Below are positions 1 to 64,000 of a stretch of DNA of 64,000 bases, piece after piece. The stretch is from Opitutales bacterium (GTDB taxonomy: Bacteria > Verrucomicrobiota > Verrucomicrobiia > Opitutales > JABSRG01): assembly GCA_028280845.1 (NCBI GenBank), contig JANQKZ010000036.1, positions 1-64,000 on the forward strand. The letters are read 5' to 3'. Each line of letters begins with the position of its first letter. Position 1 is the stretch's first letter. A program made the translations under genes and the position numbers. The notes beneath the pieces are model-generated. The model ran no database searches and was not told the DNA's origin. It saw only the letters and a program-made list of their open reading frames with translations.

Positions 1-243
1 CATGAGCCGAAGACCAAGAGTACCCAGAGCACCCGCATGAGGCAGTTGGGCCAACCCGGAAATGAGATTAAAGAAGATCAGGGGAATAGCGGTGCACAAC
101 AACACTCGAATAAACACATCGCCCAGAACTCCATAAATGTCAGCCCACTGAGGCAGAACGGCCCCTACGGCCGCCCCCAGGGCCATGCCAATCAAAACCC
201 AAATTCCCAAATTCCACTTCCAGGCTTTGGCCAGGGCATTCAT
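1..243 (-). CDS. Dicarboxylate/amino acid:cation symporter (DAACS family), N-terminal fragment
   Basis: This frame is absent from the ORF track because it runs off the left edge. Translation from the ATG at 243 gives 81 open residues. They include a glycine-rich first membrane helix (LIGMALGAAVGAVL) and the segment GDVFIRVLLCTAIPLIFF, which matches the family pattern of a conserved LGxLFxxLLxxxxxPLVF region in GltP/DctA-type symporters. These carriers import aspartate, glutamate or C4-dicarboxylates with Na+ or H+. The start overlaps the aminotransferase stop as ATGA, so it is very likely translationally coupled as the last visible gene of the isoaspartyl operon. In that setting aspartate is the natural cargo, which is inference. 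The C-terminal substrate-binding part lies outside the window. Confidence 0.8.
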   Translation of the reverse strand, partial: MNALAKAWKWNLGIWVLIGMALGAAVGAVLPQWADIYGVLGDVFIRVLLCTAIPLIFFNLISGLAQLPHAGALGTLGLRLM

Positions 244-1424
244 AGGGGAGCCGGGGCGGTCTGGAATACTGATTCGAGGAGCTCGAGTCCCGCTTCCAAC
301 ACAGTATCTTCTTTGACGCAGGTCATCCTCAAAAATTGGTCCCCCTGCGGACCGAAGGCTGCGCCCGGGACGAGTACCACTCCACTTGTCTCGAGGATAT
401 GGTGTGCCCAGGACAGTGAGTTCCCGGGCAGTTTTGAGATATCAATCCAGGCATAGAACCCCCCCTCGGGCATGGGGCAACGGATTCCCGGAATCGCGTC
501 GAGACGGACGGTGGCCTGGTGGCAGCAGGTTTCCCAGGAGTTCCACAGGGCGGATAACTCGGGTGAGACCGGAGAAGCAAAAATATGGGCAGCAGCCGAT
601 TGGCAGATGGAGTTGGCCGAAGTGATCATATGTTGTTGTACCTTCGTCATCGCCTCGATTAGTGGAGCCGGGCCGGAGGCGAAACCGATACGCCATCCTC
701 CCATGGCATAGGCTTTGGTCGTTCCCATCAGGGTGATGGTGTGCTCACGGGCTTTCGGCCTGGCGGCGAGCGAACGATGAACCCGGCCATCCCAGGTGAG
801 CCGTTCGTAAATTTCATCGGTGATAACGGTCAGGTTGTGCTTTTCGGCCAGGGATTCCAAGATTTCCAGTTCGGCTTCGGTATGTACCCTGCCGCAGGGA
901 TTATGTGGAGAGCAGAAGATAAGAGCTCGGGTCTGATTAGAAACGGCTTTTTCGAGCTCGGCGGGGTCCCAAAAATAGTTGTTCTCCGGGCGAAGCGGAA
1001 CCGGTACGGGGATGCCTCCCGCTAATTGAATAGCGGGTAAGTAGGAGACAAAACCAGGATCTTCCACAATCACCTCGTCTCCTGGATCGATTCCGGCCAA
1101 TAAACTGCATACCAGGCCTTGTTTGTTGCCCATCGTGGCGATAATCTCCGTGCCTGGATCGGCCTCGATCCCGTTTTCCCGCTTCAGTTTGACCGCACAA
1201 GCATTCAGGTAAGCCAACTTTCCGCGGGCTGGAGTCTGATGTGTATCCCCTGACTCCATGGCATTTTCCGCAGCCCTGCATATATACCGCGGAGTGGGGT
1301 CGGAGGCCCGGCCGGCGGAAAAATCCAAGATCGTGTGTCCCTGCCGTTTGAGGGTGTCAGCGAGGTCGGCCAGCCGAACCGTTTCGGACTCGACCATGGT
1401 GCCCAATCGTTGCGAAACGCGCAT
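240..1424 (-). CDS. PLP-dependent aminotransferase, class I/II (aspartate aminotransferase-like)
   Basis: The 394-residue protein has full fold-type I length. Visible landmarks are NPCGR at about residues 175-179, DEIYE at about 203-207 (the Asp that holds the pyridine nitrogen), the Schiff-base lysine in TTKAYAM at about 237, and GGWRIG with the substrate-carboxylate arginine at about 245. It probably moves the amino group of aspartate or a related amino acid to 2-oxoglutarate in the cytoplasm; exact specificity cannot be read from the sequence. The start overlaps the asparaginase stop (ATGA) and its own stop overlaps the symporter start (ATGA), so three proteins are made from one coupled message. 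The context favours aspartate released by the peptidase. No signal peptide is seen. Confidence 0.88.
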   Translation of the reverse strand: MRVSQRLGTMVESETVRLADLADTLKRQGHTILDFSAGRASDPTPRYICRAAENAMESGDTHQTPARGKLAYLNACAVKLKRENGIEADPGTEIIATMGNKQGLVCSLLAGIDPGDEVIVEDPGFVSYLPAIQLAGGIPVPVPLRPENNYFWDPAELEKAVSNQTRALIFCSPHNPCGRVHTEAELEILESLAEKHNLTVITDEIYERLTWDGRVHRSLAARPKAREHTITLMGTTKAYAMGGWRIGFASGPAPLIEAMTKVQQHMITSANSICQSAAAHIFASPVSPELSALWNSWETCCHQATVRLDAIPGIRCPMPEGGFYAWIDISKLPGNSLSWAHHILETSGVVLVPGAAFGPQGDQFLRMTCVKEDTVLEAGLELLESVFQTAPAPL

Positions 1425-2461
1425 CAGGGTAACTTTTCCTCTTCCTGGTAAATAAAGACATGGGGTTGGCCATCCGCCTTGATAAAGCCACGGTACATGC
1501 CGTCTCCCGAAAATGACATGGCTATATTGGCCTTGGCGTCGAGTCCTATGGCACCCCCACCCCCACCCTGGTCGACAAGCCGCCCCTTGATCACCTCGTC
1601 GAAGGCGTCCTGGATGGATAACCCTTTTGTTTCCATGAGCATGGATGCGGTTTTGGCTGAGGCGATCACGATATGGACCTCTCCCAGCCCCGTGGTGGAG
1701 ATACCGCAGGTCTTGTTGTCCGCGTAGGTGGCGGCTCCGATCAAGGGGGAATCGCCCACCCGGCCCGGCATTTTCATAGTTCGGCCTCCGGTCGATGTGC
1801 CGGCGGCTATATTTCCATGGCGATCCAGGGCCACGGCCCCGACGGTTCCATAAAGGGATTTATCGGGAAGTCTGGTATTCGGGTCGAGGGAGCCGAGGAG
1901 ACGGCCCCCGTATTCGATGTTTTTTCGAATCCGTTCCTGCAGGCTATTCCAGCGGTATTCGGTCCAGAAATATTCAGAGGGGACCAGCTCCAATCCCTTG
2001 CGGATCGCTATTTCAAGGGCTCCGTGACCGGTCATCAGGACGTGGGGGGTATCTTCCATGACGCTGCGCGCAGCCAGGATCGGGTTTTTCACGTACTGCA
2101 AGGCGCAAACTCCACCGGCTTCAAGGTCTTCCCCTCGCATGATGGAAGCATCCAGTTCATTGGTCCCCGCCTTGGTGAAGGCAGCACCTTTGCCCGCATT
2201 AAAAAGCGGATTATCCTCCAATACGACGATGGCCGCGGTAACCGCATCCACACTGGATTTACCTGCCTCAAGTTCGGCGTGGCCAGCTTCCAGGGCGGTT
2301 CGGAGAGCAAGGGTGTACTGTTCCCGCAAATCGGGAGTCATTTTGTCGACATCCCGGACCCCGGAACCGCCGTGAATAACAAGGGCAAATTCAGCGGCTG
2401 TCAGGGCGAAGGTAGACAACAGCATAAAGAGGGTGGAGAGGAAAAGATGAAAGGATTTCAT
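1424..2461 (-). CDS. Secreted isoaspartyl peptidase/L-asparaginase (plant-type, T2 Ntn-hydrolase)
   Basis: The 345-residue protein has an N-terminal signal peptide with likely cleavage near residue 23. It then shows VIHGGSG at about 28 and the autocleavage/nucleophile site YGTVGAVALD with Thr206. The downstream STGG and GDSPLIGAATYADN stretches are typical of IaaA-type enzymes rather than glycosylasparaginases, which carry HDTIGM. The family self-cleaves into two subunits and hydrolyses beta-aspartyl dipeptides and asparagine. Export suggests it works in the periplasm, with the product taken up by the neighbouring symporter. ATGA overlaps link it to the TPR gene upstream and the aminotransferase downstream. 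Function in aged-protein or cyanophycin-type beta-aspartyl peptide use is inference. Confidence 0.9.
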   Translation of the reverse strand: MKSFHLFLSTLFMLLSTFALTAAEFALVIHGGSGVRDVDKMTPDLREQYTLALRTALEAGHAELEAGKSSVDAVTAAIVVLEDNPLFNAGKGAAFTKAGTNELDASIMRGEDLEAGGVCALQYVKNPILAARSVMEDTPHVLMTGHGALEIAIRKGLELVPSEYFWTEYRWNSLQERIRKNIEYGGRLLGSLDPNTRLPDKSLYGTVGAVALDRHGNIAAGTSTGGRTMKMPGRVGDSPLIGAATYADNKTCGISTTGLGEVHIVIASAKTASMLMETKGLSIQDAFDEVIKGRLVDQGGGGGAIGLDAKANIAMSFSGDGMYRGFIKADGQPHVFIYQEEEKLP

Positions 2462-3486
2462 GAGTCTTCAGGTTGTTGGGATAAGAAGAATTCAGCTTGC
2501 CCGGCAATCGCAGCAAAGCTCTGGTGGCGAGCACTGGCCTGCAAAAACAGGGCTTCGATTTCAGGGCCCTTCCGAGGAAGGTCTTCCAGCAGTGGATCTT
2601 CTTTCCAGTAAGTGAAAGGAAAAAAACCACGATCCAGGGAAAGGCGCAGCATGTCGAGAGCCCGCTTCGGTTGGCCGGCAAGGGTGTATAGATGGACGAG
2701 ACGGTAGGTTCGCTCTCCGTCGGTGAACCCATGGTTTTGCATGGTTTCGAGGAGATCGAGCAAGTCCTCGGGAGCTCCACCGAAAGCGGAGCGGTAGGCG
2801 AGAGCAAAACGCGACCAGACGGTGTCAGGCCGCATGGCCCAGGCCGCCTCCCAGTAAGGCAGGGCTGATTCAGGCCCCTCGAGATAGGCCGCCACCAGCC
2901 CGGAGTAAAAGAGGTGCTTTTCCGTGAGTGGGGCCGCTTCTTCTCGAATCGCTTCGTACATCAGCAAATCGGACTGCCGGGCTCCCTCGTAACGCCCCGC
3001 GTAAATCCGATTTTTAGTGATCTGGGACCAAGCCCTGGAAGGAGGGTAAACGGTGGATTCCTGCAAAATCAGCCAGAAGTAAAGCTTTTCGGACGCGGTG
3101 AACCAGCCTGTATACCTCAGGCTGTAGGCCAGCCCAGCTACGGCCCGGTGGTCCGGCGAAGGTCCCTCGAGCAAACTGAGAAACCCCGCAGCGGCTTGTT
3201 CCGGATGCCCGGTTTTGGCGTCGACCAGAGCGAGATGGTAAATCGCCTTAGAATCATCCGGGGCCCGGTCCAGGCGCTCTTGGAGCAGCTTTCGGGCTTT
3301 CGCATAAGCGCCGGAGCGGCTCCCCGCAGTGCTGGCTACCTGCATCCAATGCTCGACCATTTGCAACCATTCGGGATGCAGCTCCCGGAGGCCTTCCTCC
3401 CGGGCGGGAAGAAGGCCCACCAGGGACGAGCACAAACCGATGAAAGCAAGGCTGCCTAGTTTCAAGGTATCAGGACCGCTTCTCAT
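2458..3486 (-). CDS. Exported TPR-repeat protein
   Basis: The ORF track starts at a TTG at 3513. The ATG at 3486 is preferred because it places a signal-peptide-like stretch (LGSLAFIGLCSSLVGLLPA) at the N-terminus, giving 342 residues. The body is a series of helical pairs with Tyr/Ala/Leu-rich TPR-like spacing, for example around YHLALVDAKTGHPEQAAAGF and the later HLYTLAGQPKRALDML. It contains no catalytic motif. It lies 27 bp after the TonB receptor stop and its stop overlaps the asparaginase start, so it is an operon member. A role as a periplasmic scaffold or in peptide binding alongside the receptor is a guess. Confidence 0.75.
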   Translation of the reverse strand: MRSGPDTLKLGSLAFIGLCSSLVGLLPAREEGLRELHPEWLQMVEHWMQVASTAGSRSGAYAKARKLLQERLDRAPDDSKAIYHLALVDAKTGHPEQAAAGFLSLLEGPSPDHRAVAGLAYSLRYTGWFTASEKLYFWLILQESTVYPPSRAWSQITKNRIYAGRYEGARQSDLLMYEAIREEAAPLTEKHLFYSGLVAAYLEGPESALPYWEAAWAMRPDTVWSRFALAYRSAFGGAPEDLLDLLETMQNHGFTDGERTYRLVHLYTLAGQPKRALDMLRLSLDRGFFPFTYWKEDPLLEDLPRKGPEIEALFLQASARHQSFAAIAGQAEFFLSQQPEDS

Positions 3487-3513
3487 CTCTGGAAATTCGA
3501 CCGCACCTGACAA

Positions 3514-6500
3514 TTAGAAATCATACCGGATCTCCCCATAGTAGAATCGACCACGATTGCTGTGGACATTAGACTCGTAGCCGTAGGATTCATCCGGGTT
3601 CAGGGGCGGATCTTCATTGAACAGGTTGCGCACCCCCAGCGATATCCGGGAACCTTCCAAAAAGCCATCCATGAAGCGGTAGGCCCCGGAGAGATTTACC
3701 CCTTTCCAAGGGCTCACCCGCCAGAGCTGGGCTTCCCCGGAAGGATCCAGATCGGGGTCCGAGACCACATCATCCTCGATCAGCCCGCTGATATAACGGT
3801 AGCTGACCGCACCACGCCACTGCTCATTTCGCCATCTCAAGCCCAGTTGCCCGCGGAAACGGGGTAGAGCCCGGTCAGCGTCGCCCAGCAGGTCGTCGTT
3901 AACTGGACCTCCTTCTTCGTCCTGTTCCTTGTAGGTGGACATGTAGGTGGCGTTGCCATCCAGGGTGAAATTCCCCAGGGCATTTTCAGGAAAGGCATAT
4001 TCAAAGCCAAAGTCCCAGCCACTGATTTCGCGGAAGGCCCGGTTCTGGAAGCGGTTGAAAACCAGATCGATTTCTCCCACGGCATAGACATTGGCGAGGC
4101 GGGCGTTGTCGATTTCCGACTGAAGCAGGGGACGGCGACGGACAAAATCAGCGATTTGCGGGCTGTCCCCTGGTTGAACACTGGGATCGAAGGCCAACTG
4201 ATTGCCCAGCTCTGCCTCCTGTTCGAGAACGGTGGAAGTATCATCGATCCGGATAATGTTCTTAATTTCGATATGGAAAAAGTCTGCGCTCAGGGTAAGT
4301 CCATCGAGGCCGGGAACCCGCCAGGCCAGGCCAGCGGTCAAGGTCGTGGACTCTTCGGGTTCGAGATCTTCGTTGCCACCGCGCAATTCGGAAACCGGGT
4401 CGGTGCCATCAGTCGCGGGGGTCCGGGCCGCATCATCAATGTCGGTAACCACGTTGCCCTCCTCATCAACGGGTTCACCCTGGTCATTGCGGAGCACATC
4501 CCAGGGAAAGCGATACTCATCCTCAATGCCGGTATTACTCCGTTGGATAGGTTCCGTCAGGAGAGAGAGATTGGGCGCAGTGAAGCCTTCGGCATAACTT
4601 CCGCGAATGAGCAAATCGGCGTAGGGATACCAAGCAATAGCGATCTTGGGCTTGGTTACGTTTCCAAAGTCATTGTAATCCTCAAAGCGGCCGGCAAGCT
4701 GGACATCCAGGCGGTAGAAAAGCGGCAGGCGGTTGGCTTCCCCGAACAGGGGGAGAATTGTTTCCGCATAGACGCCCCATACCGTGCGGTCGGACGCAGT
4801 ATCCGGCGTGGGGGAGACGCCTATGACATCGGAGGCGCCATTTACCGTGTCGTCGAACCGAATAGTTCCGTCGATCCGCGGATCACGATCATCCTCGTAA
4901 GTTTCCTCGCGAGCCTCCAGGCCGAAAGCAATCCCGCTGGGATTCCCCAACAGGCTGAAGAGGTTGGGGTTGTTGACCCGGATATCCCCAGATAACAAGG
5001 TGGTCTTCCCTACCCGTTCGACGACGATGGCGGCATCTTCGAAGTTGGCCGGGTCATTTGCTCCGCCCCCGGCGAAAACATTGAGAGCAGTCGGATCCTG
5101 GCGGGAAGCCGCCTCGACAAACCCGGTTTTCGACAAACGTCCGGTCTCACTGTCAGTGGCCTCGTTGCGGTTGTAGCGAACGGCACTTTCCCAGTACCAA
5201 TCTTCCATGAAATTGCCTCGCAGGCCGAGAGTCCCGACAAAGGAATCGTTTTCTATTGTCACCAGGCGTTGGCCAAAGTCTTCGGATCTCCAATTGCGCA
5301 ACAACAAGTCGATCCCTGCATCGGGGAGGGGCACATCATCAACCGTCACCCCTGTCAACCGGTTGGGGTAGGGATCCCCACCGGGAAGCGTAGCTTGTCC
5401 CACCGGGCTGTAATAGTTTTCCGCGGGAATGAAAATTGCCGCGGAGCTGCTGATATTCGAAGGCGCTCGCTCCATGTAGGTTTCGGAATAATAATAACCG
5501 GCCTCCCCGAACAGGGTGATCTGATTATTCAATTCATGGGTGAAATTAGCGAACAGGTTCAAGCGTTCGGCTTCGGAAGTCAGAGTGCGAAGCGGTACCG
5601 TATCGTAGCGCTCGCTCCGTGGGAGGGATCCGTCATCCAGTCCAAAGCCGTTCGGCATAATTGCCCGGGTCCCGCTGGAACCGGGAGGTTCCACGTGAAA
5701 TTGCCCACTGCTGTTGGAAAGGGTGTCCCCATCAATTCTAAGCCGGGCGCCATCCCCGGTTCCCAGGTTGGAGTATATGCTGCTTGAGGAAACATTCTGA
5801 ATGGAGGTGTCTCCCTGAAACCATTCCGGGACGAGCGGCCTTTTATCTCCAAAGGCAGCATAAGAACGATCTCCCGTGCGGATGATCCCACGCGAAAAAT
5901 AACTCCCAAACAGGCCCAGGTACGTTTTGTTGTCATTGAAGGAAAATCCTCCGTTATAGCTCAAAAGGTATTCTTCATTGGATCCCTGCTCTGTCACACC
6001 GTAACGAAAACGGATCGATTGCCCTAAATCGTCCGTGGTCAGGATGCTGTTGACCACCCCCGCCGAGGCATCCGTCCCGTAAAGCGCTGAGGCCCCATCC
6101 CGCAATATGTCGATGCGGTCAATCAGCCCGGCAGGAAGCACATTGGCATTAACCAGGACCGAAGGGGTCGAGTCCAGCGTCTGGTTCAAGGGGTGAGGAG
6201 CCAGGCGCCGCCCATTCATGAGCACTAGAGTGTAAGCGGACCCAAGACTCCGCAAGTTTACTGAAGTAACATCACCCCGGGCATCGTTCGGACCATCCTC
6301 CGATTCATTGAATTCCGCTGCCCCGGTGATAGACAGTTCGGACAAGATTTCTCCTGAGGTGGAAAAGCCATCTTCTTCGATGAATTCCGACGAGATCTGG
6401 GTTAGCGGCTGAGTGGTTTCGGTATCAAATTTGGATATATATGAACCCGTTACCTGAAACGCTTTCAGTTCCTCTAAGTCTTCTTCGGAGCCAGGCTCGG

Positions 6501-6585
6501 TCTGGCTGAGGACGGGCGTCATACCCAATGCAATCAATAAGATTAGCAATCCCGGATTTTTTTGCTCTCTATAGCGTTGTTTCAT
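3514..6585 (-). CDS. TonB-dependent outer-membrane receptor
   Basis: This 1023-residue protein has a signal peptide (LLILLIALGMTPVLS). Next comes a TonB-box-like acidic segment with FQVTGS at about residue 43, a plug domain with MNGRRLAPHP and YGTDASAGVVNSIL, and a long beta-barrel rich in aromatic/polar alternation. It ends in EIRYDF with the terminal Phe expected for outer-membrane assembly. Such receptors take up oligomers energised by TonB/ExbBD. It is the first gene of the operon that encodes an isoaspartyl peptidase, an aminotransferase and a DAACS symporter, so a peptide cargo is more likely than a glycan here (inference). It is transcribed away from the GntR gene across a region with two operator-like palindromes. 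Confidence 0.93.
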   Translation of the reverse strand: MKQRYREQKNPGLLILLIALGMTPVLSQTEPGSEEDLEELKAFQVTGSYISKFDTETTQPLTQISSEFIEEDGFSTSGEILSELSITGAAEFNESEDGPNDARGDVTSVNLRSLGSAYTLVLMNGRRLAPHPLNQTLDSTPSVLVNANVLPAGLIDRIDILRDGASALYGTDASAGVVNSILTTDDLGQSIRFRYGVTEQGSNEEYLLSYNGGFSFNDNKTYLGLFGSYFSRGIIRTGDRSYAAFGDKRPLVPEWFQGDTSIQNVSSSSIYSNLGTGDGARLRIDGDTLSNSSGQFHVEPPGSSGTRAIMPNGFGLDDGSLPRSERYDTVPLRTLTSEAERLNLFANFTHELNNQITLFGEAGYYYSETYMERAPSNISSSAAIFIPAENYYSPVGQATLPGGDPYPNRLTGVTVDDVPLPDAGIDLLLRNWRSEDFGQRLVTIENDSFVGTLGLRGNFMEDWYWESAVRYNRNEATDSETGRLSKTGFVEAASRQDPTALNVFAGGGANDPANFEDAAIVVERVGKTTLLSGDIRVNNPNLFSLLGNPSGIAFGLEAREETYEDDRDPRIDGTIRFDDTVNGASDVIGVSPTPDTASDRTVWGVYAETILPLFGEANRLPLFYRLDVQLAGRFEDYNDFGNVTKPKIAIAWYPYADLLIRGSYAEGFTAPNLSLLTEPIQRSNTGIEDEYRFPWDVLRNDQGEPVDEEGNVVTDIDDAARTPATDGTDPVSELRGGNEDLEPEESTTLTAGLAWRVPGLDGLTLSADFFHIEIKNIIRIDDTSTVLEQEAELGNQLAFDPSVQPGDSPQIADFVRRRPLLQSEIDNARLANVYAVGEIDLVFNRFQNRAFREISGWDFGFEYAFPENALGNFTLDGNATYMSTYKEQDEEGGPVNDDLLGDADRALPRFRGQLGLRWRNEQWRGAVSYRYISGLIEDDVVSDPDLDPSGEAQLWRVSPWKGVNLSGAYRFMDGFLEGSRISLGVRNLFNEDPPLNPDESYGYESNVHSNRGRFYYGEIRYDF

Positions 6586-6641
6586 AGCGTTCCTTTTATT
6601 CTTCCATCTTATTTGTCGGCTTGAATTGTGCTCAGCCTCGA

Positions 6642-6657
6642 CTGGAGCATTCTCCAG
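6642..6657. other. Short hairpin in the TonB-operon leader
   Basis: CTGGAG-CATT-CTCCAG forms a 6-bp stem with a 4-base loop, 57-72 bp upstream of the TonB receptor start. It lies between the palindromic operators and the gene, so it would be in the 5' UTR. Role unknown. Confidence 0.35.
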
Positions 6658-6680
6658 GCCAGAATCAATTATGAAGCTGT

Positions 6681-6725
6681 TTTTGTATACAAAATAGGGT
6701 ATAAGATGATTAAATTGTATACAAT
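6681..6725. promoter_or_regulatory. Two TTGTATACAA palindromes, probable GntR/FCD operator
   Basis: Two perfect inverted repeats lie between the divergent TonB receptor and GntR genes: TTTTGTATACAAAA at 6681-6694 and ATTGTATACAAT at 6714-6725. Their centres are 32 bp apart, about three helical turns, which suits two dimers on the same face. FadR-subfamily regulators usually bind short palindromes of this kind with a TNGT...ACNA-like core. The most likely binder is the adjacent regulator, which could control both directions. Confidence 0.7.
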
Positions 6726-6770
6726 AATATTGTTTAATAACAGAGATGACATAAGAGAATGGAATAATAA

Positions 6771-7493
6771 ATGCCTTTTCCTGATGAGGAATTGATGCAT
6801 AGATGGAGCATGGCTTTATCAGAGTTGTTTCCAGCCAGAGACGAGCAAGGATTGACCCAACAAGTCTATCTGCAGGTTAAACGGGCGATTATTACCTGTG
6901 AGATCAAGCCCGGGGACCGACTGGTGGAGGCCCGTTGGACAGAGCGCCTGAAGGTGTCGCGGACCCCCTTGCGGGAGGCGTTGAACCGGCTGGCCCTGGA
7001 AGACTTAGTCGTATGGAGGTGGAATGCCGGCTACCAGGTGGCTCCTTTGAGCATCAAGACCTTTCGGCATCTCTGTGAGGTCAGGCGTTTACTGGAACCG
7101 CAGTGTGCCCGGCTGGCGGCGCGTCATGCCAGCGAAGTGGAATGCGAGAAAATCGAGCGCGGGGCCTATCTCCACCTGGATCGGCGGGATATAGGCGAGT
7201 ATACCGCGTATTGTGAAGCAAATTATGCCTTTCATTCTCTCATCGCGATCGCCTCGGGAAACCCGGTACTGGCCCAGGCGGTGGAGCGGGCGCTAAATCG
7301 TCACCAGCAGCCCTCCTATCTGGGCCTGGGAAGGAAACCCAACGTTCAGGAAGGGGCGGAAGAGCACGCGGCCCTTGCCCGGGCTATCACTTCCGGGCGT
7401 GCGAGTAAGGCGGAGGCTCTCATGCGTGAACATGTGGGAAAAGGGGAAGAGCGGATCATCCGTGCCCTGAGGGCGGAGGGATACCAGGACTAA
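6771..7493 (+). CDS. GntR-family transcriptional regulator, FadR/FCD subfamily
   Basis: The 240-residue protein has an N-terminal winged helix (QVYLQVKRAIITCEIKPGDR, then the helix-turn-helix VSRTPLREALNRL). An all-helical FCD domain follows, with the FH of NYAFHSL and the C-terminal EEHAAL/MREHV histidines that often ligate a metal or an organic acid. FCD regulators usually sense carboxylates such as amino acids or sugar acids. It is divergent from the isoaspartyl operon and 63 bp upstream of the D-amino-acid-oxidase-like gene, so it probably controls both. An internal ATG at 6795, preceded by GAGGA, is an alternative start that removes eight residues and leaves the DNA-binding domain intact. 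Confidence 0.9.
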   Translation: MPFPDEELMHRWSMALSELFPARDEQGLTQQVYLQVKRAIITCEIKPGDRLVEARWTERLKVSRTPLREALNRLALEDLVVWRWNAGYQVAPLSIKTFRHLCEVRRLLEPQCARLAARHASEVECEKIERGAYLHLDRRDIGEYTAYCEANYAFHSLIAIASGNPVLAQAVERALNRHQQPSYLGLGRKPNVQEGAEEHAALARAITSGRASKAEALMREHVGKGEERIIRALRAEGYQD

Positions 7494-7507
7494 AGAGGAA
7501 CGATTCG

Positions 7508-7540
7508 ATGGGTGCTCTGCCTGTGCCGAATTGTTACTGA
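7508..7540 (+). other. Ten-codon upstream ORF before the oxidase
   Basis: An ATG at 7508 preceded by AAAGAGGAA opens a reading frame MGALPVPNCY that stops at 7540, 16 bp before the oxidase start. The Shine-Dalgarno-like sequence here is better than the one in front of the oxidase itself. It could be a leader peptide coupling translation, or chance. Confidence 0.3.
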
Positions 7541-7556
7541 GAGAAATCTGCTTTTT

Positions 7557-8522
7557 ATGATATCTCCGAAGAAAATCGCTGTTGTCGGTCAGGGGGTAAT
7601 CGGTCTGACTTGTGCCTCCCGGCTTCTGGATCGAGGCTATTCGGTGGATATTTTTTCTCGAGAGGAACTGCAGGAGACAACTTCCCTGGCCGCCGGCGCT
7701 TATTGGTGGCCTCACAAAGTCTATCCCAAAGAACGTGTTTCCGCATGGTCGAAGGAAACATACGACGAATACGTTAAGCTGCGTTCGATACCCGAAAGCG
7801 GCATCTATTTTGAAAAGCATTATCGATTTTGTCTCGATATGGACGACAGCGCTTACGCGCTTCAACTCGTCGATAAATGGGAAGAAATTGACGGGGCGCG
7901 CTACGGGTTTCCCTGTGAGCAGGCGTTTCGGGTCGTGCTCCCGGTCATTGATGTGCCTACCTTCATGCCTTATTTGAAATCGATGCTTCAATCCCGTGGC
8001 GCGAGTTTCCATATCCGACACCTTGAATCGCCGGCTCAACTTTTCCCTGAATTTGACTTAGCCGTCAATTGCAGCGGAGTTTGGGCTCACTACTTTGTTG
8101 GAGATAAAGACGTGTTCCCGATTCGGGGGCAAACCGTCCGCATTTCATTGCCCGGCGGTCTCAAACAGTCGACCAGACTTTATCAAAAAGACGACCGGTT
8201 TACCCTGGTTTTACCTCGCTCCCATGATGCCATACTCGGCGGAACAGCCCAGGACGGGAACTGGGATCGCCACCCGAGTGCCGGGGATACAGAAAAAATA
8301 TTTCTACAGTGTGCCGAAATTGTCCCGGAAATCGTTGAAAGCGAGATTCTTGGCAGTTCCGTTGGACTTCGGCCAGGACGAAAAGCAGTGAGACTCGAGC
8401 TCGAGCTCATTGCCCCGGACCAACCCGTCATTCACAACTATGGCCATGGCGGCGGTGGATACACCGTGGCTTGGGGCTGCGCCAATGAAGTCGCCAAAAT
8501 AACCGCAGAATATTTCAGCTAG
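7557..8522 (+). CDS. FAD-dependent D-amino acid oxidase/D-aspartate oxidase-like enzyme
   Basis: The ORF track extends to a GTG at 7512. The ATG at 7557 is chosen because the Rossmann strand and VGQGVIG dinucleotide motif follow within ten residues, giving 321 residues. The C-terminal half carries VGLRPGRKAVRLE and HNYGHGGGGYTVAWG, the DAO-family active-site arginine and flavin-binding signature shared by D-amino acid and D-aspartate oxidases. These enzymes oxidise D-amino acids to 2-oxo acids, ammonia and H2O2. No signal peptide is present, so it is cytoplasmic. It follows the GntR gene and faces an aspartate-handling operon, so D-aspartate is the favoured but unproven substrate. Glycine oxidase-like activity is an alternative. 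Confidence 0.85.
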   Translation: MISPKKIAVVGQGVIGLTCASRLLDRGYSVDIFSREELQETTSLAAGAYWWPHKVYPKERVSAWSKETYDEYVKLRSIPESGIYFEKHYRFCLDMDDSAYALQLVDKWEEIDGARYGFPCEQAFRVVLPVIDVPTFMPYLKSMLQSRGASFHIRHLESPAQLFPEFDLAVNCSGVWAHYFVGDKDVFPIRGQTVRISLPGGLKQSTRLYQKDDRFTLVLPRSHDAILGGTAQDGNWDRHPSAGDTEKIFLQCAEIVPEIVESEILGSSVGLRPGRKAVRLELELIAPDQPVIHNYGHGGGGYTVAWGCANEVAKITAEYFS

Positions 8523-8550
8523 AAAGAGGACATGGGAGGACACCTCAAAA

Positions 8551-8759
8551 TTACCACTCCTTTGATTGGGGGCTCATTGTTGCGTGCTTTTCCCCAGCCG
8601 CTTTCAAGCCAAAGGCCGAGGATGTCAAGTGCGGCAGACCAGAGAAGGCGGGGATCAACGCCGTTACACTGGAACGGCCGCCGCCAAAGTATCCAAGCCC
8701 CCCAAAAGGATGAGAAGCATACCAAGAACAACTCCGACCAGCGGAAGGGGTTTTGTCAT
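8551..8759 (-). pseudogene. Small membrane protein with a frameshift
   Basis: The ATG at 8759 opens MTKPLPLVGVVLGMLLILLGG, a clean single-membrane-segment start, but the frame ends after 31 residues. In the adjacent frame the sequence continues sensibly from the same point (GGLGYFGGGRSSVTALIPAF, then GLPHLTSSAFGLK) to a stop at 8551. The switch point is a run of six C (six G on the coding strand) at 8698-8703, a classic indel site. Read together, the two halves make a small inner-membrane protein of about 68 residues. The same stretch is the main content of the otherwise gene-free gap 8523-8838. It could be a decayed gene or a sequencing error; I do not recognise the family with certainty. 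Confidence 0.4.
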
Positions 8760-8838
8760 AATGGGAGCATCCCCTAAATATTCCATAGGGCCATGCGGAC
8801 TTGTTGTTTGTTAACCTTTTTAACAAAAGCTACCGCGG

Positions 8839-9612
8839 CTAATAAACTGCTTTTACGCCAAAAGTGGCAAACCGCGCAACCAGCGCGTCCATCACCTCGC
8901 GGCTGGGGGGCTCCACCCCCTCCAAGTCATAGCGCTCACCGCAGGCCTTCCACTTGTGTTCGCCCATCTGGTGAAAGGGAAGCAACTCGAATCGCTCCAC
9001 ATTGGTAAGCTGGCGGACAAACTCGGCCAGCATATCCATCGACTCGGGATCATCCGTGAGACCCGGAACGACCACATGCCGGATCCAAGTGGGGTGGCCA
9101 CGGTCGGATAGCATTTGGGCAAAACGGAGCGCATAAGTATTGGGGGTCCGCGTCAGCTCCATGTGCTTTTTCGGGTCCATTTCCTTGAGGTCCAGGATGA
9201 CCAGGTCAGTCACCTCGAGGAGCTCATCCAAGCGGTCTTCGCAATGGACGATGTACCCATTGGTATCGATACAGGTGTGAATCCCACGATCCCGGCAAGC
9301 CCGAAACAGGGAGATCACGAAATCGATCTGAAGCAACGACTCCCCCCCGGACACCGTGAGGCCTCCTTTCCGGAAAAAACCGCGGCAACGCTCCATCTCA
9401 CCGATGACCTCATCCACAGACATCACGCTGCCGGCCTGCAGTTCCCAGGTATCACGGTTGTGGCAATACTGGCAGCGCATGAGGCAGCCCTGGAGAAACA
9501 GCACAAAACGCAGCCCGGGTCCATCTACGGTTCCACAGGTTTCCATAGAATGGACCCGACCATGCTGGGCCCCGGTTACAGGTTTCGAGGCTGGCGGTGT
9601 GTCTATCGACAT
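8839..9612 (-). CDS. pflA: Pyruvate formate-lyase activating enzyme (radical SAM)
   Basis: The protein has the 4Fe-4S/SAM motif GCLMRCQYCHNRDTW, with cysteines spaced CxxxCxxC. Upstream is HSMETCGTVDGPGLRFVLF, which aligns closely with PflA. It installs the glycyl radical on PflB under anaerobic conditions. The ORF track begins at a TTG directly after the pflB stop. The ATG at 9612 gives 257 residues, nearer the usual 245-260, and is preferred, although neither start has a clear ribosome-binding site. It follows pflB by about 30 bp in the same direction, the usual pfl arrangement. It is strictly cytoplasmic. Confidence 0.93.
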   Translation of the reverse strand: MSIDTPPASKPVTGAQHGRVHSMETCGTVDGPGLRFVLFLQGCLMRCQYCHNRDTWELQAGSVMSVDEVIGEMERCRGFFRKGGLTVSGGESLLQIDFVISLFRACRDRGIHTCIDTNGYIVHCEDRLDELLEVTDLVILDLKEMDPKKHMELTRTPNTYALRFAQMLSDRGHPTWIRHVVVPGLTDDPESMDMLAEFVRQLTNVERFELLPFHQMGEHKWKACGERYDLEGVEPPSREVMDALVARFATFGVKAVY

Positions 9613-9642
9613 GGGTCGACTATCCGTATGAGCGGGCGCCAA

Positions 9643-11931
9643 CTACAAGTGCCCGGTAAAGGTGCGGTTCACCAGGTCCTGTTGCTGTTCCTGGGTCAGG
9701 GAGTTAAACCGCACCGCATATCCCGACACCCGGATGGTCAGTTGGGGGTACTCCTCCGGGCGCTCCATCGCGTCGAGCAGGGTTTCCCGATTGAGGACAT
9801 TCACGTTCAGGTGTTGTCCACCCTCCATCGTTTCACTGTTCTCAAAATAACCGTCGAGCAGCGTGGCCAGATTATCTTTCCGGTCGTCACTGCATTTGCC
9901 CAAGGCATTGGGCACAATGGAAAAGGTGTAGGAAATCCCATCCTGGGCAGAAGCAAACGGTAGCTTGGCCACCGAGGTGAGCGAGGCCACGGCCCCCTTC
10001 TCGTCGCGCCCGTGCATCGGGTTGGCTCCCGGGGCAAAAGGGGCCCCCGCCGGCCGGCCACAGGGAGTCTTCCCGGTTTTCTTCCCATAAACCACATTCG
10101 AAGTAATCGTCAGGATCGACTGCGTAGGCAGGGAATCGCGGTAAGTGACCTGGTTCTGGATCTTATCCATGAACCGCTCAACCAGGTCCGTCGCAATCAG
10201 GTCCACCCGGTCATCATTATTTCCAAATTTCGGGAAATCACCGGCCACTTCAAAGTCTTGAGCGATGCCGTTTTCGTCACGAATCGGGGTCACCTTGGCG
10301 TGCTTGATCGCAGACAGGGAATCCGCCACGAGCGACAGGCCGGCCATGCCGCAGGCCAGTGTCCGTTTGACGTCGGCCTCATGCAGCGCCATCAGCGCCG
10401 CCTCATAGCTGTACTTATCGTGCATGAAGTGGATGCAGTTGAGCGCCATGACATACTGCTTGGCCAACCATTCCATGACCGAGTCCATACGGTTCATCAC
10501 ATCATCAAAATCGAGCTCACCTTCGGGTAGGTCGGTCGCTGGGGATACTTGCGCTCCCGTCTTTTCATCCACCCCACCATTGATGCTGTATAGGAGAGCC
10601 TTAGCCAGATTGGCCCGCGCCCCGAAGAACTGCATCTGCTTGCCGATCACCATCGGGCTCACACAACAGGCGATTCCATAGTCATCGCTGCCCACATCGA
10701 CCCGCATCAAGTCATCGTTCTCATATTGGATTGAAGACGTATCAATCGATACCTTGGAGCAATACTGTTTGAAGGCCTCGGGCAGCTCGTTCGACCAGAG
10801 TACGGTCAAATTTGGCTCCGGACTCGGCCCCATGGTATACAGCGTGTGCAGCATGCGGAAACTGGTTTGGGTCACCAGCGGGCGCCCGTCCAGGCCCATA
10901 CCCCCAATGGATTCGGTGGCCCAGATCGGGTCTCCGGAAAAGAGTTCATCATATTCCGGGGTTCGCAGGAAGCGCACCATCCGCAACTTCATGACAAAAT
11001 GGTCCACCAGCTCCTGGGCTTCCGTTTCCGTCAGCTTGAAAGCCTCCAAGTCGCGCTGGATGTAGATATCAAAGAAGGTCGACACCCGCCCGATCGACAT
11101 GGCCGCCCCATTCTGGCTTTTTACTGCGGCCAGGTATCCGAAATACGTCCACTGAATAGCCTCGCGGGCATTGCTGGCGGGGACCCCGATATCGAGCCCG
11201 TAACTGGCCGCCATTTCCTTCATCTGGGCCAGGGCACGATACTGCTCAGACACTTCTTCCCGCAGACGAATGATCGCCTCCAGGTCCTGGCTCGTTTCCG
11301 CAGACTCCAGCCGATCCTCCAGCGCAGCATGCTCCTTCTGCTTGGCCTTCATCAGGAAATCGATCCCGTAAAGGGCGATGCGGCGGTAGTCACCAATGAT
11401 CCGGCCACGGCCGTAGGCATCAGGCAACCCGGTCAGGATTCCAGACTTCCGGCAAGCCCGGATGGACTTCGTGTAGACGTCGAATACCCCTTGATTATGC
11501 GTCTTCCGGTACTGGCTGAAGATCTTGGAGACTTCCGGATCGAGCTCACGTCCATACACCTCGCAGGACTGCTCAACCATTCGGATTCCCCCGTTTGGCA
11601 TGATGGCCCGCTTCAGCGGTTTGTCCGTCTGCAAGCCCACAATGGTTTCGAGGTTTTTGGCAATATAGCCGGGGCCATGCGAGGTGATCGTCGATGGATT
11701 ATCGATATCAAAGTCCACAGGGGCTTTGGTCTCGTTTTCTTTCCGAATCCCCTCCATGACCTGCTCCCACAAGGTGCGCGTCGCTTCCGTCGCCTCGGCC
11801 AGGAAATCCGCTCCCCCCGTATAGGGCGTATAATTCTGTTGAATGAAGCCTCTTACATCGACTTCCGTTTGCCAGCTGCCTGGCTTAAATCCGTTCCATG
11901 CCTCGGTGGCGAATGTGTCTAGTGTTTTCAT
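9643..11931 (-). CDS. pflB: Formate C-acetyltransferase (pyruvate formate-lyase)
   Basis: The enzyme converts pyruvate and CoA to acetyl-CoA and formate using a glycyl radical. The 762-residue protein (start moved to the ATG at 11931, which has AGGGA just upstream) aligns along its whole length with enterobacterial PflB. It keeps the catalytic cysteine pair in IACCVSP and the radical glycine in RVSGYAVRF at about residue 737, 26 residues from the C-terminus as expected. Landmarks such as [12 protein letters not shown] and [14 protein letters not shown] are intact. With pflA downstream it gives the cell a mixed-acid fermentation branch. The strong resemblance to the proteobacterial form is worth a tree, but base composition does not look foreign by eye. 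Confidence 0.97.
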
Positions 11932-12330
11932 CGTGTTCCCTGTGGTCTTTGATTTGAGAGTGAGCACAACAGACAAAACCACAGCCTAAAGCTGCTTCGC
12001 TTTACGTCGAACTTCCGTGGTCTGTCCAATGTGATTTGCGAATTATTGAGATTTAGCCTCATTAGATAAACTTCATAAAATTAAGCAATACATATGATAA
12101 TCTTATATTATTGCTATGACTAATATTAGACATCCTTAGCATTCGCTTGCCATCCCCTTATGGTTTCCTAACCCTGACAGTCAAAGTCCTTCAGAGATCC
12201 CCGGGAAAACCCGAAAACGATAATTTTCAGCCATAACGACATTCCTCCTTTCGGTGAATGTCGCGCCTTCAGGATTGAGGGTCCACAAGCCCATTGCCCA
12301 GGATGAACGTAGATTAGTGCTGAACCCCCT
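11932..12330. other. Leader/intergenic region upstream of pflB
   Basis: This gene-poor stretch includes an AT-rich block at about 12040-12140, suited to the pflB promoter. I looked for a clear FNR/CRP-type inverted repeat (TTGAT-N4-ATCAA) and did not see one. Its distal part holds the hairpin and small ORF listed separately. Confidence 0.4.
12181..12263 (-). other. Hairpin presenting a strong ribosome-binding site, with a 17-codon ORF
   Basis: On the minus strand CGACATTC and GAATGTCG (12256-12263 and 12237-12244) form a perfect 8-bp stem. The loop contains most of AAAGGAGG, the strongest Shine-Dalgarno sequence noticed in this window. An ATG at 12234, nine bases after it, opens MAENYRFRVFPGISEGL with a stop at 12181. 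It lies between the aldo/keto reductase and pflB in the same orientation. It could be a repeat-type element or a regulated leader peptide. Confidence 0.3.
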
Positions 12331-13329
12331 TCAAACCACCCGGTTCTTCGCCGAACCTTCCCACAAATCCGCATTGGGGCCGAGCGCGCGCTTTAAGGGC
12401 TCAGCAATCCGACACAGTTCTTCGTAAAGGGCATCCCCCATTTCGAAATCGGAGGCCGCGGCAATCCCCCTGGCCTGATCCGGGTTGCGCGCCCCAGCAA
12501 TCACCGCCCCGACCACGGAGGACTTCAACAACCAGGCCAGCGCGAGGACCGACATGGCCACGCCTTCCCGCTCCGCCACGGCCCGGATCTCGGCCACCGT
12601 ATCAAAGGTCAAGCTCTCCTGACCGTCCTCCCCATGCCGGGCGTACTCCCCTGCTCCGCTGAAGTGCCGGGTCCGTGCGCGGTCCGGCGCGACCTGGTCC
12701 CCCCGGGTGAACCGCCCACCCAGTAATCCATGAACCAGGGGCGAATAGGTCAAAATGGAGATGTCCATCGCTGCGCAAGCCGGGCCAATTTCAAATTCGA
12801 TCGCCCGGAACAGGAGACTGTAAGCCACTTGATTGGACGGGCAGACCGCTCCGGTGGTCGCCAGATCCGTCAAAGCCCTGGGGCCGAAATTTGAGACCGC
12901 ATACTCGCGGATCTTGCCCTCCTCTTTAAGGCCCTCCAACACACCAATCGTCTCCGCCAGGGAGATTTCCGGATTATACCAATGCAACTGATACAAATCA
13001 ATGTGATCGGTCTCCAGGTAGCCCAGGCTCCGTTCACACGCGGCACGCAGCTCATCGGGTTGGTAGTGATCAGGCCATACCTTTGAGGCAATCACAATTT
13101 CGTCTCGTCGAGAGCCTAAGGCCTTGGCCAACAGCGCTTCCGATGCCCCGTCCCCATACGACTCGGCCGTATCGAAAAAATTGATACCATGTTCAAATCC
13201 GGTTTGTAGAGCCGCTATCGAGTCCTGCACATCCTGATCCCCCCAATTGAAGCCCCCCAGGATACCCCAGCACCCGAAACAGATTTCCGAAACTGCCAAG
13301 TCCGTTTTTCCCAATTTCCGATACTTCAT
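12331..13329 (-). CDS. Aldo/keto reductase
   Basis: The 332-residue NAD(P)H-dependent TIM-barrel reductase keeps the complete catalytic tetrad: Asp53 and Tyr58 in FFDTAESYGDG, Lys83 in ASKVWPD and His116 in LYQLHWYN. It resembles the YajO/Kvbeta-type AKR group (MKYRKLGKTDLAVSEICFGCW). Such enzymes reduce sugar aldehydes or ketones, or broad carbonyl substrates. It sits apart from its neighbours (about 95 bp to the nucleoside hydrolase stop, with repeats between), so no operon partner is clear. The substrate cannot be told from sequence. Confidence 0.9.
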   Translation of the reverse strand: MKYRKLGKTDLAVSEICFGCWGILGGFNWGDQDVQDSIAALQTGFEHGINFFDTAESYGDGASEALLAKALGSRRDEIVIASKVWPDHYQPDELRAACERSLGYLETDHIDLYQLHWYNPEISLAETIGVLEGLKEEGKIREYAVSNFGPRALTDLATTGAVCPSNQVAYSLLFRAIEFEIGPACAAMDISILTYSPLVHGLLGGRFTRGDQVAPDRARTRHFSGAGEYARHGEDGQESLTFDTVAEIRAVAEREGVAMSVLALAWLLKSSVVGAVIAGARNPDQARGIAAASDFEMGDALYEELCRIAEPLKRALGPNADLWEGSAKNRVV

Positions 13330-13355
13330 AACATGAAATTATCGCAGGGGTCGTG

Positions 13356-13412
13356 CTCGCGCGAGCCCTTTCCCTTTTATTCTATCCAGGAGGGTCGCGG
13401 TCCCTCGCGACC
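13356..13412. repeat. GC-rich palindromes between convergent-spaced genes (REP- or terminator-like)
   Basis: CTCGCGCGAG at 13356-13365 is a perfect palindrome. GGTCGCG and CGCGACC at 13393-13412 form a 7-bp stem around a 6-base loop. They lie downstream of the nucleoside hydrolase stop and just ahead of the aldo/keto reductase start. The second could terminate the hydrolase message, though only a weak T-run follows. Confidence 0.45.
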
Positions 13413-13423
13413 ACTTTCCCTTT

Positions 13424-14452
13424 TCAACGGTTTCCCGGTTCCCGCGCAATCCGCTCATTCAAATAGTCGGCAAAGGCTCCCTCCTGCTCCGGAATCCCCA
13501 TCACGAGGCGGTGCTCCCCCTTCCCTCCATCCAGCCACAGGCTGCCCTCCTCCGGATCAAAATCCATATAACCGCGCCGGGGTGCCTCCAAAAATTGACC
13601 CACTCCCAGCACCCCAAAATACACCGCCGCCAGATCCCAGCTCGGACGCTGATCTTCCAGCGTGCGTTGCTCGTGCCACCACAACCAGTCCCGATAGGCA
13701 GTCCGCAAAATATTTCCCGGCGGGGTATCCTTCAAGGACTCCCCCGTCATCACCCGAGTCCCCGCATCAATGAAATAGGCCTCGACCGGCCACTGCTCCA
13801 ACAGGACATCCGTGTAGGGCGCGGCCCCGTTCCTGAAAAAGTTCCAGTCCTTCGCCCGGTGCCCGTCGGGGTTGCTCGCCCACAGGGCCCCCAAGGCCAC
13901 CCACCGGTTCACTTTTCGCTCAATCAACTGCCTCCCCGACAAGGGGGAATGCTCATCGGGAGAAGAGATCATTAAATCGTGCAATCCTTTCGTATGCCCC
14001 ACCGTGATGTAGACTACACTGCTATCTTCAGCATCAGCCAGCACCCTGCGCAGGAGTGACACCTGCTCCTCCGCATCGTGATTGTGGACTATCCGGTTGC
14101 CGAAGGCCGCCTGGTCCTTGGCCAACTTCTCCGCGCTCATTTTATCCACGGGATCCCCGAAACTCAGCTCATGGTCCGCCCCGACCGGGATTTCTGGCCG
14201 ACCATAGTACACGTTGATGGCGTCCATGACCCCCGCCCCATAGGGAACCTTACCTGAGCTGAATACACAGGCCAGGATTTCGACTAAGCCTTCATCCGCA
14301 TAAGCATGCAGCAGGGCCAGGGCGCCGACATCATCACAGTCCGACCCCATGTCCGTATCAAAAACAACCGGAGTCCGGGCATCAGCCGCCAACCCCAAAA
14401 CGGAAAGCCCAAAGGTAAATAAGAAGAAATAACGAGAAACCGGATAAAACAT
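13424..14452 (-). CDS. Exported inosine-uridine-type nucleoside hydrolase
   Basis: The start is moved from 14536 to the ATG at 14452, which begins a signal peptide (FFLFTFGLSVLGLAADA); the mature protein starts at about residue 24. Directly after it, FDTDMGSDCDDVGALALL supplies the Asp cluster that binds Ca2+ and the ribose in this family. The 342-residue length is normal. These enzymes split ribonucleosides or related N-glycosides into base and sugar. Export and the position beside GH28 and GH110 genes suggest a scavenging role rather than cytoplasmic salvage. Bacterial secreted members of this fold sometimes act on other glycosides, so the substrate is open. Confidence 0.82.
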   Translation of the reverse strand: MFYPVSRYFFLFTFGLSVLGLAADARTPVVFDTDMGSDCDDVGALALLHAYADEGLVEILACVFSSGKVPYGAGVMDAINVYYGRPEIPVGADHELSFGDPVDKMSAEKLAKDQAAFGNRIVHNHDAEEQVSLLRRVLADAEDSSVVYITVGHTKGLHDLMISSPDEHSPLSGRQLIERKVNRWVALGALWASNPDGHRAKDWNFFRNGAAPYTDVLLEQWPVEAYFIDAGTRVMTGESLKDTPPGNILRTAYRDWLWWHEQRTLEDQRPSWDLAAVYFGVLGVGQFLEAPRRGYMDFDPEEGSLWLDGGKGEHRLVMGIPEQEGAFADYLNERIAREPGNR

Positions 14453-14462
14453 AGAGGCGATT

Positions 14463-14485
14463 GTAGGAGCGACCTGGCGTCGCGA
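14463..14485. repeat. REP-like fragment (GTAGGAGCGAC...GTCGCGAT)
   Basis: GTAGGAGCGACCTGGCGTCGCGA contains a GCGAC/GTCGC stem and has the look of the widespread GTAGGAGCGAC...GTCGC extragenic palindromes. It is a single copy here, in the 80-bp gap between the GH28 stop and the nucleoside hydrolase start. Confidence 0.45.
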
Positions 14486-14532
14486 TGGTTCAAAGAAGTT
14501 ACTGTTTAATTTGGAAGCAGATAGTTTACACC

Positions 14533-16083
14533 TCAATTCTGTTTGGGCGGTTGATAAGCAGGATCCACGCGCTCGAGAATCTCATTATAAACGTGATCCC
14601 CGATCTGCACATTGGAAAGCCGAATCCCTTCGACGAAATTATACGCCATCGGCGTCTCCGCCGCATGAATCGTAACATCCCGAATGCACACATCCCGGGT
14701 GAGGCTATCTTCCCAACCAAAGATACGAAGCGGGTAGCGAGTCTGGCTGACCTCTATCCCCCGAATATAGACATCAGAGAAAGCAGGAGGGTATGGCGCC
14801 GTGGCGTCGCCATCATAGTTCGGGATCAAGGCGATAAAGTCATGCAGGACGCGGTTCAAACGAAAGTCCTTCACGTATATGTGGCTGACGGCTCCACCTC
14901 GTTTCCGACTGCTCTTCACGAACAGGCCCGACTTCACATAAATGGGAGCCACACAATCGTAGGCATAAATATGCCGGACTCCCCCCGACATTTCAGATCC
15001 TACGGCCACCCCATAGTGTCCCTGCAGAGTACAGTGGCGCATCACAACATTTTCGCTTAATCCGCCTAATCGATTATCCACGATATACGAGGATTCCACA
15101 CCTTCGAGCAGAGTCCCGGATACATCCACTCCATCGCGACCCTCCTTATCGCGACCTGCCTTGATCGCCAGGTTGTCGTCATGGTTGTTAAAAATGATGT
15201 GCTCAATGAGGATGTTCCGCGATGAATCCGGGTCAAACCCATCGTTGTTCACGTTCTGACAATCAAAGATCATGTTGCGGAAAGTCATGTTCTGACTGAA
15301 GACCGGATGCACGACCCAGAAGGGGGAGTCCGATACTTTGAGTCCATCGATCTCCACTTGCTCGCACATGAAAAATTCGAACATGACAGGTCGGAAGGGA
15401 TGCCGCTTCATGTCAGTGAACTGTCGCTCACGTAAGGGAATGTCTGCATTATTGACCTCCCGAATCATTTCCCAGTAAGGCGCTTCGCCCCGTTTTTTCA
15501 TCCCTGCTTTGACTCCTTCGTTCCAGGCAATCCAGCGTTCTCCATCTCCCGTGATCTCAGGCAAGGCCCCATTTCCCGGGTTGGCCCGAATACGAATGTT
15601 ACGCTGGTTGAAGGCATAAATCAGCGGACTGATGCCAAACATGGTAGTCCCTTCATACCGCCTCAAAGTCCCCTTTCCCTCTACCAGATAGGCCTCCGGC
15701 ATACATTCGAAATAAAGTTTTACGGAGTGGTCGAGCAGTAGCTCAATATTGCTCTCCAGGTGAATCGGCCCCCGGATGCGATAGACCTCTGTGAGTTTAA
15801 CCCAGGCCGTCGGCGGCTCTGTGTGTGCAAAGTGGAGCGTGCCTCCCCCTTTTTCGGATAGCTCCCGAATGGCCCGGTTTATGGCAGGGGCAAAGTCAAA
15901 GCACCCTTCCCTATCCGGTGCATGCCCGGCGTAATCACTTAGACGGATCACTCGATCAGGGATCTCAGGAGATTGAATGGACTCGGTAATCAATGCGACC
16001 CGATCCGCAAATCCATCAAAGGGATCTGCCTTGCCCAGACCCACCACCCCGGTTCCGATGAGAAAACCGATTCCCAGCACCAT
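14533..16083 (-). CDS. GH28-like glycoside hydrolase (polygalacturonase family beta-helix)
   Basis: The ORF begins at 16191 inside the upstream gene. The ATG at 16083 starts a signal peptide (LGIGFLIGTGVVGLG) and gives 516 residues. GH28 landmarks appear in order: NNDGFDPDSS at about 279, HDDNLAIKAG with the Asp pair at about 302-303, and GHYGVAVGSEMSGG at about 355. Next is GLFVKSS...RGG at about 386, where the usual RIK is FVK, so the conserved arginine is missing while Lys390 stays. The family hydrolyses galacturonan or related uronic-acid links outside the cytoplasm. It follows the GH110-like gene by 43 bp and is probably co-transcribed. The altered -1 subsite hints at a substrate other than plain polygalacturonate. 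Confidence 0.85.
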   Translation of the reverse strand: MVLGIGFLIGTGVVGLGKADPFDGFADRVALITESIQSPEIPDRVIRLSDYAGHAPDREGCFDFAPAINRAIRELSEKGGGTLHFAHTEPPTAWVKLTEVYRIRGPIHLESNIELLLDHSVKLYFECMPEAYLVEGKGTLRRYEGTTMFGISPLIYAFNQRNIRIRANPGNGALPEITGDGERWIAWNEGVKAGMKKRGEAPYWEMIREVNNADIPLRERQFTDMKRHPFRPVMFEFFMCEQVEIDGLKVSDSPFWVVHPVFSQNMTFRNMIFDCQNVNNDGFDPDSSRNILIEHIIFNNHDDNLAIKAGRDKEGRDGVDVSGTLLEGVESSYIVDNRLGGLSENVVMRHCTLQGHYGVAVGSEMSGGVRHIYAYDCVAPIYVKSGLFVKSSRKRGGAVSHIYVKDFRLNRVLHDFIALIPNYDGDATAPYPPAFSDVYIRGIEVSQTRYPLRIFGWEDSLTRDVCIRDVTIHAAETPMAYNFVEGIRLSNVQIGDHVYNEILERVDPAYQPPKQN

Positions 16084-16126
16084 CCTTCTGAATTCCTGGT
16101 GGAAGGATATCAGAGGGAAGAGACAC

Positions 16127-18025
16127 TCACAATACATCGTACTTATTTTCAGCCTCATTTTGGACAAGGGTTTTTCCGGTTCGATTATCATTGTCCTTCA
16201 AGTGCAAGGTCTTCGCCGTATTCCTATCTGTGAGAATGGATCCATCTTGAACGGGATTGAAACTATTGGACTCTATCCTGACATCTTTAGACCCCATGAT
16301 CTCAAAGGTCGCCTTATCCGGGAAAAGTGGAAGTAAATTCGGATCGTGGAAGATCCGATTTTCCCGGAAGGTCAACCCGTCTACTGAAAGGGCGTATAAG
16401 ATCGCCGCATCAAACGCGGTAAAGGTATTCCTTTCGATCGTCACATCACGATGATAGTACCCCTCTGCCAGCTCCGGCGATTTGATGATGGGCGCAAACA
16501 TGATCACCGCATTCCCCTTCCCTCCTGTCGTACAATTGATAAAGGTGTTATCGCGGAGGGTAACATCCAAACACGGCCCGCTTTCGAACCAGTAATTGGT
16601 ATCTCCCGACACGCTGATTCCGGCCATCATGTTGGAGAAAGTAGAACCCTCCACCAGAACCTTTCCCCGGGTAGAGAAGAGAATCCCGCGGGCGCGGTTC
16701 TTCTTCACGATGCAATTCCGGAAGGTGAGGCCGGCAGACCAACTCACATTTTCCAACCCAAAATCCGATTCGATCCAATCCCCGACAGGTTGGTCAAAGG
16801 CTAACTCCTGGTATTCCGAATTGAGCCAGCGAACCTCCGTTACGGTGGCACGACCAACCGGCATCAGGGTCTGGTTATCGATGAACTCAATCTCATCCCC
16901 GACGTCCGCGAAATCGAACCCATGCTGCTGATAATGGACCTGCTGAACCCCCACCCGGTTTTCGCTCAAAATATCGATCGCTTTCACATAGATCCCGTGC
17001 ACATTCGTGGCGTCGTCTAACATGTGAGAAAAGGTGCAATCCTCAAAAATGATCTGTCCTTTGCAGTTCACAAAATGAGTCGCATCAGCCGTGGTCGAGA
17101 CCGCCCGTCCACTGCTCGGGGCAGGTTTCACCTGGAGGCGACGCATCGTGATGTCTTCCGACTTTTCGCCAATGATCCCCATCCCGCCGGAGTGGTAAAG
17201 CTCCACATCTTCAATCAGTACATTGGCTGCCCGGAAGAGGCGAATGGCAACGCTTCGCCGCTCTCCCTCCTTTCCTTTAATAACCCAGACCCAACCGGGC
17301 TCCGGGATGCGATGCACCTCGCTCGAGTGGATTCGGACGAGTCCCGGCTCCAGCTCTTCCGCCGTATAGAAGTCATTTACCCACCGCTCCCATGTGGCCA
17401 TTTTGTAGGTATTGACATTATGGACCGTGCTTCCGCCATCCGGGTAAAAGAACAAATTGACCCGCACATCGTAGGTGCCCCGAGGTGAGTCAAAATACAA
17501 GCGGTCATGATGGATGGCATACTGAAAGGGTGCTTCAATCCGAATATCAAAAGTCCTGGCTTCAGGGTTGGCAGCAACCACTCGGGCCTCTGTGTGAAAG
17601 GGTTTCTCCCAATCTATCGTGAAGTTTCGCAAAGTGATATTGCTGCAGTGCTCCAGGGCAAATGGAACCATGGGCCCGACAAACAGAAGATTTGCGCCGC
17701 GTCCATCGATTTCAAAATCATGCATGTCCTCAAGAAGGAAGACGACCCGGTTCAACCCGTTGTCATTGTTACTGATCGCCATATAGTGCTCCAGGGCACG
17801 ATCGTTCAGGCAGCGCAACGTCCCGGGCACCAGGTTCAGCTTGCTGGCTTTCTGTTCACGGGCAGCTTCCAGAGCGCGCAATAACGCCGGGGTATGGTCC
17901 GCGGTTTCGGGATCATAACCGAAGTCCGTCAACTCCAGGACCGGGCCCTTACCCAAGGCCGACAGGGCCAGGTAGAGGCTCAGGCAGAGACACAGGTACG
18001 ACTTCTTCGATGGAGGGTAATGCAT
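16127..18025 (-). CDS. GH110-like alpha-1,3-galactosidase (right-handed beta-helix)
   Basis: The start is set at the ATG at 18025, which begins a signal peptide (SYLCLCLSLYLALSALG), giving 632 residues; the ORF-track start at 18094 adds 23 unlikely residues. GH110-type landmarks are HCSNITLRNFTIDWEKPF at about 126, then ATHFVNCKG at about 315 and FSHMLDDATNVHG with the Asp pair at about 337-338, which I take as the catalytic acids by memory of the family. Beta-helix rungs fill the C-terminal half. GH110 enzymes remove terminal alpha-1,3-linked galactose and are found in gut and marine bacteria, including against algal galactans. Adjacent GH28 suggests a galactose/uronate-containing glycan. 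The family call is by motif recognition, not by alignment. Confidence 0.75.
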   Translation of the reverse strand: MHYPPSKKSYLCLCLSLYLALSALGKGPVLELTDFGYDPETADHTPALLRALEAAREQKASKLNLVPGTLRCLNDRALEHYMAISNNDNGLNRVVFLLEDMHDFEIDGRGANLLFVGPMVPFALEHCSNITLRNFTIDWEKPFHTEARVVAANPEARTFDIRIEAPFQYAIHHDRLYFDSPRGTYDVRVNLFFYPDGGSTVHNVNTYKMATWERWVNDFYTAEELEPGLVRIHSSEVHRIPEPGWVWVIKGKEGERRSVAIRLFRAANVLIEDVELYHSGGMGIIGEKSEDITMRRLQVKPAPSSGRAVSTTADATHFVNCKGQIIFEDCTFSHMLDDATNVHGIYVKAIDILSENRVGVQQVHYQQHGFDFADVGDEIEFIDNQTLMPVGRATVTEVRWLNSEYQELAFDQPVGDWIESDFGLENVSWSAGLTFRNCIVKKNRARGILFSTRGKVLVEGSTFSNMMAGISVSGDTNYWFESGPCLDVTLRDNTFINCTTGGKGNAVIMFAPIIKSPELAEGYYHRDVTIERNTFTAFDAAILYALSVDGLTFRENRIFHDPNLLPLFPDKATFEIMGSKDVRIESNSFNPVQDGSILTDRNTAKTLHLKDNDNRTGKTLVQNEAENKYDVL

Positions 18026-18156
18026 AGGAAGATAACAGAAGGGGCGAAATGGCTTGGGCCTAATTATTAGGGCCCTTCGGGTATCCTTGGCCATGCAGGC
18101 CTACCTAACGTTAAGCTGCCGGGGAGACTCCGGCCAAAACAAACGCCCGGCAAAGC

Positions 18157-20514
18157 TTAGTCTTGAGCAAAGGTACTGGGCAGGGCAAAGGCGACAAAGG
18201 CATCCCCGGATTTGGTTCCCGGCTTTCCTCCACCCCCACAGGGAATCACAATGTATTGGCGACCATCGACCTCATAGGTCGATGGGGTCGCATAACCCCC
18301 GGACGGCAGCTGGTATTCCCACAGGATTGCGCCGGTATCCGAATCGAAGGCCCGAAACTTCTCATCCATCGTAGCTCCGATAAAGAGAAGGCCGCCGCTC
18401 GTCACTACCGGCCCACCAAAGTTCTCCGTTCCGGTAGGTGGAATTCCCCGCGCTGTTAATTCGGAAAACTCCCCGAGCGGAACCTTCCAGACAATCTTCC
18501 CTGTCTCCATACTGATGGCGTTGAGCGTCCCCCACGGGGGACGCGTTGCAGGATAACCGTCTGGGTCTAAAAAGCGCTCAAAGCGGTCCGTGCTGTAACG
18601 AGGGCCCTCCAGGTCTTCCGGACCGGGTTCCATAGGGATTCCCAGGAGAAAATTGGCCAGCTTCGTCAGTTCATCATCACTGAAGCCCGTGTTTCCGACC
18701 ATCGCTCCTGTGCCTTCCCGGATAACCCGCTTGAGCTCAGCAATCTCCGGATACTTGGGTCCAAGATTTTTCAGGGACGGCCGGTCCGGCGTGCCACCCC
18801 CTTCACGGCGCCCCCCATGACACTCCACGCAACCCCCTTGCGCATATAACCGCGCCCCTGGATGGTTCAACTGGTCAGGTATAGCATCCATTAGGAATTC
18901 AGAGACCTCCAGGATGGCCCGGTTATCCAGCTCCGGATAATCGTCATGCTCTCCCACGCGAGCCCGCAGGATCGATTCCAGGATACCCACGCTATCGTAT
19001 CGCTGGTTCAAATCAGTCAATGCGGGGTTATCCGCAACCCCTCCCCGATTCCAACCGTGGCAGGAGACACAGTGATTGGAATAAAGCTGCGATCCCTCGT
19101 GTGAAGCCACCACCTCGCGCATCTTTACAAACCAGGGCGTCTGGTTTGAGTTGATAAATAGCAGCTTTCGCTCGGGGTCATAGGCAGGCCCAGGCCACTC
19201 CGCACCTCCATGAACCCCATAGTAGATGATCCCCTTCGTGTTGGGTGGCGTAAGCCATCCCAGGTCAGCTTCAGCCAGTCGGCGCTTCGAGAAGGCTTCC
19301 GCCTCAGGCGAAATATTGGAATACTCGTCCGGTTTTACATCAATTCGGGAAAACGGCTCGGGCCAGGTCACCCATGGCTGAACCGGTGAGGCATACTCCG
19401 TGGTCAGGTCAGATGAGGGAACGGGCCGGAGTTCATACTCAGTGTAGTTCTCCCCCGTGATCCGGTTAAATAACCAGGTAAATCCAGTTTTAGAGGTCAA
19501 TGCCATCCCCGGCACCGTCTCTCCATTGATGTCCAGGTCGAAAAGGACCGGAGGGCATGGAGGTTCCATATCCCAGAGATCATGCCGGATTTCCTGGAAG
19601 TGCCATCGGTATGCTCCCGTTGCAGCATCTAAGGCAACAACCGAGTTGCCAAACAAATGATCTCCCGGATTCGGGCGATGCAGATCCGGTTTAGCCTGCC
19701 CGATAGGAAAATACACCATGCCATTCTCAGTATCTACGGACAGTCCGCCCCAGGCATTGGCCCCAAATCCGTCTCTCCAATAGTCAGGATCTCCCCAGGA
19801 ATCGTAACCCACTTCACCGGGATGGGGGATGTTGTGAAAAATCCAAACCCGATCCCCTGTGATCGCATCATACGCGCTTACGTTTCCGGGAACCCGCCAG
19901 TCGCCCATGCCTGCTACAATCACCAGGTCCTTATATATTGCCGGCGCTGCCGGCGAGACCACACCCCCCCGAGCTTCATGCTCCGGGATCAAGCCTTTAG
20001 CCATGCTGCGCCGTCCGCGTTCTCCAAAGCTGAACACCGGTTTCCCGGTCCAAGGGTCCAGACAGATGAGTTCATTGCCTACAGTGTAATATAAACGGCG
20101 GTCTGCTCCATCTTCGCTGGACCAGTAAGCCAACCCACGATTATACCCTCCCCCTATCTTGCCCTTCCAGGGAGTATATCTCCAGATTTCCCCCCCTGTC
20201 GCGGCATCCAGGGCAACGACATCCAAGGTCGGTGTCGTAGTAAATAACCAGCCTTCCACGATGATGGGGTTCGACTGGATGGTAGACCCCCCCCAGTATT
20301 CATTGTCGTCCGCTAAAAGATCGCCCGATCGATATATCCAAGCCACTTCCAACTCCTCCACATTGTCCCGGTTGATCTGGTCCAAGGTAGAATAGTGGGT
20401 AACTTTTTCATCCCCGCCCACCACCGACCAGGACCGATGCGGATCGGCTGATAAAGTCAGCCCAGCCAATAAAACGAGAGTAACGAAGTGGAATCGGGGT
20501 CGGCAGTTTCGCAT
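18157..20514 (-). CDS. PQQ-dependent dehydrogenase with two inserted c-type haem motifs
   Basis: The 785-residue exported quinoprotein (signal peptide about residues 10-23) has propeller repeats such as ALDAATGGEIWRY and ALDAATGAYRWHF. A cytochrome region with two haem-c sites, CVSCHGW at 482-486 and CVECHGG at 562-566, is inserted at about 470-625. The last propeller blades follow (NAISMETGKIVWKVPLGE and AFDSDTGAILWEY). It should oxidise an alcohol or aldose in the periplasm and pass electrons through the haems to the respiratory chain. No PQQ biosynthesis gene is visible. One haem is the more usual number for this inserted type. It is a lone gene, 131 bp from the GH110 start, so an association with sugar oxidation is only positional. 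Confidence 0.88.
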   Translation of the reverse strand: MRNCRPRFHFVTLVLLAGLTLSADPHRSWSVVGGDEKVTHYSTLDQINRDNVEELEVAWIYRSGDLLADDNEYWGGSTIQSNPIIVEGWLFTTTPTLDVVALDAATGGEIWRYTPWKGKIGGGYNRGLAYWSSEDGADRRLYYTVGNELICLDPWTGKPVFSFGERGRRSMAKGLIPEHEARGGVVSPAAPAIYKDLVIVAGMGDWRVPGNVSAYDAITGDRVWIFHNIPHPGEVGYDSWGDPDYWRDGFGANAWGGLSVDTENGMVYFPIGQAKPDLHRPNPGDHLFGNSVVALDAATGAYRWHFQEIRHDLWDMEPPCPPVLFDLDINGETVPGMALTSKTGFTWLFNRITGENYTEYELRPVPSSDLTTEYASPVQPWVTWPEPFSRIDVKPDEYSNISPEAEAFSKRRLAEADLGWLTPPNTKGIIYYGVHGGAEWPGPAYDPERKLLFINSNQTPWFVKMREVVASHEGSQLYSNHCVSCHGWNRGGVADNPALTDLNQRYDSVGILESILRARVGEHDDYPELDNRAILEVSEFLMDAIPDQLNHPGARLYAQGGCVECHGGRREGGGTPDRPSLKNLGPKYPEIAELKRVIREGTGAMVGNTGFSDDELTKLANFLLGIPMEPGPEDLEGPRYSTDRFERFLDPDGYPATRPPWGTLNAISMETGKIVWKVPLGEFSELTARGIPPTGTENFGGPVVTSGGLLFIGATMDEKFRAFDSDTGAILWEYQLPSGGYATPSTYEVDGRQYIVIPCGGGGKPGTKSGDAFVAFALPSTFAQD

Positions 20515-20591
20515 AACCTGGGGATATAGCAGGGTGTAAACTTCTTATACCTACGTGAATTCAAAGTCGATCACTGTTGAGCAGACGCCGG

Positions 20592-21173
20592 CTAGACTTG
20601 GGTCCAGTAAATCGCATAGAATACTACCCAGAAGCTACCCACACTAGCCAGTAGCATCCTGGGGGACGCCCACCCCTTCAGTAGGAATCGAAGCCCTATT
20701 CCAGCGATACTGCAAACAAGCCAAACTGTAAAAAACCGATACCCTCTTGCCGGTACCGTATGCAGGGAGAAAGAAATCAAACCGGTATGCTCATGGGCAA
20801 CGACGGCATTCAGCTTGTAGGGAATCCCCAAGGTGGGAGCCACATAGAGTGCTTGGATGCCATCTGCCTCCCAGTTGCGTTGGGTGCGCTCCACCATCCA
20901 CTCCTTCACAAAAGGCACGGTCAGGACCGCCTTTAAACTCCTGGGTGGATCCTGGCTCCCCCAGGTGAACATGGCCGTTCCAGCCAGGAGAGCTCCGAGA
21001 ACCGCCCAGGGAACTAACCACAAACTCCGTTTCGGGTTAACTGCAGCCGCCCCACTGATGAGGACATCGGGAACCACAAAAAAGAAGGAAGCCTCGGCCA
21101 GGCCCCAAATAAAGGCGATGGCAGGCATCCCGGTACGGGAATTCAGTCTCGTCATTTTGGCTTTGAACTCCAT
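20592..21173 (-). CDS. Integral membrane protein, possibly DedA/VTT-like
   Basis: The protein has 193 residues when started at the ATG at 21173, which has GGAGGCAGAGG upstream; the ORF track starts at 21200. It has four likely membrane segments (AIAFIWGLAEASFFFVVPDVLI, LVPWAVLGALLAGTAMFTWG, FFTVWLVCSIAGIGLRFLL and LLASVGSFWVVFYAIYW), with a more hydrophilic region of about 50 residues between segments 2 and 3. The GLAE...F.PDV pattern followed by a glycine-rich helix recalls SNARE-associated/DedA-type proteins, but the match is loose. No operon partner is evident; the PQQ enzyme lies about 80 bp downstream. Function unknown. Confidence 0.7.
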   Translation of the reverse strand: MEFKAKMTRLNSRTGMPAIAFIWGLAEASFFFVVPDVLISGAAAVNPKRSLWLVPWAVLGALLAGTAMFTWGSQDPPRSLKAVLTVPFVKEWMVERTQRNWEADGIQALYVAPTLGIPYKLNAVVAHEHTGLISFSLHTVPARGYRFFTVWLVCSIAGIGLRFLLKGWASPRMLLASVGSFWVVFYAIYWTQV

Positions 21174-21527
21174 AGGACCTCTGCCTCCAGGCATGATCAA
21201 AACGGAAAAGTTAGCAAGGGCGATTCCATGGTGGGGGGGTCCATTTAATCCCAGGTCTCTGCCTGCCTAGCTATTTCTGGCCTTCGGGGAAGGCTATAGG
21301 GTGCTCCCTGCCGGCTTCTGGGCCAGCGGAAAAATGTGTTGGCTCATGTCCCCGGAAAGACCAGTAGCTGGAACTCCTGGAACGCTATGAGCCGACCTCT
21401 TTCGGTAGTTTAAAGGGCTACGTGCCCTGGATCGAGGCCGCCTGCGGGCAAACAATCGTTATTAAAGAGTTCCCAATCTCCTGTTCTTCACGCCCAAAGG
21501 GAAATATAATGCTTCTTTTTCACCCCA
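21174..21527. other. Intergenic stretch with a possible coding remnant
   Basis: No complete gene is visible. From about 21370 one plus-strand frame reads convincingly (LELLERYEPTSFG, then YVPWIEAACGQTIVIKEFPIS) without a start or a continuing frame, so it may be a decayed gene fragment. The GH5 promoter must lie in its last part. Confidence 0.3.
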
Positions 21528-22571
21528 ATGATGAAACAATTCCTTTTACCCCTGTTCCTGCTTTCCCTGGCATCCACGCCCCTTCAGGCGGAGAAAGCCT
21601 TCAGTGATTCCCCTGAGGCCATGCAGGCTTCCGTCTCTCTCCCACAGCTGAGGGTGGAGGGAAACAAGATCCTGAATCCCGCAGGCGAGGCCGTCATCCT
21701 GCGAGGGATTGCCCTCTCCGATCCCGAGCATCTGGAATCCGTCGGTATGTGGGCTAAGGAATACTTCGAGGCCGTCCGCAGCTGGAATGCCAATCTGGTC
21801 CGCATCCCCGTTCATCCTGCCCGGTGGCGCAAGCTGGGGTATGAGGGCTACATGGACCTTTTGGACCTGGGCGTCCAATGGGCCGGAGAATTGGGCATGT
21901 ATGTCATCATCGACTGGCACACCATCGGTAACCCCATCACCGGTATCCCCCATAATCCCTCCTACCTGACCACCCAGGAGGAAACCATGTATTTCTGGCA
22001 CCAGATCGCCCACCGTTACAAAGGAAATCCCACCGTGGCCTTTTTCGAGCTCTGGAACGAGGCCACCAACTTCAATGGACAGTTTGGCCGCATGCCCTGG
22101 TTAAAGTACAAGGCCTTCATGGAAGAGATCATCTACATGCTCTATGCCATCGATCCTACCGTCATCCCCGTGGTGGGTGGGTTCAACTGGGGCTATGATC
22201 TACGCAATGTCAGGGAGCACCCCATTGAGGCCGAAGGCGTAGCCTATGCCACCCATCCCTACCCTCAAAAAGAGCGCCCTTTTTCCGAGGAGAAGTGGGA
22301 AGATGCCTGGGGGTTTGTCGCCGATGATTACCCGCTCCTCGCCACCGAGTTCGGTTTCATGAGCGAGGATATGCGGGGCGCCCATGTTCCCTGCATCGGT
22401 GATGAAACGTACGGGGTCGCCCTCACCGACTATTTCAATAAGAAGGGGATTTCCTGGACCGCCTGGGTTTTCGACCCCCGGTGGACCCCCAATCTTATCA
22501 CTGGCTGGGACTACAATCCCACACCCTCCGGCGCCTTTTTTAAGTCCATCCTCGAGCGCGATAATCCATAG
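21528..22571 (+). CDS. Secreted GH5-type glycoside hydrolase (cellulase-like TIM barrel)
   Basis: The 347-residue protein has a short signal peptide (FLLPLFLLSLASTPLQA) and a single catalytic domain. VILRGIALSDPEHL begins the barrel, ANLVRIPVHPARW is strand 2, and YVIIDWHTIG carries the conserved His. ELWNEATN supplies the acid/base Glu178 and LATEFGF the nucleophile Glu274; AWVFDPRWTPNL closes the active site. GH5 covers endoglucanases, mannanases and many exo-enzymes, so substrate is not decided; the lack of binding modules suggests action on soluble oligosaccharides. Two consecutive ATG codons (21528, 21531) could serve as start. It is a solitary gene. Confidence 0.9.
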   Translation: MMKQFLLPLFLLSLASTPLQAEKAFSDSPEAMQASVSLPQLRVEGNKILNPAGEAVILRGIALSDPEHLESVGMWAKEYFEAVRSWNANLVRIPVHPARWRKLGYEGYMDLLDLGVQWAGELGMYVIIDWHTIGNPITGIPHNPSYLTTQEETMYFWHQIAHRYKGNPTVAFFELWNEATNFNGQFGRMPWLKYKAFMEEIIYMLYAIDPTVIPVVGGFNWGYDLRNVREHPIEAEGVAYATHPYPQKERPFSEEKWEDAWGFVADDYPLLATEFGFMSEDMRGAHVPCIGDETYGVALTDYFNKKGISWTAWVFDPRWTPNLITGWDYNPTPSGAFFKSILERDNP

Positions 22572-22636
22572 TCATAAATAGAGGAAACGTTCAATAAGGC
22601 ATTCCCGGCTGGCTCGGTGGTCCAGCCCCACCTCGT

Positions 22637-22655
22637 GCCCTATTTCAGGTAGGGC
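22637..22655. terminator. Weak hairpin after the GH5 gene
   Basis: GCCCTA-TTTCAGG-TAGGGC makes a 6-bp stem about 65 bp after the GH5 stop. No T-run follows, so termination is uncertain. Confidence 0.3.
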
Positions 22656-22796
22656 GTGACAGCCTGCCTCGTCGAAGCTGAGAATTGGTGCGCCATAAAT
22701 TTCCCCGGAAGTGCCGCGCAGTTCCTATGGCCTATTTTCTCCCCGGAACCAGATTCTCGATTGGCACCCTGGCAGCCAAGCCCCTAAGGTCTCCCC

Positions 22797-23672
22797 ATGA
22801 ATTCCAGTAACCTTGACATTCGCCAGGCCTCCCGGGCTGAACTCGACCTGATTTTGTCCTGGGCTAAAACCGAGGGCTGGAACCCCGGACCTCACGATGC
22901 CGATGCCTATTGGGCGGCAGACCCAAAAGGCTTCCTCATCGCCGAACATCAAGGAAACATAATAGGAGGAGGCTCCGTCGTCGCCTACGATGAACGATTA
23001 GGGTTCATGGGCTTATTCATCGTTAAACCGGAGTTCAGAGGCCGGGGCCTGGGCCGCGAGCTCTGGCGCTATCGACGCGACTCCTTGAGGGGGAGGCTGG
23101 GCCCTGACGGAACCATCGGCCTGGACGGAGTTGAAGCTATGCAACCCTTTTACGCAAAAGGAGGGTTTGTCCTGCAACACTCCACCACCCGGTATCTTGG
23201 TCCGGTCTCCCCACAGTCTATAGACATGGAAGAGCGCACGCTCCTGCCTGCCAATGAGGTCCCATTTGAGCGTATTGACACCTTTGACCAAGATCATTTC
23301 GGCGCCCAGCGATCAGGGTTCCTTCGAACTTGGCTATCTGCTGAAGGCACGCGTTCCCTTGCCCTGCTCGATCGGGAAGGCAGCGTGGTTGGCCTGGGTT
23401 CCATCCGCCCTGGAGTATTGGACGGATTTAAAGTCGGCCCCCTGTTTGCCCGGTCATCCATAGAAGCAAAGGTTCTGTTTAACGCTCTGGCAGCAGATAC
23501 CGGGAGTGCCAACGTCTACATCGATGTACCGGAAATTAATCCAGAGGGCCTGGCCCTCGTTAAAAGCCACGATCTTCAACCCCAATTTACCTGCGGACGC
23601 ATGGTTTTGGGTACCCCCGTGGCTCTTCCGTGGAACCGGATCTACGGCCTTACCAGTTTCGAATTGGGGTGA
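22797..23672 (+). CDS. GNAT-family N-acetyltransferase with C-terminal YitH-like domain
   Basis: The 291-residue cytoplasmic protein carries in its N-terminal half the acetyl-CoA site GLFIVKPEFRGRGLGRELW, the GNAT motif A with an R/Q-x-x-G-x-G/A core. The first beta strands are seen in GFLIAEHQGNIIGGGSVV. The C-terminal about 130 residues (SLALLDREGSVVGLGSIRPG, then NVYIDVPEINPEGLAL) form a second GNAT-like domain of the kind found in YitH-type acyltransferases. The substrate is unknown. It lies alone on the plus strand between the GH5 and sulfatase genes and shows no obvious link to glycan degradation. Confidence 0.85.
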   Translation: MNSSNLDIRQASRAELDLILSWAKTEGWNPGPHDADAYWAADPKGFLIAEHQGNIIGGGSVVAYDERLGFMGLFIVKPEFRGRGLGRELWRYRRDSLRGRLGPDGTIGLDGVEAMQPFYAKGGFVLQHSTTRYLGPVSPQSIDMEERTLLPANEVPFERIDTFDQDHFGAQRSGFLRTWLSAEGTRSLALLDREGSVVGLGSIRPGVLDGFKVGPLFARSSIEAKVLFNALAADTGSANVYIDVPEINPEGLALVKSHDLQPQFTCGRMVLGTPVALPWNRIYGLTSFELG

Positions 23673-23725
23673 ACCATACATTCGACGATTGGTCCTGTAT
23701 CATCCCATAATCCATAACTGCATTT

Positions 23726-23760
23726 GTCATTGCGAGAAGCCAGGCAACGAAGCAATCTCC
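23726..23760. repeat. GTCATTGCGAG...GAAGCAATCTC dispersed palindrome
   Basis: The segment starts TGTCATTGCGAG and ends CGAAGCAATCTCC, with outer arms ATTGC/GCAAT and an inner GCC/GGC turn. This is the form of a short palindromic repeat that recurs in many unrelated bacterial genomes. It is a single copy in this window, between the convergent GNAT and sulfatase genes, where a mobile miniature element would do no harm. Confidence 0.55.
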
Positions 23761-23772
23761 CCCACCTCTACG

Positions 23773-24996
23773 CTACTCCAGCGGCCCACCATGTCGCCAC
23801 CCCAGGTTGATAAACTCGCGCAACTCCTTTACCACCTCGGGGTATTCCGTGGCCACATCAACCAGGTTAATCGGATCCGCCTGCCGATCATATAACTGAA
23901 GCGGCTGCCCCAGGTCAGCGATTAAATTCCACCGCTTGGTTTTGACTCCCACATCATTGAGGTGGTAGGCCTTGTGAGTAAACGCGGCCTGTTTCCAGGC
24001 TTTGCCCGGATTATCCAGCAGAGGCACAAAACTGAGCCCTTCCAGCTGTTGAGGTGGGTCTGGCAATTCGCATAGCTCGAGTAAAGTCGGATACAGGTCG
24101 ACTAACTCCACAATGCCGGGTGCCCGTCTTCCGTTGTTCGGGTTTTCGGGAAGGCGCACCATCAGGGGGACCATCGTCTCCATGTCATAGTTGTTTCCCT
24201 TCCCCCATTTTCCGCGCCAGCCCAGGCTGAACCCATGATCCATGCTGCCAACCATTAAAATCGTGTTCTCCAACAGTCCGCGTGATTCTGCTTCGCGGAC
24301 GATCTCGCCCACGAAACGATCCACTTCAGTAATATAGGCAAAGAAATTGCGCAGGAGGTCCTGAAGCCCCGCCGCATCCAATTCCTTGCCCCGATAATTC
24401 CGCGACATTGCATCGGGGTCAAATTCCACACCCTCGTATTCAGCGTAGGCCCAAGGCTGGGGAGTCCACTCGGTATGCACCTGTTTCCAACCGATCATGA
24501 GAAGCCATGGATCCGTCTTTCCCGCAACAAGGTCCAGGGCGGCAAGCGGCCGTTCGTTCGTCTCCAGGCGGGCGTTATCATCCACGTGAAAGGCATTATC
24601 CATTCCTCCGCAACGACCGTCATATATTTTGCCTACCCCATGAACATAGTAGCCGTTGTCCTTGAAGTGCCGAGGCAGGGAAACTGCCTTGGGCAGCATG
24701 GTCTGCCAGTCATCATCAATCTTCACGATCCCGCTCGTCGACGGACGAATCCCCGTCAAGACTGATGTCCGCGACGGGGTGCACAACGCAACGTTACAAT
24801 GCACATCCTCGAACAGGACTGCGTCCCGGGAAAGGCGATCCAGCTCAGGGGTCTTCACCGCCTCCCATCCATAACACCCCAAAAATGGCCCGATGTCTTC
24901 AATACACAGCCAGAGCACATTGGGGCGTTGGTCGGCCATCAGTGGGAGGTATGCCAGGGTGGAACAAAGCAGGGAGAAAAAAAACACGAAACGCAT
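23773..24996 (-). CDS. Secreted sulfatase, iduronate-2-sulfatase-like (S1 family)
   Basis: The 407-residue protein has a signal peptide (FVFFFSLLCSTLAYLPLMA). The first metal-site segment is NVLWLCIEDIGPFLGCYG (Glu-Asp in place of the usual Asp-Asp). The sulfatase signature CTPSRTSVLTG follows, with Cys72 to be oxidised to formylglycine and Arg76. Later DHGFSLGWRGKWGKGNNYD holds the second metal-site Asp-His and lysines. The layout HVHCNVA...CTPSR, VHGVGKIYD and the short C-terminus resemble iduronate-2-sulfatase-type family S1 members. It probably removes a sulfate ester from a glycan in the periplasm or outside. It is divergent from the GH10 gene across about 140 bp. The formylglycine-generating enzyme is not in this window. 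Confidence 0.92.
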   Translation of the reverse strand: MRFVFFFSLLCSTLAYLPLMADQRPNVLWLCIEDIGPFLGCYGWEAVKTPELDRLSRDAVLFEDVHCNVALCTPSRTSVLTGIRPSTSGIVKIDDDWQTMLPKAVSLPRHFKDNGYYVHGVGKIYDGRCGGMDNAFHVDDNARLETNERPLAALDLVAGKTDPWLLMIGWKQVHTEWTPQPWAYAEYEGVEFDPDAMSRNYRGKELDAAGLQDLLRNFFAYITEVDRFVGEIVREAESRGLLENTILMVGSMDHGFSLGWRGKWGKGNNYDMETMVPLMVRLPENPNNGRRAPGIVELVDLYPTLLELCELPDPPQQLEGLSFVPLLDNPGKAWKQAAFTHKAYHLNDVGVKTKRWNLIADLGQPLQLYDRQADPINLVDVATEYPEVVKELREFINLGWRHGGPLE

Positions 24997-25134
24997 AGGA
25001 TTGAAATCAGAAGAATGGAATGCCGTTATGATTTGTAAAATTCCGGAAGGGCAAAACTATCCCATTCATCGTTGTTATCCAAAAAATCACATTCCAACTC
25101 ACATCCATCTTGATTATTGTGAGGTGTTGAATCC

Positions 25135-27219
25135 ATGAAGAATCCCAACCGACCCCATCCTCCTACCCCCCCTTTCTACCTGGCCGGCCTCCTCCTGCTG
25201 GTATGTCTTTACCAACCCTTACCCGGCCAGAGCCCTCCATATCTCATCGACCTTCAAGAAGCACTATCCGCCGGGTGGAGTCCCGGTCCCTTCTTCCAGG
25301 AGATGGATTTAAACACCATTACCGGCTTTGCCGGTGAATTTGGAACGGCCAACTGGATGGAGAGCGACCACCCCGCCTTCAACGAATTTATTCGGATCGA
25401 ATTGAACAATGAGCCTGCTGAAAACTGGAGCGCCGGGCTCAATACAACCTTTAACCCGATGCCTATCCAAGAGGGCGAATGGATCTTAGCGAGCTTCTAT
25501 GCCCGAAAAGGACCGGATACCGGACAGGCCATGTTTGAGGCCTTCATCCAGCGCCCTCAGCCTGATTGGATCCGGATTGAGAATAGTGGAGGGCGCCTCA
25601 CCGGTGAGTGGACCCGGTTTTATGTGTTGGGCCAAGCCCAACAAGACTTCCCGCCGGACACGGTCAATTTCACCATTCACCTCGGTCAAACTATCCAGAC
25701 CGTCGATATCGCCGGCCTCTCCGTGCTCCACTTAAATGCCTCGACCGATCCCGACGCCGTTCCCGTCTCTCCTATTGCCTATGAGGGCATGGCGGACGAC
25801 GCCGAATGGAGAACCCAAGCCCGTCAAATGATTGAAACGCACCGCATGGGTGATTGGGTCTTGGAGCTGAGGAATTCCCAGGGCCAATCCTTATCTGGTG
25901 CGACGGTCACCATCGAGCTTCAAACCCATGCTTACCCCTTCGGCTCTTTCTTTTCCCGGTTGATAGTCGAAGACGGCCCCGAGGCTGAACAATATGCGCG
26001 CTGGTTTAAGGACAACTTTAACGCCGCTACCAATCCCGTCTACTGGGCCGATTGGGGTTGGGCTAATCCGGTTCGTCAGCAGAACTACCGCGACATGGCC
26101 GACTGGCTGCAAACCGAAGGCATCCCCACAAGGGGGCATGTGCTCATCTATCCGGGCTGGAATTTCGCCCCCCAGGAATTGAGAGACCTGGCGAATGACC
26201 CGGAGGCCTTCCAGGCCAGGATTATACAACATCTTGAAGAGATTGTTCCCATCATGAAAGCCTACGGTGTCCGGGAATACGATGTTACCAATGAGCTGCG
26301 CCATCTCTCGGACTTTACCGATATTGTCGGCATGGTCGGAGTCGTCGCCTGGTTTCGCAAAGTCCGAGAGCTGGACCCGGACGCCGTCCTCTACATCAAT
26401 GAAAACACCATCCTCTCCGCGGCCGGCCTCAAAACTTCCGCTCAAGATCATTACTTCCAAACCATCCATGACCTCCTGGCTCATGGAGCTCCCCTCGATG
26501 GGATAGGCATGCAAGGCCACTTCGACGGCGCCGTTACCGACCCCGAACGACTATGGGAGATTCTCGATCGTTTTGCCACCTTCGGCCTCCCCATCCGCAT
26601 CACGGAATACGACTTGAGCACCCGCGATTTCGAGGGCCAGGCGCGCTACGATAGCGATTTCTACACCACCATCTTTGCCCACCCTGCCACTGCCGGCCTC
26701 ACCCGCTGGGGCTACTACGAACCGGAAATGTGGCGACCTCTCGGCGCCATCATCGACTCGGAAGGCGTATACAAACCCAACGGTATCGCTCAAAGGCAAC
26801 TCCTTTTTGAGGATTGGTCGAGCCGGGAAACCCTAACCTCAGACAAAAACGGGCAAGTCCGCTTTCATGCATTTTATGGGAACTATAAGGTTTCCGTGCT
26901 CCATCGTGGGGTCCTCTATGAAAGCAATTTAGATTTCAGAAAATCCAGTTCAACTTCAGCTTCACCCATGATCCTTCCGATTACATCCATGCATCCCAGA
27001 GGAAAACTGAAACTCCGGATGAACAACGACCAACTGGAATTGACCTTTCCCCAGCTTCCGCCTACCCATTCGGCCACCCTTAAACGGTCCCATGACATGC
27101 TCACCTGGGTAGACCAGGATACTTCGATCCCTTTGGATAAAGATAATATCCTCCACTGGAAGGCCTCTCCATCAAACCATCCCGTATTTTATCGCCTGCG
27201 CATTGAGCAAGTGAAGTGA
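25135..27219 (+). CDS. Modular GH10 endo-xylanase-type enzyme with N-terminal CBM-like domain
   Basis: The 694-residue secreted protein has GAGGTG nine bases before its ATG. After a signal peptide (YLAGLLLLVCLYQPLPG), residues about 35-205 form a beta-sandwich like CBM4/9-type binding modules. The GH10 barrel covers about 225-560: GSFFSRLIV, acid/base Glu387 in EYDVTNELRH, and nucleophile Glu491 in RITEYDLS. In place of the classical WDVVNE motif it has YDVTNE. A C-terminal beta-rich tail (LELTFPQLPPTHSATLKRS...LTWV) resembles the extracellular tail repeats common in Verrucomicrobiota proteins. It likely cleaves beta-1,4-xylan or a related backbone outside the cell. It appears to be transcribed alone and a hairpin follows the stop. 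Confidence 0.9.
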   Translation: MKNPNRPHPPTPPFYLAGLLLLVCLYQPLPGQSPPYLIDLQEALSAGWSPGPFFQEMDLNTITGFAGEFGTANWMESDHPAFNEFIRIELNNEPAENWSAGLNTTFNPMPIQEGEWILASFYARKGPDTGQAMFEAFIQRPQPDWIRIENSGGRLTGEWTRFYVLGQAQQDFPPDTVNFTIHLGQTIQTVDIAGLSVLHLNASTDPDAVPVSPIAYEGMADDAEWRTQARQMIETHRMGDWVLELRNSQGQSLSGATVTIELQTHAYPFGSFFSRLIVEDGPEAEQYARWFKDNFNAATNPVYWADWGWANPVRQQNYRDMADWLQTEGIPTRGHVLIYPGWNFAPQELRDLANDPEAFQARIIQHLEEIVPIMKAYGVREYDVTNELRHLSDFTDIVGMVGVVAWFRKVRELDPDAVLYINENTILSAAGLKTSAQDHYFQTIHDLLAHGAPLDGIGMQGHFDGAVTDPERLWEILDRFATFGLPIRITEYDLSTRDFEGQARYDSDFYTTIFAHPATAGLTRWGYYEPEMWRPLGAIIDSEGVYKPNGIAQRQLLFEDWSSRETLTSDKNGQVRFHAFYGNYKVSVLHRGVLYESNLDFRKSSSTSASPMILPITSMHPRGKLKLRMNNDQLELTFPQLPPTHSATLKRSHDMLTWVDQDTSIPLDKDNILHWKASPSNHPVFYRLRIEQVK

Positions 27220-27221
27220 AC

Positions 27222-27265
27222 AAAAGGGGGGCATCGTGTCCATTCCTCCCCCTTTCATCCTTTTC
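27222..27265 (+). terminator. Probable terminator after the GH10 gene
   Basis: AAAGGGGG at 27223-27230 pairs with CCCCCTTT at 27248-27255 across a 17-base loop, four bases after the GH10 stop, and CATCCTTTT follows. The stem is perfect and GC-rich; the loop is long. Confidence 0.55.
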
Positions 27266-27276
27266 CAGCAGAGATA

Positions 27277-27420
27277 AAGTAAAGGGTATCCCAGCTTCGT
27301 ACGAATGTATGAGCCCCAACGATGGGCAGAACTGCGGGGGTCTCCCGCCACCGTGATGGCTGACGGCCAATGAGCGCACCTGTAAAACAGGGGAAGCCGG
27401 AGACCCCATCCATCCGGAGA
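27277..27420 (+). ncRNA. Cobalamin-riboswitch-like structured element (orphan, possibly degenerate)
   Basis: In order on the plus strand there are pieces of the B12 riboswitch consensus: AAAGGGTATCC, GTACGAAT...GAGC, TCCCGCCACCGTGATGG, CACCTGTAAAACAGGGGAAGCC and the box-like GCCGGAGACCCC. Perfect pairings are seen: GGGGTCTCC (27337-27345) with GGAGACCCC (27399-27407), and inside it CCGT...ACGG and CCTGT-AAA-ACAGG. The expected GGGAA is GGGTA, and one base is missing from the B12 box. Downstream there is only a truncated 20-codon frame, then the antisense end of the esterase gene, so nothing is left to regulate. The family call is by motif memory and could be wrong; that this is a folded RNA is better supported. 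Confidence 0.45.
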
Positions 27421-27451
27421 AAAGGAGGATGGAGAGCAACAATAGATAAAC

Positions 27452-27514
27452 ATGTTCAATTATCGCAAGCGCCTCCTGCTTGCTTCCTCTCCCGCCAGAG
27501 AGTGGCGCAGATAG
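27452..27514 (+). pseudogene. Truncated leader of a lost gene after the riboswitch-like element
   Basis: An ATG at 27452 opens MFNYRKRLLLASS, which looks like the basic start of a signal peptide, but the frame stops after 20 codons at 27514. It runs antisense into the last codons of the esterase gene. GGAGG lies 26 bases upstream. It is best read as the 5' remnant of a gene once controlled by the element at 27277-27420. A chance ORF is possible. Confidence 0.3.
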
Positions 27515-30033
27515 TTGCCTTTTACGGTGACAGGGTCCCCCCCCTCCCAGGACCATCTGAGGTCAAACGCACCCTGGCCTCCATCGGGGATAGGAAAGCG
27601 CACTTCGATGGGATAGGGTTCCCCCTCTACCATGGTCAAGGTGGCAGATTGAGTACCCGGAAAGTCATCCGCTTTCAATAAGGTCTGATTATCCACGATC
27701 AGCATCAGGCCATGGTCGGCCCGCCCCTGGAATTGAATCTCTCCATCCGCCGGTCCTATCAGGTAGCCATTCCATATCAGGCCCAGGTCGTTCCCCATTT
27801 TCATGATCTCGTTGTCATATTCAAAAGAGAGGGTATCGAGGGGAAACTCACCTTGGGGATTCCGGTAACGCGGGCTTCCGTAGTGAATCCCGATCAAGCC
27901 GGGACGGGTTGGGTCCTCATACCCCGGAGGAAAGGGTTCTCCAACTGCGCGTTGGACAAAACCCAGACTATTGACCGGCATTTCCACTTGCACGTTTGCT
28001 CCCAGCTCCTCCACCAATACGGGAAGGTCATACACGCCTAGAGCCCCATAAACGGTGTTATTCAGCTGCCGATAAGAGCGGCGGTTTTCCAGAATATTGT
28101 ACCAGGATTTCAATGAACGCCGTAACCGGGTGCTGTGAATCAGGTCGGGTTCAAGAAAAGCCGCATGCAGGGCAATAGGTCCCGCCTCTCCCACCGCGAA
28201 AAGATCTACCCCCCGAAAATTCGCTCCCTCCGTTTCTTCAATATAACGGATGGCCAGGAGCACGTCATCAATGCGTTTGGCAATGAAGTTCTCCTGCAGG
28301 AGGTAATGCGCATAATAGTTATATTGGTTGCTGGAAAAAAAGGCCCCCTGGAGGATTTGCCTGTCCTGGAGGGTCTCCCCCATATCGCGCAGGTCCACCC
28401 CGACCACCCGCCGTCCGCCTTCGGCGGCCTGGAACCAGGTACTTCCCCGGCTCAATGCCTTGTAAGCTCCAACAGGATCCAAGACCAGGAGCGGTCGGTC
28501 GACCACATCGGACTTCGGCCTCAAATCGACAACCGGCAGGAAAATCCCCTCATCATATTCTAAGAGGGCCTTATGGAGCTGAAGCGGCCCCAAGTCTACC
28601 GATGACTGGAAGTGAACCATGGGAGCAGGGATCTCACGAGCCGGCCGGGATCCCACCAATTCGCGGACAGCGGACCGCCGGTCCACCGGAGACCGTCGCG
28701 CCCAGTTGGCTTTACGCCTTGCCAGACCCATTTCATAGTCATCCATGAAAAAATCGAATATCGAGCGGGCGCCCTCTATTTCGAGAACCTGGCCGCTCGG
28801 GGTCGCCCATAGCTCCTCCTCGGTAAAGAGGGCATGGTCCGCTTCCCAAATCTCTACCATTTCTCCGTTTAACCAGAAATGCAGCCATCTGGCTGCCGCC
28901 TCCCGCTGTGTGCGGTTATAGTTGTGCCCCGCATTGTTTTCCAGGATATCCGCCCGCTCGGAATAACCCAAATCTGTGTAGCGCCGTTTGATATATCGGA
29001 AGCCCTCCCAAACGGCATCAATGAGGAAAAAATCATGGGTCGCCGCCAGGATTTTTACCGGTGCGGGGGCTCGCATCAGGTAGAGCGCCGGGTGCTCTAT
29101 CCCGATCTCCAGCATGCCAAAAAACTGTTGCTCCCCGTCTCCCAGGGAATCCCAAACCTGCCGACTGGTCAAATGAGGCCAGCAGCTGGGTACAGCCACT
29201 TTCAATCGCTCATCCAGGGCAAATATATGCGACGTCTGCGTGCCGCCCCCGCTGTTTCCCGTTACTCCGAGGCGCTCCGGATCCACTTCGGGGCGGCTCT
29301 CCAGATAGTCCAAAGCCCGCATCCCGTCCCAAACAAAATTCTGAATTAGACCTTGTCCCAATAAAGTAGATATAATGGATTCCTGCATATGCATGTGAGT
29401 CCCGTAGTAGGGATAATCAGCATCGTTGCTGCGGTACTGCATACGCTCACTTTGATCAATTGGATCAAAGACAAAACCGACCATGCCGTGACTGGCAACG
29501 AGGGCGCCCATGGCCTGGTATTCATCGTGAGCCTTGGCCTCGACCGCATGCCCGCAAGGAATCAGAACACCCGCGTACGGCGCATCGAAAAACTGTGCTT
29601 TCGGAAGGTAGAGGCTCCCTGTTACATAGAACCCGGGGCGGCTTTCGAAGAGGACTTTTTCGACACGGTAACGCGGTCGATCAATTACCCCGGTCACTTG
29701 AGCGTTTAAGGGGGTTCGTTCGGGGAACGGACCAATCGAATCAAGGATGGCCGATCGCCATACTTCAATCTGTTCATTCCAACCCCCATTCTCCTGAAGT
29801 TTCATGAAATTTTCGGCCCATTCATGATAACGGGCGACGGTTCGTTTTCGCAACTGGTTCTCCACCATCAGGCTGGGCTCCACCCCGTTTGGCAACTTAC
29901 CGTCGATGACCTTAAACTCATCTTCAAGGCCACTCCAGGAGACACCTGGAAGCATACCCATTAATGCAACAAGAGAAAACAACTTCCCCCATACCGGCCA
30001 AGAACCCAGGGCCAAGGTAGGTGTTTTTACCAT
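27460..30033 (-). CDS. Secreted multidomain esterase: alpha/beta hydrolase, degenerate second hydrolase, PA14 domain
   Basis: The start is moved from 30087 to the ATG at 30033 (857 residues), because the upstream ATG lies inside a palindromic operator-like site and the signal peptide (LFSLVALMGMLPGVSWS) fits the later one. Residues about 120-430 are an alpha/beta hydrolase of the acetyl-xylan-esterase/dienelactone-hydrolase kind, with nucleophile Ser261 in VTGNSGGGTQ and a late LENNAGHNYN histidine. At about 480-720 a second hydrolase-like domain has AVGEAGPIAL where the nucleophile elbow should be, so it lacks a serine. At about 740-840 a PA14-like domain (GLIGIHYGSP...GRADHGLMLIVDN) may bind sugar. 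It probably removes acyl groups from a polysaccharide. The last residues may derive from a junction with the truncated leader on the other strand. Confidence 0.8.
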   Translation of the reverse strand: MVKTPTLALGSWPVWGKLFSLVALMGMLPGVSWSGLEDEFKVIDGKLPNGVEPSLMVENQLRKRTVARYHEWAENFMKLQENGGWNEQIEVWRSAILDSIGPFPERTPLNAQVTGVIDRPRYRVEKVLFESRPGFYVTGSLYLPKAQFFDAPYAGVLIPCGHAVEAKAHDEYQAMGALVASHGMVGFVFDPIDQSERMQYRSNDADYPYYGTHMHMQESIISTLLGQGLIQNFVWDGMRALDYLESRPEVDPERLGVTGNSGGGTQTSHIFALDERLKVAVPSCWPHLTSRQVWDSLGDGEQQFFGMLEIGIEHPALYLMRAPAPVKILAATHDFFLIDAVWEGFRYIKRRYTDLGYSERADILENNAGHNYNRTQREAAARWLHFWLNGEMVEIWEADHALFTEEELWATPSGQVLEIEGARSIFDFFMDDYEMGLARRKANWARRSPVDRRSAVRELVGSRPAREIPAPMVHFQSSVDLGPLQLHKALLEYDEGIFLPVVDLRPKSDVVDRPLLVLDPVGAYKALSRGSTWFQAAEGGRRVVGVDLRDMGETLQDRQILQGAFFSSNQYNYYAHYLLQENFIAKRIDDVLLAIRYIEETEGANFRGVDLFAVGEAGPIALHAAFLEPDLIHSTRLRRSLKSWYNILENRRSYRQLNNTVYGALGVYDLPVLVEELGANVQVEMPVNSLGFVQRAVGEPFPPGYEDPTRPGLIGIHYGSPRYRNPQGEFPLDTLSFEYDNEIMKMGNDLGLIWNGYLIGPADGEIQFQGRADHGLMLIVDNQTLLKADDFPGTQSATLTMVEGEPYPIEVRFPIPDGGQGAFDLRWSWEGGDPVTVKGNYLRHSLAGEEASRRRLR

Positions 30034-30085
30034 TTCATTTTTATCACAAGCCCCATTTCCAGGGTCAAATCCAAATGATAAAACC

Positions 30086-30097
30086 ATGAAATTTCAT
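30086..30097. promoter_or_regulatory. ATGAAATTTCAT palindrome upstream of the esterase
   Basis: This is a perfect 12-bp palindrome 53 bp upstream of the chosen esterase start. Its half-site, ATGAAA, recurs inverted in the sites at about 38.8, 41.3, 42.9, 56.8 and 58.4 kb, so it may belong to the same regulon as the LacI-type gene. Confidence 0.5.
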
Positions 30098-30328
30098 CAT
30101 TATTTCACCAGCTTACAAGCTATCCGTACCATAGGACCGGGATCTGGAAATCAGGAATCTGAAAATGTCCCGGGGGTTCCAACAAAACATCGCGTTATGG
30201 GGGATCGAGGGCTAAACCCATACCATGCATCGGTGGCACGATAATATCCACTTGGATTCCCGCTCAACGGGCTTCGCGGGTGGATCCGGCTATCGCCCTC
30301 AGAGAGTTTTAATCCCCCTACACCCGTG

Positions 30329-31087
30329 ATGACTCCTTTTACCTTAGCCCAAGAAACAGCATTAATCACCGGCGGCGGTTCCGGGCTCGGACTGGGAATT
30401 GCCACCGCCATGGCAGAAGCTGGTGCCCGAGTCATCCTGGTGGGCCGACGACCCGATGTTTTGGCAGAGGCCGCCGGACATATCGGAGAGCGGGCCAGCT
30501 TTATCCCATGGGATATTAACCAGCTGCATGAAGCTGGGGAACTGGTGGATGCTGCGCAACATGCAGCAGGGACCCCCCCCACAATTCTGGTAAACAATGC
30601 CGGTATACACCTGAAAAAGACTGCCGTAGAAACATCCTCGGATGAATTTCAATCTGTCCTTTCCACTCATCTCGAGGCCGCTCATGCCCTCACCGCAGCC
30701 ATCCTCCCCAGTATGATTGAACGTCGCCATGGGAACCTGCTCTTCATTTCCTCCATGGCAGCGATATTTGGAATTCCCCGGGTGGCGGCCTACTCCGCAG
30801 CAAAGTCCGCCCTTCACGGGCTGGTCCGGGCCCTCTCAGTTGAAGTATCCAGAAATGGGATACGGGTTAACGCCATCGCCCCCGGGTGGATCCGCACACC
30901 CATGATGGAAAAAGCCTTGAGCGGAGACCCCGCCCGCCGGGATATCATATTGGGCCGAACCCCTATGGGCGTCTTCGGAGATCCCACCGATATCGGGCAG
31001 GCTGCGGTTTACCTGTGCTCGCCCGCAGCAAAGTTCGTCACTGGGGCTATCCTACCCGTCGACGGAGGGGCCAGCATCGGATTTTGA
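30329..31087 (+). CDS. Short-chain dehydrogenase/reductase (SDR)
   Basis: The 252-residue classical SDR (GTG at 30326 and ATG at 30329 are both possible starts) has [12 protein letters not shown] for cofactor binding, with GRRPD suggesting NADP(H) tolerance. It also has NNAGIH, and the catalytic SSMAAIFG...AYSAAK serine, tyrosine and lysine, with APGWIRTPM after the active site. It is closest in style to gluconate 5-dehydrogenase/3-oxoacyl reductase-like sugar dehydrogenases. Only 8 bp separate it from an enolase-superfamily gene, so the pair likely oxidises a sugar (or reduces a keto-acid) and dehydrates the sugar acid in a non-phosphorylative route. The exact sugar is unknown. Confidence 0.9.
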
Positions 31088-31095
31088 AACTCAAG

Positions 31096-32175
31096 ATGAA
31101 CCCAAATCAAATCGTATCCCTCCGCCTGTTCTCAGCCGAGTCTGAATTTTCCCAACCGATCGCAGATGCCACACACCATATTCCCGGTATCCGCTTTCTG
31201 ATCGCCGAGATCCAACTCGCCAACGGAATCACAGGCCAGGGCTATCTTTTATCCTTCCACTTTTTCCCCAAAGGGATGGTTGGGGCGATTCAAGATATGG
31301 AAACCTTTATTCAGGATTTTCGCGCTGACCAGATCAAGGCCATGCAACAGGCCTTTGCCCTCGAAAGTGAGTACTATGGCCATGAAGGGCTGTTAAAATG
31401 GGTCCAGGCTATCCTCAACCTGGCGATGTGGGATGCCTGGGGAAAAGTACAGGAGCAGCCAGTTTGGAAGTTGCTGGGAGGGACATACAAAAGCGTGCCG
31501 GTTTACGGTTCCGGCGGCTGGCTCTCCTATTCGGACAAGCAGCTGCTGGATGAGGTTTCCCGGTATCGGGACCAAGGATTCAAGGCGGTAAAAATAAAAG
31601 TCGGCGCCAAAGAAGACGGACGGGATATCCACCGCTTAAGGCTGGTGCGCGAAATCTTGGGACCGGAAGTCAAAATCATGATGGACGCCAATCAAGGCAT
31701 GAGTGTGGAGGCCGCACTGGCGCTCGCCGAAGCCGCGGCGCCCCTGGGAATCGAGTGGTTCGAAGAGCCTATCGATCATCTCGATTACGAGGGATATGCG
31801 AAGCTACGCCGGGAAGCAGGCATGTTAATTGCCATGGGCGAGCGGGAGTATTCTACTGCCCCCCTGGAAGCCCTCATCCGACGGGAGGCCATCCACCTCT
31901 GGCAGCCGGACTTGCTTCGCCTGGGGGGAGTCGAGGCCTGGTGTGAGTCTGCCGCCTTGGCCCACCGGCACAAAATCCCGGTCCTCCCCCACTATTACAA
32001 AGACTATGACGTCCCCCTGCTCTGCACGATACCCAATGGGATGGGAGCGGAATCGTTCGACTGGATCGATGGCCTGATTGACAACCGGATGGAAATCTCG
32101 CAGGGGATGGCCCTTCCCCGGAGGACCCCTGGCTGGGGCTTTTCCTTTTTACACGACAAAATGAGCGAGGTGTAA
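31096..32175 (+). CDS. Mandelate racemase/muconate-lactonizing-type enolase-superfamily enzyme
   Basis: The ORF track runs in from 30886 inside the SDR gene. The ATG at 31096 gives 359 residues with a proper capping domain. The barrel shows the KxK acid/base pair Lys166/Lys168 in AVKIKVG. Metal ligands are Asp197 in MMDANQG, Glu223 in EWFEEP and Glu249 in GER, followed by Asp272 in QPDLLRLGG and His299 in LPHYYKD. Having both KxK and a late His allows proton abstraction from either face, as in racemases and acid-sugar dehydratases. Eight base pairs after the SDR, it probably dehydrates a sugar acid to a 2-keto-3-deoxy acid. Racemisation is the alternative. Confidence 0.88.
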   Translation: MNPNQIVSLRLFSAESEFSQPIADATHHIPGIRFLIAEIQLANGITGQGYLLSFHFFPKGMVGAIQDMETFIQDFRADQIKAMQQAFALESEYYGHEGLLKWVQAILNLAMWDAWGKVQEQPVWKLLGGTYKSVPVYGSGGWLSYSDKQLLDEVSRYRDQGFKAVKIKVGAKEDGRDIHRLRLVREILGPEVKIMMDANQGMSVEAALALAEAAAPLGIEWFEEPIDHLDYEGYAKLRREAGMLIAMGEREYSTAPLEALIRREAIHLWQPDLLRLGGVEAWCESAALAHRHKIPVLPHYYKDYDVPLLCTIPNGMGAESFDWIDGLIDNRMEISQGMALPRRTPGWGFSFLHDKMSEV

Positions 32176-32225
32176 AGAGGCTATCCAGGTCGCCCTAAAC
32201 GTCCCATCCCAACTCAACTGCACAA

Positions 32226-33020
32226 CTATGAAAAAGACTGGTGGTGCGTATGGAGGCAGAGCACCCTGAGAGCGGATTCACCCCCGGTCAGATTGACACG
32301 AGACCCCGGCTTGACATAGAGGAGGTCACCCTGCGTTAAGGCGCATTGCTCCCCATCCAGGTCCGCTTCACCGGAACCGCTAAATATGAAATATGATCGT
32401 TCTATTTCAGAACTGAAGTCGAAAGTAGCGGACTGATCCGATGAAAGGCAGAGGGCAGAAAGTTCAAAGCGATGGGTATCCCCTTTTCCGAGGAACGCCA
32501 TCATTTCTCCCGTTTCGGCTGCTGTATCCAATCCCTCTGAGATATCGACCCAATAAGATTGTTTGCGGAGAACCCCCACCGTGGTAGCTGCCCCTTCATC
32601 ATAACCCGCATCCTGGTTATCGGCCTGGTCGCGGCGCACCTGCTTCATTTTATCGATGTGATCCTTAAAGGTGGTATGCCCCTCCTTCGAGGCATCATTG
32701 AAAACATTGAGAAGCAGGTATCCCAATTGTTCCGTTTTCCGGTTGATCGTTTGGTGGATCAGGCCCGAAGGCAGGTGAAGCATCGACCCCCGCGACACCG
32801 GATACTCCGTCTCCCCGATCCGGACCGCCCCGGAACCTTCGAGAACCAGAAATACCTGGTCTTTGTCCTCATGTCGATGGGGAGGGCCATCGAGAGGCTT
32901 GGGCCACGTATTGTAACCGATTTCAGTAAGACCGGTCTCGCTCCGATCCAGGAGCACCGTAATCCGGTTTAAACCCGCTACATCGAGTTGCTCCCCTTTT
33001 TGGTAATTTCGAAGAATCAT
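32226..33020 (-). CDS. Two-domain cupin protein
   Basis: In this 264-residue protein the first cupin has WPKPLDGPPHRHEDKDQVFLVLEGSG with the metal-binding HRHxxxD pattern and SRGSMLHLPSGLIHQT. The second, at about 180-255, has FIFSGSGEADLDGEQCALTQGDLLYVKPGS and ends in HTHHQ. No DNA-binding domain and no signal peptide are seen. Bicupins of this size include sugar isomerases, dioxygenases and small-molecule binders, so function is not assigned. It is convergent with the enolase-superfamily gene (50 bp gap) and lies downstream of the TonB receptor in the same direction, separated by a strong hairpin. Confidence 0.75.
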   Translation of the reverse strand: MILRNYQKGEQLDVAGLNRITVLLDRSETGLTEIGYNTWPKPLDGPPHRHEDKDQVFLVLEGSGAVRIGETEYPVSRGSMLHLPSGLIHQTINRKTEQLGYLLLNVFNDASKEGHTTFKDHIDKMKQVRRDQADNQDAGYDEGAATTVGVLRKQSYWVDISEGLDTAAETGEMMAFLGKGDTHRFELSALCLSSDQSATFDFSSEIERSYFIFSGSGEADLDGEQCALTQGDLLYVKPGSRVNLTGGESALRVLCLHTHHQSFS

Positions 33021-33054
33021 GGTAAGTATCGTTGATCCTGAATATTAAGGTTAG

Positions 33055-33085
33055 GCGGCCACACGGTGCATAGACGTGTGGCCGC
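33055..33085. terminator. 11-bp perfect hairpin between TonB receptor and bicupin
   Basis: GCGGCCACACG and CGTGTGGCCGC form a perfect 11-bp stem with a 9-base loop, 43 bp past the TonB receptor stop. It is very stable but lacks a clean U-tract on either strand; it may act as a terminator or protect the receptor mRNA end. Confidence 0.55.
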
Positions 33086-33127
33086 TTCTAAGACAAGGGT
33101 TCGTCAATGAAACCCCGCTTGACTGAG

Positions 33128-36034
33128 TTAATAGTCGAAGTTCACCCCAAAACGGAAAATCCGGCCGTATTTTTGATACCCGAATACCCGATCGGCGGTA
33201 CCGAAATAGAATTTCTCTTCTTCATCTGTCAGATTCTTAACATTGAAAAAGACCTTCCAGCCGTCACTGATCCGGTAACTCGCCTGAAAGTCCAACTGGG
33301 CTTGTGAATCCCGCCAGATATCTTCGTCCAGATTACCGCCAATTTCAGTGATTTGCTCAGCCTGATATTGATAGGCTAACTTGGCCGAAAACTTATACTT
33401 CTCATAATAAAGAGCCACATTGTAGATGAGGTCCGGTTGACGGAAGAAGGGAAACTCGTCCCCAGTCCGGTTAATATCGACGACACCTTCCAGAAGAAAG
33501 AGATTAACATCTTCGACTACCGCCTCGGACGTGATCAATGTGACATTGGCGTCCAGACCGAAGCCATCCCACGGTGCATCGGCAAAACGGAAGGGCAATT
33601 GCATGCCTAATTCCAAGCCGGAAACTTTACCTGACTTGGCATTATCCACTCCACCAAATTCAAGGGTTTCATACCCGTCGCCATTCCAGGTCACGTTCTC
33701 TCCTTCGCCCTCAAAGGAAAATATGGGATTGCTGATATCTTTGTGGAAAATAGCAGCGGTGAAGGCTCCAGCTCCTTCCGGCAGATAATACTCAAGGCCG
33801 ACATCAATATTCCATGACTCGTAGGCCTCCAGATCCGGACGCCCGATTTCCACTTCACCGACAAAGGGGAAGGCTGGATCCACCGGAGTTCCCAGAATCT
33901 CCAATTCACGGGCAGTGATGGGTGCGGAATCCTCAAAGGCGGGCCGACCTACCGTATAGGTGAAAGAAGCCCGGCCAATCAGGTAGTCACTGAAGCTGTA
34001 GCGAGCCTGGATATTGGGAAACCAGTGGTCGTAATCGATTTCAATCGGCTCTATCGGAGTTATGACAAATCCATCATCGGCATTGTCCCGTTCATCTTCC
34101 CGATACTCGTTGGCACCGACTGCCACATCAGTGTGCTCGTAGCGGAAACCGGCAATGAAATTCCACTTCCCGATGGAGTAATTTCCATAACCATAAACGG
34201 CCAGGATGTCCTCCTCGAAGTCGTAATCATCCTCGACCGAATTACTGGCTGATTCCGTCGGGAATTCAGCGATGGAACTGTCAGCCACAAACCGGTCAAA
34301 GGCGGTGAAGGTGTTTTCCCAATTGATCAAGAGGCCAGTGTCATATTGGTCGAGCAACATGTAACCGGCATCATGAGGCCCGTATTCGGCCATCACCGTG
34401 TCCGCATTTAAATTATTAAAGCGGAAGGAGTTGTCATCGACGGAACGCTCACGGGTGATGTACTTCACACCAAACTTCACAAACCCCTGACCGCCTCCCC
34501 AGTCATCGATGTCGTATTGGAAATCAATTTTCGGGGTCCAGGTCTTTTCTTCCACCGTGGAATCCTCAATCCGAAAACGGCGTAATTCCATCGGGGACAA
34601 GTCGGTATTGGTGATGGGGTGGAGGTTGAAATCGAACAGGTATTCGGAACGATCCCAAGTCACGATGTCGGAGATTCCTTCAGCCGGATTGCCAGACCGG
34701 TCACGGTACTCCCCACGCCATTGTGCCCAGTCTAATTGCGGATTGAATTCTTCAGCGTAGGAGTAAGTGATTTCCGGGGTGATGGTCCAATTCCCGAAGC
34801 GCTTTCTCCCCCCAACCGAAATGTTAAAGAGGGTCTGCTCGGTTACCTCCTCTTTTTCGCGACGCTCAATCCGGACCCGATCGGAAGTCCCGCTTGTGGC
34901 GGAAATCGTGGATACGTCCCTGATTTCAAAAATGTGCTCTTCAAGATTCTCCTCTTCTTTGAATTCGTTATATATGGCACGGACATAAAACTCGGTATCT
35001 TCATCGGGACGGAATTCAAGGTTTCCATTGATCCCGATACGCTCCCGTTCCGCCCACGTCGGCACGATTTCCGGTTGTTCCGGGAACCAGAATCCGTCTT
35101 CGTCGTTCCAACCTACTTTGAGCTCATCAACCTGGATCGGCCGAAAACTATAGCTCGCAGCAAGAGCCAGCCCCCAATCCTTGTTCGCGCCCAGACGGTC
35201 AGCCCAGGTGGCTTCCAGTCCGTAAAGTAAATCCTCGGCACGTTCTGCATATCCCACTTCCCCGGAGAAGAAGAAGTAGCCCTCCTCACGATCCCAGGCA
35301 GAAGCGGAAACAATATTGATAGTGCCTCCCAGGGAATTTCCATCCATATCCGGAGTAACCGTCTTGATGACCTCCAGCTGAGAAATCTGGGCGGAACCAA
35401 TAACGTCGAGCGGCATGGAGCGGCCGGACCGACCATCGACCCCGGGAGCGGCCATGTTTGCCCCATTCAATGTGACATTGTTCAGATTCGGGTCAATTCC
35501 CCGGATTACCACAAACTGACCTTCACCATTATTTAAGGTCACGTTGACTCCCGGCAATCGGGAAAGGGCGTCCGCCACATTCCGGTCCGGCAGACTACCA
35601 ACGCTATCGGCAGAAATGATATCCATGGTATTGGTGGAACTCTTTTTCTGCTGCAAGGCACGAATCCGTCCCTCCAGGTAACCTTCCACCTGGAAAGCAG
35701 GAAGTTCCTGGATTTCCAGCCCCATCCGAGTGAGCACGGTTTGGGTGCCAGTTGCCGGCACCTCTACCGGATCAATCACCGTATCAAAACCGAGGTAGCG
35801 AACTTCCACCTCGTAGCTTCCTGAGGGCACATTATTGAAACGGTAAACACCGTCTGAATTAGAAGTGGTGGTCCGTCCGGTACCGACCAATTCCACACTG
35901 GCTCCTGGAAGAAAACCACCGGTATTGGTGTCCATAACGGTTCCGACAATGTCACCGGCATGGGCAAATGCACCGGCGAAAAACCATCCAATCAACGGGA
36001 TGATGAGGGTTAGTTTGAGGTTTGTCTTTTTCAT
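33128..36034 (-). CDS. TonB-dependent receptor with carboxypeptidase-like N-terminal domain
   Basis: The 968-residue outer-membrane protein has a signal peptide (LIIPLIGWFFAGAFAHA). An about 85-residue carboxypeptidase-D regulatory-like domain follows (GTVMDTNTGGFLPGASVEL, then GVYRFNNVPSGSYEVEV), then a TonB-box-like LPAFQVEGY. The plug has ADALSRLPGVNVT, FVVIRGIDPNLNNVTLNG and GGTINIVSA, and the barrel ends RFGVNFDY. The plug phrasing matches the large oligosaccharide-receptor group typified by Caulobacter/Xanthomonas (TIGR01782-like). It lies between sugar-acid genes and the LamG/phosphatase locus, so a glycan oligosaccharide cargo is likely. About 250 bp upstream is gene-free, and no TTTCATGAAA site was found there. 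Confidence 0.94.
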   Translation of the reverse strand: MKKTNLKLTLIIPLIGWFFAGAFAHAGDIVGTVMDTNTGGFLPGASVELVGTGRTTTSNSDGVYRFNNVPSGSYEVEVRYLGFDTVIDPVEVPATGTQTVLTRMGLEIQELPAFQVEGYLEGRIRALQQKKSSTNTMDIISADSVGSLPDRNVADALSRLPGVNVTLNNGEGQFVVIRGIDPNLNNVTLNGANMAAPGVDGRSGRSMPLDVIGSAQISQLEVIKTVTPDMDGNSLGGTINIVSASAWDREEGYFFFSGEVGYAERAEDLLYGLEATWADRLGANKDWGLALAASYSFRPIQVDELKVGWNDEDGFWFPEQPEIVPTWAERERIGINGNLEFRPDEDTEFYVRAIYNEFKEEENLEEHIFEIRDVSTISATSGTSDRVRIERREKEEVTEQTLFNISVGGRKRFGNWTITPEITYSYAEEFNPQLDWAQWRGEYRDRSGNPAEGISDIVTWDRSEYLFDFNLHPITNTDLSPMELRRFRIEDSTVEEKTWTPKIDFQYDIDDWGGGQGFVKFGVKYITRERSVDDNSFRFNNLNADTVMAEYGPHDAGYMLLDQYDTGLLINWENTFTAFDRFVADSSIAEFPTESASNSVEDDYDFEEDILAVYGYGNYSIGKWNFIAGFRYEHTDVAVGANEYREDERDNADDGFVITPIEPIEIDYDHWFPNIQARYSFSDYLIGRASFTYTVGRPAFEDSAPITARELEILGTPVDPAFPFVGEVEIGRPDLEAYESWNIDVGLEYYLPEGAGAFTAAIFHKDISNPIFSFEGEGENVTWNGDGYETLEFGGVDNAKSGKVSGLELGMQLPFRFADAPWDGFGLDANVTLITSEAVVEDVNLFLLEGVVDINRTGDEFPFFRQPDLIYNVALYYEKYKFSAKLAYQYQAEQITEIGGNLDEDIWRDSQAQLDFQASYRISDGWKVFFNVKNLTDEEEKFYFGTADRVFGYQKYGRIFRFGVNFDY

Positions 36035-36287
36035 AGGGAGACTGTTTTTGCCCTTTGGGGCTGGGGTATTTAGTTGGGAAATCCTTGGTTCAGATCATAT
36101 TTAAAGTATGAACTTCAGGCAGGATATAGGGGGCGAGGGATGGGATGGGGTGGGAACCGGGTTGGGGAAACCCAGTGGCAGGAGATTGAAGCAGGTTGGT
36201 TTTATAGGGCTTAGCCCCTTGGTTAAAACGTTGTATTGCTTAGGTTTATTCGGGTTAAAGAAGAGACATCGCAGCCCATTAAGTTCC

Positions 36288-38738
36288 TCAACGGGTCACG
36301 AACTGCATGGCGTAGAGCTTAGCTCCCCGCATGCGGAAAACGACTTTCACGGGTCGACCCTGGAGGGATGAAATATCAGCGGTGGTCTCTGCCCCATCCA
36401 GGCGAAATTCAATTTCATGGTCGATGTAGTCCCCATTGATATAAAGCCCGTTATCGAGACCGAATCCCGGAATGGGTTCACCCTCCTCGTCGAGAAACCC
36501 GACTTGGGCATAACCGGCTGCATCCGTATCAATATTAAGAACAAGCCGATTCCCTTCGAAGGTGAGCGGTCGGGTGACGATGATCCCATGGGTCTCGTAG
36601 GGGGCCTCCGCTGATACGAAGCCGTCCAATCGCTGCACCACCCGGTAGACCGCATCGAATTTATCCTCATCTTCCCAGGTACTGTGGTAAATTCCGGCGG
36701 CGTAAACATATTGCCAGATCTCGTTGCCTCGCCGGATCATTCCCTCGGCGAAATAGGCCTGAGGTGAGTAGCGCCCCAGGTAATCGCCAATGCCGGCGTA
36801 GGCCGGGCGGGCATAGCGGAACCAGTTGCGGCCGTCGCGGGAGACCGCCACCTGGGCTTCCACCGTGCCGGAGCCAGCGCCCCGTCTCTCGTCATACAGC
36901 ACCCAACGCTCAGGGGGGCCGTCTCCGATCTCGTAATGGAAATACATCAGGGGGAAGGCCACGTAGGTATCCGGCGCCCAGGGATACTTGTGCGCCTTGG
37001 GAACATAGATGCCGAGGCCTTCCGGGTCGAAGTCGTCTAGGACTTCGAACTTGATCGGACCCTCAACGCCGAAATCGCCGGGCACGAGTGGTCCGTTATC
37101 CAGGAACCATGGTTTGGGGTCCCGCAGGCGTCGGGACTTTGCCATTTCCCGTGTCGCCTCCTGATCCATGTATCGGAGAGGCCAGGATTCGAAGGGGTTA
37201 TCCGTTTCGGTGATGATGAACGCGCGCTGGGTGTTGTCACCACGCGTGTGCGTCATGCCAGTGCGCATGTAGCTGACGTACTTCTGCCGCTGGTCGTCGT
37301 AGAAGAAGCTGGTCTGTGAACCAGAGCGGAAGGAATGGGAGGCGGTGCGCACCTTGTGCCACTTCCAGCCATCAGGGCTGGTGAAAAGGTAGGTCCCACG
37401 ATCACCGCTGCCGGAAATGTATTTCCAACGGTGTTCCGCGGGCGCATTGAGATCGATGAATGGGGACCCCATGGCCACCCCATAAGGAATCACAATGTTG
37501 TTGCGACCCTTGTGGGAGAGCCCCGTAGGGTGGGGCTCGAAGTGGATGCCGTCGCGGGAGGTGTGGACCATGAGGTAGTCATCGGGGCCACCGTTATACA
37601 TCCGGATAAGGCCGTCCTCATCCTCAACAAAAGTCAGGTGCTTGCGGAACTGCCCCTCGATGTTATCCAGGACGCGGTGGGTCAGCCGAGGCGGGTTCAC
37701 CGTGAACGTAATGTTGCGCTGTGTCTCGATCAGGGCGTCGTCGATAAAGACGTGTTTCCGGTCGCCCAAGGGCACCACACCGGGCTGCGGTTTGCCGGGC
37801 TCGAAGAGCAGGGGTGGGCCCTTGATCAGCTCCGGCCTGGGATAAACCGGAGCAATACTGCCCGGCGAGGAAAAGTCGCTTTTGTATACCGCATGGCTGG
37901 AAATCCGCAATTCGTCGATCGCTCCCGGGAAGGGCTGTTCCCAGACGGAATTACGCAAGAGCGAGAGATAGGCCAGATCCTCCGAAGGCGGCAGCGCCTT
38001 CCAACCGCGCGCGTTTGCCTCCCCCGCCCGCTTGCCATCCACGTAATGCACTACGCGATTCCGGCTGGCCTCATGGACGAAGGCCAGGTGCCTCCAGGTG
38101 CCACTCGTAAACAGGTCGGATGCCGTCGGCAGCTCCAGCTTCACGGCAGCCGCAGTTTGCTCCAAGACAAAGGTCCGGCCGCGGGTGCCCAGTCGGAGGG
38201 ACAGGGTATCATTGCCCTCCTCGCCCCGTTCGCCATTTCCGATCTCCATGACCACCCCATCGCGAGAGTTTCCATCCAGACGAGCCCAGAATTCCACTGT
38301 CCAGTCGCCGGCTCCCAGATTCAGGTCCGTCGTGGTCGGGTTGGGCGGGAAAAATTCACGCCGGAGATGTCGCTCGCCCATGGTCATGAAGGCCGCGTAG
38401 TCGGCGTTGTGCCACGACAGCGGAGCTTGTCGCTTGCCCGGAGGCGTCGGGAGCTGCTCCTGACCAAACTCAACCGAGCGGCCCGGGCTGCTGGTCCCCG
38501 CCGGGATCTCAAATTCGGGATAGGGTTCGGAGGACAGCGCGTTGCCGAAATGACCGGGCACAATGCTGCCGCCTAAACCCAAGGTAAGGGGAGCCGTCAA
38601 ACCATCTACGCTATCTATCGTATGACTCGGATAAAGGCCGATTGGCTCATCGAAGGTCCAGGTCACAACCGTCTTCGCCCATACGGGCGTCGCCAAGGTG
38701 AGAAGGAATAGGTTCCAGCAAAAGAGTTTGGGTGTCAT
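36288..38738 (-). CDS. Secreted LamG-like/beta-propeller protein, putative glycan-active (paralogue of 44162-46663)
   Basis: This 816-residue protein has a signal peptide (FLLTLATPVWA). Residues about 25-290 hold a concanavalin/LamG-type sandwich (DWTVEFWARLDGNSRDG, GTWRHLAFVHE, VHYVDGKRAGEA, AIDELRISSHAVY). From about 320, HVFIDDALIETQRNITF opens a long beta-propeller of the GH32/43/68-like shape, with TSRDGIHFEPH and VAVSRDGRNWFRYARP as Asp-box-like turns. A C-terminal sandwich with VFRMRGAKLYAMQF closes the protein. I cannot name catalytic residues. Domain order and last 120 residues match the 833-residue protein at 44162. Three ATGAAA-type inverted repeats lie in its promoter region. It may bind or hydrolyse the same polymer as its paralogue. 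Confidence 0.75.
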   Translation of the reverse strand: MTPKLFCWNLFLLTLATPVWAKTVVTWTFDEPIGLYPSHTIDSVDGLTAPLTLGLGGSIVPGHFGNALSSEPYPEFEIPAGTSSPGRSVEFGQEQLPTPPGKRQAPLSWHNADYAAFMTMGERHLRREFFPPNPTTTDLNLGAGDWTVEFWARLDGNSRDGVVMEIGNGERGEEGNDTLSLRLGTRGRTFVLEQTAAAVKLELPTASDLFTSGTWRHLAFVHEASRNRVVHYVDGKRAGEANARGWKALPPSEDLAYLSLLRNSVWEQPFPGAIDELRISSHAVYKSDFSSPGSIAPVYPRPELIKGPPLLFEPGKPQPGVVPLGDRKHVFIDDALIETQRNITFTVNPPRLTHRVLDNIEGQFRKHLTFVEDEDGLIRMYNGGPDDYLMVHTSRDGIHFEPHPTGLSHKGRNNIVIPYGVAMGSPFIDLNAPAEHRWKYISGSGDRGTYLFTSPDGWKWHKVRTASHSFRSGSQTSFFYDDQRQKYVSYMRTGMTHTRGDNTQRAFIITETDNPFESWPLRYMDQEATREMAKSRRLRDPKPWFLDNGPLVPGDFGVEGPIKFEVLDDFDPEGLGIYVPKAHKYPWAPDTYVAFPLMYFHYEIGDGPPERWVLYDERRGAGSGTVEAQVAVSRDGRNWFRYARPAYAGIGDYLGRYSPQAYFAEGMIRRGNEIWQYVYAAGIYHSTWEDEDKFDAVYRVVQRLDGFVSAEAPYETHGIIVTRPLTFEGNRLVLNIDTDAAGYAQVGFLDEEGEPIPGFGLDNGLYINGDYIDHEIEFRLDGAETTADISSLQGRPVKVVFRMRGAKLYAMQFVTR

Positions 38739-38826
38739 CTAAGGGGTATTTCGTGAAAATAGAGATTTTTCATGATTATTTTTGAAATTAACTCTACTTC
38801 ATGCAAGAAAATTTTAATAAAATTCC

Positions 38827-38866
38827 ATGAAATTTTCATTTATTTCATTATTTTTCCATGAAATAA
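38827..38866. promoter_or_regulatory. Clustered ATGAAA/TTTCAT inverted repeats upstream of the LamG protein
   Basis: ATGAAA-T-TTTCAT at 38827-38839 is followed at once by TTATTTCAT and ATGAAATAA arms (38840-38848 and 38858-38866). The whole 150-bp region is AT-rich against a GC-rich background. Likely operator for the minus-strand gene starting at 38738. Confidence 0.55.
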
Positions 38867-38888
38867 ATGAAGATTCAGCAACACGTTC

Positions 38889-39911
38889 TTATTCAGACAG
38901 ATCCAACGGCACCGAAAATTCCTGGTCGGATTCCGACCTGAATTGCTTCCGCCAGGGAGAGTAAGTATACACCCGAATGGTCCCCTGATTGGGTTCAAAT
39001 TTGAGAATCCTGAGCCATCCTTCTCCTCCATGAGTAAGGAATTGATAATTCGACAACATTTGGATTACCGGCTGCCCTGCCTCGTTATCCGAAACCAGTA
39101 AGCCAGTTCCGTCCCCTTTCACATGACCCGAGAGAACCATAATGATATTATCATTTCCATAAACCAATTTATTCCAGATCTCCTCCCCATCATTCCACTC
39201 GGGGTTCGATTTTTTAGGGCTCCACTTATCTCCCTCCCCCAACCGGGTATCGTCGTCATACATGTAGCAATGTGTCACGAGAATGACTTTTTGGTCGTGA
39301 TTACTCACCAGGGAGTCCGCCCATGCCAGGGTCTCATCATCCGGTCCATACTCTAGCCCGAGGACCAGAAACTGCTGACGAGCCGCCTGGAAGTATCCGA
39401 AACTGTTGTTAGCGGTATTACCAAGCTGCCCTCCATAATTGGACCTTCCCCTGAAGCGCCAGGGAGAGAAGACGGCATTGTATCGAGACGCCACCCGGAA
39501 CCCCGCCTTATAGGCTGCTCGGTCGTAATCGTGATTACCGGGGACCACCATGTAAGGGACCACGCCGTCGATTAGACGGAAGGCACGATCGGCCACTGTC
39601 CATTCAGCCTCAGAGCCCTCTTCCACAAGATCCCCGAGGTGCAACACATATTTGGCATTGAGAGGCTCCGCCACTTGGCTGATCCAGTTGAACTGAGAGA
39701 GGAAAATCTCCGGAAAAAAGGCGGCATAGCGCTGGGTATCCGGCACCACGATAAGGGTAAACTCCCCAGCCGCCGGATCGACTTGAATGGGAAAATCATG
39801 CGGAAGTACGGCCCCTTTTCCAGCCCAGGCAAACCGGGGACCAGCCCCAATCCAGAGCAAGCCCAGAACCCCGATCACGGCATTGGCCTTAACGATCCGC
39901 CACAGCGCCAT
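38889..39911 (-). CDS. Secreted calcineurin-like metallophosphoesterase
   Basis: The 340-residue protein has an N-terminal export signal. Phosphoesterase motifs are in order: VVPDTQRY, VLHLGDLVEEG, VVPGNHDYDR, ILVTHCYMYDD and VLSGHVKGDGTG. Two usual metal ligands differ: DxH is DTQ, which is common in this PDTQ subgroup, and the final GHxH is GHVK, so a conserved histidine is replaced by lysine. It likely hydrolyses a phosphate mono- or diester in the periplasm, but the GHVK change could weaken it. Its start overlaps the end of the enolase-superfamily gene by 23 bp, so they are one transcript. A phosphatase tied to acid-sugar catabolism is unusual. Confidence 0.85.
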   Translation of the reverse strand: MALWRIVKANAVIGVLGLLWIGAGPRFAWAGKGAVLPHDFPIQVDPAAGEFTLIVVPDTQRYAAFFPEIFLSQFNWISQVAEPLNAKYVLHLGDLVEEGSEAEWTVADRAFRLIDGVVPYMVVPGNHDYDRAAYKAGFRVASRYNAVFSPWRFRGRSNYGGQLGNTANNSFGYFQAARQQFLVLGLEYGPDDETLAWADSLVSNHDQKVILVTHCYMYDDDTRLGEGDKWSPKKSNPEWNDGEEIWNKLVYGNDNIIMVLSGHVKGDGTGLLVSDNEAGQPVIQMLSNYQFLTHGGEGWLRILKFEPNQGTIRVYTYSPWRKQFRSESDQEFSVPLDLSE

Positions 39912-41232
39912 CGGAATATACCGGCGAATGCCAGGGTTTGGGTTGATAGGGGTAACGATTTGCTACCGTTTCATTCAGAGTGAGTCCCAGACCGGGGCGA
40001 TCAGGTAAAGCGGCGTACCCATCAACCGCCTCATACAGGCCACCATTAAAAAGGTCCTTCCAGAATGGGGTTTGCCCGCTACCCGTCTCCAGGATCACAG
40101 CATTGGCAGTGGCTGCACACACATGCATGGAGGCCACCGTGGACACCTCGCTCTGCGGGTTATGGGGGGCCAGGTCAACCCTGAAGGATTCGGCCAAAGC
40201 TGCTATTTTCCGCATCTCGGTGATCCCCCCGCAATGAACAATGTCTGGCTGGACATAATCCACGAGATGGCGGGAAACAAGGTCGTTGAACTCATACTTG
40301 GTCAACAGCCGCTCCCCGGTAGCCAAGGGCACGCTCGTGCTTTGCCGAAGGCGTTCCCACTCCGGAATGACTTCAAGCTGCCCGGGCTCTTCGACCCACA
40401 TGGGCTTGTAGGCTTCCGCCTCCTGGCAAAAATCGCGGGCCATGGGCGGAGTTGCCTGACCGTGAAGCTCGCATAGAATATCGAACTCCCAACCCACGGC
40501 TTCTCGAACCGCATGCAGAAGTTCAATTCCGTAGCGCACATTTAAATTCGGCTCCACTACCCGGCCACGGGTTGGAAGAAAATTACTTTTGCAGGCGGTG
40601 TACCCGGCCTCCTTCACTGCCAGCCACTTCTTCACCTCGGCCTCAATCCAACCATCCGCCCTTGCCTCGACATTAAAACCGGGCTTCCGCTCCTCCCAGA
40701 TTTTGTGCTCCGTCCGGCTATTATGCCGATGGAAGTTTGCGTTGGTGTAAACCCGAATGCGGTCCCTGGCCTTGCCTCCTAACAATTGCCAGATCGGCAC
40801 TCCCAGGGCCTGTCCTAAAATATCCCACAGGGCAATATCTACCGCACTGATAGCAGACATCAGGATTGGCCCACCACGATATCGGGGCCCCCTGAACATG
40901 CCCTGCCAGTGGCGTTCAATCTCGGTCGGGTCCTTGCCCACCAAATACCGCTTGTGCTCCTGGATTGCCGCCTCCACCGACTTGGCTTTGGCAGTCATGG
41001 TACCATCCCCCAATCCAACCAGCCCCTGGTTCGTGTAGAGCTTGACGAAGACCCAGTTTTCATCATTCCCCGAGTCCACCACAAAGGTCCTCAGGTCCGT
41101 AACTTTCAATCCGAGGTCAAAAGCCTTTTCCGCCGCCTCGATCAAGGGGGCATCCACCCCCTTTCCCCGAAGGGGGTGTCCAGCCAAAAGGCCGGCTCCA
41201 AGTGAGGAAGTGAGAAATCGACGTCTATTCAT
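39889..41232 (-). CDS. Tat-exported enolase-superfamily dehydratase (D-galactonate dehydratase-like)
   Basis: This 447-residue protein begins MNRRRFLTSSLGAGLLAG, a twin-arginine-type signal. The capping domain has WDILGQALGVPIWQLLGGKARDRIRVY. The barrel shows FDILCELHGQATP, MWVEEPGQLE, PLATGERLLTKYEF, DYVQPDIVHCGGITEMRKIAALAE and VDLAPHNPQSEV. That order of ligands and the histidine in APHNP match D-galactonate/mannonate-type dehydratases. Such enzymes make 2-keto-3-deoxy acids and are normally cytoplasmic, so the Tat-like leader is odd. It may be a periplasmic enzyme, or the leader may be misread. It is divergent from the PhoD gene across palindromic sites and overlaps the metallophosphoesterase gene. 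Confidence 0.88.
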   Translation of the reverse strand: MNRRRFLTSSLGAGLLAGHPLRGKGVDAPLIEAAEKAFDLGLKVTDLRTFVVDSGNDENWVFVKLYTNQGLVGLGDGTMTAKAKSVEAAIQEHKRYLVGKDPTEIERHWQGMFRGPRYRGGPILMSAISAVDIALWDILGQALGVPIWQLLGGKARDRIRVYTNANFHRHNSRTEHKIWEERKPGFNVEARADGWIEAEVKKWLAVKEAGYTACKSNFLPTRGRVVEPNLNVRYGIELLHAVREAVGWEFDILCELHGQATPPMARDFCQEAEAYKPMWVEEPGQLEVIPEWERLRQSTSVPLATGERLLTKYEFNDLVSRHLVDYVQPDIVHCGGITEMRKIAALAESFRVDLAPHNPQSEVSTVASMHVCAATANAVILETGSGQTPFWKDLFNGGLYEAVDGYAALPDRPGLGLTLNETVANRYPYQPKPWHSPVYSDGAVADR

Positions 41233-41309
41233 GGAACACCAGGGTATCGAGATAATGTATGCAGAGTTTCTGGCTCATCATGTTGAAATATTATTGTTTT
41301 TTTCAATTT

Positions 41310-41349
41310 TTTTCATGAAAATAATTTTCTTATTTTTCATTCCATGAAA
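41310..41349. promoter_or_regulatory. TTTTCATGAAAA palindrome and TTTCAT-TCC-ATGAAA repeat in a divergent promoter
   Basis: A perfect 12-bp palindrome lies at 41310-41321, with a spaced copy of the same half-sites at 41335-41349. They sit between the enolase-superfamily gene (start 41232, minus) and the PhoD gene (plus). The ORF-track start of PhoD at 41344 is the ATGAAA half-site itself, which argues for the later start. Confidence 0.6.
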
Positions 41350-41385
41350 CTGCTGGGAAACAGAGAATGGTACTACACGTTATTC

Positions 41386-42858
41386 ATGAAAGCCCAGCCA
41401 AAGATAATCTGGATATACTCACTCCGGGGGCCAATCGCGCTAATCTGTATTCAACTTGGACTAACGATGTGGGCCTGGCCTGCCCCGGCCCCCGAACCGA
41501 CCCGGTCGGAAATCGGAACTCCGCGAGTCATCAATGGCCCGATGATTGGCTATGTCACGCCCGAACTCATCACAGTGTGGGCCCGGGTCACAGGCCCCTA
41601 CCCCTTTTCTGTGCGCTTCTCTGAGTATCCGGACATGAGAGCCGCCCGCGAGACAGCAGTCGAGGTTCCCGGGATGAAACGGGATTTTGCGGTGATTGCC
41701 CGGATGGAAGGGTTGAAACCGGGGACAACTTACTACTACCAAGCGTTGGTGAACGGGGAGCCCCCCAAATACCTGGACGCCGGGAAGGTGTTCCAAGTGA
41801 AGACCGCTCCGGCCCCCGGAAACCGGGCCCGGTTCACGGTGGGCTTTGGTTCCTGTGCGAGGACAGCCAAAGATCCTCACCAGCCCATATGGCAGGTGGT
41901 CCGGGACAAGGGGCCAGACTTATTTTTCTGGCTCGGTGATAATATTTATGGGGATACCCTTTATCGAACTTTTCTGGAAGAGGAATGGCAGTACCAGCGC
42001 CGGGTTCCCCTCCTTCAGCCGATACTGCGGTCCACACCCCAGCTGGCCACCTGGGATGACCATGACTACGGCCTCAATGGGCATGACCGGGAAAATCCCA
42101 TCAAGGAGATGGCCCTGGACGTGTTCAAAAATTATTGGGCAAACCCGGCTTACGGCTTGGCAGATGCCCCCGGGGTGTTTTTTCACTATGCGTACGGGGG
42201 GGTGGACTTCTTTTTTCTCGATGGCCGAACCTACCGGGATCCTGCCACGGTAGAAGACGGGCCAGGGAAGACCTTTTTGGGCCCTGCTCAATTGGCATGG
42301 CTTCAAAATGGACTTCAAAACAGCGATGCCCCGTTTAAAGTCATCATTTGCGGCTCAGGGTGGACCACTTTGAAGGGCCCGCATGAAGACACCTGGGGAT
42401 CCGCCCTGACTGAGCGCAATGCCTTGTTTAATTTTATCCGGGATAAGAACATAAATGGTGTGGTCCTGTTAAGCGGGGATACGCATCAGGCGGAATTAAA
42501 TTGCATCCCATGGTCCAACCACGGTGGCTATGATCTTTATGAAATGGTCAGTTCCCCCTTGGCCCAAGGCACTTCCAGCAAGATCCAAAGGCAGATTGAC
42601 GAAATATATATCCGGGAGTTTTACCAGGATGCTCCTAATTTCGGTTACCTGAGCTTCGATCTCTCCTTGGATGATCCGGAACTGCGCTTTGTCCCCATAG
42701 ATATATTCGGGGAGCAGGGATTTGATGAATTTCACATCCGGGCCTCGGACCTGGTAAACGGTAAAAAAACCTGGCCGGAAAAAATTGATCCCGGAGAAGC
42801 CCGTAAAAGAGAAATGGGCTATTATCCGGATTTAACCCTGGAGGACATCAAGTTATAG
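41386..42858 (+). CDS. PhoD-like alkaline phosphatase/phosphodiesterase
   Basis: The start is moved from 41344 to the ATG at 41386, outside the operator-like repeat; 490 residues remain with a hydrophobic leader (GPIALICIQLGLTMWAWPAPA). An N-terminal Fn3-like PhoD domain (VTPELITVWARVTG, GLKPGTTYYYQALVNG) precedes the catalytic part. Motifs are VGFGSCAR, FFWLGDNIYGD, LATWDDHDYGLNG, FFLDGRTYRD and VLLSGDTHQAEL. PhoD enzymes use Fe3+/Ca2+ to cleave phosphate mono- and diesters, including teichoic acids and nucleotides, outside the cytoplasm. It sits in the LacI locus, divergent from a dehydratase, together with three other phosphoesterases. Paralogue: 58511-60220. Confidence 0.9.
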   Translation: MKAQPKIIWIYSLRGPIALICIQLGLTMWAWPAPAPEPTRSEIGTPRVINGPMIGYVTPELITVWARVTGPYPFSVRFSEYPDMRAARETAVEVPGMKRDFAVIARMEGLKPGTTYYYQALVNGEPPKYLDAGKVFQVKTAPAPGNRARFTVGFGSCARTAKDPHQPIWQVVRDKGPDLFFWLGDNIYGDTLYRTFLEEEWQYQRRVPLLQPILRSTPQLATWDDHDYGLNGHDRENPIKEMALDVFKNYWANPAYGLADAPGVFFHYAYGGVDFFFLDGRTYRDPATVEDGPGKTFLGPAQLAWLQNGLQNSDAPFKVIICGSGWTTLKGPHEDTWGSALTERNALFNFIRDKNINGVVLLSGDTHQAELNCIPWSNHGGYDLYEMVSSPLAQGTSSKIQRQIDEIYIREFYQDAPNFGYLSFDLSLDDPELRFVPIDIFGEQGFDEFHIRASDLVNGKKTWPEKIDPGEARKREMGYYPDLTLEDIKL

Positions 42859-42912
42859 GCCGTTTTTGAGGATAAATTAAAAAAAAATCGCACTTATCCT
42901 TTGAAATTTTGA

Positions 42913-42927
42913 AATTTCCATGAAATT
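42913..42927. promoter_or_regulatory. AATTTC-CAT-GAAATT site upstream of the LacI gene
   Basis: Arms AATTTC and GAAATT flank CAT, 38 bp upstream of the regulator's start. This is the same half-site as at the other sites in this region, placed for autoregulation. Confidence 0.55.
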
Positions 42928-42965
42928 GAATCACGTCTGTAACATGCACAAACCAAGGATCAACC

Positions 42966-44057
42966 ATTAGTAAAGTAACCTTAACCGACGTCGCTCGAGA
43001 GGCTGGAGTCGCTCTAGGAACTGCTTCTCGGGTCATAAATAACCGCCCGAATGTTAACGAGGATGCCCGTCGTCGAGTCTTGAAAGCCGCGAAGGAGTTA
43101 AATTATATCTCCCTCCGCAAGCGCAAGGCCGCTCAAAATGGCGCAGATTCCGGTTCGGGTATCGGAGCAAAGTTGGGTAACATCGGCGTGGTCATTTTCG
43201 GGATGGAGCGATCCTTCGTCCAATTACCGATTACAGCTGAAGCCATTCAGGGGGTGGAACGGCAAATCACACGGATGAACCGCAATATGCTGCTGGCTAA
43301 CGTCCCCCAGTTGGAACAATCTCCGGCCTTCATGATAGATAACTCGGTAGAGGGCCTGGTGCTCCGGTGCCCCCCCGCCGGAGCGTTTCCATCCCCGGAA
43401 GAGAATGAGTTTATTCGCCTGGTGCATCGCTACCCCGCCGTCTGGCTCTTCAACAAGCCGGAAAATGGCCACGGGGACCTGTGCGGGTACGACACCGCAA
43501 AAACGGTCCTTATGGCGGTTAACCATTACAAGGAGATGGGGCATAAGCATATTGCTTTTATCAATCCGCGTCCGGGTAACTTACTCTTGGAGCAATTGAA
43601 AAAGCACTTTTTCTTTGAGGCCCCTAAGGCGGGTCTCAAAACCACTTTACTTGAAAAAGAACGGGCAGACCCCATCACCTGGCCACTGCCTGCCATTCAA
43701 GATGTTCACTATGTGAAACCCCTCCTTGAGCAACTGAAAGCCATGCCGAAAAAGCAGAGGCCCACGGGCCTGTTTGTCGGGGGAGACTCCATCGCTGTCC
43801 AGATTTATATCGCGGCGGAATCGATGGGCCTGAAGGTGGGTAAAGATTTGAGTATTATTTCCGTCAATAACGAGAAGACCTTGACCAATATCCTGAATCC
43901 GGAGCTGACCACCGTAGACGTCTTTTCCGAGGTAGTGGGCCATCGGGCGGTGGATCAATTAATTTGGCGTCTCCAACACCCGGAGGTTACCCAGGAAATG
44001 CGAGTCCTCGTGGCACCCAGTCTGAAGGTTGGCAAATCCGTGAAGAAATTGAACTAG
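42966..44057 (+). CDS. LacI-family transcriptional regulator, apparent ATT start
   Basis: The ORF track begins at a TTG at 43080, which cuts off the DNA-binding domain. Reading back in frame recovers KVTLTDVAREAGVALGTASR, then VINNRPNV and ARRRVLKAAKELNY, a complete LacI helix-turn-helix. Between the in-frame stop at 42927 and 43080 there is no ATG or GTG. The position where LacI proteins begin MSKVTL reads ATT-AGT-AAA at 42966, preceded by AAGGA at the right distance. The 363-residue protein then has a periplasmic-binding-protein-like sensor domain (IGVVIFG through TGLFVGGDSIAVQIY and LNPELTTVDVFSEVVG). It probably responds to a sugar or sugar acid and controls the surrounding genes. A sequencing error at the start cannot be excluded. 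Confidence 0.88.
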   Translation: MSKVTLTDVAREAGVALGTASRVINNRPNVNEDARRRVLKAAKELNYISLRKRKAAQNGADSGSGIGAKLGNIGVVIFGMERSFVQLPITAEAIQGVERQITRMNRNMLLANVPQLEQSPAFMIDNSVEGLVLRCPPAGAFPSPEENEFIRLVHRYPAVWLFNKPENGHGDLCGYDTAKTVLMAVNHYKEMGHKHIAFINPRPGNLLLEQLKKHFFFEAPKAGLKTTLLEKERADPITWPLPAIQDVHYVKPLLEQLKAMPKKQRPTGLFVGGDSIAVQIYIAAESMGLKVGKDLSIISVNNEKTLTNILNPELTTVDVFSEVVGHRAVDQLIWRLQHPEVTQEMRVLVAPSLKVGKSVKKLN

Positions 44058-44161
44058 AATCCCGGGCGTTCGCAGCGTGCTCCAGGGAGAGTCTGGTGCA
44101 CAGCAGTATCGGGAATAGGCGGAGTAGAGATTGCATCAGGCAGGACTGAACCGGAGCCGAT

Positions 44162-46663
44162 TCAGCCCTGATCAAGGATGAAGTTCTTCGGATCGTAAAT
44201 CTCTGAGGAGGGAGGCCGGGCCTTACCCTTCGTCCGGGTAAATTCCATGGCGTAGAGCTTTGTCCCGCGCATGACAAAGTGCAGGCGAACGGTTCTTCCC
44301 TCGAGCTCGCTCACGTCTGTTCCCTTGGTCAGCCATTCGACTTCCTTGTTGATAAAGTCTCCATTAACGTAGATGGCATCCTCCAGAGTAAAACCGGGAA
44401 TGGGCTTGTTGTTTTCGTCCCGAATCTCCACCTGGGCGTAGCCGGTGGCATCCGTATCGATATTCAGAACCAGGCGATTGCCTTCAAAAACAAGGGGTTT
44501 GGTTGTAAAAGATCCTCCCGTGTAAGGGGTATCAATGGAGACAAACCCATCAACGCGCTGAATGGCCCGATGGATGACCGGCGGCCTGGGCTCAGCAAAC
44601 CCGTCATGGTATGAACTTCGGGTAAAAGTATAATGATAGAGATCCCGCCCGCGTTGAGCAAAACCATAGCCGATATAAGGCCGATTGGCCGGATAGCCCT
44701 CATGCGGCCCAACCCCGATGTAGGTGGGCCGTGGATAGCGCTTCCAATCATGACCATTCCGACTGGTGGCCAGCTGGACCTCGACCAGACCGCTGCCGAG
44801 CTTCCTGTCCGGGTGCCCCAAGACTTGCCGGTTGGCCGGACCATCCCCCCAGTAATGGAAATAAAAAAGCGGAAATGCCAAGTAGACATCGGGAGCTAAG
44901 GGATACTTCATTCCGCGAGTGCTATAGACATCCGCCGCCAACGGGTCGTATCCCTCGGTCGGACCAAAGACTATCGGGAACTCCATCCCAAACCCGCCTG
45001 GAGCCAGGGGGCCATTGTCGAGATACCAGGGATCCAACAATTCGTTCTTCACCCGACGCTCCCTGGCAAGGGCAGCCGTGGATTCCGGGGTCATCGGATC
45101 CATCGGCCAGGGACCAAGGAGTTCTTTTACCTCAGTCAAGACCGCATAGCGTTCGGTCTTTCCACCCGGGGTCCGGCCATAATCCGTCCGGTGGTGCCCG
45201 ACGTAGACCTGGCGCTGATCATCATAAAACACCATACTCTGCGAACCTGGCCAAAAGGGGAGCGCGGCCACCTCATTGCGCTTAAAACTTAATCCATCGG
45301 GGGACGTGTAGACGAAGATCCCCCCCCGCTTTCTCAAACCGCTGACAAACTTCCAACGCTCCTCCGGCGGGGCGTTGGGGTCGATAAATACATTTCCCCG
45401 GGAGGCGGGTTCTTCCAGAACCACGTTGCGGGCACCCTTGTAGTCGCGCCCCAAATCAGGAGCGAAAAAATGCTTACCGTCCTCGGAGAAATGGACCGCC
45501 AAACTATTATCAGGGCCCTCGTGATAGAGACGAATCCGTCCATCATCATCTTCAATGACGGTTAACCAGCCACTGAATCCCGAAGCCACAATTTCATCCA
45601 TGCGGGCAGGATTGGCCTGAAAGGTAATTTGATCAGATTCATCGACCAGGGCACCATCCACAAACAGGTGACGTCGCTCCCCCAATTGAATAGGGGTTTC
45701 TATCTCCTTCCCCGCGGGAAACAACAGGGGAGGCCCTTTTTTCAGACTGACCTCCGGTAAACCATCAGAAAAGCGGCGGGAATAACTGCCGGGGGGGTCA
45801 AATTCACCTTGATAAACGAGATGGTCTGAAAAACGGAGCTCATCAAGAGCTCCTTGTAGCGGCCGGCCCCACAGTCCGTCTCTCCCGATCGAAAAGTAGG
45901 CCTCCTCCCCAAAAGGAAGCGCTTTCCAGTCGACCACCTGGGCCTCCCCCTGCAGTTTTCCATCCGCGAAATGGCGAAGAATCCGGGTCTTTCCATTGTA
46001 GGTAAAGGCGTAGTGATGCCATGCATCGGAGTGCAAGGCCCCGAACATGGATTTCAAAGTAAGTCGGGTCCCGGTGGATTCATTTTCCAGGATAAAGCTG
46101 TCAAGGTCGTGGTCCACGCTCAGGCGAGTCACCTTGTTTTCCGGCTCTCCCCGCGGACCACTCCCCAATTCAAACACCACCCCGGATTGATCGCTTACTT
46201 CATGCGGCTTGAACCAGAATTCCACCGTCCAATCAAATGCCCCAAGATTCAGGCGTGTGTCCGAGGCGTTGGCAAAGGGAAGCCGGCGCAGGTGAGCATC
46301 TCCGCTGGTAAAGAACGCCGAAAAGGCAGCGGACTTCCAAGTCATCGGCGGCATCGTGCGCCCTGCTGGAGTGGGCAACTGGACCAGGCCGAAGGTCTTT
46401 TGCTGTTCCTCGTTCCAATCGAAGACCGGGTTGAATGGAGCCGGCTCCGTGGGCTTGAGTGCGTTCCCGAAACGACCGGGAACGAGGTCCGCCCCGCGTC
46501 CCAGGATGACAAAATAAGAATGAGGTCCGGCATCGTTCAGGGGAGAACTGGGATAGGTCCCCTGCTGTTCGTCGAAGAGCCAGAGAGCTACGGTTTCAGC
46601 CCGGAGGAATTGGACTAAGCTGGTTAGGATCGTGACCCCTAAGATAAGATAAAATCGGTTCAT
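44162..46663 (-). CDS. Secreted LamG-like/beta-propeller protein, putative glycan-active (paralogue of 36288-38738)
   Basis: The 833-residue protein has a short signal peptide (LILGVTILTSLVQFLRA). The LamG-type sandwich spans about 25-285 (DWTVEFWFKPHEVSDQSGV, DAWHHYAFTYNGKTRIL, GALDELRFSDHLVY). A propeller begins near RRHLFVDGALVDESDQITF, with VYTSPDGLSFKRNE and LATSRNGHDWKRYPRP, and the C-terminal sandwich contains LHFVMRGTKLYAMEF. It shares this architecture and many phrases with the 816-residue protein 6 kb away, so the two arose by duplication. It is the last gene of the nine-gene operon; its start overlaps the pdxA2-like stop as ATGA. This is a physical link between a secreted glycan protein and acid-sugar catabolism. 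Confidence 0.78.
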   Translation of the reverse strand: MNRFYLILGVTILTSLVQFLRAETVALWLFDEQQGTYPSSPLNDAGPHSYFVILGRGADLVPGRFGNALKPTEPAPFNPVFDWNEEQQKTFGLVQLPTPAGRTMPPMTWKSAAFSAFFTSGDAHLRRLPFANASDTRLNLGAFDWTVEFWFKPHEVSDQSGVVFELGSGPRGEPENKVTRLSVDHDLDSFILENESTGTRLTLKSMFGALHSDAWHHYAFTYNGKTRILRHFADGKLQGEAQVVDWKALPFGEEAYFSIGRDGLWGRPLQGALDELRFSDHLVYQGEFDPPGSYSRRFSDGLPEVSLKKGPPLLFPAGKEIETPIQLGERRHLFVDGALVDESDQITFQANPARMDEIVASGFSGWLTVIEDDDGRIRLYHEGPDNSLAVHFSEDGKHFFAPDLGRDYKGARNVVLEEPASRGNVFIDPNAPPEERWKFVSGLRKRGGIFVYTSPDGLSFKRNEVAALPFWPGSQSMVFYDDQRQVYVGHHRTDYGRTPGGKTERYAVLTEVKELLGPWPMDPMTPESTAALARERRVKNELLDPWYLDNGPLAPGGFGMEFPIVFGPTEGYDPLAADVYSTRGMKYPLAPDVYLAFPLFYFHYWGDGPANRQVLGHPDRKLGSGLVEVQLATSRNGHDWKRYPRPTYIGVGPHEGYPANRPYIGYGFAQRGRDLYHYTFTRSSYHDGFAEPRPPVIHRAIQRVDGFVSIDTPYTGGSFTTKPLVFEGNRLVLNIDTDATGYAQVEIRDENNKPIPGFTLEDAIYVNGDFINKEVEWLTKGTDVSELEGRTVRLHFVMRGTKLYAMEFTRTKGKARPPSSEIYDPKNFILDQG

Positions 46664-47670
46664 GGTTTACTTTTCTGGTTGGCCATTTGGGCAGCCAGTT
46701 GAATGGCTGCCTTCAAACTCCGTGGATCTGAACTCCCTTTCCCCGCGTTCGCAAAGTCCGTTCCATGTTCGACTGAAGTGCGGATTATCGGAAGCCCCAG
46801 GGTCACATTTACGCCGTTCCAGATGCCCAGCATCTTGGCCGCGATATGGCCCTGGTCGTGGTACATCGCGACCACACCATCAAATTCTCCCTGCCACGCA
46901 CGAAAGAAAACCGTGTCCCCGGCATAGGGGCCGGTGACCTGCCACCCACGTTCCACCGCCGTCTGGATAGCGGGCTGGATCGTGTCAATTTCTTCGGTCC
47001 CAAACAGGCCGTCCTCTCCTGCATGCGGATTGAGGCCGGCTACGGCCAGTTTAGGGGCTTCAATCCCCAGGCCCTTTATCCCAGTAATCGCAATTTCCAG
47101 CACATCCAGGATGCGTTCCCTGCTTACCCGCGAAATAGCCTCGGCCAACGATACATGGGTGCTCACGTGGCATATGCGAAGTCCATCGGCCACCAGCATC
47201 ATGGTGACTTTTTCCACACCACATAGATGGGATAGCAATCCGGTATGGCCATCGAAGTGATAGCCCGCCTTATTCAGGGATTCCTTGTTGATTGCGGAAG
47301 TGACCATGGCGCCGACCGTTCCCTCCGAGCAGAGCTGATGGGCCCGGCTGATAAAATCGTAAGCAGCCTTCCCACACATCGGATCCACAACTCCAAATTG
47401 GTGGGTTTCCCGATCGACATTCTTCAGGTCGAGGACATCCAGGACTCCGGGCTCGAAGACCGCCTCCATCACCGTACCGATTCCCCGGATCTGCAAAGGT
47501 ACCCCTGTGATGGCTAACGCTTTTTCCATCAACCAGGCATCTCCCACAACGAGAAGTCGAGAGTGGTCGGTCAGTTCTCTATCTGCGGCGGCTCGAGTCA
47601 GGAGTTCTGCTCCTGATCCGGCTGGATCCCCCATGGTGAGGGCAAGTAGTGGCTTGTTGGTCTCCATCAT
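46660..47670 (-). CDS. PdxA2-like 4-phospho-acid-sugar dehydrogenase (PdxA family)
   Basis: The 336-residue PdxA-family enzyme has TMGDPAGSGAELL at the N-terminus. The three metal histidines are in FDGHTGLLSHL, GLNPHAGEDGLFG and MYHDQGHIAAKML, with VTLGLPIIRTSVEHGTDF in the NAD site. Canonical PdxA makes pyridoxal precursors. PdxA2-type members work beside DUF1537 kinases and oxidatively decarboxylate 4-phospho-D-threonate or 4-phospho-D-erythronate to dihydroxyacetone phosphate. Here the DUF1537 kinase gene overlaps it directly (ATGA), which favours the PdxA2 role. A second ATG two bases into the overlap also fits. No other vitamin B6 gene is near. Confidence 0.88.
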   Translation of the reverse strand: MMETNKPLLALTMGDPAGSGAELLTRAAADRELTDHSRLLVVGDAWLMEKALAITGVPLQIRGIGTVMEAVFEPGVLDVLDLKNVDRETHQFGVVDPMCGKAAYDFISRAHQLCSEGTVGAMVTSAINKESLNKAGYHFDGHTGLLSHLCGVEKVTMMLVADGLRICHVSTHVSLAEAISRVSRERILDVLEIAITGIKGLGIEAPKLAVAGLNPHAGEDGLFGTEEIDTIQPAIQTAVERGWQVTGPYAGDTVFFRAWQGEFDGVVAMYHDQGHIAAKMLGIWNGVNVTLGLPIIRTSVEHGTDFANAGKGSSDPRSLKAAIQLAAQMANQKSKP

Positions 47671-48863
47671 GAGTGCAAAGCAAATGGTTTAGAGCTGGGT
47701 CCAAACCCGGGTGGCCAGGGAAAGCTGCTCGGTTTCATTGAGACGAAATAGGATTCACTTCCCCCCTTTCCAACTTCCAGGGTCACGGCCCCTTTTCCCC
47801 ATACCTTCGCCACCGACAAGGTGGTCCAACCAAGAGTGCCCAAAAGGGAGGCCGCAGTGGCTCCCCCTTCCACGTAGACGTGCAGGGGGGGGTGAGCGCG
47901 GATGATGGCCGTAGCGGCCTGGGTGAAATGGTTAAGTATGGCAGCGGATTGTTTATGACCGCTAATTCGGGGAGGAAGAATCCTTAAGGCCACGGATTCT
48001 CCCTTCGCCAGATGATTGGAAAGCCGTCCCACCGTCTTTAACTGCTCGGTTGAAGGGGAGTTCAAAAGGCGGTCTGCGGGCAATCCATCGACCTGGATCC
48101 CCTCCCCGGCCATGGTTGAAAATACTTGATGAGTGAACTCGGTCGTGCTGCCTGAAACATAAAATCGAATCGGAGGCACTGCTTTTCCATGGGGCATGGA
48201 GGAGGGCTCCGCTATTCGATCAGGTTGCCGGTCGAGAAGCGCCTCCAGGAAATCGGACCCACCCACCGCCAGGGTATCCCCATCCACTTGGCCGGCCCAG
48301 TAAGCCATCGCCTCCATGGTGTCGGCCTCCCCAATAAAAATCCCCTTCCGGGGCAAGATATCTCTAGCTTCTAATAACCCAACGGAATCCGTTCCGCTCC
48401 GTTCCACTAAGTCAAGGGGAGAGCCGGAAGACGCTGGAAAAGCCGGGTCCCGTGAGAACTCGGTTTCATCAAGCGGCCTGCCCGCCACCCGGTAAATCCC
48501 TGCTTGAATTGTTCGCCCCATCGAAGGATTCTGCGGAACGAGGAGGGCCTTTTGATACCGCCCATGAGCGAGAAAAGGCCGGATCTCTGGGAGCACCTGA
48601 CCCCGAAACAAGGAGTCTATCTTTTTAAATAAAATGGGACTCCCTCCCAACTGCCTCTCCAAGGTCATTAAGCAAGCCTCAGCAGCGGATGGTTTCAATA
48701 ATCGCGTGTCGGTGTTGATGACATGAATCGAGTCTGTCTCCCCATCAATCCGCCTCGGGATCACCATAGGCCCGTGGTGAACATAAGCGACCCAACCACG
48801 ACAAAAGGCAACCGCAGCTACTTCTGCGGCACCCGTCAGGTCATCTGCGAGAATAATAGCCAC
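47667..48863 (-). CDS. Four-carbon acid-sugar kinase family protein (DUF1537; DtnK/OtnK type)
   Basis: The 398-residue protein has the N-terminal AIILADDLTGAAEVA motif that defines this kinase family and LFKKIDSLFRG, which recalls the conserved KxDSTLRG. The C-terminal nucleotide-binding domain has VYVEGGATAASLLGTLGW. Characterised members phosphorylate D-threonate, L-threonate or D-erythronate at C4. Its ATGA overlap with the PdxA2-like gene gives a kinase-dehydrogenase pair leading to dihydroxyacetone phosphate plus CO2. It starts 5 bp after the DapA-like gene. The stereochemistry of the acid cannot be told. It is cytoplasmic. Confidence 0.9.
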   Translation of the reverse strand: MAIILADDLTGAAEVAAVAFCRGWVAYVHHGPMVIPRRIDGETDSIHVINTDTRLLKPSAAEACLMTLERQLGGSPILFKKIDSLFRGQVLPEIRPFLAHGRYQKALLVPQNPSMGRTIQAGIYRVAGRPLDETEFSRDPAFPASSGSPLDLVERSGTDSVGLLEARDILPRKGIFIGEADTMEAMAYWAGQVDGDTLAVGGSDFLEALLDRQPDRIAEPSSMPHGKAVPPIRFYVSGSTTEFTHQVFSTMAGEGIQVDGLPADRLLNSPSTEQLKTVGRLSNHLAKGESVALRILPPRISGHKQSAAILNHFTQAATAIIRAHPPLHVYVEGGATAASLLGTLGWTTLSVAKVWGKGAVTLEVGKGGSESYFVSMKPSSFPWPPGFGPSSKPFALHS

Positions 48864-48868
48864 GGGTA

Positions 48869-49780
48869 TTAGACCAGGTTGAACTCAACCGCCTTTTGCT
48901 TGAGATTCTCGGCCCGGTCTCCGGGAGTATCCACCAGGGGAGGGGCGACCGTGGGCCCGCAGATCCCCATCAGGTGGAGCATATACTTCAGGTCGGCAAT
49001 GGCGTTTCCAATGGGCTTTCCTTTCAGGTAGACATCATTCAAGCCTGTGGCCTCCGCCTGGAGTTCCTGGGCCCGCATATGGTTTCCATCTCTGGCTGCC
49101 TCAAATATCTGCTGCATGGTCCCCGGAAGCACATTGCCCAGACTGGGGACAAATCCATTCGCTCCCAGCTCCATCGTACGGGCCGCAAAGACGGTGGGCC
49201 CGATGTAAACATCGAAGTCGTTCCGATCCCGGTAGCGAGTGATGAGCTGCTCCAGGCGCTCTGGTAAGAATTCAGAGTCCTTGATGCCCACCAGGCTCGG
49301 GTGATGGCTCAACCGTTCAATGATCTCGAGATCCAGGGAATGGTGACTGGTTTGCGGGATGTTGTAGAGGAGCAGAGGCCCACCAATTCCGTCGGCTAAA
49401 CGGATATACCAATGATAGATCTCATCCTGGTTCAGCGGATAATAGTGGGGAGTATGAGCTACAATAGCATCCATGCCTAGCTCCTGATAGCGTTTGCCCC
49501 GATCAATCACGGCCTCCAGACAGTTGCCCCCGATTCCTCCATATAGCATATATGCAGCTCCCAGGTGTCGCCTTGCCTCCCGAAACAGCAGTTCCTTCTT
49601 AGCCTCGCTGAGCGAAATAGCTTCGCCGGTTGTTCCAGCTAGCAGGAAAGCACGGATACCTGATTCGGCACAAAACTCCAACAAGCGGCGGAGCGCCGGA
49701 ACATCCACCTCAAAATCACGGGTCATCGGCGTGATCAGGGGAACAATTACTCCCTCATAACGTTTGTATTCGACCGTCAT
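48869..49780 (-). CDS. Dihydrodipicolinate synthase-family (DapA-like) aldolase
   Basis: This 303-residue TIM-barrel class I aldolase has the pyruvate-binding LLAGTTGEAISLS, the active-site Tyr139 in LLLYNIPQT and the Schiff-base Lys167 in LVGIKDSEF. The family includes lysine biosynthesis DapA, N-acetylneuraminate lyase and 2-keto-3-deoxy-acid aldolases. Inside an acid-sugar operon, and downstream of dehydratase-type genes in the same locus, a 2-keto-3-deoxy-acid aldolase giving pyruvate plus an aldehyde is the best guess. The neighbouring iron alcohol dehydrogenase could act on that aldehyde. It is separated from the flanking genes by 5 and 23 bp. Confidence 0.9.
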   Translation of the reverse strand: MTVEYKRYEGVIVPLITPMTRDFEVDVPALRRLLEFCAESGIRAFLLAGTTGEAISLSEAKKELLFREARRHLGAAYMLYGGIGGNCLEAVIDRGKRYQELGMDAIVAHTPHYYPLNQDEIYHWYIRLADGIGGPLLLYNIPQTSHHSLDLEIIERLSHHPSLVGIKDSEFLPERLEQLITRYRDRNDFDVYIGPTVFAARTMELGANGFVPSLGNVLPGTMQQIFEAARDGNHMRAQELQAEATGLNDVYLKGKPIGNAIADLKYMLHLMGICGPTVAPPLVDTPGDRAENLKQKAVEFNLV

Positions 49781-49803
49781 AACATCTCCTGAATCTGGGC
49801 CAT

Positions 49804-50949
49804 TTAGAGGGCCGCCCGATAGATGGACTCTGCGTCCGCCATCGTGATCTCCCTCGGGTTATTGACAAGGAGCCGGGTCACCTTCATGGCCTCCCTTGCC
49901 AAGTGGGCAACATGCCCCTCCTCTATATTAAACTCAGCCAGGTGCTGCGGAATCCCGCAACGCCGGACAAAGGCTTCTACCCATTCGATACCCGCCTCCG
50001 CATAGGCCACATCGCTGCCCTTACCGGAGATCCCGAATGCGCGGGCCATCCGGGCGTAACTCTCGACCGCGTTGGGTAGATTGAACCGGAGCACGTGAGG
50101 TAAAAGAATGGCATTGGACACCCCGTGAGCGATATGAAATTCACCTCCCAGTGGATAGGATAAGGCGTGGACCCCGCCCGTATTGACCGGCCCAAGACAA
50201 ATCCCGCCGTAAACACTTCCTAAGGCAACGTCAGAACGGGCTTTCTCGTCCTTTCCGTCAGCAATAGCCGCCTCCAGGCTTCTCGCGATGTGCTCAATGC
50301 CGATCAGGGCATAGTTGTCAATCAGCGAGTGCGCATGTTGGTTAGCCAGGGCTTCAATGCAATGGGTCATGGCGTCCACCCCGGTGGCCGCGGTCACAGC
50401 CGGAGGCACGGACCAAGTCAATTCCGGATCGATGTAGGCGCGATCCGGCATAAGATGTGGACTGACCACTCCCTTTTTCAGCGCTTCCGCCTCATCCAGT
50501 AGAATAGCGTTAGGGGAAACCTCGCTCCCCGTTCCCGCCGTAGTCGGAAGGCAGATGAGCGGAATCTCCCGGCCCGGCAAAAAACCAATCCCAAAAAACG
50601 ATTTGACCGATTCCGGATTGCCTATCATGGCAGCGACTAGCTTGGAAACATCCAGAACACTCCCCCCCCCAAGCCCGACTACTGCATCCGGCTGGAAGGA
50701 CTCTGCCGCTGCCAGAGTGGCTTCAAACATGGCAATGTCCGGCTCCCGGTCTATGGCATCGAAGACCTTACATTTACCTCCGGATTGTTCTACCCCGGAA
50801 CAAAATCGCTCATACACTTCTCGTATCGGAGGACTGGATACAACAAATACCCTCCGGTAGCCCGATTCGGCCAGATCTTGAACCGAATTTTCAAGGCACC
50901 CATTGCCAAAGACGAAGCGCCGGGGTTGATTGATCACAATGGTTTTCAT
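49804..50949 (-). CDS. Iron-containing alcohol dehydrogenase
   Basis: The 381-residue group III dehydrogenase has VGLGGGSVLDVSKLVA and TTAGTGSEVSPNAIL for NAD(P) binding. Metal-site residues are in VDAMTHCIEA, GGVHALSYPLGG and HIAHGVSNAIL (Asp and three His). It resembles lactaldehyde/1,3-propanediol reductase-type enzymes. In this operon it could reduce an aldehyde released by the DapA-like aldolase or oxidise a hydroxyacid such as 4-hydroxybutyrate or a C4 sugar acid. It lies 21 bp after the sulfatase stop and 23 bp before the aldolase, so it is a clear operon member. Confidence 0.92.
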   Translation of the reverse strand: MKTIVINQPRRFVFGNGCLENSVQDLAESGYRRVFVVSSPPIREVYERFCSGVEQSGGKCKVFDAIDREPDIAMFEATLAAAESFQPDAVVGLGGGSVLDVSKLVAAMIGNPESVKSFFGIGFLPGREIPLICLPTTAGTGSEVSPNAILLDEAEALKKGVVSPHLMPDRAYIDPELTWSVPPAVTAATGVDAMTHCIEALANQHAHSLIDNYALIGIEHIARSLEAAIADGKDEKARSDVALGSVYGGICLGPVNTGGVHALSYPLGGEFHIAHGVSNAILLPHVLRFNLPNAVESYARMARAFGISGKGSDVAYAEAGIEWVEAFVRRCGIPQHLAEFNIEEGHVAHLAREAMKVTRLLVNNPREITMADAESIYRAAL

Positions 50950-50970
50950 GACAGGAATAAGCAGGATAAA

Positions 50971-52320
50971 TTAATGACCTGGGGTAGCCAGGAGGGTTGG
51001 CTGGTCGGGATCATAACTGGGATTGGGGAGCATCTCCTGGGCCCCGACCGCACGGCGCCAGGCTCCGAGAGAATTACGAAGGGCAGCCACTTTTTCCGGC
51101 TGCAGGCAGGCCAGGTTCGTGCACTCCCCGGGGTCCTCCTCGAGGTTAAACAATTCGAAAGCAGCCCCTCCTCCTCGTTGGGAAAATTCAGGGTCAAACC
51201 ATTCGACCAGTTTGTCATTCCCCACAATGACCGCCCCACAAGGCCCGAGGCCCTGATGGTGATAGTGAGGAAAGTGCCAACCGAGCGGCCTGGAGGGCAA
51301 TTCAGAGATCTTTCCGCTTAGCAGGGGGAATAAATCTACCCCGTCCAGCTCGGTTAAATCGAGCTCAGGATCTACCGCCTGACCAAGGGTCACTGCAACA
51401 TCCGCTCCCGTCACCCGGGTTTGATGCACCCTGCCGGCGGCAAGATCTCCCGGGCCCTGAATGATGAGAGGGACCCGAATTCCGCCCTCGTAAAGAGTGG
51501 CTTTTGCTCCGTGCAGGGGTCGGTCATCATCGTGGTTCCCCGGGCTTCCATGGTCTGCCGTAAAAATGACCCAGGTCTTTTCGCTTAGCCCAAGGGTGTC
51601 CAGTTTTTCCAGCAGCACGCCAACACTCCAGTCCAGGCGCTCCACCATCGCCCCGAGCTCAGGCCGTTGATAATCCAAGTCCGACCCGGACTTTTGGCGA
51701 TACTTTTCAACCAACGCCCTGGATTCCATTTCAGGGCGATGCACCAGGTTGTGTTCCACGACACAGAAGAAGGGTTCAGCCTGGTGCCGCTCGAGAAAAT
51801 CTACGGTGCGCTGAGTAATGGCGCGGGCGTTGTGGGCATCATCCTCGGGATCAGCCCCCGGTTTTGGTTTAACCGTCGTAAAAACCTCCTGAAATCCTTG
51901 GGTTTCAGGATCCATCGGCCGGTTGGGATAATGCTGGTAATCCCGGTTCAGGTGCCATTTCCCGAAATGACCCGTGGCGTAGCCCGCAGCCGCATAGCGG
52001 TTGGCCAGCGTGACTTCTTCGCACGACAGGTAGGGTGTCCACTCCGGGGTCAGTTTCCGTGGATTTTCGGGGACCGAGCCAGGGGTATAGTTGGTTATAT
52101 TCAAGCGCGCGGGATGCTTGCCTGTTAGCAGGCTGGCACGTGAGGGGGTACAGACCGGCCCTGTCCCGTAGGCCTGAGAAAAACATTGGGCCCGGCTGGC
52201 AAAGGCATCCAGGTGTGGGGTTTCGTAAAAGGAGGAGCCGGCACAACCCATCATAAAAGCCGTCATATCGTCAGCGATAATGAAGAGGACATTGAACGGC
52301 TCTGAAGGAGGAGGGCTCAT
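50971..52320 (-). CDS. Sulfatase without a signal peptide (arylsulfatase-like, S1 family)
   Basis: The 449-residue protein starts MSPPPSEPFNVLFIIADDMTAF, going straight into the first metal-site strand with no export signal, and no upstream start extends it. The formylglycine motif is VCTPSRASLLTG with Cys57 and Arg61. Further landmarks are HFGKWHLNRDYQ, FTADHGSPGNHDDDRP and the lysine-bearing LHGAKATLYEGG. It should therefore desulfate a small imported substrate in the cytoplasm, unlike the secreted sulfatase at 23773. Its start overlaps the stop of the sodium:solute symporter (ATGA), a direct coupling of uptake and desulfation. The maturing enzyme is not encoded here. Confidence 0.9.
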   Translation of the reverse strand: MSPPPSEPFNVLFIIADDMTAFMMGCAGSSFYETPHLDAFASRAQCFSQAYGTGPVCTPSRASLLTGKHPARLNITNYTPGSVPENPRKLTPEWTPYLSCEEVTLANRYAAAGYATGHFGKWHLNRDYQHYPNRPMDPETQGFQEVFTTVKPKPGADPEDDAHNARAITQRTVDFLERHQAEPFFCVVEHNLVHRPEMESRALVEKYRQKSGSDLDYQRPELGAMVERLDWSVGVLLEKLDTLGLSEKTWVIFTADHGSPGNHDDDRPLHGAKATLYEGGIRVPLIIQGPGDLAAGRVHQTRVTGADVAVTLGQAVDPELDLTELDGVDLFPLLSGKISELPSRPLGWHFPHYHHQGLGPCGAVIVGNDKLVEWFDPEFSQRGGGAAFELFNLEEDPGECTNLACLQPEKVAALRNSLGAWRRAVGAQEMLPNPSYDPDQPTLLATPGH

Positions 52321-53942
52321 TCTTTCTTGCTTTCCTCGTCCGAATCCAGGGCTTCATCTGTTCCCGAAATTCCCTTGGTGGCATTGCGTTCACGAATTCG
52401 TTTGAGCTCGTAAATCGTGTAACGCCCTACGTTCTCGGGCCGGTGGCCCCCGAATATCAGGCTGGCAATCAGGCCCGAGAAGAAGAGAATCAGGTGCCCG
52501 CCTACCCCAATCAGAATAGGATTCAGATTCCAGTTTATCCCAAAATTCACCAGCCGATTACCGTCCGCGTCGGCTTGTGATAGCAGGGCCCAGATGGTGT
52601 AGACAACACATACCCCAATCCCGATGTACGCCCCTCTCCGGGTAGACTTCTCGGTGAGAAAGCCCAGGGCAAACAAACCCAGAGTGCCTGCCGACAGGAT
52701 AGTGGCGATGGTTATGGCGCGCTCCATCAGCGGAGTGGATCCCTCCGTCGGGACCAGCAGGATGGCGATCGTGGCCGCTGCGAGCCCCCCGCAGAACACC
52801 ATAAACCGGCCAAAGAGCAGCTTGGTCTTTTCCGTCGTATTTTTGAAGATGTTGCTGAAATAATCATTGGTCAGCACCGTTGCCACCGCATTGAGATCGG
52901 CGCTGATCGATGACATGGAAGCGGCCAGAATGGCGGCGAGGATCAAACCGACAACCCCCGTGGGAATGTAGTGCATGAGGAAATAGGGCATGACCTCGTC
53001 CGGGGTGGCCGGACCAGGGTCATTCGGAAGCAATTCAAAAAAGCCGTAGAAGCTTCCCCCGATGAACATGAAGATCAGAAAAATGGGAGCCAGCGCGCAG
53101 GCTCCAAGGAAAGCACCACGGCTGGCCGCTTTATCGGTTTTAGCTATAAGGTAGTGCTGGACGAGGTGTTGGTCCGTCACATAGCGGCGACCCCATTGCA
53201 CCATGTAGGCCAGAAGGAAAATCCACAGCGTCGGGGTGCCCCGGTCAAAGATCGTGGCGGGAGACATATCAAGGTTCCCAATACTATACTTACCGGCCTC
53301 CCAGGCGGTCTGAATAATAGCTCCCGGATCCCCGATCTCGGGGGCAAACAGGATCCGCAGAAGGATGAGTACCGCACTGACCGAGATAAATATCCCCTGC
53401 ACCACATTGGTCCAGGCCACTGCTGTGATTCCCCCGGCCATCGTATAGATAGTGGTGAAAAAACCCAGGCCCAGGATGACCGCGACAGGGTTCCAACCGG
53501 TCAGGACATAGAGGGCGATGGAAGTAGTCAGCAAGGTAACTCCCAGGTCGAATGTCCGGTCGAGCAGGAAGCCAAAAGAGGTATAAATCCGACCGCCCAT
53601 GCCAAAGCGTTCACCAATAAATTCATAAGCGCTCATACGTACTACATGGCGATAAAATGGTACGATCCAGATGGAAATCACGATAAGCAGGACCGGTAGC
53701 ATCAAGTGGGGGATGAGCAGAATCATGCCCTTTTCGTAAACCGTTCCCGGATGCCCCACAAAGGTGGCACTACTCACCACGGTCGCCATAATGGTAAACA
53801 TGACCGCCCAGGTGGGGATGCTTCGATCGGCCGTAAAAAACTTCCGCACGGTCTTTTGACCGCGCGACACGTATAAACCAATCGAAGCTATACCGATCAG
53901 GTAAACGATAATGATGATGAAATCTAATAGCTTAAGGGACAT
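52317..53942 (-). CDS. Sodium:solute symporter (SSS family)
   Basis: The start is moved from 54053 to the ATG at 53942, which opens directly into helix 1 (LLDFIIIIVYLIGIASIGLYVS) and avoids overlap with the upstream gene; 541 residues. More than a dozen hydrophobic segments follow. SSS marks include DRSIPTWAVMFTIMATVVSSATFVGHPG, the AGGITAVAWTNVVQG stretch of helix 6-7, and ILAASMSSISADLNAVATVLTND. The C-terminus is charged and cytoplasmic. The family co-transports sugars, sugar acids or amino acids with Na+. Translational coupling to a cytosolic sulfatase suggests that the cargo is a sulfated mono- or small oligosaccharide or acid. Confidence 0.93.
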   Translation of the reverse strand: MSLKLLDFIIIIVYLIGIASIGLYVSRGQKTVRKFFTADRSIPTWAVMFTIMATVVSSATFVGHPGTVYEKGMILLIPHLMLPVLLIVISIWIVPFYRHVVRMSAYEFIGERFGMGGRIYTSFGFLLDRTFDLGVTLLTTSIALYVLTGWNPVAVILGLGFFTTIYTMAGGITAVAWTNVVQGIFISVSAVLILLRILFAPEIGDPGAIIQTAWEAGKYSIGNLDMSPATIFDRGTPTLWIFLLAYMVQWGRRYVTDQHLVQHYLIAKTDKAASRGAFLGACALAPIFLIFMFIGGSFYGFFELLPNDPGPATPDEVMPYFLMHYIPTGVVGLILAAILAASMSSISADLNAVATVLTNDYFSNIFKNTTEKTKLLFGRFMVFCGGLAAATIAILLVPTEGSTPLMERAITIATILSAGTLGLFALGFLTEKSTRRGAYIGIGVCVVYTIWALLSQADADGNRLVNFGINWNLNPILIGVGGHLILFFSGLIASLIFGGHRPENVGRYTIYELKRIRERNATKGISGTDEALDSDEESKKE

Positions 53943-53964
53943 AGCTAGGGGATAGGGGTTGGGG

Positions 53965-54969
53965 TTACCAGGGCATCGTCCGGCCGGTGTGGCGACGGCC
54001 AATTTCCGCCGCTTCTTCACTGCCGCCTGCTGCGATGGATACGCCCCACTCAATACGTTGGATCACATTGTCAGGAAGCACATTGTCGAGAAAGGGAAGA
54101 TCGTTGGCCTTGGCCGCATCAAGAACCCGCTGGGACGCCGCAATCACTTCGGGCGGTAGCGGAGGATCAGCCCGCCCTTCCAGGTAGCCATAAGACAGGC
54201 CCATGTCGCGGGGCCCGGATTCGGCAAAACCGATCCCGGGGGTTTTCAAGGTCTGTTCTACCCGGGCCAGGGCCTGGGGATCTTCAATCTTCACCCCAAG
54301 CATCAATTCGCCTTCCGGGTTCAGCGGCCAGACATCGGCCTTATTGAAATACTCATGTTTGGAAAGACCCCAAATCTTCTGCGCAAACGCGTTGCTTCCC
54401 ATTCCGCGCAAACCCTGCTCCAGGCCTTGGTCCTTGCCCTGATCATGGATTGGGTATCGGGCAATTTGAATGTATCGCCGGACCGCCTCCGGGTCCCTGG
54501 CACGGGCAAGGTGGAGTCCATGCACGCCATGGGCAAGGATCTGTTGAATCATCCAATGCCCCCCTTCCACCGCCTCCGGGCTGATCCCCAATATCGGCAA
54601 AACGACAATAACCGTTGGGGTCAGATGACCGCTGGGAGTCGGACCGCCATCATGGAGACCTTGCATGTAGGCCCGCAAGGCCGAGAGGTCAAAGGCACCA
54701 TGTTCCAGGTTATATATGATCATGTCGGCCCAGGTCTGGGACATCTCCTTCCCCCGCTGGTAGGCTTCCTCCACGGTCCAGGGGTAATCCGGAGGACGCA
54801 CCCCATAGGAGTAATACACGGGCTGACCAGCTTCCAGGAGCTCAATCGCTTTGTTAACTCGCTTGGGTTTATAATCGGGATCAGGCTGGGCCGTCAGGAC
54901 GGTAGAGCTCAGAAAAAGTAAAACAACCAGGAGGTGGAGGAGGAATTTGTGAGGAAGGTTGATTTTCAT
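53965..54969 (-). CDS. Exported HpcH/HpaI aldolase-family protein
   Basis: The 334-residue protein begins with a clear signal peptide (FLLHLLVVLLFLSSTVLTA). The family barrel follows: MIIYNLEHGAFD (His-Gly pair), GVHGLHLARARDPEAVRR, ELMLGVKIEDPQAL where the usual metal glutamate sits, and GFAESGPRDMGLSYG for the conserved Asp loop. Family members cleave 2-keto-3-deoxy or 4-hydroxy-2-keto acids to pyruvate and an aldehyde and are cytoplasmic. An exported copy is odd and may have another role, such as binding or an extracytoplasmic lyase. It starts 8 bp after the beta-helix gene and ends 22 bp before the symporter. Confidence 0.85.
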   Translation of the reverse strand: MKINLPHKFLLHLLVVLLFLSSTVLTAQPDPDYKPKRVNKAIELLEAGQPVYYSYGVRPPDYPWTVEEAYQRGKEMSQTWADMIIYNLEHGAFDLSALRAYMQGLHDGGPTPSGHLTPTVIVVLPILGISPEAVEGGHWMIQQILAHGVHGLHLARARDPEAVRRYIQIARYPIHDQGKDQGLEQGLRGMGSNAFAQKIWGLSKHEYFNKADVWPLNPEGELMLGVKIEDPQALARVEQTLKTPGIGFAESGPRDMGLSYGYLEGRADPPLPPEVIAASQRVLDAAKANDLPFLDNVLPDNVIQRIEWGVSIAAGGSEEAAEIGRRHTGRTMPW

Positions 54970-54977
54970 CGAATAAG

Positions 54978-56732
54978 TCAGGGTTGAAACTCGTATGCAC
55001 CGAGGTCCGGCCGATTGTCCCCCGTGCCCACCACGGGTCGTGGCCGGCCCAGCATGTCCTTACGAAGGGAAGTAGAGGTACCACGATCAATAAAAGGGGC
55101 TCCCTTTTCAGGTTGATAGGTGGGAAGGACCTCCATGTAGGTCTTGGTGGTTAGCGGCTCTGCCGCAGGCACCTGTCCCCAGATAAATAACCGCAGGGGG
55201 GTATTGCTCGCCACCACGGACCAAAATTCACCAATTCGGATAACCCGACCGCTCAAATCTTCCTCGATGGCTTCCTCTGAAAAGATATCCACTTGGGTCT
55301 GCATCAGGTGGGCATGCCACGTCTGGGTGGCTACGGCTGCCGTAAACCCATCCGCCTTAAAGTTCGGCTGGCTCTCAGTAATCACGAAATTGCCTTCTCC
55401 ATAGGTAAAGTTCCGGGAGGCATTGTGGGTATAGGCCGTGGGCGCTTGGAGATCTGCCGTTTCCAGGATCAGGTTGTTCCTCACATCACTGGAACCCAGC
55501 GTATGTTTCGTCTCCACCATGAGGAGTTCGTCATCGATGGTGTTGTGGTATACTTCTAATTCGGATCGCTGTAGATAGACACCTCCGCCATTCCGCGCAA
55601 TCAGGTTGTTGAACAATCGCCCACGGGATTCCATCGTGATCCGCATGGCCCCCGAGTTTTCCGTGGGGTTTCGGTTCCCCATAAATATGTTGTTTTCCAC
55701 CAGGAAATTAAAATCGGCCCGGGGAGGCACTGGGTCCAGGGGCTTATCATACCGATGCTCCTGTCCCCCAATGAATAGGCCCGCACCATCATCATCACAA
55801 AAATTCCCCAGGATCCAATTATGGCGAATCACCGGATTCACCCAGAGCGCAATGAAGATCCCACCAGCATCGTTATTCGTTAAGGCATGATTCATGGCAA
55901 TCAGGTTGCCTTCAATTAAAGGTTCTCCTTCCCCATAGGCAGAGACGGCTCCCTCTGAACTGCGCATCGGATCATCCGTGCCTACCACGTTGTGCATGAT
56001 CACATTGGCCCTTATGACAGGGCTCGCCCCCATATGTGCTGTGATAGCTGCACCCCGACCAATAACCGTTTCGTTGAAGGCAAAGATATTATTGGCTATA
56101 ACCGGACTCGCCCCATTCAAACAGGCAATCCCGGCACCGTCCCAGGACAATTCATGCCGATATTTCGGATTCCATCCCTCCGGAGCCAGAAGGACATTGT
56201 GGTGGATCACATTGTTGACGATGGTCGGAGACGTGCCATCACAGAGTATGCCCGCACCATAGGCGGATATTTTCCCTCCGGTAATGTGAAAGCCATCCAG
56301 CCATACCGCATCGTTTAACCTCAGGACTCGACCCTTTTCCTCCCCATCCAGGACCGTGGGGTAGGCCATGACCTCCCGGGTGGTCCAATCTCCACGTTTA
56401 AATCCACCGTAAAGCCTCACTCCCCTGGGTATGTCCAGCTCTCCTTCGGCATAAGAGCCCTCGGCCACCAGGATGATCCCACCTCCGTCGGGTAGTCGGC
56501 CCAGGGCTCCCCGGATGGTGCTCAGAGGGGCTCTCATCGTTCCCTTTCCCCTCGTGTCGGATCCCCCGTCCACGTCTACGTGCAGCACGACTTCCCCCGT
56601 TTCCAACCGCGGCATGGCTGAGCTCGGTCCCAATGCTGCAGCCGGCGCTACCAGGATAGAGAATAGCCAATTCAGCAAGCTTACACAAATGATCGAAAAG
56701 GGGAGTTGGGGGCTTTTTTTCAGGGGGGGCAT
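54978..56732 (-). CDS. Secreted right-handed beta-helix protein (DUF1565-like; paralogue of 60474-62387)
   Basis: The ATG at 56732 is used instead of the GTG at 56756; the signal peptide (FSIICVSLLNWLFSILVAP) follows. The mature protein opens with HVDVDGGSDTRGKGTMRAPLSTI and GRLPDGGGIILVAEGSYAEGELDI, the usual entry to polymorphic parallel beta-helix proteins. It continues with rungs such as SPTIVNNVIHHN, SPVIANNIFAFNE and NPVIRHNWILGN. The C-terminus has a short tail ending RPDLGAYEF. No lyase or hydrolase motif is obvious, but this fold hosts many polysaccharide lyases. It is the first gene of the nine-gene operon and is divergent from the 5'-nucleotidase-like gene over a strong palindrome. 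Confidence 0.8.
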   Translation of the reverse strand: MPPLKKSPQLPFSIICVSLLNWLFSILVAPAAALGPSSAMPRLETGEVVLHVDVDGGSDTRGKGTMRAPLSTIRGALGRLPDGGGIILVAEGSYAEGELDIPRGVRLYGGFKRGDWTTREVMAYPTVLDGEEKGRVLRLNDAVWLDGFHITGGKISAYGAGILCDGTSPTIVNNVIHHNVLLAPEGWNPKYRHELSWDGAGIACLNGASPVIANNIFAFNETVIGRGAAITAHMGASPVIRANVIMHNVVGTDDPMRSSEGAVSAYGEGEPLIEGNLIAMNHALTNNDAGGIFIALWVNPVIRHNWILGNFCDDDGAGLFIGGQEHRYDKPLDPVPPRADFNFLVENNIFMGNRNPTENSGAMRITMESRGRLFNNLIARNGGGVYLQRSELEVYHNTIDDELLMVETKHTLGSSDVRNNLILETADLQAPTAYTHNASRNFTYGEGNFVITESQPNFKADGFTAAVATQTWHAHLMQTQVDIFSEEAIEEDLSGRVIRIGEFWSVVASNTPLRLFIWGQVPAAEPLTTKTYMEVLPTYQPEKGAPFIDRGTSTSLRKDMLGRPRPVVGTGDNRPDLGAYEFQP

Positions 56733-56781
56733 AAGCCATTTCAACCTATGATCCACATATTCTTTAGCAAGGATTTTATCT

Positions 56782-56822
56782 TTTTTTCATGAAAAAACTG
56801 GAAATTTTGGTGAAATTTTTCA
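56782..56822. promoter_or_regulatory. TTTTTTCATGAAAAAA palindrome and TGAAA-TT-TTTCA repeat in a divergent promoter
   Basis: A perfect 16-bp palindrome at 56782-56797 and a second inverted pair at 56811-56822 lie between the nine-gene operon (minus) and the 5'-nucleotidase-like gene (plus). This is the longest symmetric copy of the recurring site. The ORF-track start at 56789 is inside it. Confidence 0.62.
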
Positions 56823-56875
56823 ATTCAAATCAAAAGAATATTTACAAAATCAGCAAAAAACGGGAGCTTTGGGCT

Positions 56876-58396
56876 ATGATGCTACGCTGCTCTCCGTCGT
56901 GGAACCGGACCTTCCTTCGATTCCTGTTCCTGCTTTTCCTACTGCCTTTTTCCGCCTTTTCGGAGGTCCAGCCACTTGTGCTCGTCTACACCAATGACAT
57001 CCATGATCACATTCGACCAGACTATGACGGGCGGGGCGGCCTACCCTTTGTTTCGGGCTTTATCCGGTCTTTGCGAAACCAACACCAGGATGAGCTCCTC
57101 GTCCTGGACTCAGGGGACGGGGCGGAAAAGGGTGATATCGCGGCCTGGGTTTCTCATGGCCGCCTGACCTTCCAGGCCATGTCACGAATCGGCTACGACG
57201 CCTGGGCCCCGGGCAATCACGACCATGACTTCGGCATTGACGGCCTGACAGAATTCGCCGACCTGGCGGGATCCCCCCTCCTCTGCATCAACCTGATCGA
57301 CGAAGCCGGTAAGCCCATTTTCCAGCCCTCCATGGTCGTGGAGAAAAATGGCCTGAAAATCGGACTTATTGGCATGATCGTGCCCCGCAACGAAGGGTGC
57401 CTGAATGATGAGGAAACGGCCATTGCCATGGCCTTGGAAGCCGAGCGGCTGCGCCCCATGGTCGACCTCATCGTCGCCATCTGCCACGACGGAGTTGAAG
57501 AATGTGCCCGTATCGCCGAGGTGGCCACCGAAATCGATATCTTTATCAGCGGCCATACCCATGTAGCCCTGGAGGAGGCCTACATCCATGAAAAAACCGG
57601 CGCCATCATCGTGCAGGCCGGTTGTTATGCTGAATATGTCGGAATAATGGAATTGGAGATAGACGTCGAAGCCAGGGAGCTGGTCGACTTCACCAACGCA
57701 CTGGTTCCCATGGATCATGACTCCATCCCCTGCGACGTAGACATGGTTGAATGGTTCCGCCAGGAGGAGCTTAAACTGACCCCCGAGGCCAACCGTATCG
57801 TGGGCTGGTCCAGCCAGGAAATCGGCTACGCCCAGGTGGGTATCCTCGCCGCCGAAGCCATTCGGCAGGCCACCGGGGCGGATATTGGTTTTAACGCCTC
57901 CGGCCAGGTGGTCCGGGGCAAGCTCCCCAGCGGAATCATTGACCTTAATGCCGTCTTCCGCACCGGTGGGGAGCGAGGAAATGAACTCGTCGAGCTCACC
58001 CTGACCGGGAAAGAAATCGAGGCCTACCTGAACGGTCTCACCCTGAGCGACTGGCACCTGACCCAGTGGTCCGGTTTTACCGCCCACCACGATGGAAAGC
58101 ACATTTCCACCAACCTGGATGCGGGCCGAACATACCGTGTAGCCATGCCTGAACTGGAATTTACTTCACGGTTTTCTCGCCTTTTCGAGAAGGTCCGAAC
58201 CAACCCGGCCAACTTTCCCGGTATTCCCGCCCTCAACCGCGACATTACCCCAAAGCGGATCCCCCAGACCTGGACCGAGGTGGTAACCCACCTCATGACA
58301 GGTTGGGCCACCCAGAACAAATCCTTGGAAGAAGAAATCCTCATGCTGGCTCAACAATCCGGTCAAATGACCATCGCACAAGTCACCAGGGATTAG
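56876..58396 (+). CDS. Secreted 5'-nucleotidase/UshA-like metallophosphatase
   Basis: The start is moved from 56789, which lies in the palindrome, to the ATG at 56876 with GGGAG upstream. It gives 506 residues with a signal peptide (FLRFLFLLFLLPFSAFS). The N-terminal metallophosphatase domain has LVYTNDIHDHIRPD, LVLDSGDGAEKG, PGNHDHDFG, VAICHDGVEE and IFISGHTHVALEE with both histidines intact. The C-terminal 5'-nucleotidase domain (IGFNASGQVVRGKLPSG, VFRTGGERGNELVELTLTGKEI) is about 170 residues. The family dephosphorylates nucleotides, UDP-sugars or sugar phosphates in the periplasm. It is divergent from the nine-gene operon and followed by PhoD2. Confidence 0.9.
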   Translation: MMLRCSPSWNRTFLRFLFLLFLLPFSAFSEVQPLVLVYTNDIHDHIRPDYDGRGGLPFVSGFIRSLRNQHQDELLVLDSGDGAEKGDIAAWVSHGRLTFQAMSRIGYDAWAPGNHDHDFGIDGLTEFADLAGSPLLCINLIDEAGKPIFQPSMVVEKNGLKIGLIGMIVPRNEGCLNDEETAIAMALEAERLRPMVDLIVAICHDGVEECARIAEVATEIDIFISGHTHVALEEAYIHEKTGAIIVQAGCYAEYVGIMELEIDVEARELVDFTNALVPMDHDSIPCDVDMVEWFRQEELKLTPEANRIVGWSSQEIGYAQVGILAAEAIRQATGADIGFNASGQVVRGKLPSGIIDLNAVFRTGGERGNELVELTLTGKEIEAYLNGLTLSDWHLTQWSGFTAHHDGKHISTNLDAGRTYRVAMPELEFTSRFSRLFEKVRTNPANFPGIPALNRDITPKRIPQTWTEVVTHLMTGWATQNKSLEEEILMLAQQSGQMTIAQVTRD

Positions 58397-58406
58397 GATT
58401 TTCCCT

Positions 58407-58452
58407 TTTCGTGAAAAAAAAATTTTTTCATGAAATTTTTAGTGAATTTCAT
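58407..58452. promoter_or_regulatory. TTTCATGAAA palindrome with flanking inverted repeats before PhoD2
   Basis: TTTCATGAAA lies at 58426-58435. ATGAAATT (58430-58437) also pairs with AATTTCAT (58445-58452), and TTTTC-GT-GAAAA lies at 58407-58418. All are in the 114-bp gap between the 5'-nucleotidase-like and PhoD2 genes, so PhoD2 probably has its own promoter under the same control. Confidence 0.55.
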
Positions 58453-58510
58453 ACTATTTTCTCGCTTTCACAATGAGAGAAATCTTAACTGATGGCCTTT
58501 ACCCCCTCTC

Positions 58511-60220
58511 ATGATGTTAAAGCGATACCCTTGGAGCCCCTTCCTGATTCTGGTCTTTGGTCTGTTCACAAGCATGAGCGGACAATCCGAAGGCGAATAC
58601 GTTATCGACGCCCCTGAAGATGCCTGGGAAGACGGCTCCCCCTACCCCTACTATGGGAGTGAAAACCCATGGAACCGTCGCATGTTCGGTGAAAAAGCCG
58701 CCAGCTGGCAGTATAAGCGCCAGGGCCAGAGACAGATCCTGAAGATCATCGAAGGCGACCCCGCGGGCGCCCTCGACCTGGCCGAGTTTCGCCTGGGCCA
58801 GCGTCCGGATGACCTGGAGGCCCTCTATATCATGACGGTGGCCGCATCCCAGCTGGGGAAACTGGACCTCGCAATCCAAACTATGCTCCATGCCTTGAAC
58901 GCAGGCCTTCCCTTTGAACGTTTTTTGGCCGGTCCGCGCGACCTCCTGGAGCCCCTCTATAAGACCGAAACCTTCCAGCTCATGAAGGCCGATTATGATC
59001 TACCTCTGGTCCACGGCCCCAAGCTGGGGGCCATGACCGATAACACGGTGGACTTCTGGGTACGCACCGCCGATTTAACCCGGATCCAAATTAAGGTATT
59101 CAAGGAGGGCGGTTCCCGAGAACCGGTCTCCACCGCATCCTTTCGCTCGGAAAAGAAAGATGACTTCACAGGAAGGGGCACGGCCAAGGGGCTCAAACCA
59201 AATACGGCTTATACCTACGAGGTGTGGATCGACGACCAGTATGTCGATACCGGGCTACCCCAGCGCTTTACCACCTATCCCGCCGAGGGCAGTTCAGATG
59301 GTTTCGTCATCGCCTTCGGGGGCTGCGCCGGATATACCCCGTGGTATGAACGGATCTGGGATGAGATCCTGGACTTTGAACCCCGGGCCCTCCTCCTCTT
59401 GGGCGACAACGTCTACCTCGACATCCCGGATGATCCCGGTGCCTTTCATCAATATACCATGTACCGCCGCCAGTCCCGGCCCGAGTATCGCCGCCTGACC
59501 AGCACCACCCCCGTTTATGCCATTTGGGATGACCACGACTCTGTCATGGACGATGTCTGGATGGGCCCCTACCGGGACCGCCCCTCATGGAAAATGCCCA
59601 CCCTGGAGTTTTTTAAACAAAACTGGCCCAATCCCTACTATGGGAGTGAAGAGTGGCCCGCGGTCTGGCACGATTTTTCCATTGGCGATGTCGACTTCTT
59701 CATGCTGGACGGCCGCTTTTACCGGACTCATCCCTACAGCGATGATGCCACCATGCTCGGCCCGGATCAATTGGCCTGGCTGAAGCGCTCGCTCAAGGAA
59801 TCGACTGCCACGTTTAAGGTCATTGTTTCACCGGTCAATTGGGTGATTGGTTCTAAGGCCGGCAGCCGCGACACCTGGCAGGGCTTCCCGCGAGAACGAG
59901 ATGAGATCTTCAATTTTCTCGCCGAACATGAAATCGAAGGCGTCTTTCTCCTCTCCTCCGATCGTCACCGTGCGGACATCTGGAAGATTGAACGCGAAAA
60001 TGGATATCCGCTTTGGGAGTTCGGCAACGGCCAACTCACCAACATCCACACGCACTATACAGTACCGGAGGCCGTTTTCAGTTATAACGAGAAAAATTTG
60101 TTCGGGCTCCTACGCTTCCGGACCGATATTTCCGATCCGTGGGTCTCCTACGAGATCGTCAACATCGATGGAGAGACGGTCCATACCCACCTCGTGCGCC
60201 TGAGTGAGATGAAACACTAA
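58511..60220 (+). CDS. PhoD-like alkaline phosphatase/phosphodiesterase (second copy)
   Basis: The 569-residue protein has a signal peptide (FLILVFGLFTSMSG) and an extra N-terminal helical part of about 140 residues with TPR-like repeats (ALDLAEFRLGQRPDDLEALYIM). The PhoD Fn3-like domain follows (TDNTVDFWVRTADLTRIQI), then the catalytic core: FGGCAGYTP, LLLGDNVYLD, AIWDDHDSVMDD, FFMLDGRFYRT and LLSSDRHRADIW. Where PhoD1 has SGDTH this copy has SSDRH, keeping the Asp and His. It probably cleaves a phosphate ester or diester outside the cytoplasm. The TPR-like leader is not usual for PhoD and may mediate protein contacts. Confidence 0.87.
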   Translation: MMLKRYPWSPFLILVFGLFTSMSGQSEGEYVIDAPEDAWEDGSPYPYYGSENPWNRRMFGEKAASWQYKRQGQRQILKIIEGDPAGALDLAEFRLGQRPDDLEALYIMTVAASQLGKLDLAIQTMLHALNAGLPFERFLAGPRDLLEPLYKTETFQLMKADYDLPLVHGPKLGAMTDNTVDFWVRTADLTRIQIKVFKEGGSREPVSTASFRSEKKDDFTGRGTAKGLKPNTAYTYEVWIDDQYVDTGLPQRFTTYPAEGSSDGFVIAFGGCAGYTPWYERIWDEILDFEPRALLLLGDNVYLDIPDDPGAFHQYTMYRRQSRPEYRRLTSTTPVYAIWDDHDSVMDDVWMGPYRDRPSWKMPTLEFFKQNWPNPYYGSEEWPAVWHDFSIGDVDFFMLDGRFYRTHPYSDDATMLGPDQLAWLKRSLKESTATFKVIVSPVNWVIGSKAGSRDTWQGFPRERDEIFNFLAEHEIEGVFLLSSDRHRADIWKIERENGYPLWEFGNGQLTNIHTHYTVPEAVFSYNEKNLFGLLRFRTDISDPWVSYEIVNIDGETVHTHLVRLSEMKH

Positions 60221-60473
60221 TTTCGGTCCTGCCCTTCCAGAGGGCCAGCCTATTACCCCCACCTCCCGTGAACCCTTACCCCTTCCTTCGCCTACTCTAC
60301 GCCTTGGATGCCATATCTTTGACCGGTTATCATCCCGCTATGGACCGGGAAGGCGGGGAGACCGGGGAAACGGGGGAGCTCCATGTCTTCGGGAGCGCTG
60401 ACTTGCCCCGGTTGGCCAGCCTTACCTCCACCATCTGGAATCCCGAAAAAGTATCCAACTAATAAATACATTC

Positions 60474-62387
60474 ATGAAGCCCCGTCCGCACCCGCTGCTC
60501 CTCTGCCTCTCCTTCGTCTTTCTCCAGTGGCTTCCGGCGGATCCCCCCGAGGATTTACATGCCTGGACTGCCGCCCCCCATGGGTGGCAATTGGAGCGCC
60601 TGGGCCCAAGCACCGTCTCGGTCGACCTGGAAGCCTACGAGACGATCCTCTACGTGGCAGCCGAGGCCTCCGGACCGGGGGAAGGAACCAGGGCCGCCCC
60701 CTACTCCAGTCTGGCCCGCGCCCTCAAAGCCGGAGCTGAACAACCGGGCCGCACCGCTGTCCTCGTCGCAACGGGAACCTACCGTGAGGCGCCCTACACC
60801 ATGGTCGAAGGGGTAGACCTGTTTGGGGGTTTCCATCCATCGACCTGGGAGCGCGACCTGTTCGAGCACCCCACCCGCCTCTCCGGCGAGGAAATGTCTC
60901 GCGTGTTGGTCGGTGCGGACGATGCCATCCTCGACGGGTTCATCGTTTCGAACGGCCGCGTAGTCGGCCATGGAGCAGGGCTGTATTGCCGGGAGACCTC
61001 TCCTACCGTCACGAACAACCGCTTTGAGAATAACCTGGCTGTGGAACCGGGAGACTACAGCCACGACCACGATCGCCGCCGCCAACGGGCTCATGACGGA
61101 GGGGCCATTGCCCTCGTCAATTACGCCAATCCGGCCATCCATAACAACATCTTCGTCAACAACTCGACCGGGGTCGGCAACGGTGCCGCCATCTCGGCGG
61201 CCGATGACTGTATACCGCAAATCGGCTATAATGTTTTCTGGGAAAACCGGGCCGGGATCCATGACCACGCCATCACCCGGTCAGGAAATGGGGCTGCCGT
61301 CAGCCTGCGTAATTCTTCCCGGGCGGCCATCTTCCACAACCTGTTCGTTGGCAACCAGGCCCATGGGGGAAGCGATGCCGGCGCCCTTTTCTTCGAGTAC
61401 TTTTCCTGGCCTGAAGTCAGGTGGAATGTGTTCCTCAATAATTATGCTTCGGACGATGGGGGCGCCATGGACTCCCAGAAATACTCACACCCCAAAGTGA
61501 AATACAACCTGCTCTTTGGCAACCAGGCCGATGGTTCCGGGGGCGGGGCTCACCACGACGACTCGCTCATGGAGTTTGAAAACAATATTTTCGCCTATAA
61601 CGTCGCCCAGAACCAGGGTGGGGCCTTTGGCGGCTCCCATGGCTGGATTCGAGCCATCAATAATACCGTTGTATTCAATGAAGCTGTCAAGAAGGGGGGC
61701 GGGGCCGTCCATCACTACAACATGAAAAATCCGCACCTGAAGCAGATTCTCATGCGGAACAATATTTTCTGGGGCAACCAACCCGATGAGCTCTTTCTCG
61801 AGTCCGGCGGCGATGTCTATTACAATATAGTGGAAGGCGGGTATGGCAACGCCTACGGGGCTTACGAGATGGATCCGACCTTCCTCGACAATGGACTCGA
61901 GCTTCATCCCGGGGAGGCGATCTACAGCGAGCCGCGGTTTGTCTCTCGCATCACTTTGAATGCGGGGGAAGATACCCTATCCCCGGATGCCCTCGTCGGC
62001 CGGGTTATCCGGCGCCTGGGTCCCGTCCCCGATGATGTCCTCGAAAAGCCGGTCGTGCAGAAGGCCCAGGTCCGGCAGGGCGCTGGCCTCGCCGCCGTGA
62101 CCGAGGGCGATGGTATCGCTGGCGACGGCCCCCAGTACCGGGCATTCCTCGGAAGTTGGTGGAGCTTGATCCGGGCCAACGGTCCCGACTGGGTCGAGGT
62201 CTGGGGGCCGGTTGCGCTCTACCCCGAATCGACATTGGAAATCATCCCCACCTTTCACCTGCACCCCGATTCGCCCGCCATCAATAACGGGCTCTACACG
62301 GACTATGCCCCCGACGACATCGACGGGCAGCCCCGCTACTTCCCCACCATCGATTTTGGAGCCGATGAATATGTTCCCGAAAATTAA
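60474..62387 (+). CDS. Secreted right-handed beta-helix protein (paralogue of 54978-56732)
   Basis: The 637-residue protein has a short export signal. The entry LYVAAEASGPGEGTRAAPYSSLARAL and LVATGTYREAPYTMVEGVDLFGGFHPSTWERD parallels the beta-helix protein at 55-56.7 kb. Rungs such as SPTVTNNRFENN, NPAIHNNIFVNNS, FHNLFVGNQAHG and FENNIFAYNVAQN follow, and the tail ends FGADEYVPEN. Both paralogues also share the mid-late VGRVIRR/SGRVIRIG strand. No catalytic residues can be named. It overlaps the next gene by 17 bp, so the two are co-translated; this links the helix protein to a propeller-type enzyme. Confidence 0.8.
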   Translation: MKPRPHPLLLCLSFVFLQWLPADPPEDLHAWTAAPHGWQLERLGPSTVSVDLEAYETILYVAAEASGPGEGTRAAPYSSLARALKAGAEQPGRTAVLVATGTYREAPYTMVEGVDLFGGFHPSTWERDLFEHPTRLSGEEMSRVLVGADDAILDGFIVSNGRVVGHGAGLYCRETSPTVTNNRFENNLAVEPGDYSHDHDRRRQRAHDGGAIALVNYANPAIHNNIFVNNSTGVGNGAAISAADDCIPQIGYNVFWENRAGIHDHAITRSGNGAAVSLRNSSRAAIFHNLFVGNQAHGGSDAGALFFEYFSWPEVRWNVFLNNYASDDGGAMDSQKYSHPKVKYNLLFGNQADGSGGGAHHDDSLMEFENNIFAYNVAQNQGGAFGGSHGWIRAINNTVVFNEAVKKGGGAVHHYNMKNPHLKQILMRNNIFWGNQPDELFLESGGDVYYNIVEGGYGNAYGAYEMDPTFLDNGLELHPGEAIYSEPRFVSRITLNAGEDTLSPDALVGRVIRRLGPVPDDVLEKPVVQKAQVRQGAGLAAVTEGDGIAGDGPQYRAFLGSWWSLIRANGPDWVEVWGPVALYPESTLEIIPTFHLHPDSPAINNGLYTDYAPDDIDGQPRYFPTIDFGADEYVPEN

Positions 62388-64000
62388 ATCCGCCTTAACC
62401 CTTTTCTTTTCCCTGTTGTCGCTCGGTGGTGCCGCAACCCCTCCCCCCGCAGATGAGATCCGGGATCAGCCCGTAATATATACCGGCTCGGAAGACGCCG
62501 ACAAGCGCTGGCACCACGGCGGGTTCCGGTCCGCGGTCGGCGTCCACAAGATCCAGGTCCTGCGCGCCTCGCGACATGAACCCCTGCAAAACCGGGAGGT
62601 GGGCTGGACTTATAACCATGCTCCCATGCTGGCCTACTGGGAGGGCCGCTTCTGGATGAATTACGTATCCAATAGTGTCGAGGAGCACGGTACACCCGGT
62701 CGCACCCCCTTCACCTCCTCAGCCGACGGCTATAACTGGCAATTTCCTGAAGTCGGCTTCCCGGTGGTCCGCCTCCCTGAATTTACCCCCGACCCGCGCT
62801 ACTTCGGTGGGCGCAGCCCCGGCGTCCAGCCCGAGGGTACTGAGTCAGTCATGCATCAGCGCATGGGATTCTACGTGGCCCCCAATGGCCGGCTGCTCAC
62901 CTCGGGCTTCTACAGCTATTGCCCGAATGTCCGATACGGCCCTAACCGCGGCCAGGGTCTCGGCCGCGTCATCCGTGAGGTCTTCCCCAACGGAAGCCTC
63001 GGCCCGATCTATTTTGTCCGCTACAACCGCCACGCCGGCTGGGATGAGTCCAATACCCCCTTCCCCTTTTTCACCGAATCCGGGGATCCGGGCCTGATTG
63101 AGGCCTGCCGGGCCCTCCTCGCCGATAAGTTGATGACCCTGCAGTGGTGGGAGGATGATCGCGGAGATGATGGGTTCTTCACCTTGGAAATCCCCGATGA
63201 TCTGAAAATCTCCGACCTCACCTTCGGACCCATCCCGGAGGACGACGTCAATTACATCGAGCCCAAGGCCCTGAGTTACTATAAACGCGACGACGGGGTC
63301 ACCGTAGGTGTCCTCAAAAGCGAACTCGCCCTCTTGAGTGAAGACGACGGCATGACCTGGACCCGTGGACGCCACCCCTTCCCGGAGTCCGCCGCCAAGA
63401 TCTGGGGGCAGCGCACCGACGACGCACGCTTTGCCCTTGTCTATTGCCATAGCGCCACCCGCCGAAACCGCTTCCCGCTGGTGGCCGTGACCAGCGACGA
63501 TGGCTACGCTTTTGATAACATCAACCTGATCCACGCCGAAGTTCCTCCCATGCGTTACCGCGGGACCAATAAGGCGCAAGGCCCCCAATATATCCGGGGA
63601 ATCATGCCCGGAAATGGCAACCCGCCCGGCGACCACATGTGGCTTACCTACAGCGTGAACAAGGAAGATATCTGGGTAGCCCGGGTCCGCACCCCCATTG
63701 AGGACTCCGTTTCCGAGCATCTGGACGAATCCTTTGAGGGCTACGAGAGTATCGTGGATATGGAACTGTGGAATCTTTACCTGCCCCAGTGGGCTCCCAT
63801 TTCATTGGCCGTCGATCCCTGGGACCCGAAGAATCAGGTGCTCCAGATCAAGGATGAAGACCCTTACGACTACGCCAAAGCGGAGCGTGTCATTCCTCAA
63901 AGCAAACGGCTCAAGATTTCCTTCCGTGTCCTCCAACAACATTATGGAATAAACGGCCTCGAGGTCGAAGCCCAGACGGCCCGGGGCGGCCGCCCCATGC
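62371..64000 (+). CDS. Secreted beta-propeller glycan-active protein (sialidase- or lyase-like), 3' end off window
   Basis: This frame is absent from the ORF track because it is open to the right edge. The ATG at 62371 overlaps the beta-helix gene by 17 bp and starts a signal peptide (SALTLFFSLLSLGGAA). The visible 543 residues include GWTYNHAPMLAYWEGRFWMNYVSN and FTSSADGYNWQFP, then LLSEDDGMTWTRGRHPFPE and VAVTSDDGYAFDN, all Asp-box-like turns of a propeller. From about residue 450 a beta-sandwich-like region begins (LDESFEGYESIVDMELWN). Proteins of this look are annotated as exo-sialidase-like or appear among propeller polysaccharide lyases; I cannot decide. A large minus-strand ORF over it is a shadow. 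Confidence 0.72.
   Translation, partial: MFPKIKSALTLFFSLLSLGGAATPPPADEIRDQPVIYTGSEDADKRWHHGGFRSAVGVHKIQVLRASRHEPLQNREVGWTYNHAPMLAYWEGRFWMNYVSNSVEEHGTPGRTPFTSSADGYNWQFPEVGFPVVRLPEFTPDPRYFGGRSPGVQPEGTESVMHQRMGFYVAPNGRLLTSGFYSYCPNVRYGPNRGQGLGRVIREVFPNGSLGPIYFVRYNRHAGWDESNTPFPFFTESGDPGLIEACRALLADKLMTLQWWEDDRGDDGFFTLEIPDDLKISDLTFGPIPEDDVNYIEPKALSYYKRDDGVTVGVLKSELALLSEDDGMTWTRGRHPFPESAAKIWGQRTDDARFALVYCHSATRRNRFPLVAVTSDDGYAFDNINLIHAEVPPMRYRGTNKAQGPQYIRGIMPGNGNPPGDHMWLTYSVNKEDIWVARVRTPIEDSVSEHLDESFEGYESIVDMELWNLYLPQWAPISLAVDPWDPKNQVLQIKDEDPYDYAKAERVIPQSKRLKISFRVLQQHYGINGLEVEAQTARGGRPM

Follow-up and report, generated by a model that had tools for sequence, protein, structure and literature searches.

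What does an Opitutales bacterium do with a locus in which sulfatases, phosphoesterases, LamG proteins, beta-helix proteins and a predicted acid-sugar kinase lie together around a LacI-type gene? The window (the whole stretch analysed, 64,000 nucleotides from the start of contig JANQKZ010000036.1) holds the left half of this locus, which occupies ~30-79 kb of the 92.5 kb contig (genome, 4.79 Mb) and runs past the window end. An earlier note had read positions 36288-64000 as a candidate LacI regulon whose target may be a glycan or glycolipid carrying both sulfate and phosphate. We propose that the locus is probably a LacI-controlled utilisation system for a sulfated glycan bearing DHA, with a stepwise DHA pathway. 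DHA is 3-deoxy-D-lyxo-hept-2-ulosaric acid, one of the two 3-deoxy-ulosonic-type sugars in RG-II. The proposal is built on gene families, gene order, the conservation of a gene cassette together with GH143, and an operator footprint, all of which were observed.

Gene content and the GH143 proteins

Pfam and NCBIfam searches of 36288-64000 returned the gene list of the earlier note. The features are as follows (strand in brackets).

32226-33020 (-): bicupin (Cupin_2); homologue adjoins GH143 in other phyla
33128-36034 (-): TonB-dependent outer-membrane receptor (TIGR01782, 536 bits, above cut-off)
36288-38738 (-): LamG + beta-propeller secreted protein 1 (Laminin_G_3)
38749-38863: three TTTCATGAAA-type operators (38749, 38823, 38854)
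38889-39911 (-): secreted calcineurin-like phosphoesterase (Metallophos 1.6e-13)
39889-41232 (-): MR/MLE (D-galactonate dehydratase-like) protein (MR_MLE_C 1e-57; PRK14017 326.7 bits, cut-off 311)
41311-41349: operator (perfect TTTCATGAAA at 41311)
41344-42858 (+): PhoD-like phosphatase 1 (PhoD 4.6e-28; true start probably 41386)
42916-42925: operator upstream of LacI, TTCCATGAAA (motif scan)
42966-44057 (+): LacI/RbsR-type repressor (Peripla_BP_3; RbsR/PurR models)
44162-46663 (-): LamG + beta-propeller secreted protein 2 (Laminin_G_3)
46660-47670 (-): PdxA/PdxA2-type dehydrogenase (PdxA 3e-99)
47667-48863 (-): DUF1537 kinase, predicted D-threonate 4-kinase (SBD_N)
48869-49780 (-): DHDPS/NAL-type pyruvate aldolase (DHDPS 1.4e-50)
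49804-50949 (-): Fe-ADH (ADH_Fe_C 2e-51, lactaldehyde-reductase-like)
50971-52320 (-): cytosolic sulfatase (Sulfatase 1.6e-46; CTPSR, no signal peptide)
52317-53942 (-): SSF sodium symporter (171 bits to 5nv9)
53965-54969 (-): secreted HpcH/HpaI aldolase-like protein (2-keto-3-deoxy-L-rhamnonate aldolase model 1.3e-7)
54978-56756 (-): right-handed beta-helix protein 1 (Beta_helix)
56785-56794: perfect operator between two divergent operons (motif scan)
56789-58396 (+): 5'-nucleotidase/UshA-like metallophosphoesterase (Pfam/NCBIfam)
58407-58435: two operators (58426 perfect)
58511-60220 (+): PhoD-like phosphatase 2 (PhoD)
60474-62387 (+): right-handed beta-helix protein 2 (Pfam)
62365-64000, to 64362 on the contig (+): GH143-type DHA hydrolase homologue a (Beta-prop_BT_1020 2.4e-90)

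The four phosphoesterases, the two LamG/propeller paralogues (44% identical), the two beta-helix paralogues (33%), the DUF1537-PdxA pair and the cytosolic sulfatase with its adjoining symporter gene are thus as the earlier note had them. The symporter, sulfatase, Fe-ADH, aldolase, DUF1537 kinase and PdxA form an operon from 54.0 to 46.7 kb. The aldolase, the Fe-ADH and the GH143 protein from ~62365 were absent from that note.

Three GH143 proteins carry the PF24067 propeller at 302.7, 316.6 and 293.8 bits (cut-off, 27). Copy a aligns with BT1020 (5mqr) over BT1020 residues 27-575, the length of its GH143 half (E=1.6e-118), and BT1020 is identical at 41 of the 45 columns that are invariant across GH143 relatives. 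DHA hydrolysis by these proteins is predicted, and to our knowledge the substrate specificity of GH143 is established for BT1020 only. Like BT1020 of the B. thetaiotaomicron RG-II system, the copies here have the N-terminal propeller and a sialidase-like CBM; unlike that protein of 1108 aa, they stand alone without its C-terminal half, come as three copies in a clade apart from Bacteroidota GH143, and adjoin sulfatases and a predicted intracellular DHA cassette. In the Pfam searches, their companions are sulfatase, LamG and BNR proteins, whereas GH137-GH142 would be expected for an RG-II utilisation locus. The separate clade, together with three paralogues that suggest varied linkages or substituents, could mean that the enzymes and the cassette act not on DHA itself but on another C7 ulosaric acid, or on an ulosonic acid with methyl or sulfate groups, from an exopolysaccharide made by bacteria or microalgae. 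We consider this quite unlikely, given the invariant residues common to BT1020 and the same cassette accompanying GH143 in pectin-like contexts (described below).

Profile comparison rejected the LamG proteins as GH143-like. Searching the PDB by sequence was unproductive for both the LamG-propeller and the beta-helix proteins, and a profile search with the LamG-propeller family (eight sequences aligned) matched the lectin part only. The AlphaFold model of the 44162-46663 protein (pLDDT 69.5) best matched lectin-bearing sialidases and also hit five-bladed GH families, all at low TM; the beta-helix model was poor (58.2).

A predicted pathway from DHA to DHAP

In the proposed pathway, the three GH143 proteins would release DHA, possibly sulfated, outside the cell or in the periplasm, helped by the BNR, LamG-propeller, beta-helix, sulfatase and phosphoesterase proteins. 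The SSF symporter would import DHA and the cytosolic sulfatase would strip any remaining sulfate, after which the DHDPS-type aldolase may split DHA into pyruvate and D-threuronate, the Fe-ADH may reduce the latter to D-threonate, the DUF1537 kinase may form D-threonate-4-phosphate, and PdxA2 may oxidise and decarboxylate it to DHAP and CO2. We infer every one of these reactions, as well as the inducer and the identity of the polymer. Retro-aldol cleavage of DHA keeps C5 and C6, and reduction then gives D-threonate; the stereochemistry of DHA leads to exactly this compound, which DUF1537/PdxA2 pairs are known to use. One of the DUF1537 enzymes is a D-threonate kinase (PMC10971088), and D-threonate kinase acting with 4-phospho-D-threonate dehydrogenase converts D-threonate to DHAP (PMC10079672).

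The scores of the kinase and PdxA count against the pathway, in that both fall short of the D-threonate model cut-offs. The kinase has SBD_N and the conserved ADDLTGA, GGAT and KPxS motifs of four-carbon acid sugar kinases; it scores 73 bits with the D-threonate kinase (DtnK) model against 27 with the 3-oxo-tetronate kinase model, both below cut-off (450 for DtnK), and cassette kinases are divergent, with ~30-35% identity even among themselves. PdxA exceeds the cut-off of the general pdxA model (338.9 vs 290.35 bits) and falls below that of the PdxA2 equivalog PRK03371, D-threonate 4-phosphate dehydrogenase (304.8 vs 583). The aldolase carries GTTGE and VGIKD. The best solved relative of the symporter is 5nv9 (next, 131 bits), which we take to be the sialic acid transporter SiaT. 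The DHDPS/NAL-type aldolase and this symporter recall sialic acid and Kdo-type ulosonic catabolism (NanA, SiaT), but cleavage here would leave a C4 uronate in place of an amino sugar or pentose, and its further use would require both a reduction step and a tetronate kinase.

Two further proteins were tried as cytosolic steps and rejected. The MR/MLE protein, the acid-sugar dehydratase of the earlier note, has a Tat-type N-terminus (MNRRRFLTSSLGAGLL) and is probably exported. The HpcH/HpaI protein has a Sec-type N-terminus. Since both look exported, they fall outside the cytosolic pathway. HpcH/HpaI homologues (53-61% identity) lie near GH143 in L028, L029 and L133, and the bicupin, a candidate ring-opening or isomerising enzyme, is 43% and 40% identical to GH143-adjoining bicupins in L025 and L031.

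Association of the cassette with GH143 in other genomes

Among 338 genomes of the phylum, 13 have GH143, 17 have the cassette kinase (counted by the reverse test with the kinase profile), and the two occur together in 12, side by side in ten of these (Fisher p ~2e-17 for the co-occurrence, kinship ignored). Syntenic Fe-ADH, DHDPS aldolase, DUF1537 and PdxA genes adjoin GH143 in 10 of the 12 other GH143-bearing genomes of the phylum, with the SSF gene alongside in eight, and the same synteny occurs in L096 (Opitutales), L027 (KSB1), L031 (Verrucomicrobiota) and L132 (Planctomycetota). In the tree, the association is present in at least two GH143 clades. Two contexts are seen: same-order relatives place cassette and GH143 beside GH2, rhamnose isomerase and GH28/43, and the locus studied here places them beside sulfatases, LamG and BNR proteins. 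Two observations weigh against the proposal. Of 16 GH143-bearing Bacteroidota genomes that were tested, 15 lack the kinase, and carriers of GH143 can therefore do without it. One cassette (G296) has no GH143 match; a fucose isomerase and GH2 lie near it.

DUF1537-PdxA pairs without the aldolase exist (G099, G275), and such pairs are known from D-threonate catabolism, where the same two families are adjacent and the predicted end product is likewise DHAP. The cassette might then degrade free tetronates (D-threonate, D-erythronate or 4-hydroxythreonate-like) from another source, with GH143 adjacency a hitchhike in a glycan island. This is very unlikely in our view, as it leaves unexplained both the fixed aldolase and Fe-ADH and the repeated GH143 adjacency across phyla. 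In the DHA pathway, by comparison, the aldolase and Fe-ADH precede a divergent kinase and would make D-threonate from DHA.

LacI operators, phosphoesterases and the glycan

TTTCATGAAA with at most one mismatch occurs at 14 window sites against 2.48 expected, a count that none of 100 shuffles reached, and 10 of the 11 sites in 36.3-64 kb begin within the 3.9% of the sequence taken as intergenic. Two of these ten, at 41340 and 56785, overlap start codons further upstream, and later starts were adopted for those genes. Perfect TTTCATGAAA occurs 20 times in the genome, four of them on this contig. The repressor, with HTH and Peripla_BP_3 domains, has a probable ATT start at 42966 with AAGGA ahead, and RbsR/PurR models match the ORF 42981-44057 from residue 2. 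Two other genera (L011, L017) also have a perfect TTTCATGAAA ahead of the cassette, beside LacI orthologues, and TTTCA-N0-2-TGAAA is found near LacI in L009, L011 and L017. This conservation of the palindrome near regulated genes supports the earlier note's LacI control through the repeats, by which the repressor would govern the operons.

Four phosphoesterases lie within 22 kb. The genome encodes 10 PhoD proteins, and 4 of them are on this contig (p=2.7e-5). PhoD2 has homologues in L025 (Ignavibacteriales, 47%) and L133 (KSB1, 49%), and two KSB1 loci have a calcineurin-like protein of another subfamily flanked by GH143 and LamG. These observations would fit a regulon that targets a glycan or glycolipid bearing sulfate as well as phosphate, in which phosphoesterases are essential and the kinase pathway serves another acid sugar. 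Conservation is only partial, though: a clear homologue elsewhere was found only for the PhoD2/PhoD3 type; the related loci contain nothing closely similar to PhoD1, the 5'-nucleotidase or the calcineurin-like protein of the window; and same-order relatives hold cassette and GH143 without phosphatases. Metallophosphoesterase folds also serve non-phosphate esters. We regard that regulon as unlikely; what the GH143 proteins suggest instead is a glycan that bears DHA. The note's gene set itself is conserved, contrary to the outcome by which the note would have been refuted, with nearly all parts kept together on a KSB1 contig (sulfatases, a LamG pair, beta-helix, HpcH, PhoD, aldolase, two GH143 and the kinase cassette), and its interpretation as a whole is partly supported.

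For the DHA-bearing glycan, we favour a sulfated polymer such as a prasinophyte scale or theca polysaccharide. Sulfation is likely. Three sulfatases carry type I motifs (CTPSR at 50971-52320; CHPTR and CSPTR in the other two). Enrichment of sulfatases on the contig was rejected (4 of ~98 genome-wide, p=0.12). Both sulfate and phosphate are possible, the phosphate resting on the phosphoesterases. Sulfatases, TonB receptor, LacI, beta-helix and LamG proteins, with ~98 sulfatases in the genome, resemble the sulfated-glycan loci of Planctomycetota and Verrucomicrobiota, from which this locus differs in its GH143/BNR ketosidase-like set, predicted ulosaric pathway and several metallophosphoesterases. 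Tetraselmis (T. suecica) walls contain Kdo at 54% and Dha at 17% (PMC7693365), DHA is a major acid beside Kdo in prasinophyte scales (PMC10762512), and a 2025 review lists plant Dha biosynthesis as unidentified and Dha standards as lacking (PMC12168206).

The literature searched, which excludes most subscription journals, yielded no DHA catabolic pathway. Somewhat tentatively, then, this could be the first, coupled to GH143 across phyla and set here within a system that targets a sulfated microalgal glycan rich in DHA, of the prasinophyte scale/theca type, whose GH143 paralogues, LamG-propellers and metallophosphoesterases would handle substituted DHA. The cassette provides five testable proteins plus a transporter, and the LacI protein would be a sensor for a sugar in short supply. 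The cassette may also serve to recognise microbes that feed on the RG-II of land plants or on the scale glycans of green microalgae.

Divergent operons and GH143 proteins

Family searches of the Pfam/NCBIfam type found in the window all the gene families that the earlier note had listed. The contig measures 92.5 kb, of which the window covers the first 64 kb, and belongs to a draft genome of 4.79 Mb. Two operons diverge at 56.77 kb.

Gene order of the two operons
Leftward, from 56.77 kb: beta-helix, secreted HpcH-like protein, SSF symporter, cytosolic sulfatase, Fe-ADH, DHDPS-type aldolase, DUF1537 kinase, PdxA, LamG-propeller
Rightward, start, from 56.77 kb: 5'-nucleotidase-like, PhoD, beta-helix, GH143
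Rightward, beyond the window: sulfatase, PhoD, BNR, dehydrogenase, glyoxalase, GH143, sulfatase, GH143, BNR, PF06439 protein

The gene-dense run stops at ~79 kb on the contig, with an extra PhoD gene at 79.6-80.4 kb. Three proteins, one at the right edge of the window and two downstream of it, match the N-terminal half of BT1020 (E=1.6e-118; PF24067), the founding GH143 enzyme in the RG-II literature, which releases 3-deoxy-D-lyxo-hept-2-ulosaric acid (DHA); 41 of the 45 columns invariant in 15 relatives are identical in BT1020. The left part of the window (14533-20514 and 25135-27219), with GH28-like, GLAA-B/beta-helix, PQQ dehydrogenase with cytochrome c, sulfatase and GH10 genes, is another glycan island.

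Co-occurrence of GH143 and the cassette

PF24067 was found in 13 of 338 genomes sampled from the phylum, and in 10 of the 12 other GH143 genomes the Fe-ADH, DHDPS, DUF1537 and PdxA genes are directly beside GH143, eight of these with SSF. In a reverse search of the same 338 genomes with A2, a cassette-kinase profile, 17 were positive and 12 of these had GH143 (Fisher p ~2e-17, genomes taken as unrelated units); the test is not fully independent, since GH143-linked kinases had gone into A2. Kinase and GH143 are adjacent in 10 of the 12 genomes, lie ~14 kb apart on one contig in the window and are on different contigs in G010. There are exceptions to the association: G099 and G275 have kinase and PdxA only, and G296 (L104) carries a complete SSF-FeADH-DHDPS-PdxA-DUF1537 cassette with no GH143 match anywhere in the genome. 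The G296 cassette adjoins genes for GH2, fucose isomerase and a protein with MORN repeats.

In same-order relatives, GH2, rhamnose isomerase and GH28-GH43 genes accompany GH143 and the cassette, as expected for pectin/RG-II, while in the window and in KSB1/Ignavibacteriales both lie among sulfatases, LamG and BNR proteins. The GH143 proteins of these two contexts fall into different clades of the tree, and DHA is the simplest common denominator of both. One GH143 operon (L005:8512-10445) contains 3-hydroxyisobutyrate-dehydrogenase-like and Glyoxalase_3 proteins that were not observed in the other loci.

Beyond the phylum, GTDB species representatives were scanned, and among 80 GH143 loci, the best of 585 relatives, the cassette was absent within 10 kb of the Bacteroidota and Paenibacillus GH143 loci. 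The kinase (E<=1e-15) was absent genome-wide in 15 of the 16 Bacteroidota GH143 genomes tested, the exception being Pinibacter; such carriers, mostly without kinase (L042-L101), may leave the DHA carbon unused or use another route. The cassette is present in loci whose GH143 is close to that of the window, from KSB1 (L027), Verrucomicrobiota (L031) and Planctomycetota (L132), and in Ignavibacteriales L130 it is on a contig other than that of its GH143.

The earlier note had treated these genes as one set, a view that neighbourhoods never keeping the parts together would contradict; KSB1 loci do hold many of these parts together, so the neighbourhoods do not contradict it. L133 and L027 are overlapping stretches of one 79.9 kb KSB1 contig with SSF, a PhoD2 homologue (49%), HpcH (57%), beta-helix (37%), two BNR, two sulfatases, two GH143, a calcineurin-like phosphoesterase, two LamG proteins and the full Fe-ADH, DHDPS, PdxA and DUF1537 set. 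In L029, also KSB1, the GH143, calcineurin-like, LamG, beta-helix and HpcH genes directly follow one another.

LacI and its predicted operators

Control by LacI (42966-44057) through TTTCATGAAA-type repeats, as the earlier note proposed, gains support from 14 sites in the window against 2.48 expected (<=1 mismatch) and from a footprint in two other genera. In 36288-64000, 10 of 11 sites fall in the 3.9% of sequence that counts as intergenic. As the palindrome contains ATGAAA, chance overlap with start codons genuinely confounds this figure: sites 41340 and 56785 overlap ORF starts and count as intergenic through the choice of later starts, while 41382 overlaps a possible start. The two genera, whose LacI orthologues are 39-40% identical, have a perfect TTTCATGAAA just upstream of the SSF-cassette operon (0.003 expected per locus) and TTTCATATGAAA upstream of LacI, and a third locus has TTTCA-N-TGAAA variants. 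We regard the predicted LacI-operator link as well supported, short of proof. Of the genome's 20 perfect sites, 16 are off this contig, and other regulators may therefore use the motif as well. The LacI frame (42930-43080) has no ATG, GTG or TTG ahead of the HTH, and its best start, ATT at 42966 behind AAGGA, would be an uncommon initiation codon, unless the sequence is wrong there.

Predicted DHA pathway and its substrate

In DHA (COOH-CO-CH2-CHOH-CHOH-CHOH-COOH), C4-C6 have lyxo configuration. The SSF symporter, whose closest solved relative is 5nv9 (171 bits; runner-up 131), the sialic acid transporter SiaT, would import the substrate. By established chemistry, the pyruvate aldolase would cleave C3-C4 to give pyruvate and the four-carbon uronate D-threuronate, keeping C5 and C6; Fe-ADH would reduce its aldehyde to D-threonate; and the DUF1537 kinase followed by PdxA would yield DHAP. 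D-threonate kinase and 4-phospho-D-threonate dehydrogenase are known to convert D-threonate to DHAP (PMC10079672), and DUF1537 proteins count among the tetronate kinases (PMC10971088). The four enzymes thus leave no gap in a predicted route from DHA; the kinase and PdxA score below the curated cut-offs of the D-threonate enzyme models, and their exact substrates are accordingly putative. Gene content, synteny, co-occurrence, operator footprint and family similarity are observed, whereas each catalytic step, the direction of regulation, the inducer and the polymer are inferred.

A bicupin (32226-33020; homologues L025:11955-12731, L022:12000-12782, L031:11942-12871) directly follows GH143 in Ignavibacteriales and Verrucomicrobiota, the L031 and L025 copies being 40-43% identical to the window's; by analogy with KdgF it is a candidate DHA ring-opening enzyme. 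Two sugar-acid enzymes look exported, an acid-sugar dehydratase (39889-41232, Tat-type N-terminus) and an HpcH/HpaI aldolase (53965-54969, Sec-type N-terminus), and proteins of the HpcH type also occur close to GH143 genes of KSB1 and Verrucomicrobiota. GntP-family permeases transport sugar acids, and one adjoins the KSB1 cassette (L027:8647-9963), as would suit an acid substrate.

Known sources of DHA are RG-II, prasinophyte scales (PMC10762512) and Tetraselmis walls (PMC7693365); RG-II is absent from algae (PMC12168206). A sulfated source is suggested by the sulfatases, one of which is cytosolic and encoded next to the symporter, and we therefore favour, with moderate confidence, a green-microalgal glycan; sulfatases alone say little because the genome has ~98. 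The contig holds 4 of the genome's 10 PhoD proteins, an enrichment (p=2.7e-5), and PhoD2 (58511-60220) has homologues in two other phyla. The phosphoesterases are therefore probably functional parts of the system, which may or may not act on phosphate.

Follow-up and report, generated by a model that had tools for sequence, protein, structure and literature searches.

A signal-less sulfatase encoded beside a sodium symporter in an Opitutales operon, with a predicted role in the uptake and breakdown of a sulfated sugar acid

Introduction

On which side of the membrane, and on what, does a sulfatase act when it carries no export signal and its gene overlaps that of a sodium symporter? Such a pair lies in the window, which here means the whole stretch of 64,000 nucleotides that was analysed, and an earlier note had proposed that a small molecule is imported with its sulfate and desulfated inside the cell. 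Choline-O-sulfatase (BetC) and similar cytoplasmic sulfate-ester hydrolases act on an imported small sulfate ester, fed to them by a transporter. Signal-less sulfatases are already known from PVC bacteria through the predictions in a study of Kiritimatiellales strains F1 and F21, where 141 of 521 and 106 of 480 sulfatases, respectively, were predicted to be soluble and cytoplasmic (PMC6388578); in another member of this group, 96% of the sulfatases had signals (PMC10880615).

Organization of the operon

The symporter (SSS) and the sulfatase (SULF) were found to be encoded within an operon of nine genes, running from 56756 down to 44162 on the - strand:

54978..56756 (-), BHELIX, exported right-handed beta-helix protein (DUF1565), operon gene 1
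53965..54969 (-), HPCH, exported HpcH/HpaI (2-keto-3-deoxy acid aldolase)-like protein with a signal peptide
52317..53942 (-), SSS, sodium:solute symporter, 541 aa, with an ATGA overlap with SULF
50971..52320 (-), SULF, S1-type sulfatase, 449 aa, without signal peptide, with a CTPSR fGly motif
49804..50949 (-), FEADH, iron-containing alcohol dehydrogenase, lactaldehyde reductase/ErcA-like, under the equivalog cut-offs
48869..49780 (-), DHDPS, class I pyruvate aldolase family (DapA/NanA/KDG aldolase superfamily)
47667..48863 (-), KIN, DUF1537 four-carbon acid-sugar kinase (SBD_N), D-threonate-kinase-like, under the equivalog cut-off
46660..47670 (-), PDXA, PdxA-family decarboxylating dehydrogenase
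44162..46663 (-), LAMG1, exported Laminin_G_3 and probable beta-propeller protein, final operon gene

Successive genes were separated by 8, 22, -4, 21, 23, 5, -4 and -4 nt. N-terminal signals were present on BHELIX, HPCH and LAMG1, and on none of the five enzymes from SULF through PDXA. The SSS/SULF junction reads ...AAAGAATGAGCC, in which the TGA of the symporter and the ATG of the sulfatase share the ATGA; the sulfatase start therefore overlaps the symporter stop by 4 nt, as had been noted earlier. The same 4-nt overlap occurred at KIN/PDXA and PDXA/LAMG1, i.e., at three of the eight operon junctions in all. The translational coupling that had been proposed for the symporter and sulfatase is thus consistent with the overlap but is not particular to them, and was rejected as special evidence for this pair. 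A promoter scan gave fewer matches than were found in shuffled sequences.

In Acidobacteriota, BHELIX- and HPCH-like genes appear as a single fused ORF (L048:17797-20529, also L051), which suggests that the two proteins work jointly outside the cytoplasm. The AlphaFold model of LAMG1 was of low confidence (mean pLDDT 63, pTM 0.40), and its top matches, which were sialidase-like, reached a TM of 0.14, a mere lead. Three other genes of the window are relevant here:

43080..44057 (+), LacI-type regulator in which a periplasmic-binding-protein domain was found, convergent with the operon end
39889..41232 (-), MRMLE, enolase-superfamily protein with a Tat signal, above the NCBIfam galactonate dehydratase cut-off
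36288..38738 (-), LAMG2, second exported Laminin_G_3 protein, a paralogue of LAMG1

Homologues of the regulator adjoin cassettes in five other loci (L035, L038, L041, L045 and L068), and in Acidobacteriota and Gammaproteobacteria, exported sulfatases have homologues of MRMLE (55-58% identical) as direct neighbours. It would be unusual for a sugar-acid dehydratase to be sited outside the cytoplasm.

The sulfatase and the symporter

SULF matched PF00884 (E=1.6e-46, 159 bits), and the domain search described a plain sulfatase with no additional C-terminal sorting domain. Its top PDB matches, both S1_16, were 6UST and, as the best, the kappa-carrageenan sulfatase 9FO1 (residues 5-440 of SULF covered, E=1e-74). 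These nearest characterised relatives in the PDB make SULF a candidate member of S1_16. The pocket Trp (W79 in AMOR_S1_16A) is Tyr at position 78 of SULF; as this Trp is not universal, being conserved in only 37% of S1_16 sequences (PMC11760155, PMC10154612), membership of the subfamily is tentative. In the alignment, the fGly motif (C57-T-P-S-R) and the catalytic and metal-binding set D17, D18, K121, H123, H194, D256 and K273 were kept, the set being invariant or nearly so in the 58 aligned rows. SULF is therefore no dead copy, and hydrolysis of a sulfate ester is predicted from these intact residues. A gene for the anaerobic sulfatase maturase (anSME) is present in the source genome (TIGR03942, 490 bits, cut-off 349). 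Choline sulfatase was rejected as the identity of SULF (TIGR03417, 102.5 bits versus a cut-off of 433.45), as were arylsulfatase and PehA, for which the scores were far under the curated cut-offs.

Sec, Tat and lipoprotein signals were all absent from the N-terminus of SULF. Upstream of its ATG, only 11 in-frame codons (SPGFGRGKQER) precede a stop, and they form no hydrophobic stretch, so that SULF cannot gain a signal peptide by extension; a missed signal peptide was thus ruled out by the in-frame stop 12 codons upstream. Both statements of the earlier note on this point, no signal peptide and no possible upstream extension, were borne out.

SSS matched PF00474 (E=9.6e-38, 130 bits, cut-off 22.8) and TIGR00813 (196 bits, cut-off 184); an ATG at 53942 was preferred as its start to a TTG at 54053. 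The best PDB match was 5NV9, the sialic acid transporter SiaT of the SSS family. Uptake of sialic acid was rejected, as the residue that is presumably the substrate-binding Arg of 5NV9 was read, by eye in the alignment, as Asp in SSS.

Candidate substrate

DHDPS, FEADH and KIN scored under the cut-offs of the equivalogs that name a substrate, and PDXA passed the general pdxA model only; the substrate of each was therefore assigned by analogy. Four-carbon acid sugars are the substrates of DUF1537 kinases and of PdxA2 (Zhang et al. 2016, as cited in PMC9997740). According to pathway chemistry, an aldolase and an iron-containing alcohol dehydrogenase acting on a C7 3-deoxy-2-keto diacid would give pyruvate and a tetruronate, and from the latter a tetronate; 3-deoxy-heptulosaric acid (Dha) fits this description. 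We thus propose DHDPS as a Dha aldolase, FEADH as a tetruronate reductase and PDXA as a 4-phospho-tetronate dehydrogenase (the PdxA2 role), so that FEADH, DHDPS, KIN and PDXA would together supply the steps needed from Dha to pyruvate and dihydroxyacetone phosphate.

Dha is cleaved from rhamnogalacturonan II (RG-II) by BT1020 (PDB 5MQR), the N-terminal half of which we take to be the Dha hydrolase. A protein resembling this half begins at the end of the window:

62440..64000, continuing beyond the window edge (+), BT_1020-N-terminal-like protein, first of three on the contig, with PF24067 at contig 62470-63186

The three proteins, which match BT1020 residues 26-611 or PF24067, are encoded at 62.4-64.4, 70.5-72.4 and 73.9-75.9 kb of the contig, 6-19 kb from the operon and outside it. 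This part of contig C60 (62.4-75.9 kb; window 62440 onward, L207) also holds two exported sulfatases, one of which (72.5 kb) is a homologue of SULF. In the flanks examined for most signal-less sulfatase loci, BT1020-like genes were not found.

Among the genomes of 87 relatives, 7 encode a full-length PF24067 protein and 15 a DUF1537 protein, the former all being included in the latter (DUF1537 in 7/7 genomes with versus 8/80 without a BT1020-like PF24067 protein, p=1.1e-6). The FEADH-DHDPS-KIN-PDXA quartet, present at the window operon, also co-occurs in G021, G030, G046 and G062, and BT1020-like proteins are linked in the source genome (G000), G021, G030 and G069. In G069 and G021, the BT1020-like and DUF1537 genes stand within 2-3 kb of each other. 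Further genes of the G021 locus encode PdxA, an aldolase, an iron-containing alcohol dehydrogenase, GH28 and GH2, and no sulfatase was found in the stretch read, which matches the expectation for unsulfated pectin. In G030, a single locus of about 28 kb combines a BT1020-like protein, a signal-less sulfatase, LAMG, an enolase-family protein, HPCH, BHELIX, the four catabolic genes and a symporter. Carboxylate transporters typical of acids were observed at cognate loci, namely GntP in L067 and the TRAP transporter DctPQM in G030.

Two further loci hold signal-less sulfatases of the CTPSR type. In G021 (L365:10121-13433, contig C116), one directly precedes a BT1020-like (PF24067) protein that likewise has no signal, in a neighbourhood with enolase-family, 2-hydroxyacid dehydrogenase and DHDPS-family genes; judging from these genes, it is an independent case of the same logic, possibly a fully cytoplasmic version of the same chemistry. 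In G062 (L356:2118-8799, contig C387), a FEADH-DHDPS-KIN-PDXA operon is followed by a signal-less CTPSR sulfatase of a different type (DQQRADT).

Of the wall sugars of Tetraselmis suecica, 17% is Dha (PMC7693365), which also occurs in the scales of prasinophytes (PMC10762512). In the literature searched, no report of sulfated Dha and no bacterial pathway of Dha breakdown were found.

Import before desulfation could be correct with another cargo, such as Kdo, a galactonate-type aldonate, a uronate or a 4-O-sulfated galactose derivative, while KIN and PDXA recycle tetronate from elsewhere. S1_16 enzymes of known activity use Gal or GalNAc 4- or 6-sulfate (PMC11760155, PMC10154612), MRMLE scores as a galactonate dehydratase, and the Tetraselmis wall contains Kdo (54%) and GalA (21%) besides Dha (PMC7693365). 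However, the pocket Trp of the characterised S1_16 enzymes is replaced by Tyr or Phe in most members of both sulfatase clades described below. None of those sugars would yield tetronate through an aldolase and a reductase, so that the conserved quartet would be left unexplained, and the co-occurrence of BT1020-like and DUF1537 proteins would be a coincidence. We consider another cargo possible but rather unlikely, and retain Dha as the leading candidate.

Relatives of the sulfatase and their symporters

In a maximum-likelihood tree of 58 relatives, the 15 signal-less sequences (two of these loci being identical in sequence) formed a single clade with 100/100 support, found in Verrucomicrobiota only. 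In 13 of the 15, a symporter gene with 55-68% identity to the SSS type lies directly upstream on the same strand, with either the same 4-nt overlap or a gap that is usually below 60 nt (201 nt in one case); in L114/G046, the symporter is adjoining but divergent. At one position of the calcium site, His was found in 15/15 signal-less sequences and Asn in the 43/43 others. Outside the clade, the readable sequences carry Sec, lipoprotein or Tat-like signals, two others being cut by contig ends. These signal-bearing homologues are approximately 45% identical to SULF, and several belong to comparable cassettes of Acidobacteriota, Gammaproteobacteria, KSB1 and Melioribacteraceae. Orthologues with signal peptides, which the earlier note had named as an argument against its reading, thus exist among distant homologues but not in the 15-member clade. 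Because homologues at this distance carry export signals, a cytoplasmic location is predicted for this one clade and not for the sulfatase family at large.

The symporters of the exported-sulfatase cassettes showed 32-37% identity to the verrucomicrobial type. Their representatives across phyla were 53-76% identical within the group, and were as distant from the signal-less group as is the own-genome paralogue L302. When one origin was weighed against replacement of the symporter, a single clade was not rejected (p=0.54), and replacement is therefore not demonstrated. The simplest history would be that the location changed once, in one lineage, and that the symporter there is a different one or has diverged strongly.

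Since the signal-less clade mostly stands beside one symporter type and its exported kin occur in other phyla, we favour import before desulfation, which is probable when Dha and other cargoes are taken together. Of the earlier proposal, the cytoplasmic location, conserved across the clade, and import, with which the conserved symporter neighbour agrees, stand as the best reading of these sequences. The neighbouring genes favour a sugar acid, probably of the 2-keto-3-deoxy type (Dha, for example), over the generic sulfated monosaccharides that the earlier note had named for a transport assay.

The symporter might instead carry a product that is already desulfated, with SULF dealing only with a small sulfated remainder, with substrate that has leaked or with a sulfated metabolite of internal origin. 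Exported SULF homologues are encoded on this contig (72.5 kb) and also at the same loci, in L035, L038, L041, L045 and L068, which means that some sulfate can be removed outside beforehand; nevertheless, the position of the sulfatase directly downstream of the symporter in 13/15 members and the clade-wide lack of export signals suggest a main-line step, and we regard a clean-up role as improbable. Export that does without an N-terminal signal, or a location that is an annotation artefact, is very improbable: homologues with Sec, lipoprotein or Tat signals in other phyla indicate that the ancestor may have been exported, but the upstream stop excludes a missed signal peptide, the 449-aa SULF has no extra sorting domain, and fifteen loci agree.

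Sulfatases in the source genome and in a second genome

We identified 97 PF00884 genes in the source genome (split matches joined), of which 86 encode a Sec or Tat-like signal and 11, including SULF, do not, as called by a hydrophobicity rule and by eye. For seven of these 11, a gene in the same orientation and no more than 100 nt away encodes a polytopic protein of at least 300 aa, and an eighth stands second in such an operon. According to Pfam, all seven transporter neighbours are SSF or MFS proteins. A neighbour of the SSS or MFS type was thus observed for 7/11 signal-less versus 4/81 exported sulfatases, the latter being those with both neighbours read (Fisher p=1.0e-5). In genome G031, sampled in part (95 sulfatases in 20 dense stretches), none of six signal-less candidates was beside a transporter, two of the six being probable artefacts of start choice or domain boundary. 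The association was therefore not replicated and is valid for one genome only.

A second SSS-sulfatase pair was observed in the source genome (L214:2061-5308; G000:C11, 108-111 kb), and its genes likewise overlap by 4 nt. Its sulfatase lacks a signal peptide and is of an unrelated type, with about 30% identity to SULF. Elsewhere in this genome (L211:3133-6574, G000:C52), a signal-less sulfatase gene lies beside genes for a GH4 glycosidase and an anaerobic sulfatase maturase.

Discussion

We propose, with a probability of about 0.5, that the operon serves the uptake and breakdown of a sulfated sugar acid, with Dha as the leading candidate. BHELIX, the HpcH-like protein and LAMG, with the nearby BT1020-like proteins and exported sulfatases, would free a small acid from a glycan outside the cytoplasm. 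SSS would import this acid with sodium and with the sulfate ester still on it, and SULF, matured in the cytoplasm by anSME, would strip the sulfate. The DHDPS-type aldolase would then cleave the 2-keto-3-deoxy acid, giving pyruvate and an aldehyde acid, which the iron-containing alcohol dehydrogenase would reduce to tetronate; after phosphorylation by the DUF1537 kinase, PdxA would oxidise and decarboxylate the phospho-tetronate to dihydroxyacetone phosphate. Gene content, operon layout, clade-wide absence of signals, catalytic residues and the co-occurrence of BT1020-like and DUF1537 proteins were read directly from the sequences; the direction and cargo of the symporter, the cytoplasmic activity, the identity of the acid and its sulfation at import are inferred. 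The complete account, in which sulfated Dha follows every one of these steps and a single verrucomicrobial lineage relocated its sulfatase from periplasm to cytoplasm, with a different symporter at its side, is more tentative.

If this is true, some of the many signal-less sulfatases of PVC bacteria would desulfate small imported acids and not polymers, and import of sulfate esters would shift the site of sulfate release in marine glycan turnover. The scheme also offers a concrete way in which bacteria could catabolise Dha, a rare sugar acid that occurs in algal scales and in the RG-II of plants. Cytoplasmic sulfatases as such are known; their combination with a Dha-type sugar-acid route in a marine-type Verrucomicrobiota bacterium would be new.

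Compared with known systems, SULF has the same catalytic set as the characterised S1_16 sulfatases, including BT3057 and BT3796. However, AMOR_S1_16A has a signal peptide and the BT enzymes are predicted to lie outside the cytoplasm, whereas SULF has no signal; the characterised enzymes act on Gal or GalNAc sulfates and have the pocket Trp and a calcium-site Asn, where SULF has Tyr and His. With respect to BetC, SULF reaches only 102 bits against the choline-sulfatase cut-off of 433, and its setting is carbon catabolism of a sugar acid with a sodium symporter. For the cytoplasmic sulfatases of Kiritimatiellales F1 and F21, the main text of the study does not mention transport or a symporter, and no proposed substrate or pathway was found in it (PMC6388578). 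The adjacent KIN and PDXA belong to the same families, in the same adjacency, as the proteins of the DUF1537/PdxA2 four-carbon acid sugar pathways (Zhang et al. 2016, as cited in PMC9997740), to which the window adds an aldolase and an iron-containing alcohol dehydrogenase that could make tetronate from a C7 diacid, as well as the sulfatase and the symporter. Finally, in contrast to BT1020 in the release of Dha from RG-II, the proteins on this contig stand alone, without the C-terminal half of BT1020, and are associated with sulfatases in marine-type loci.
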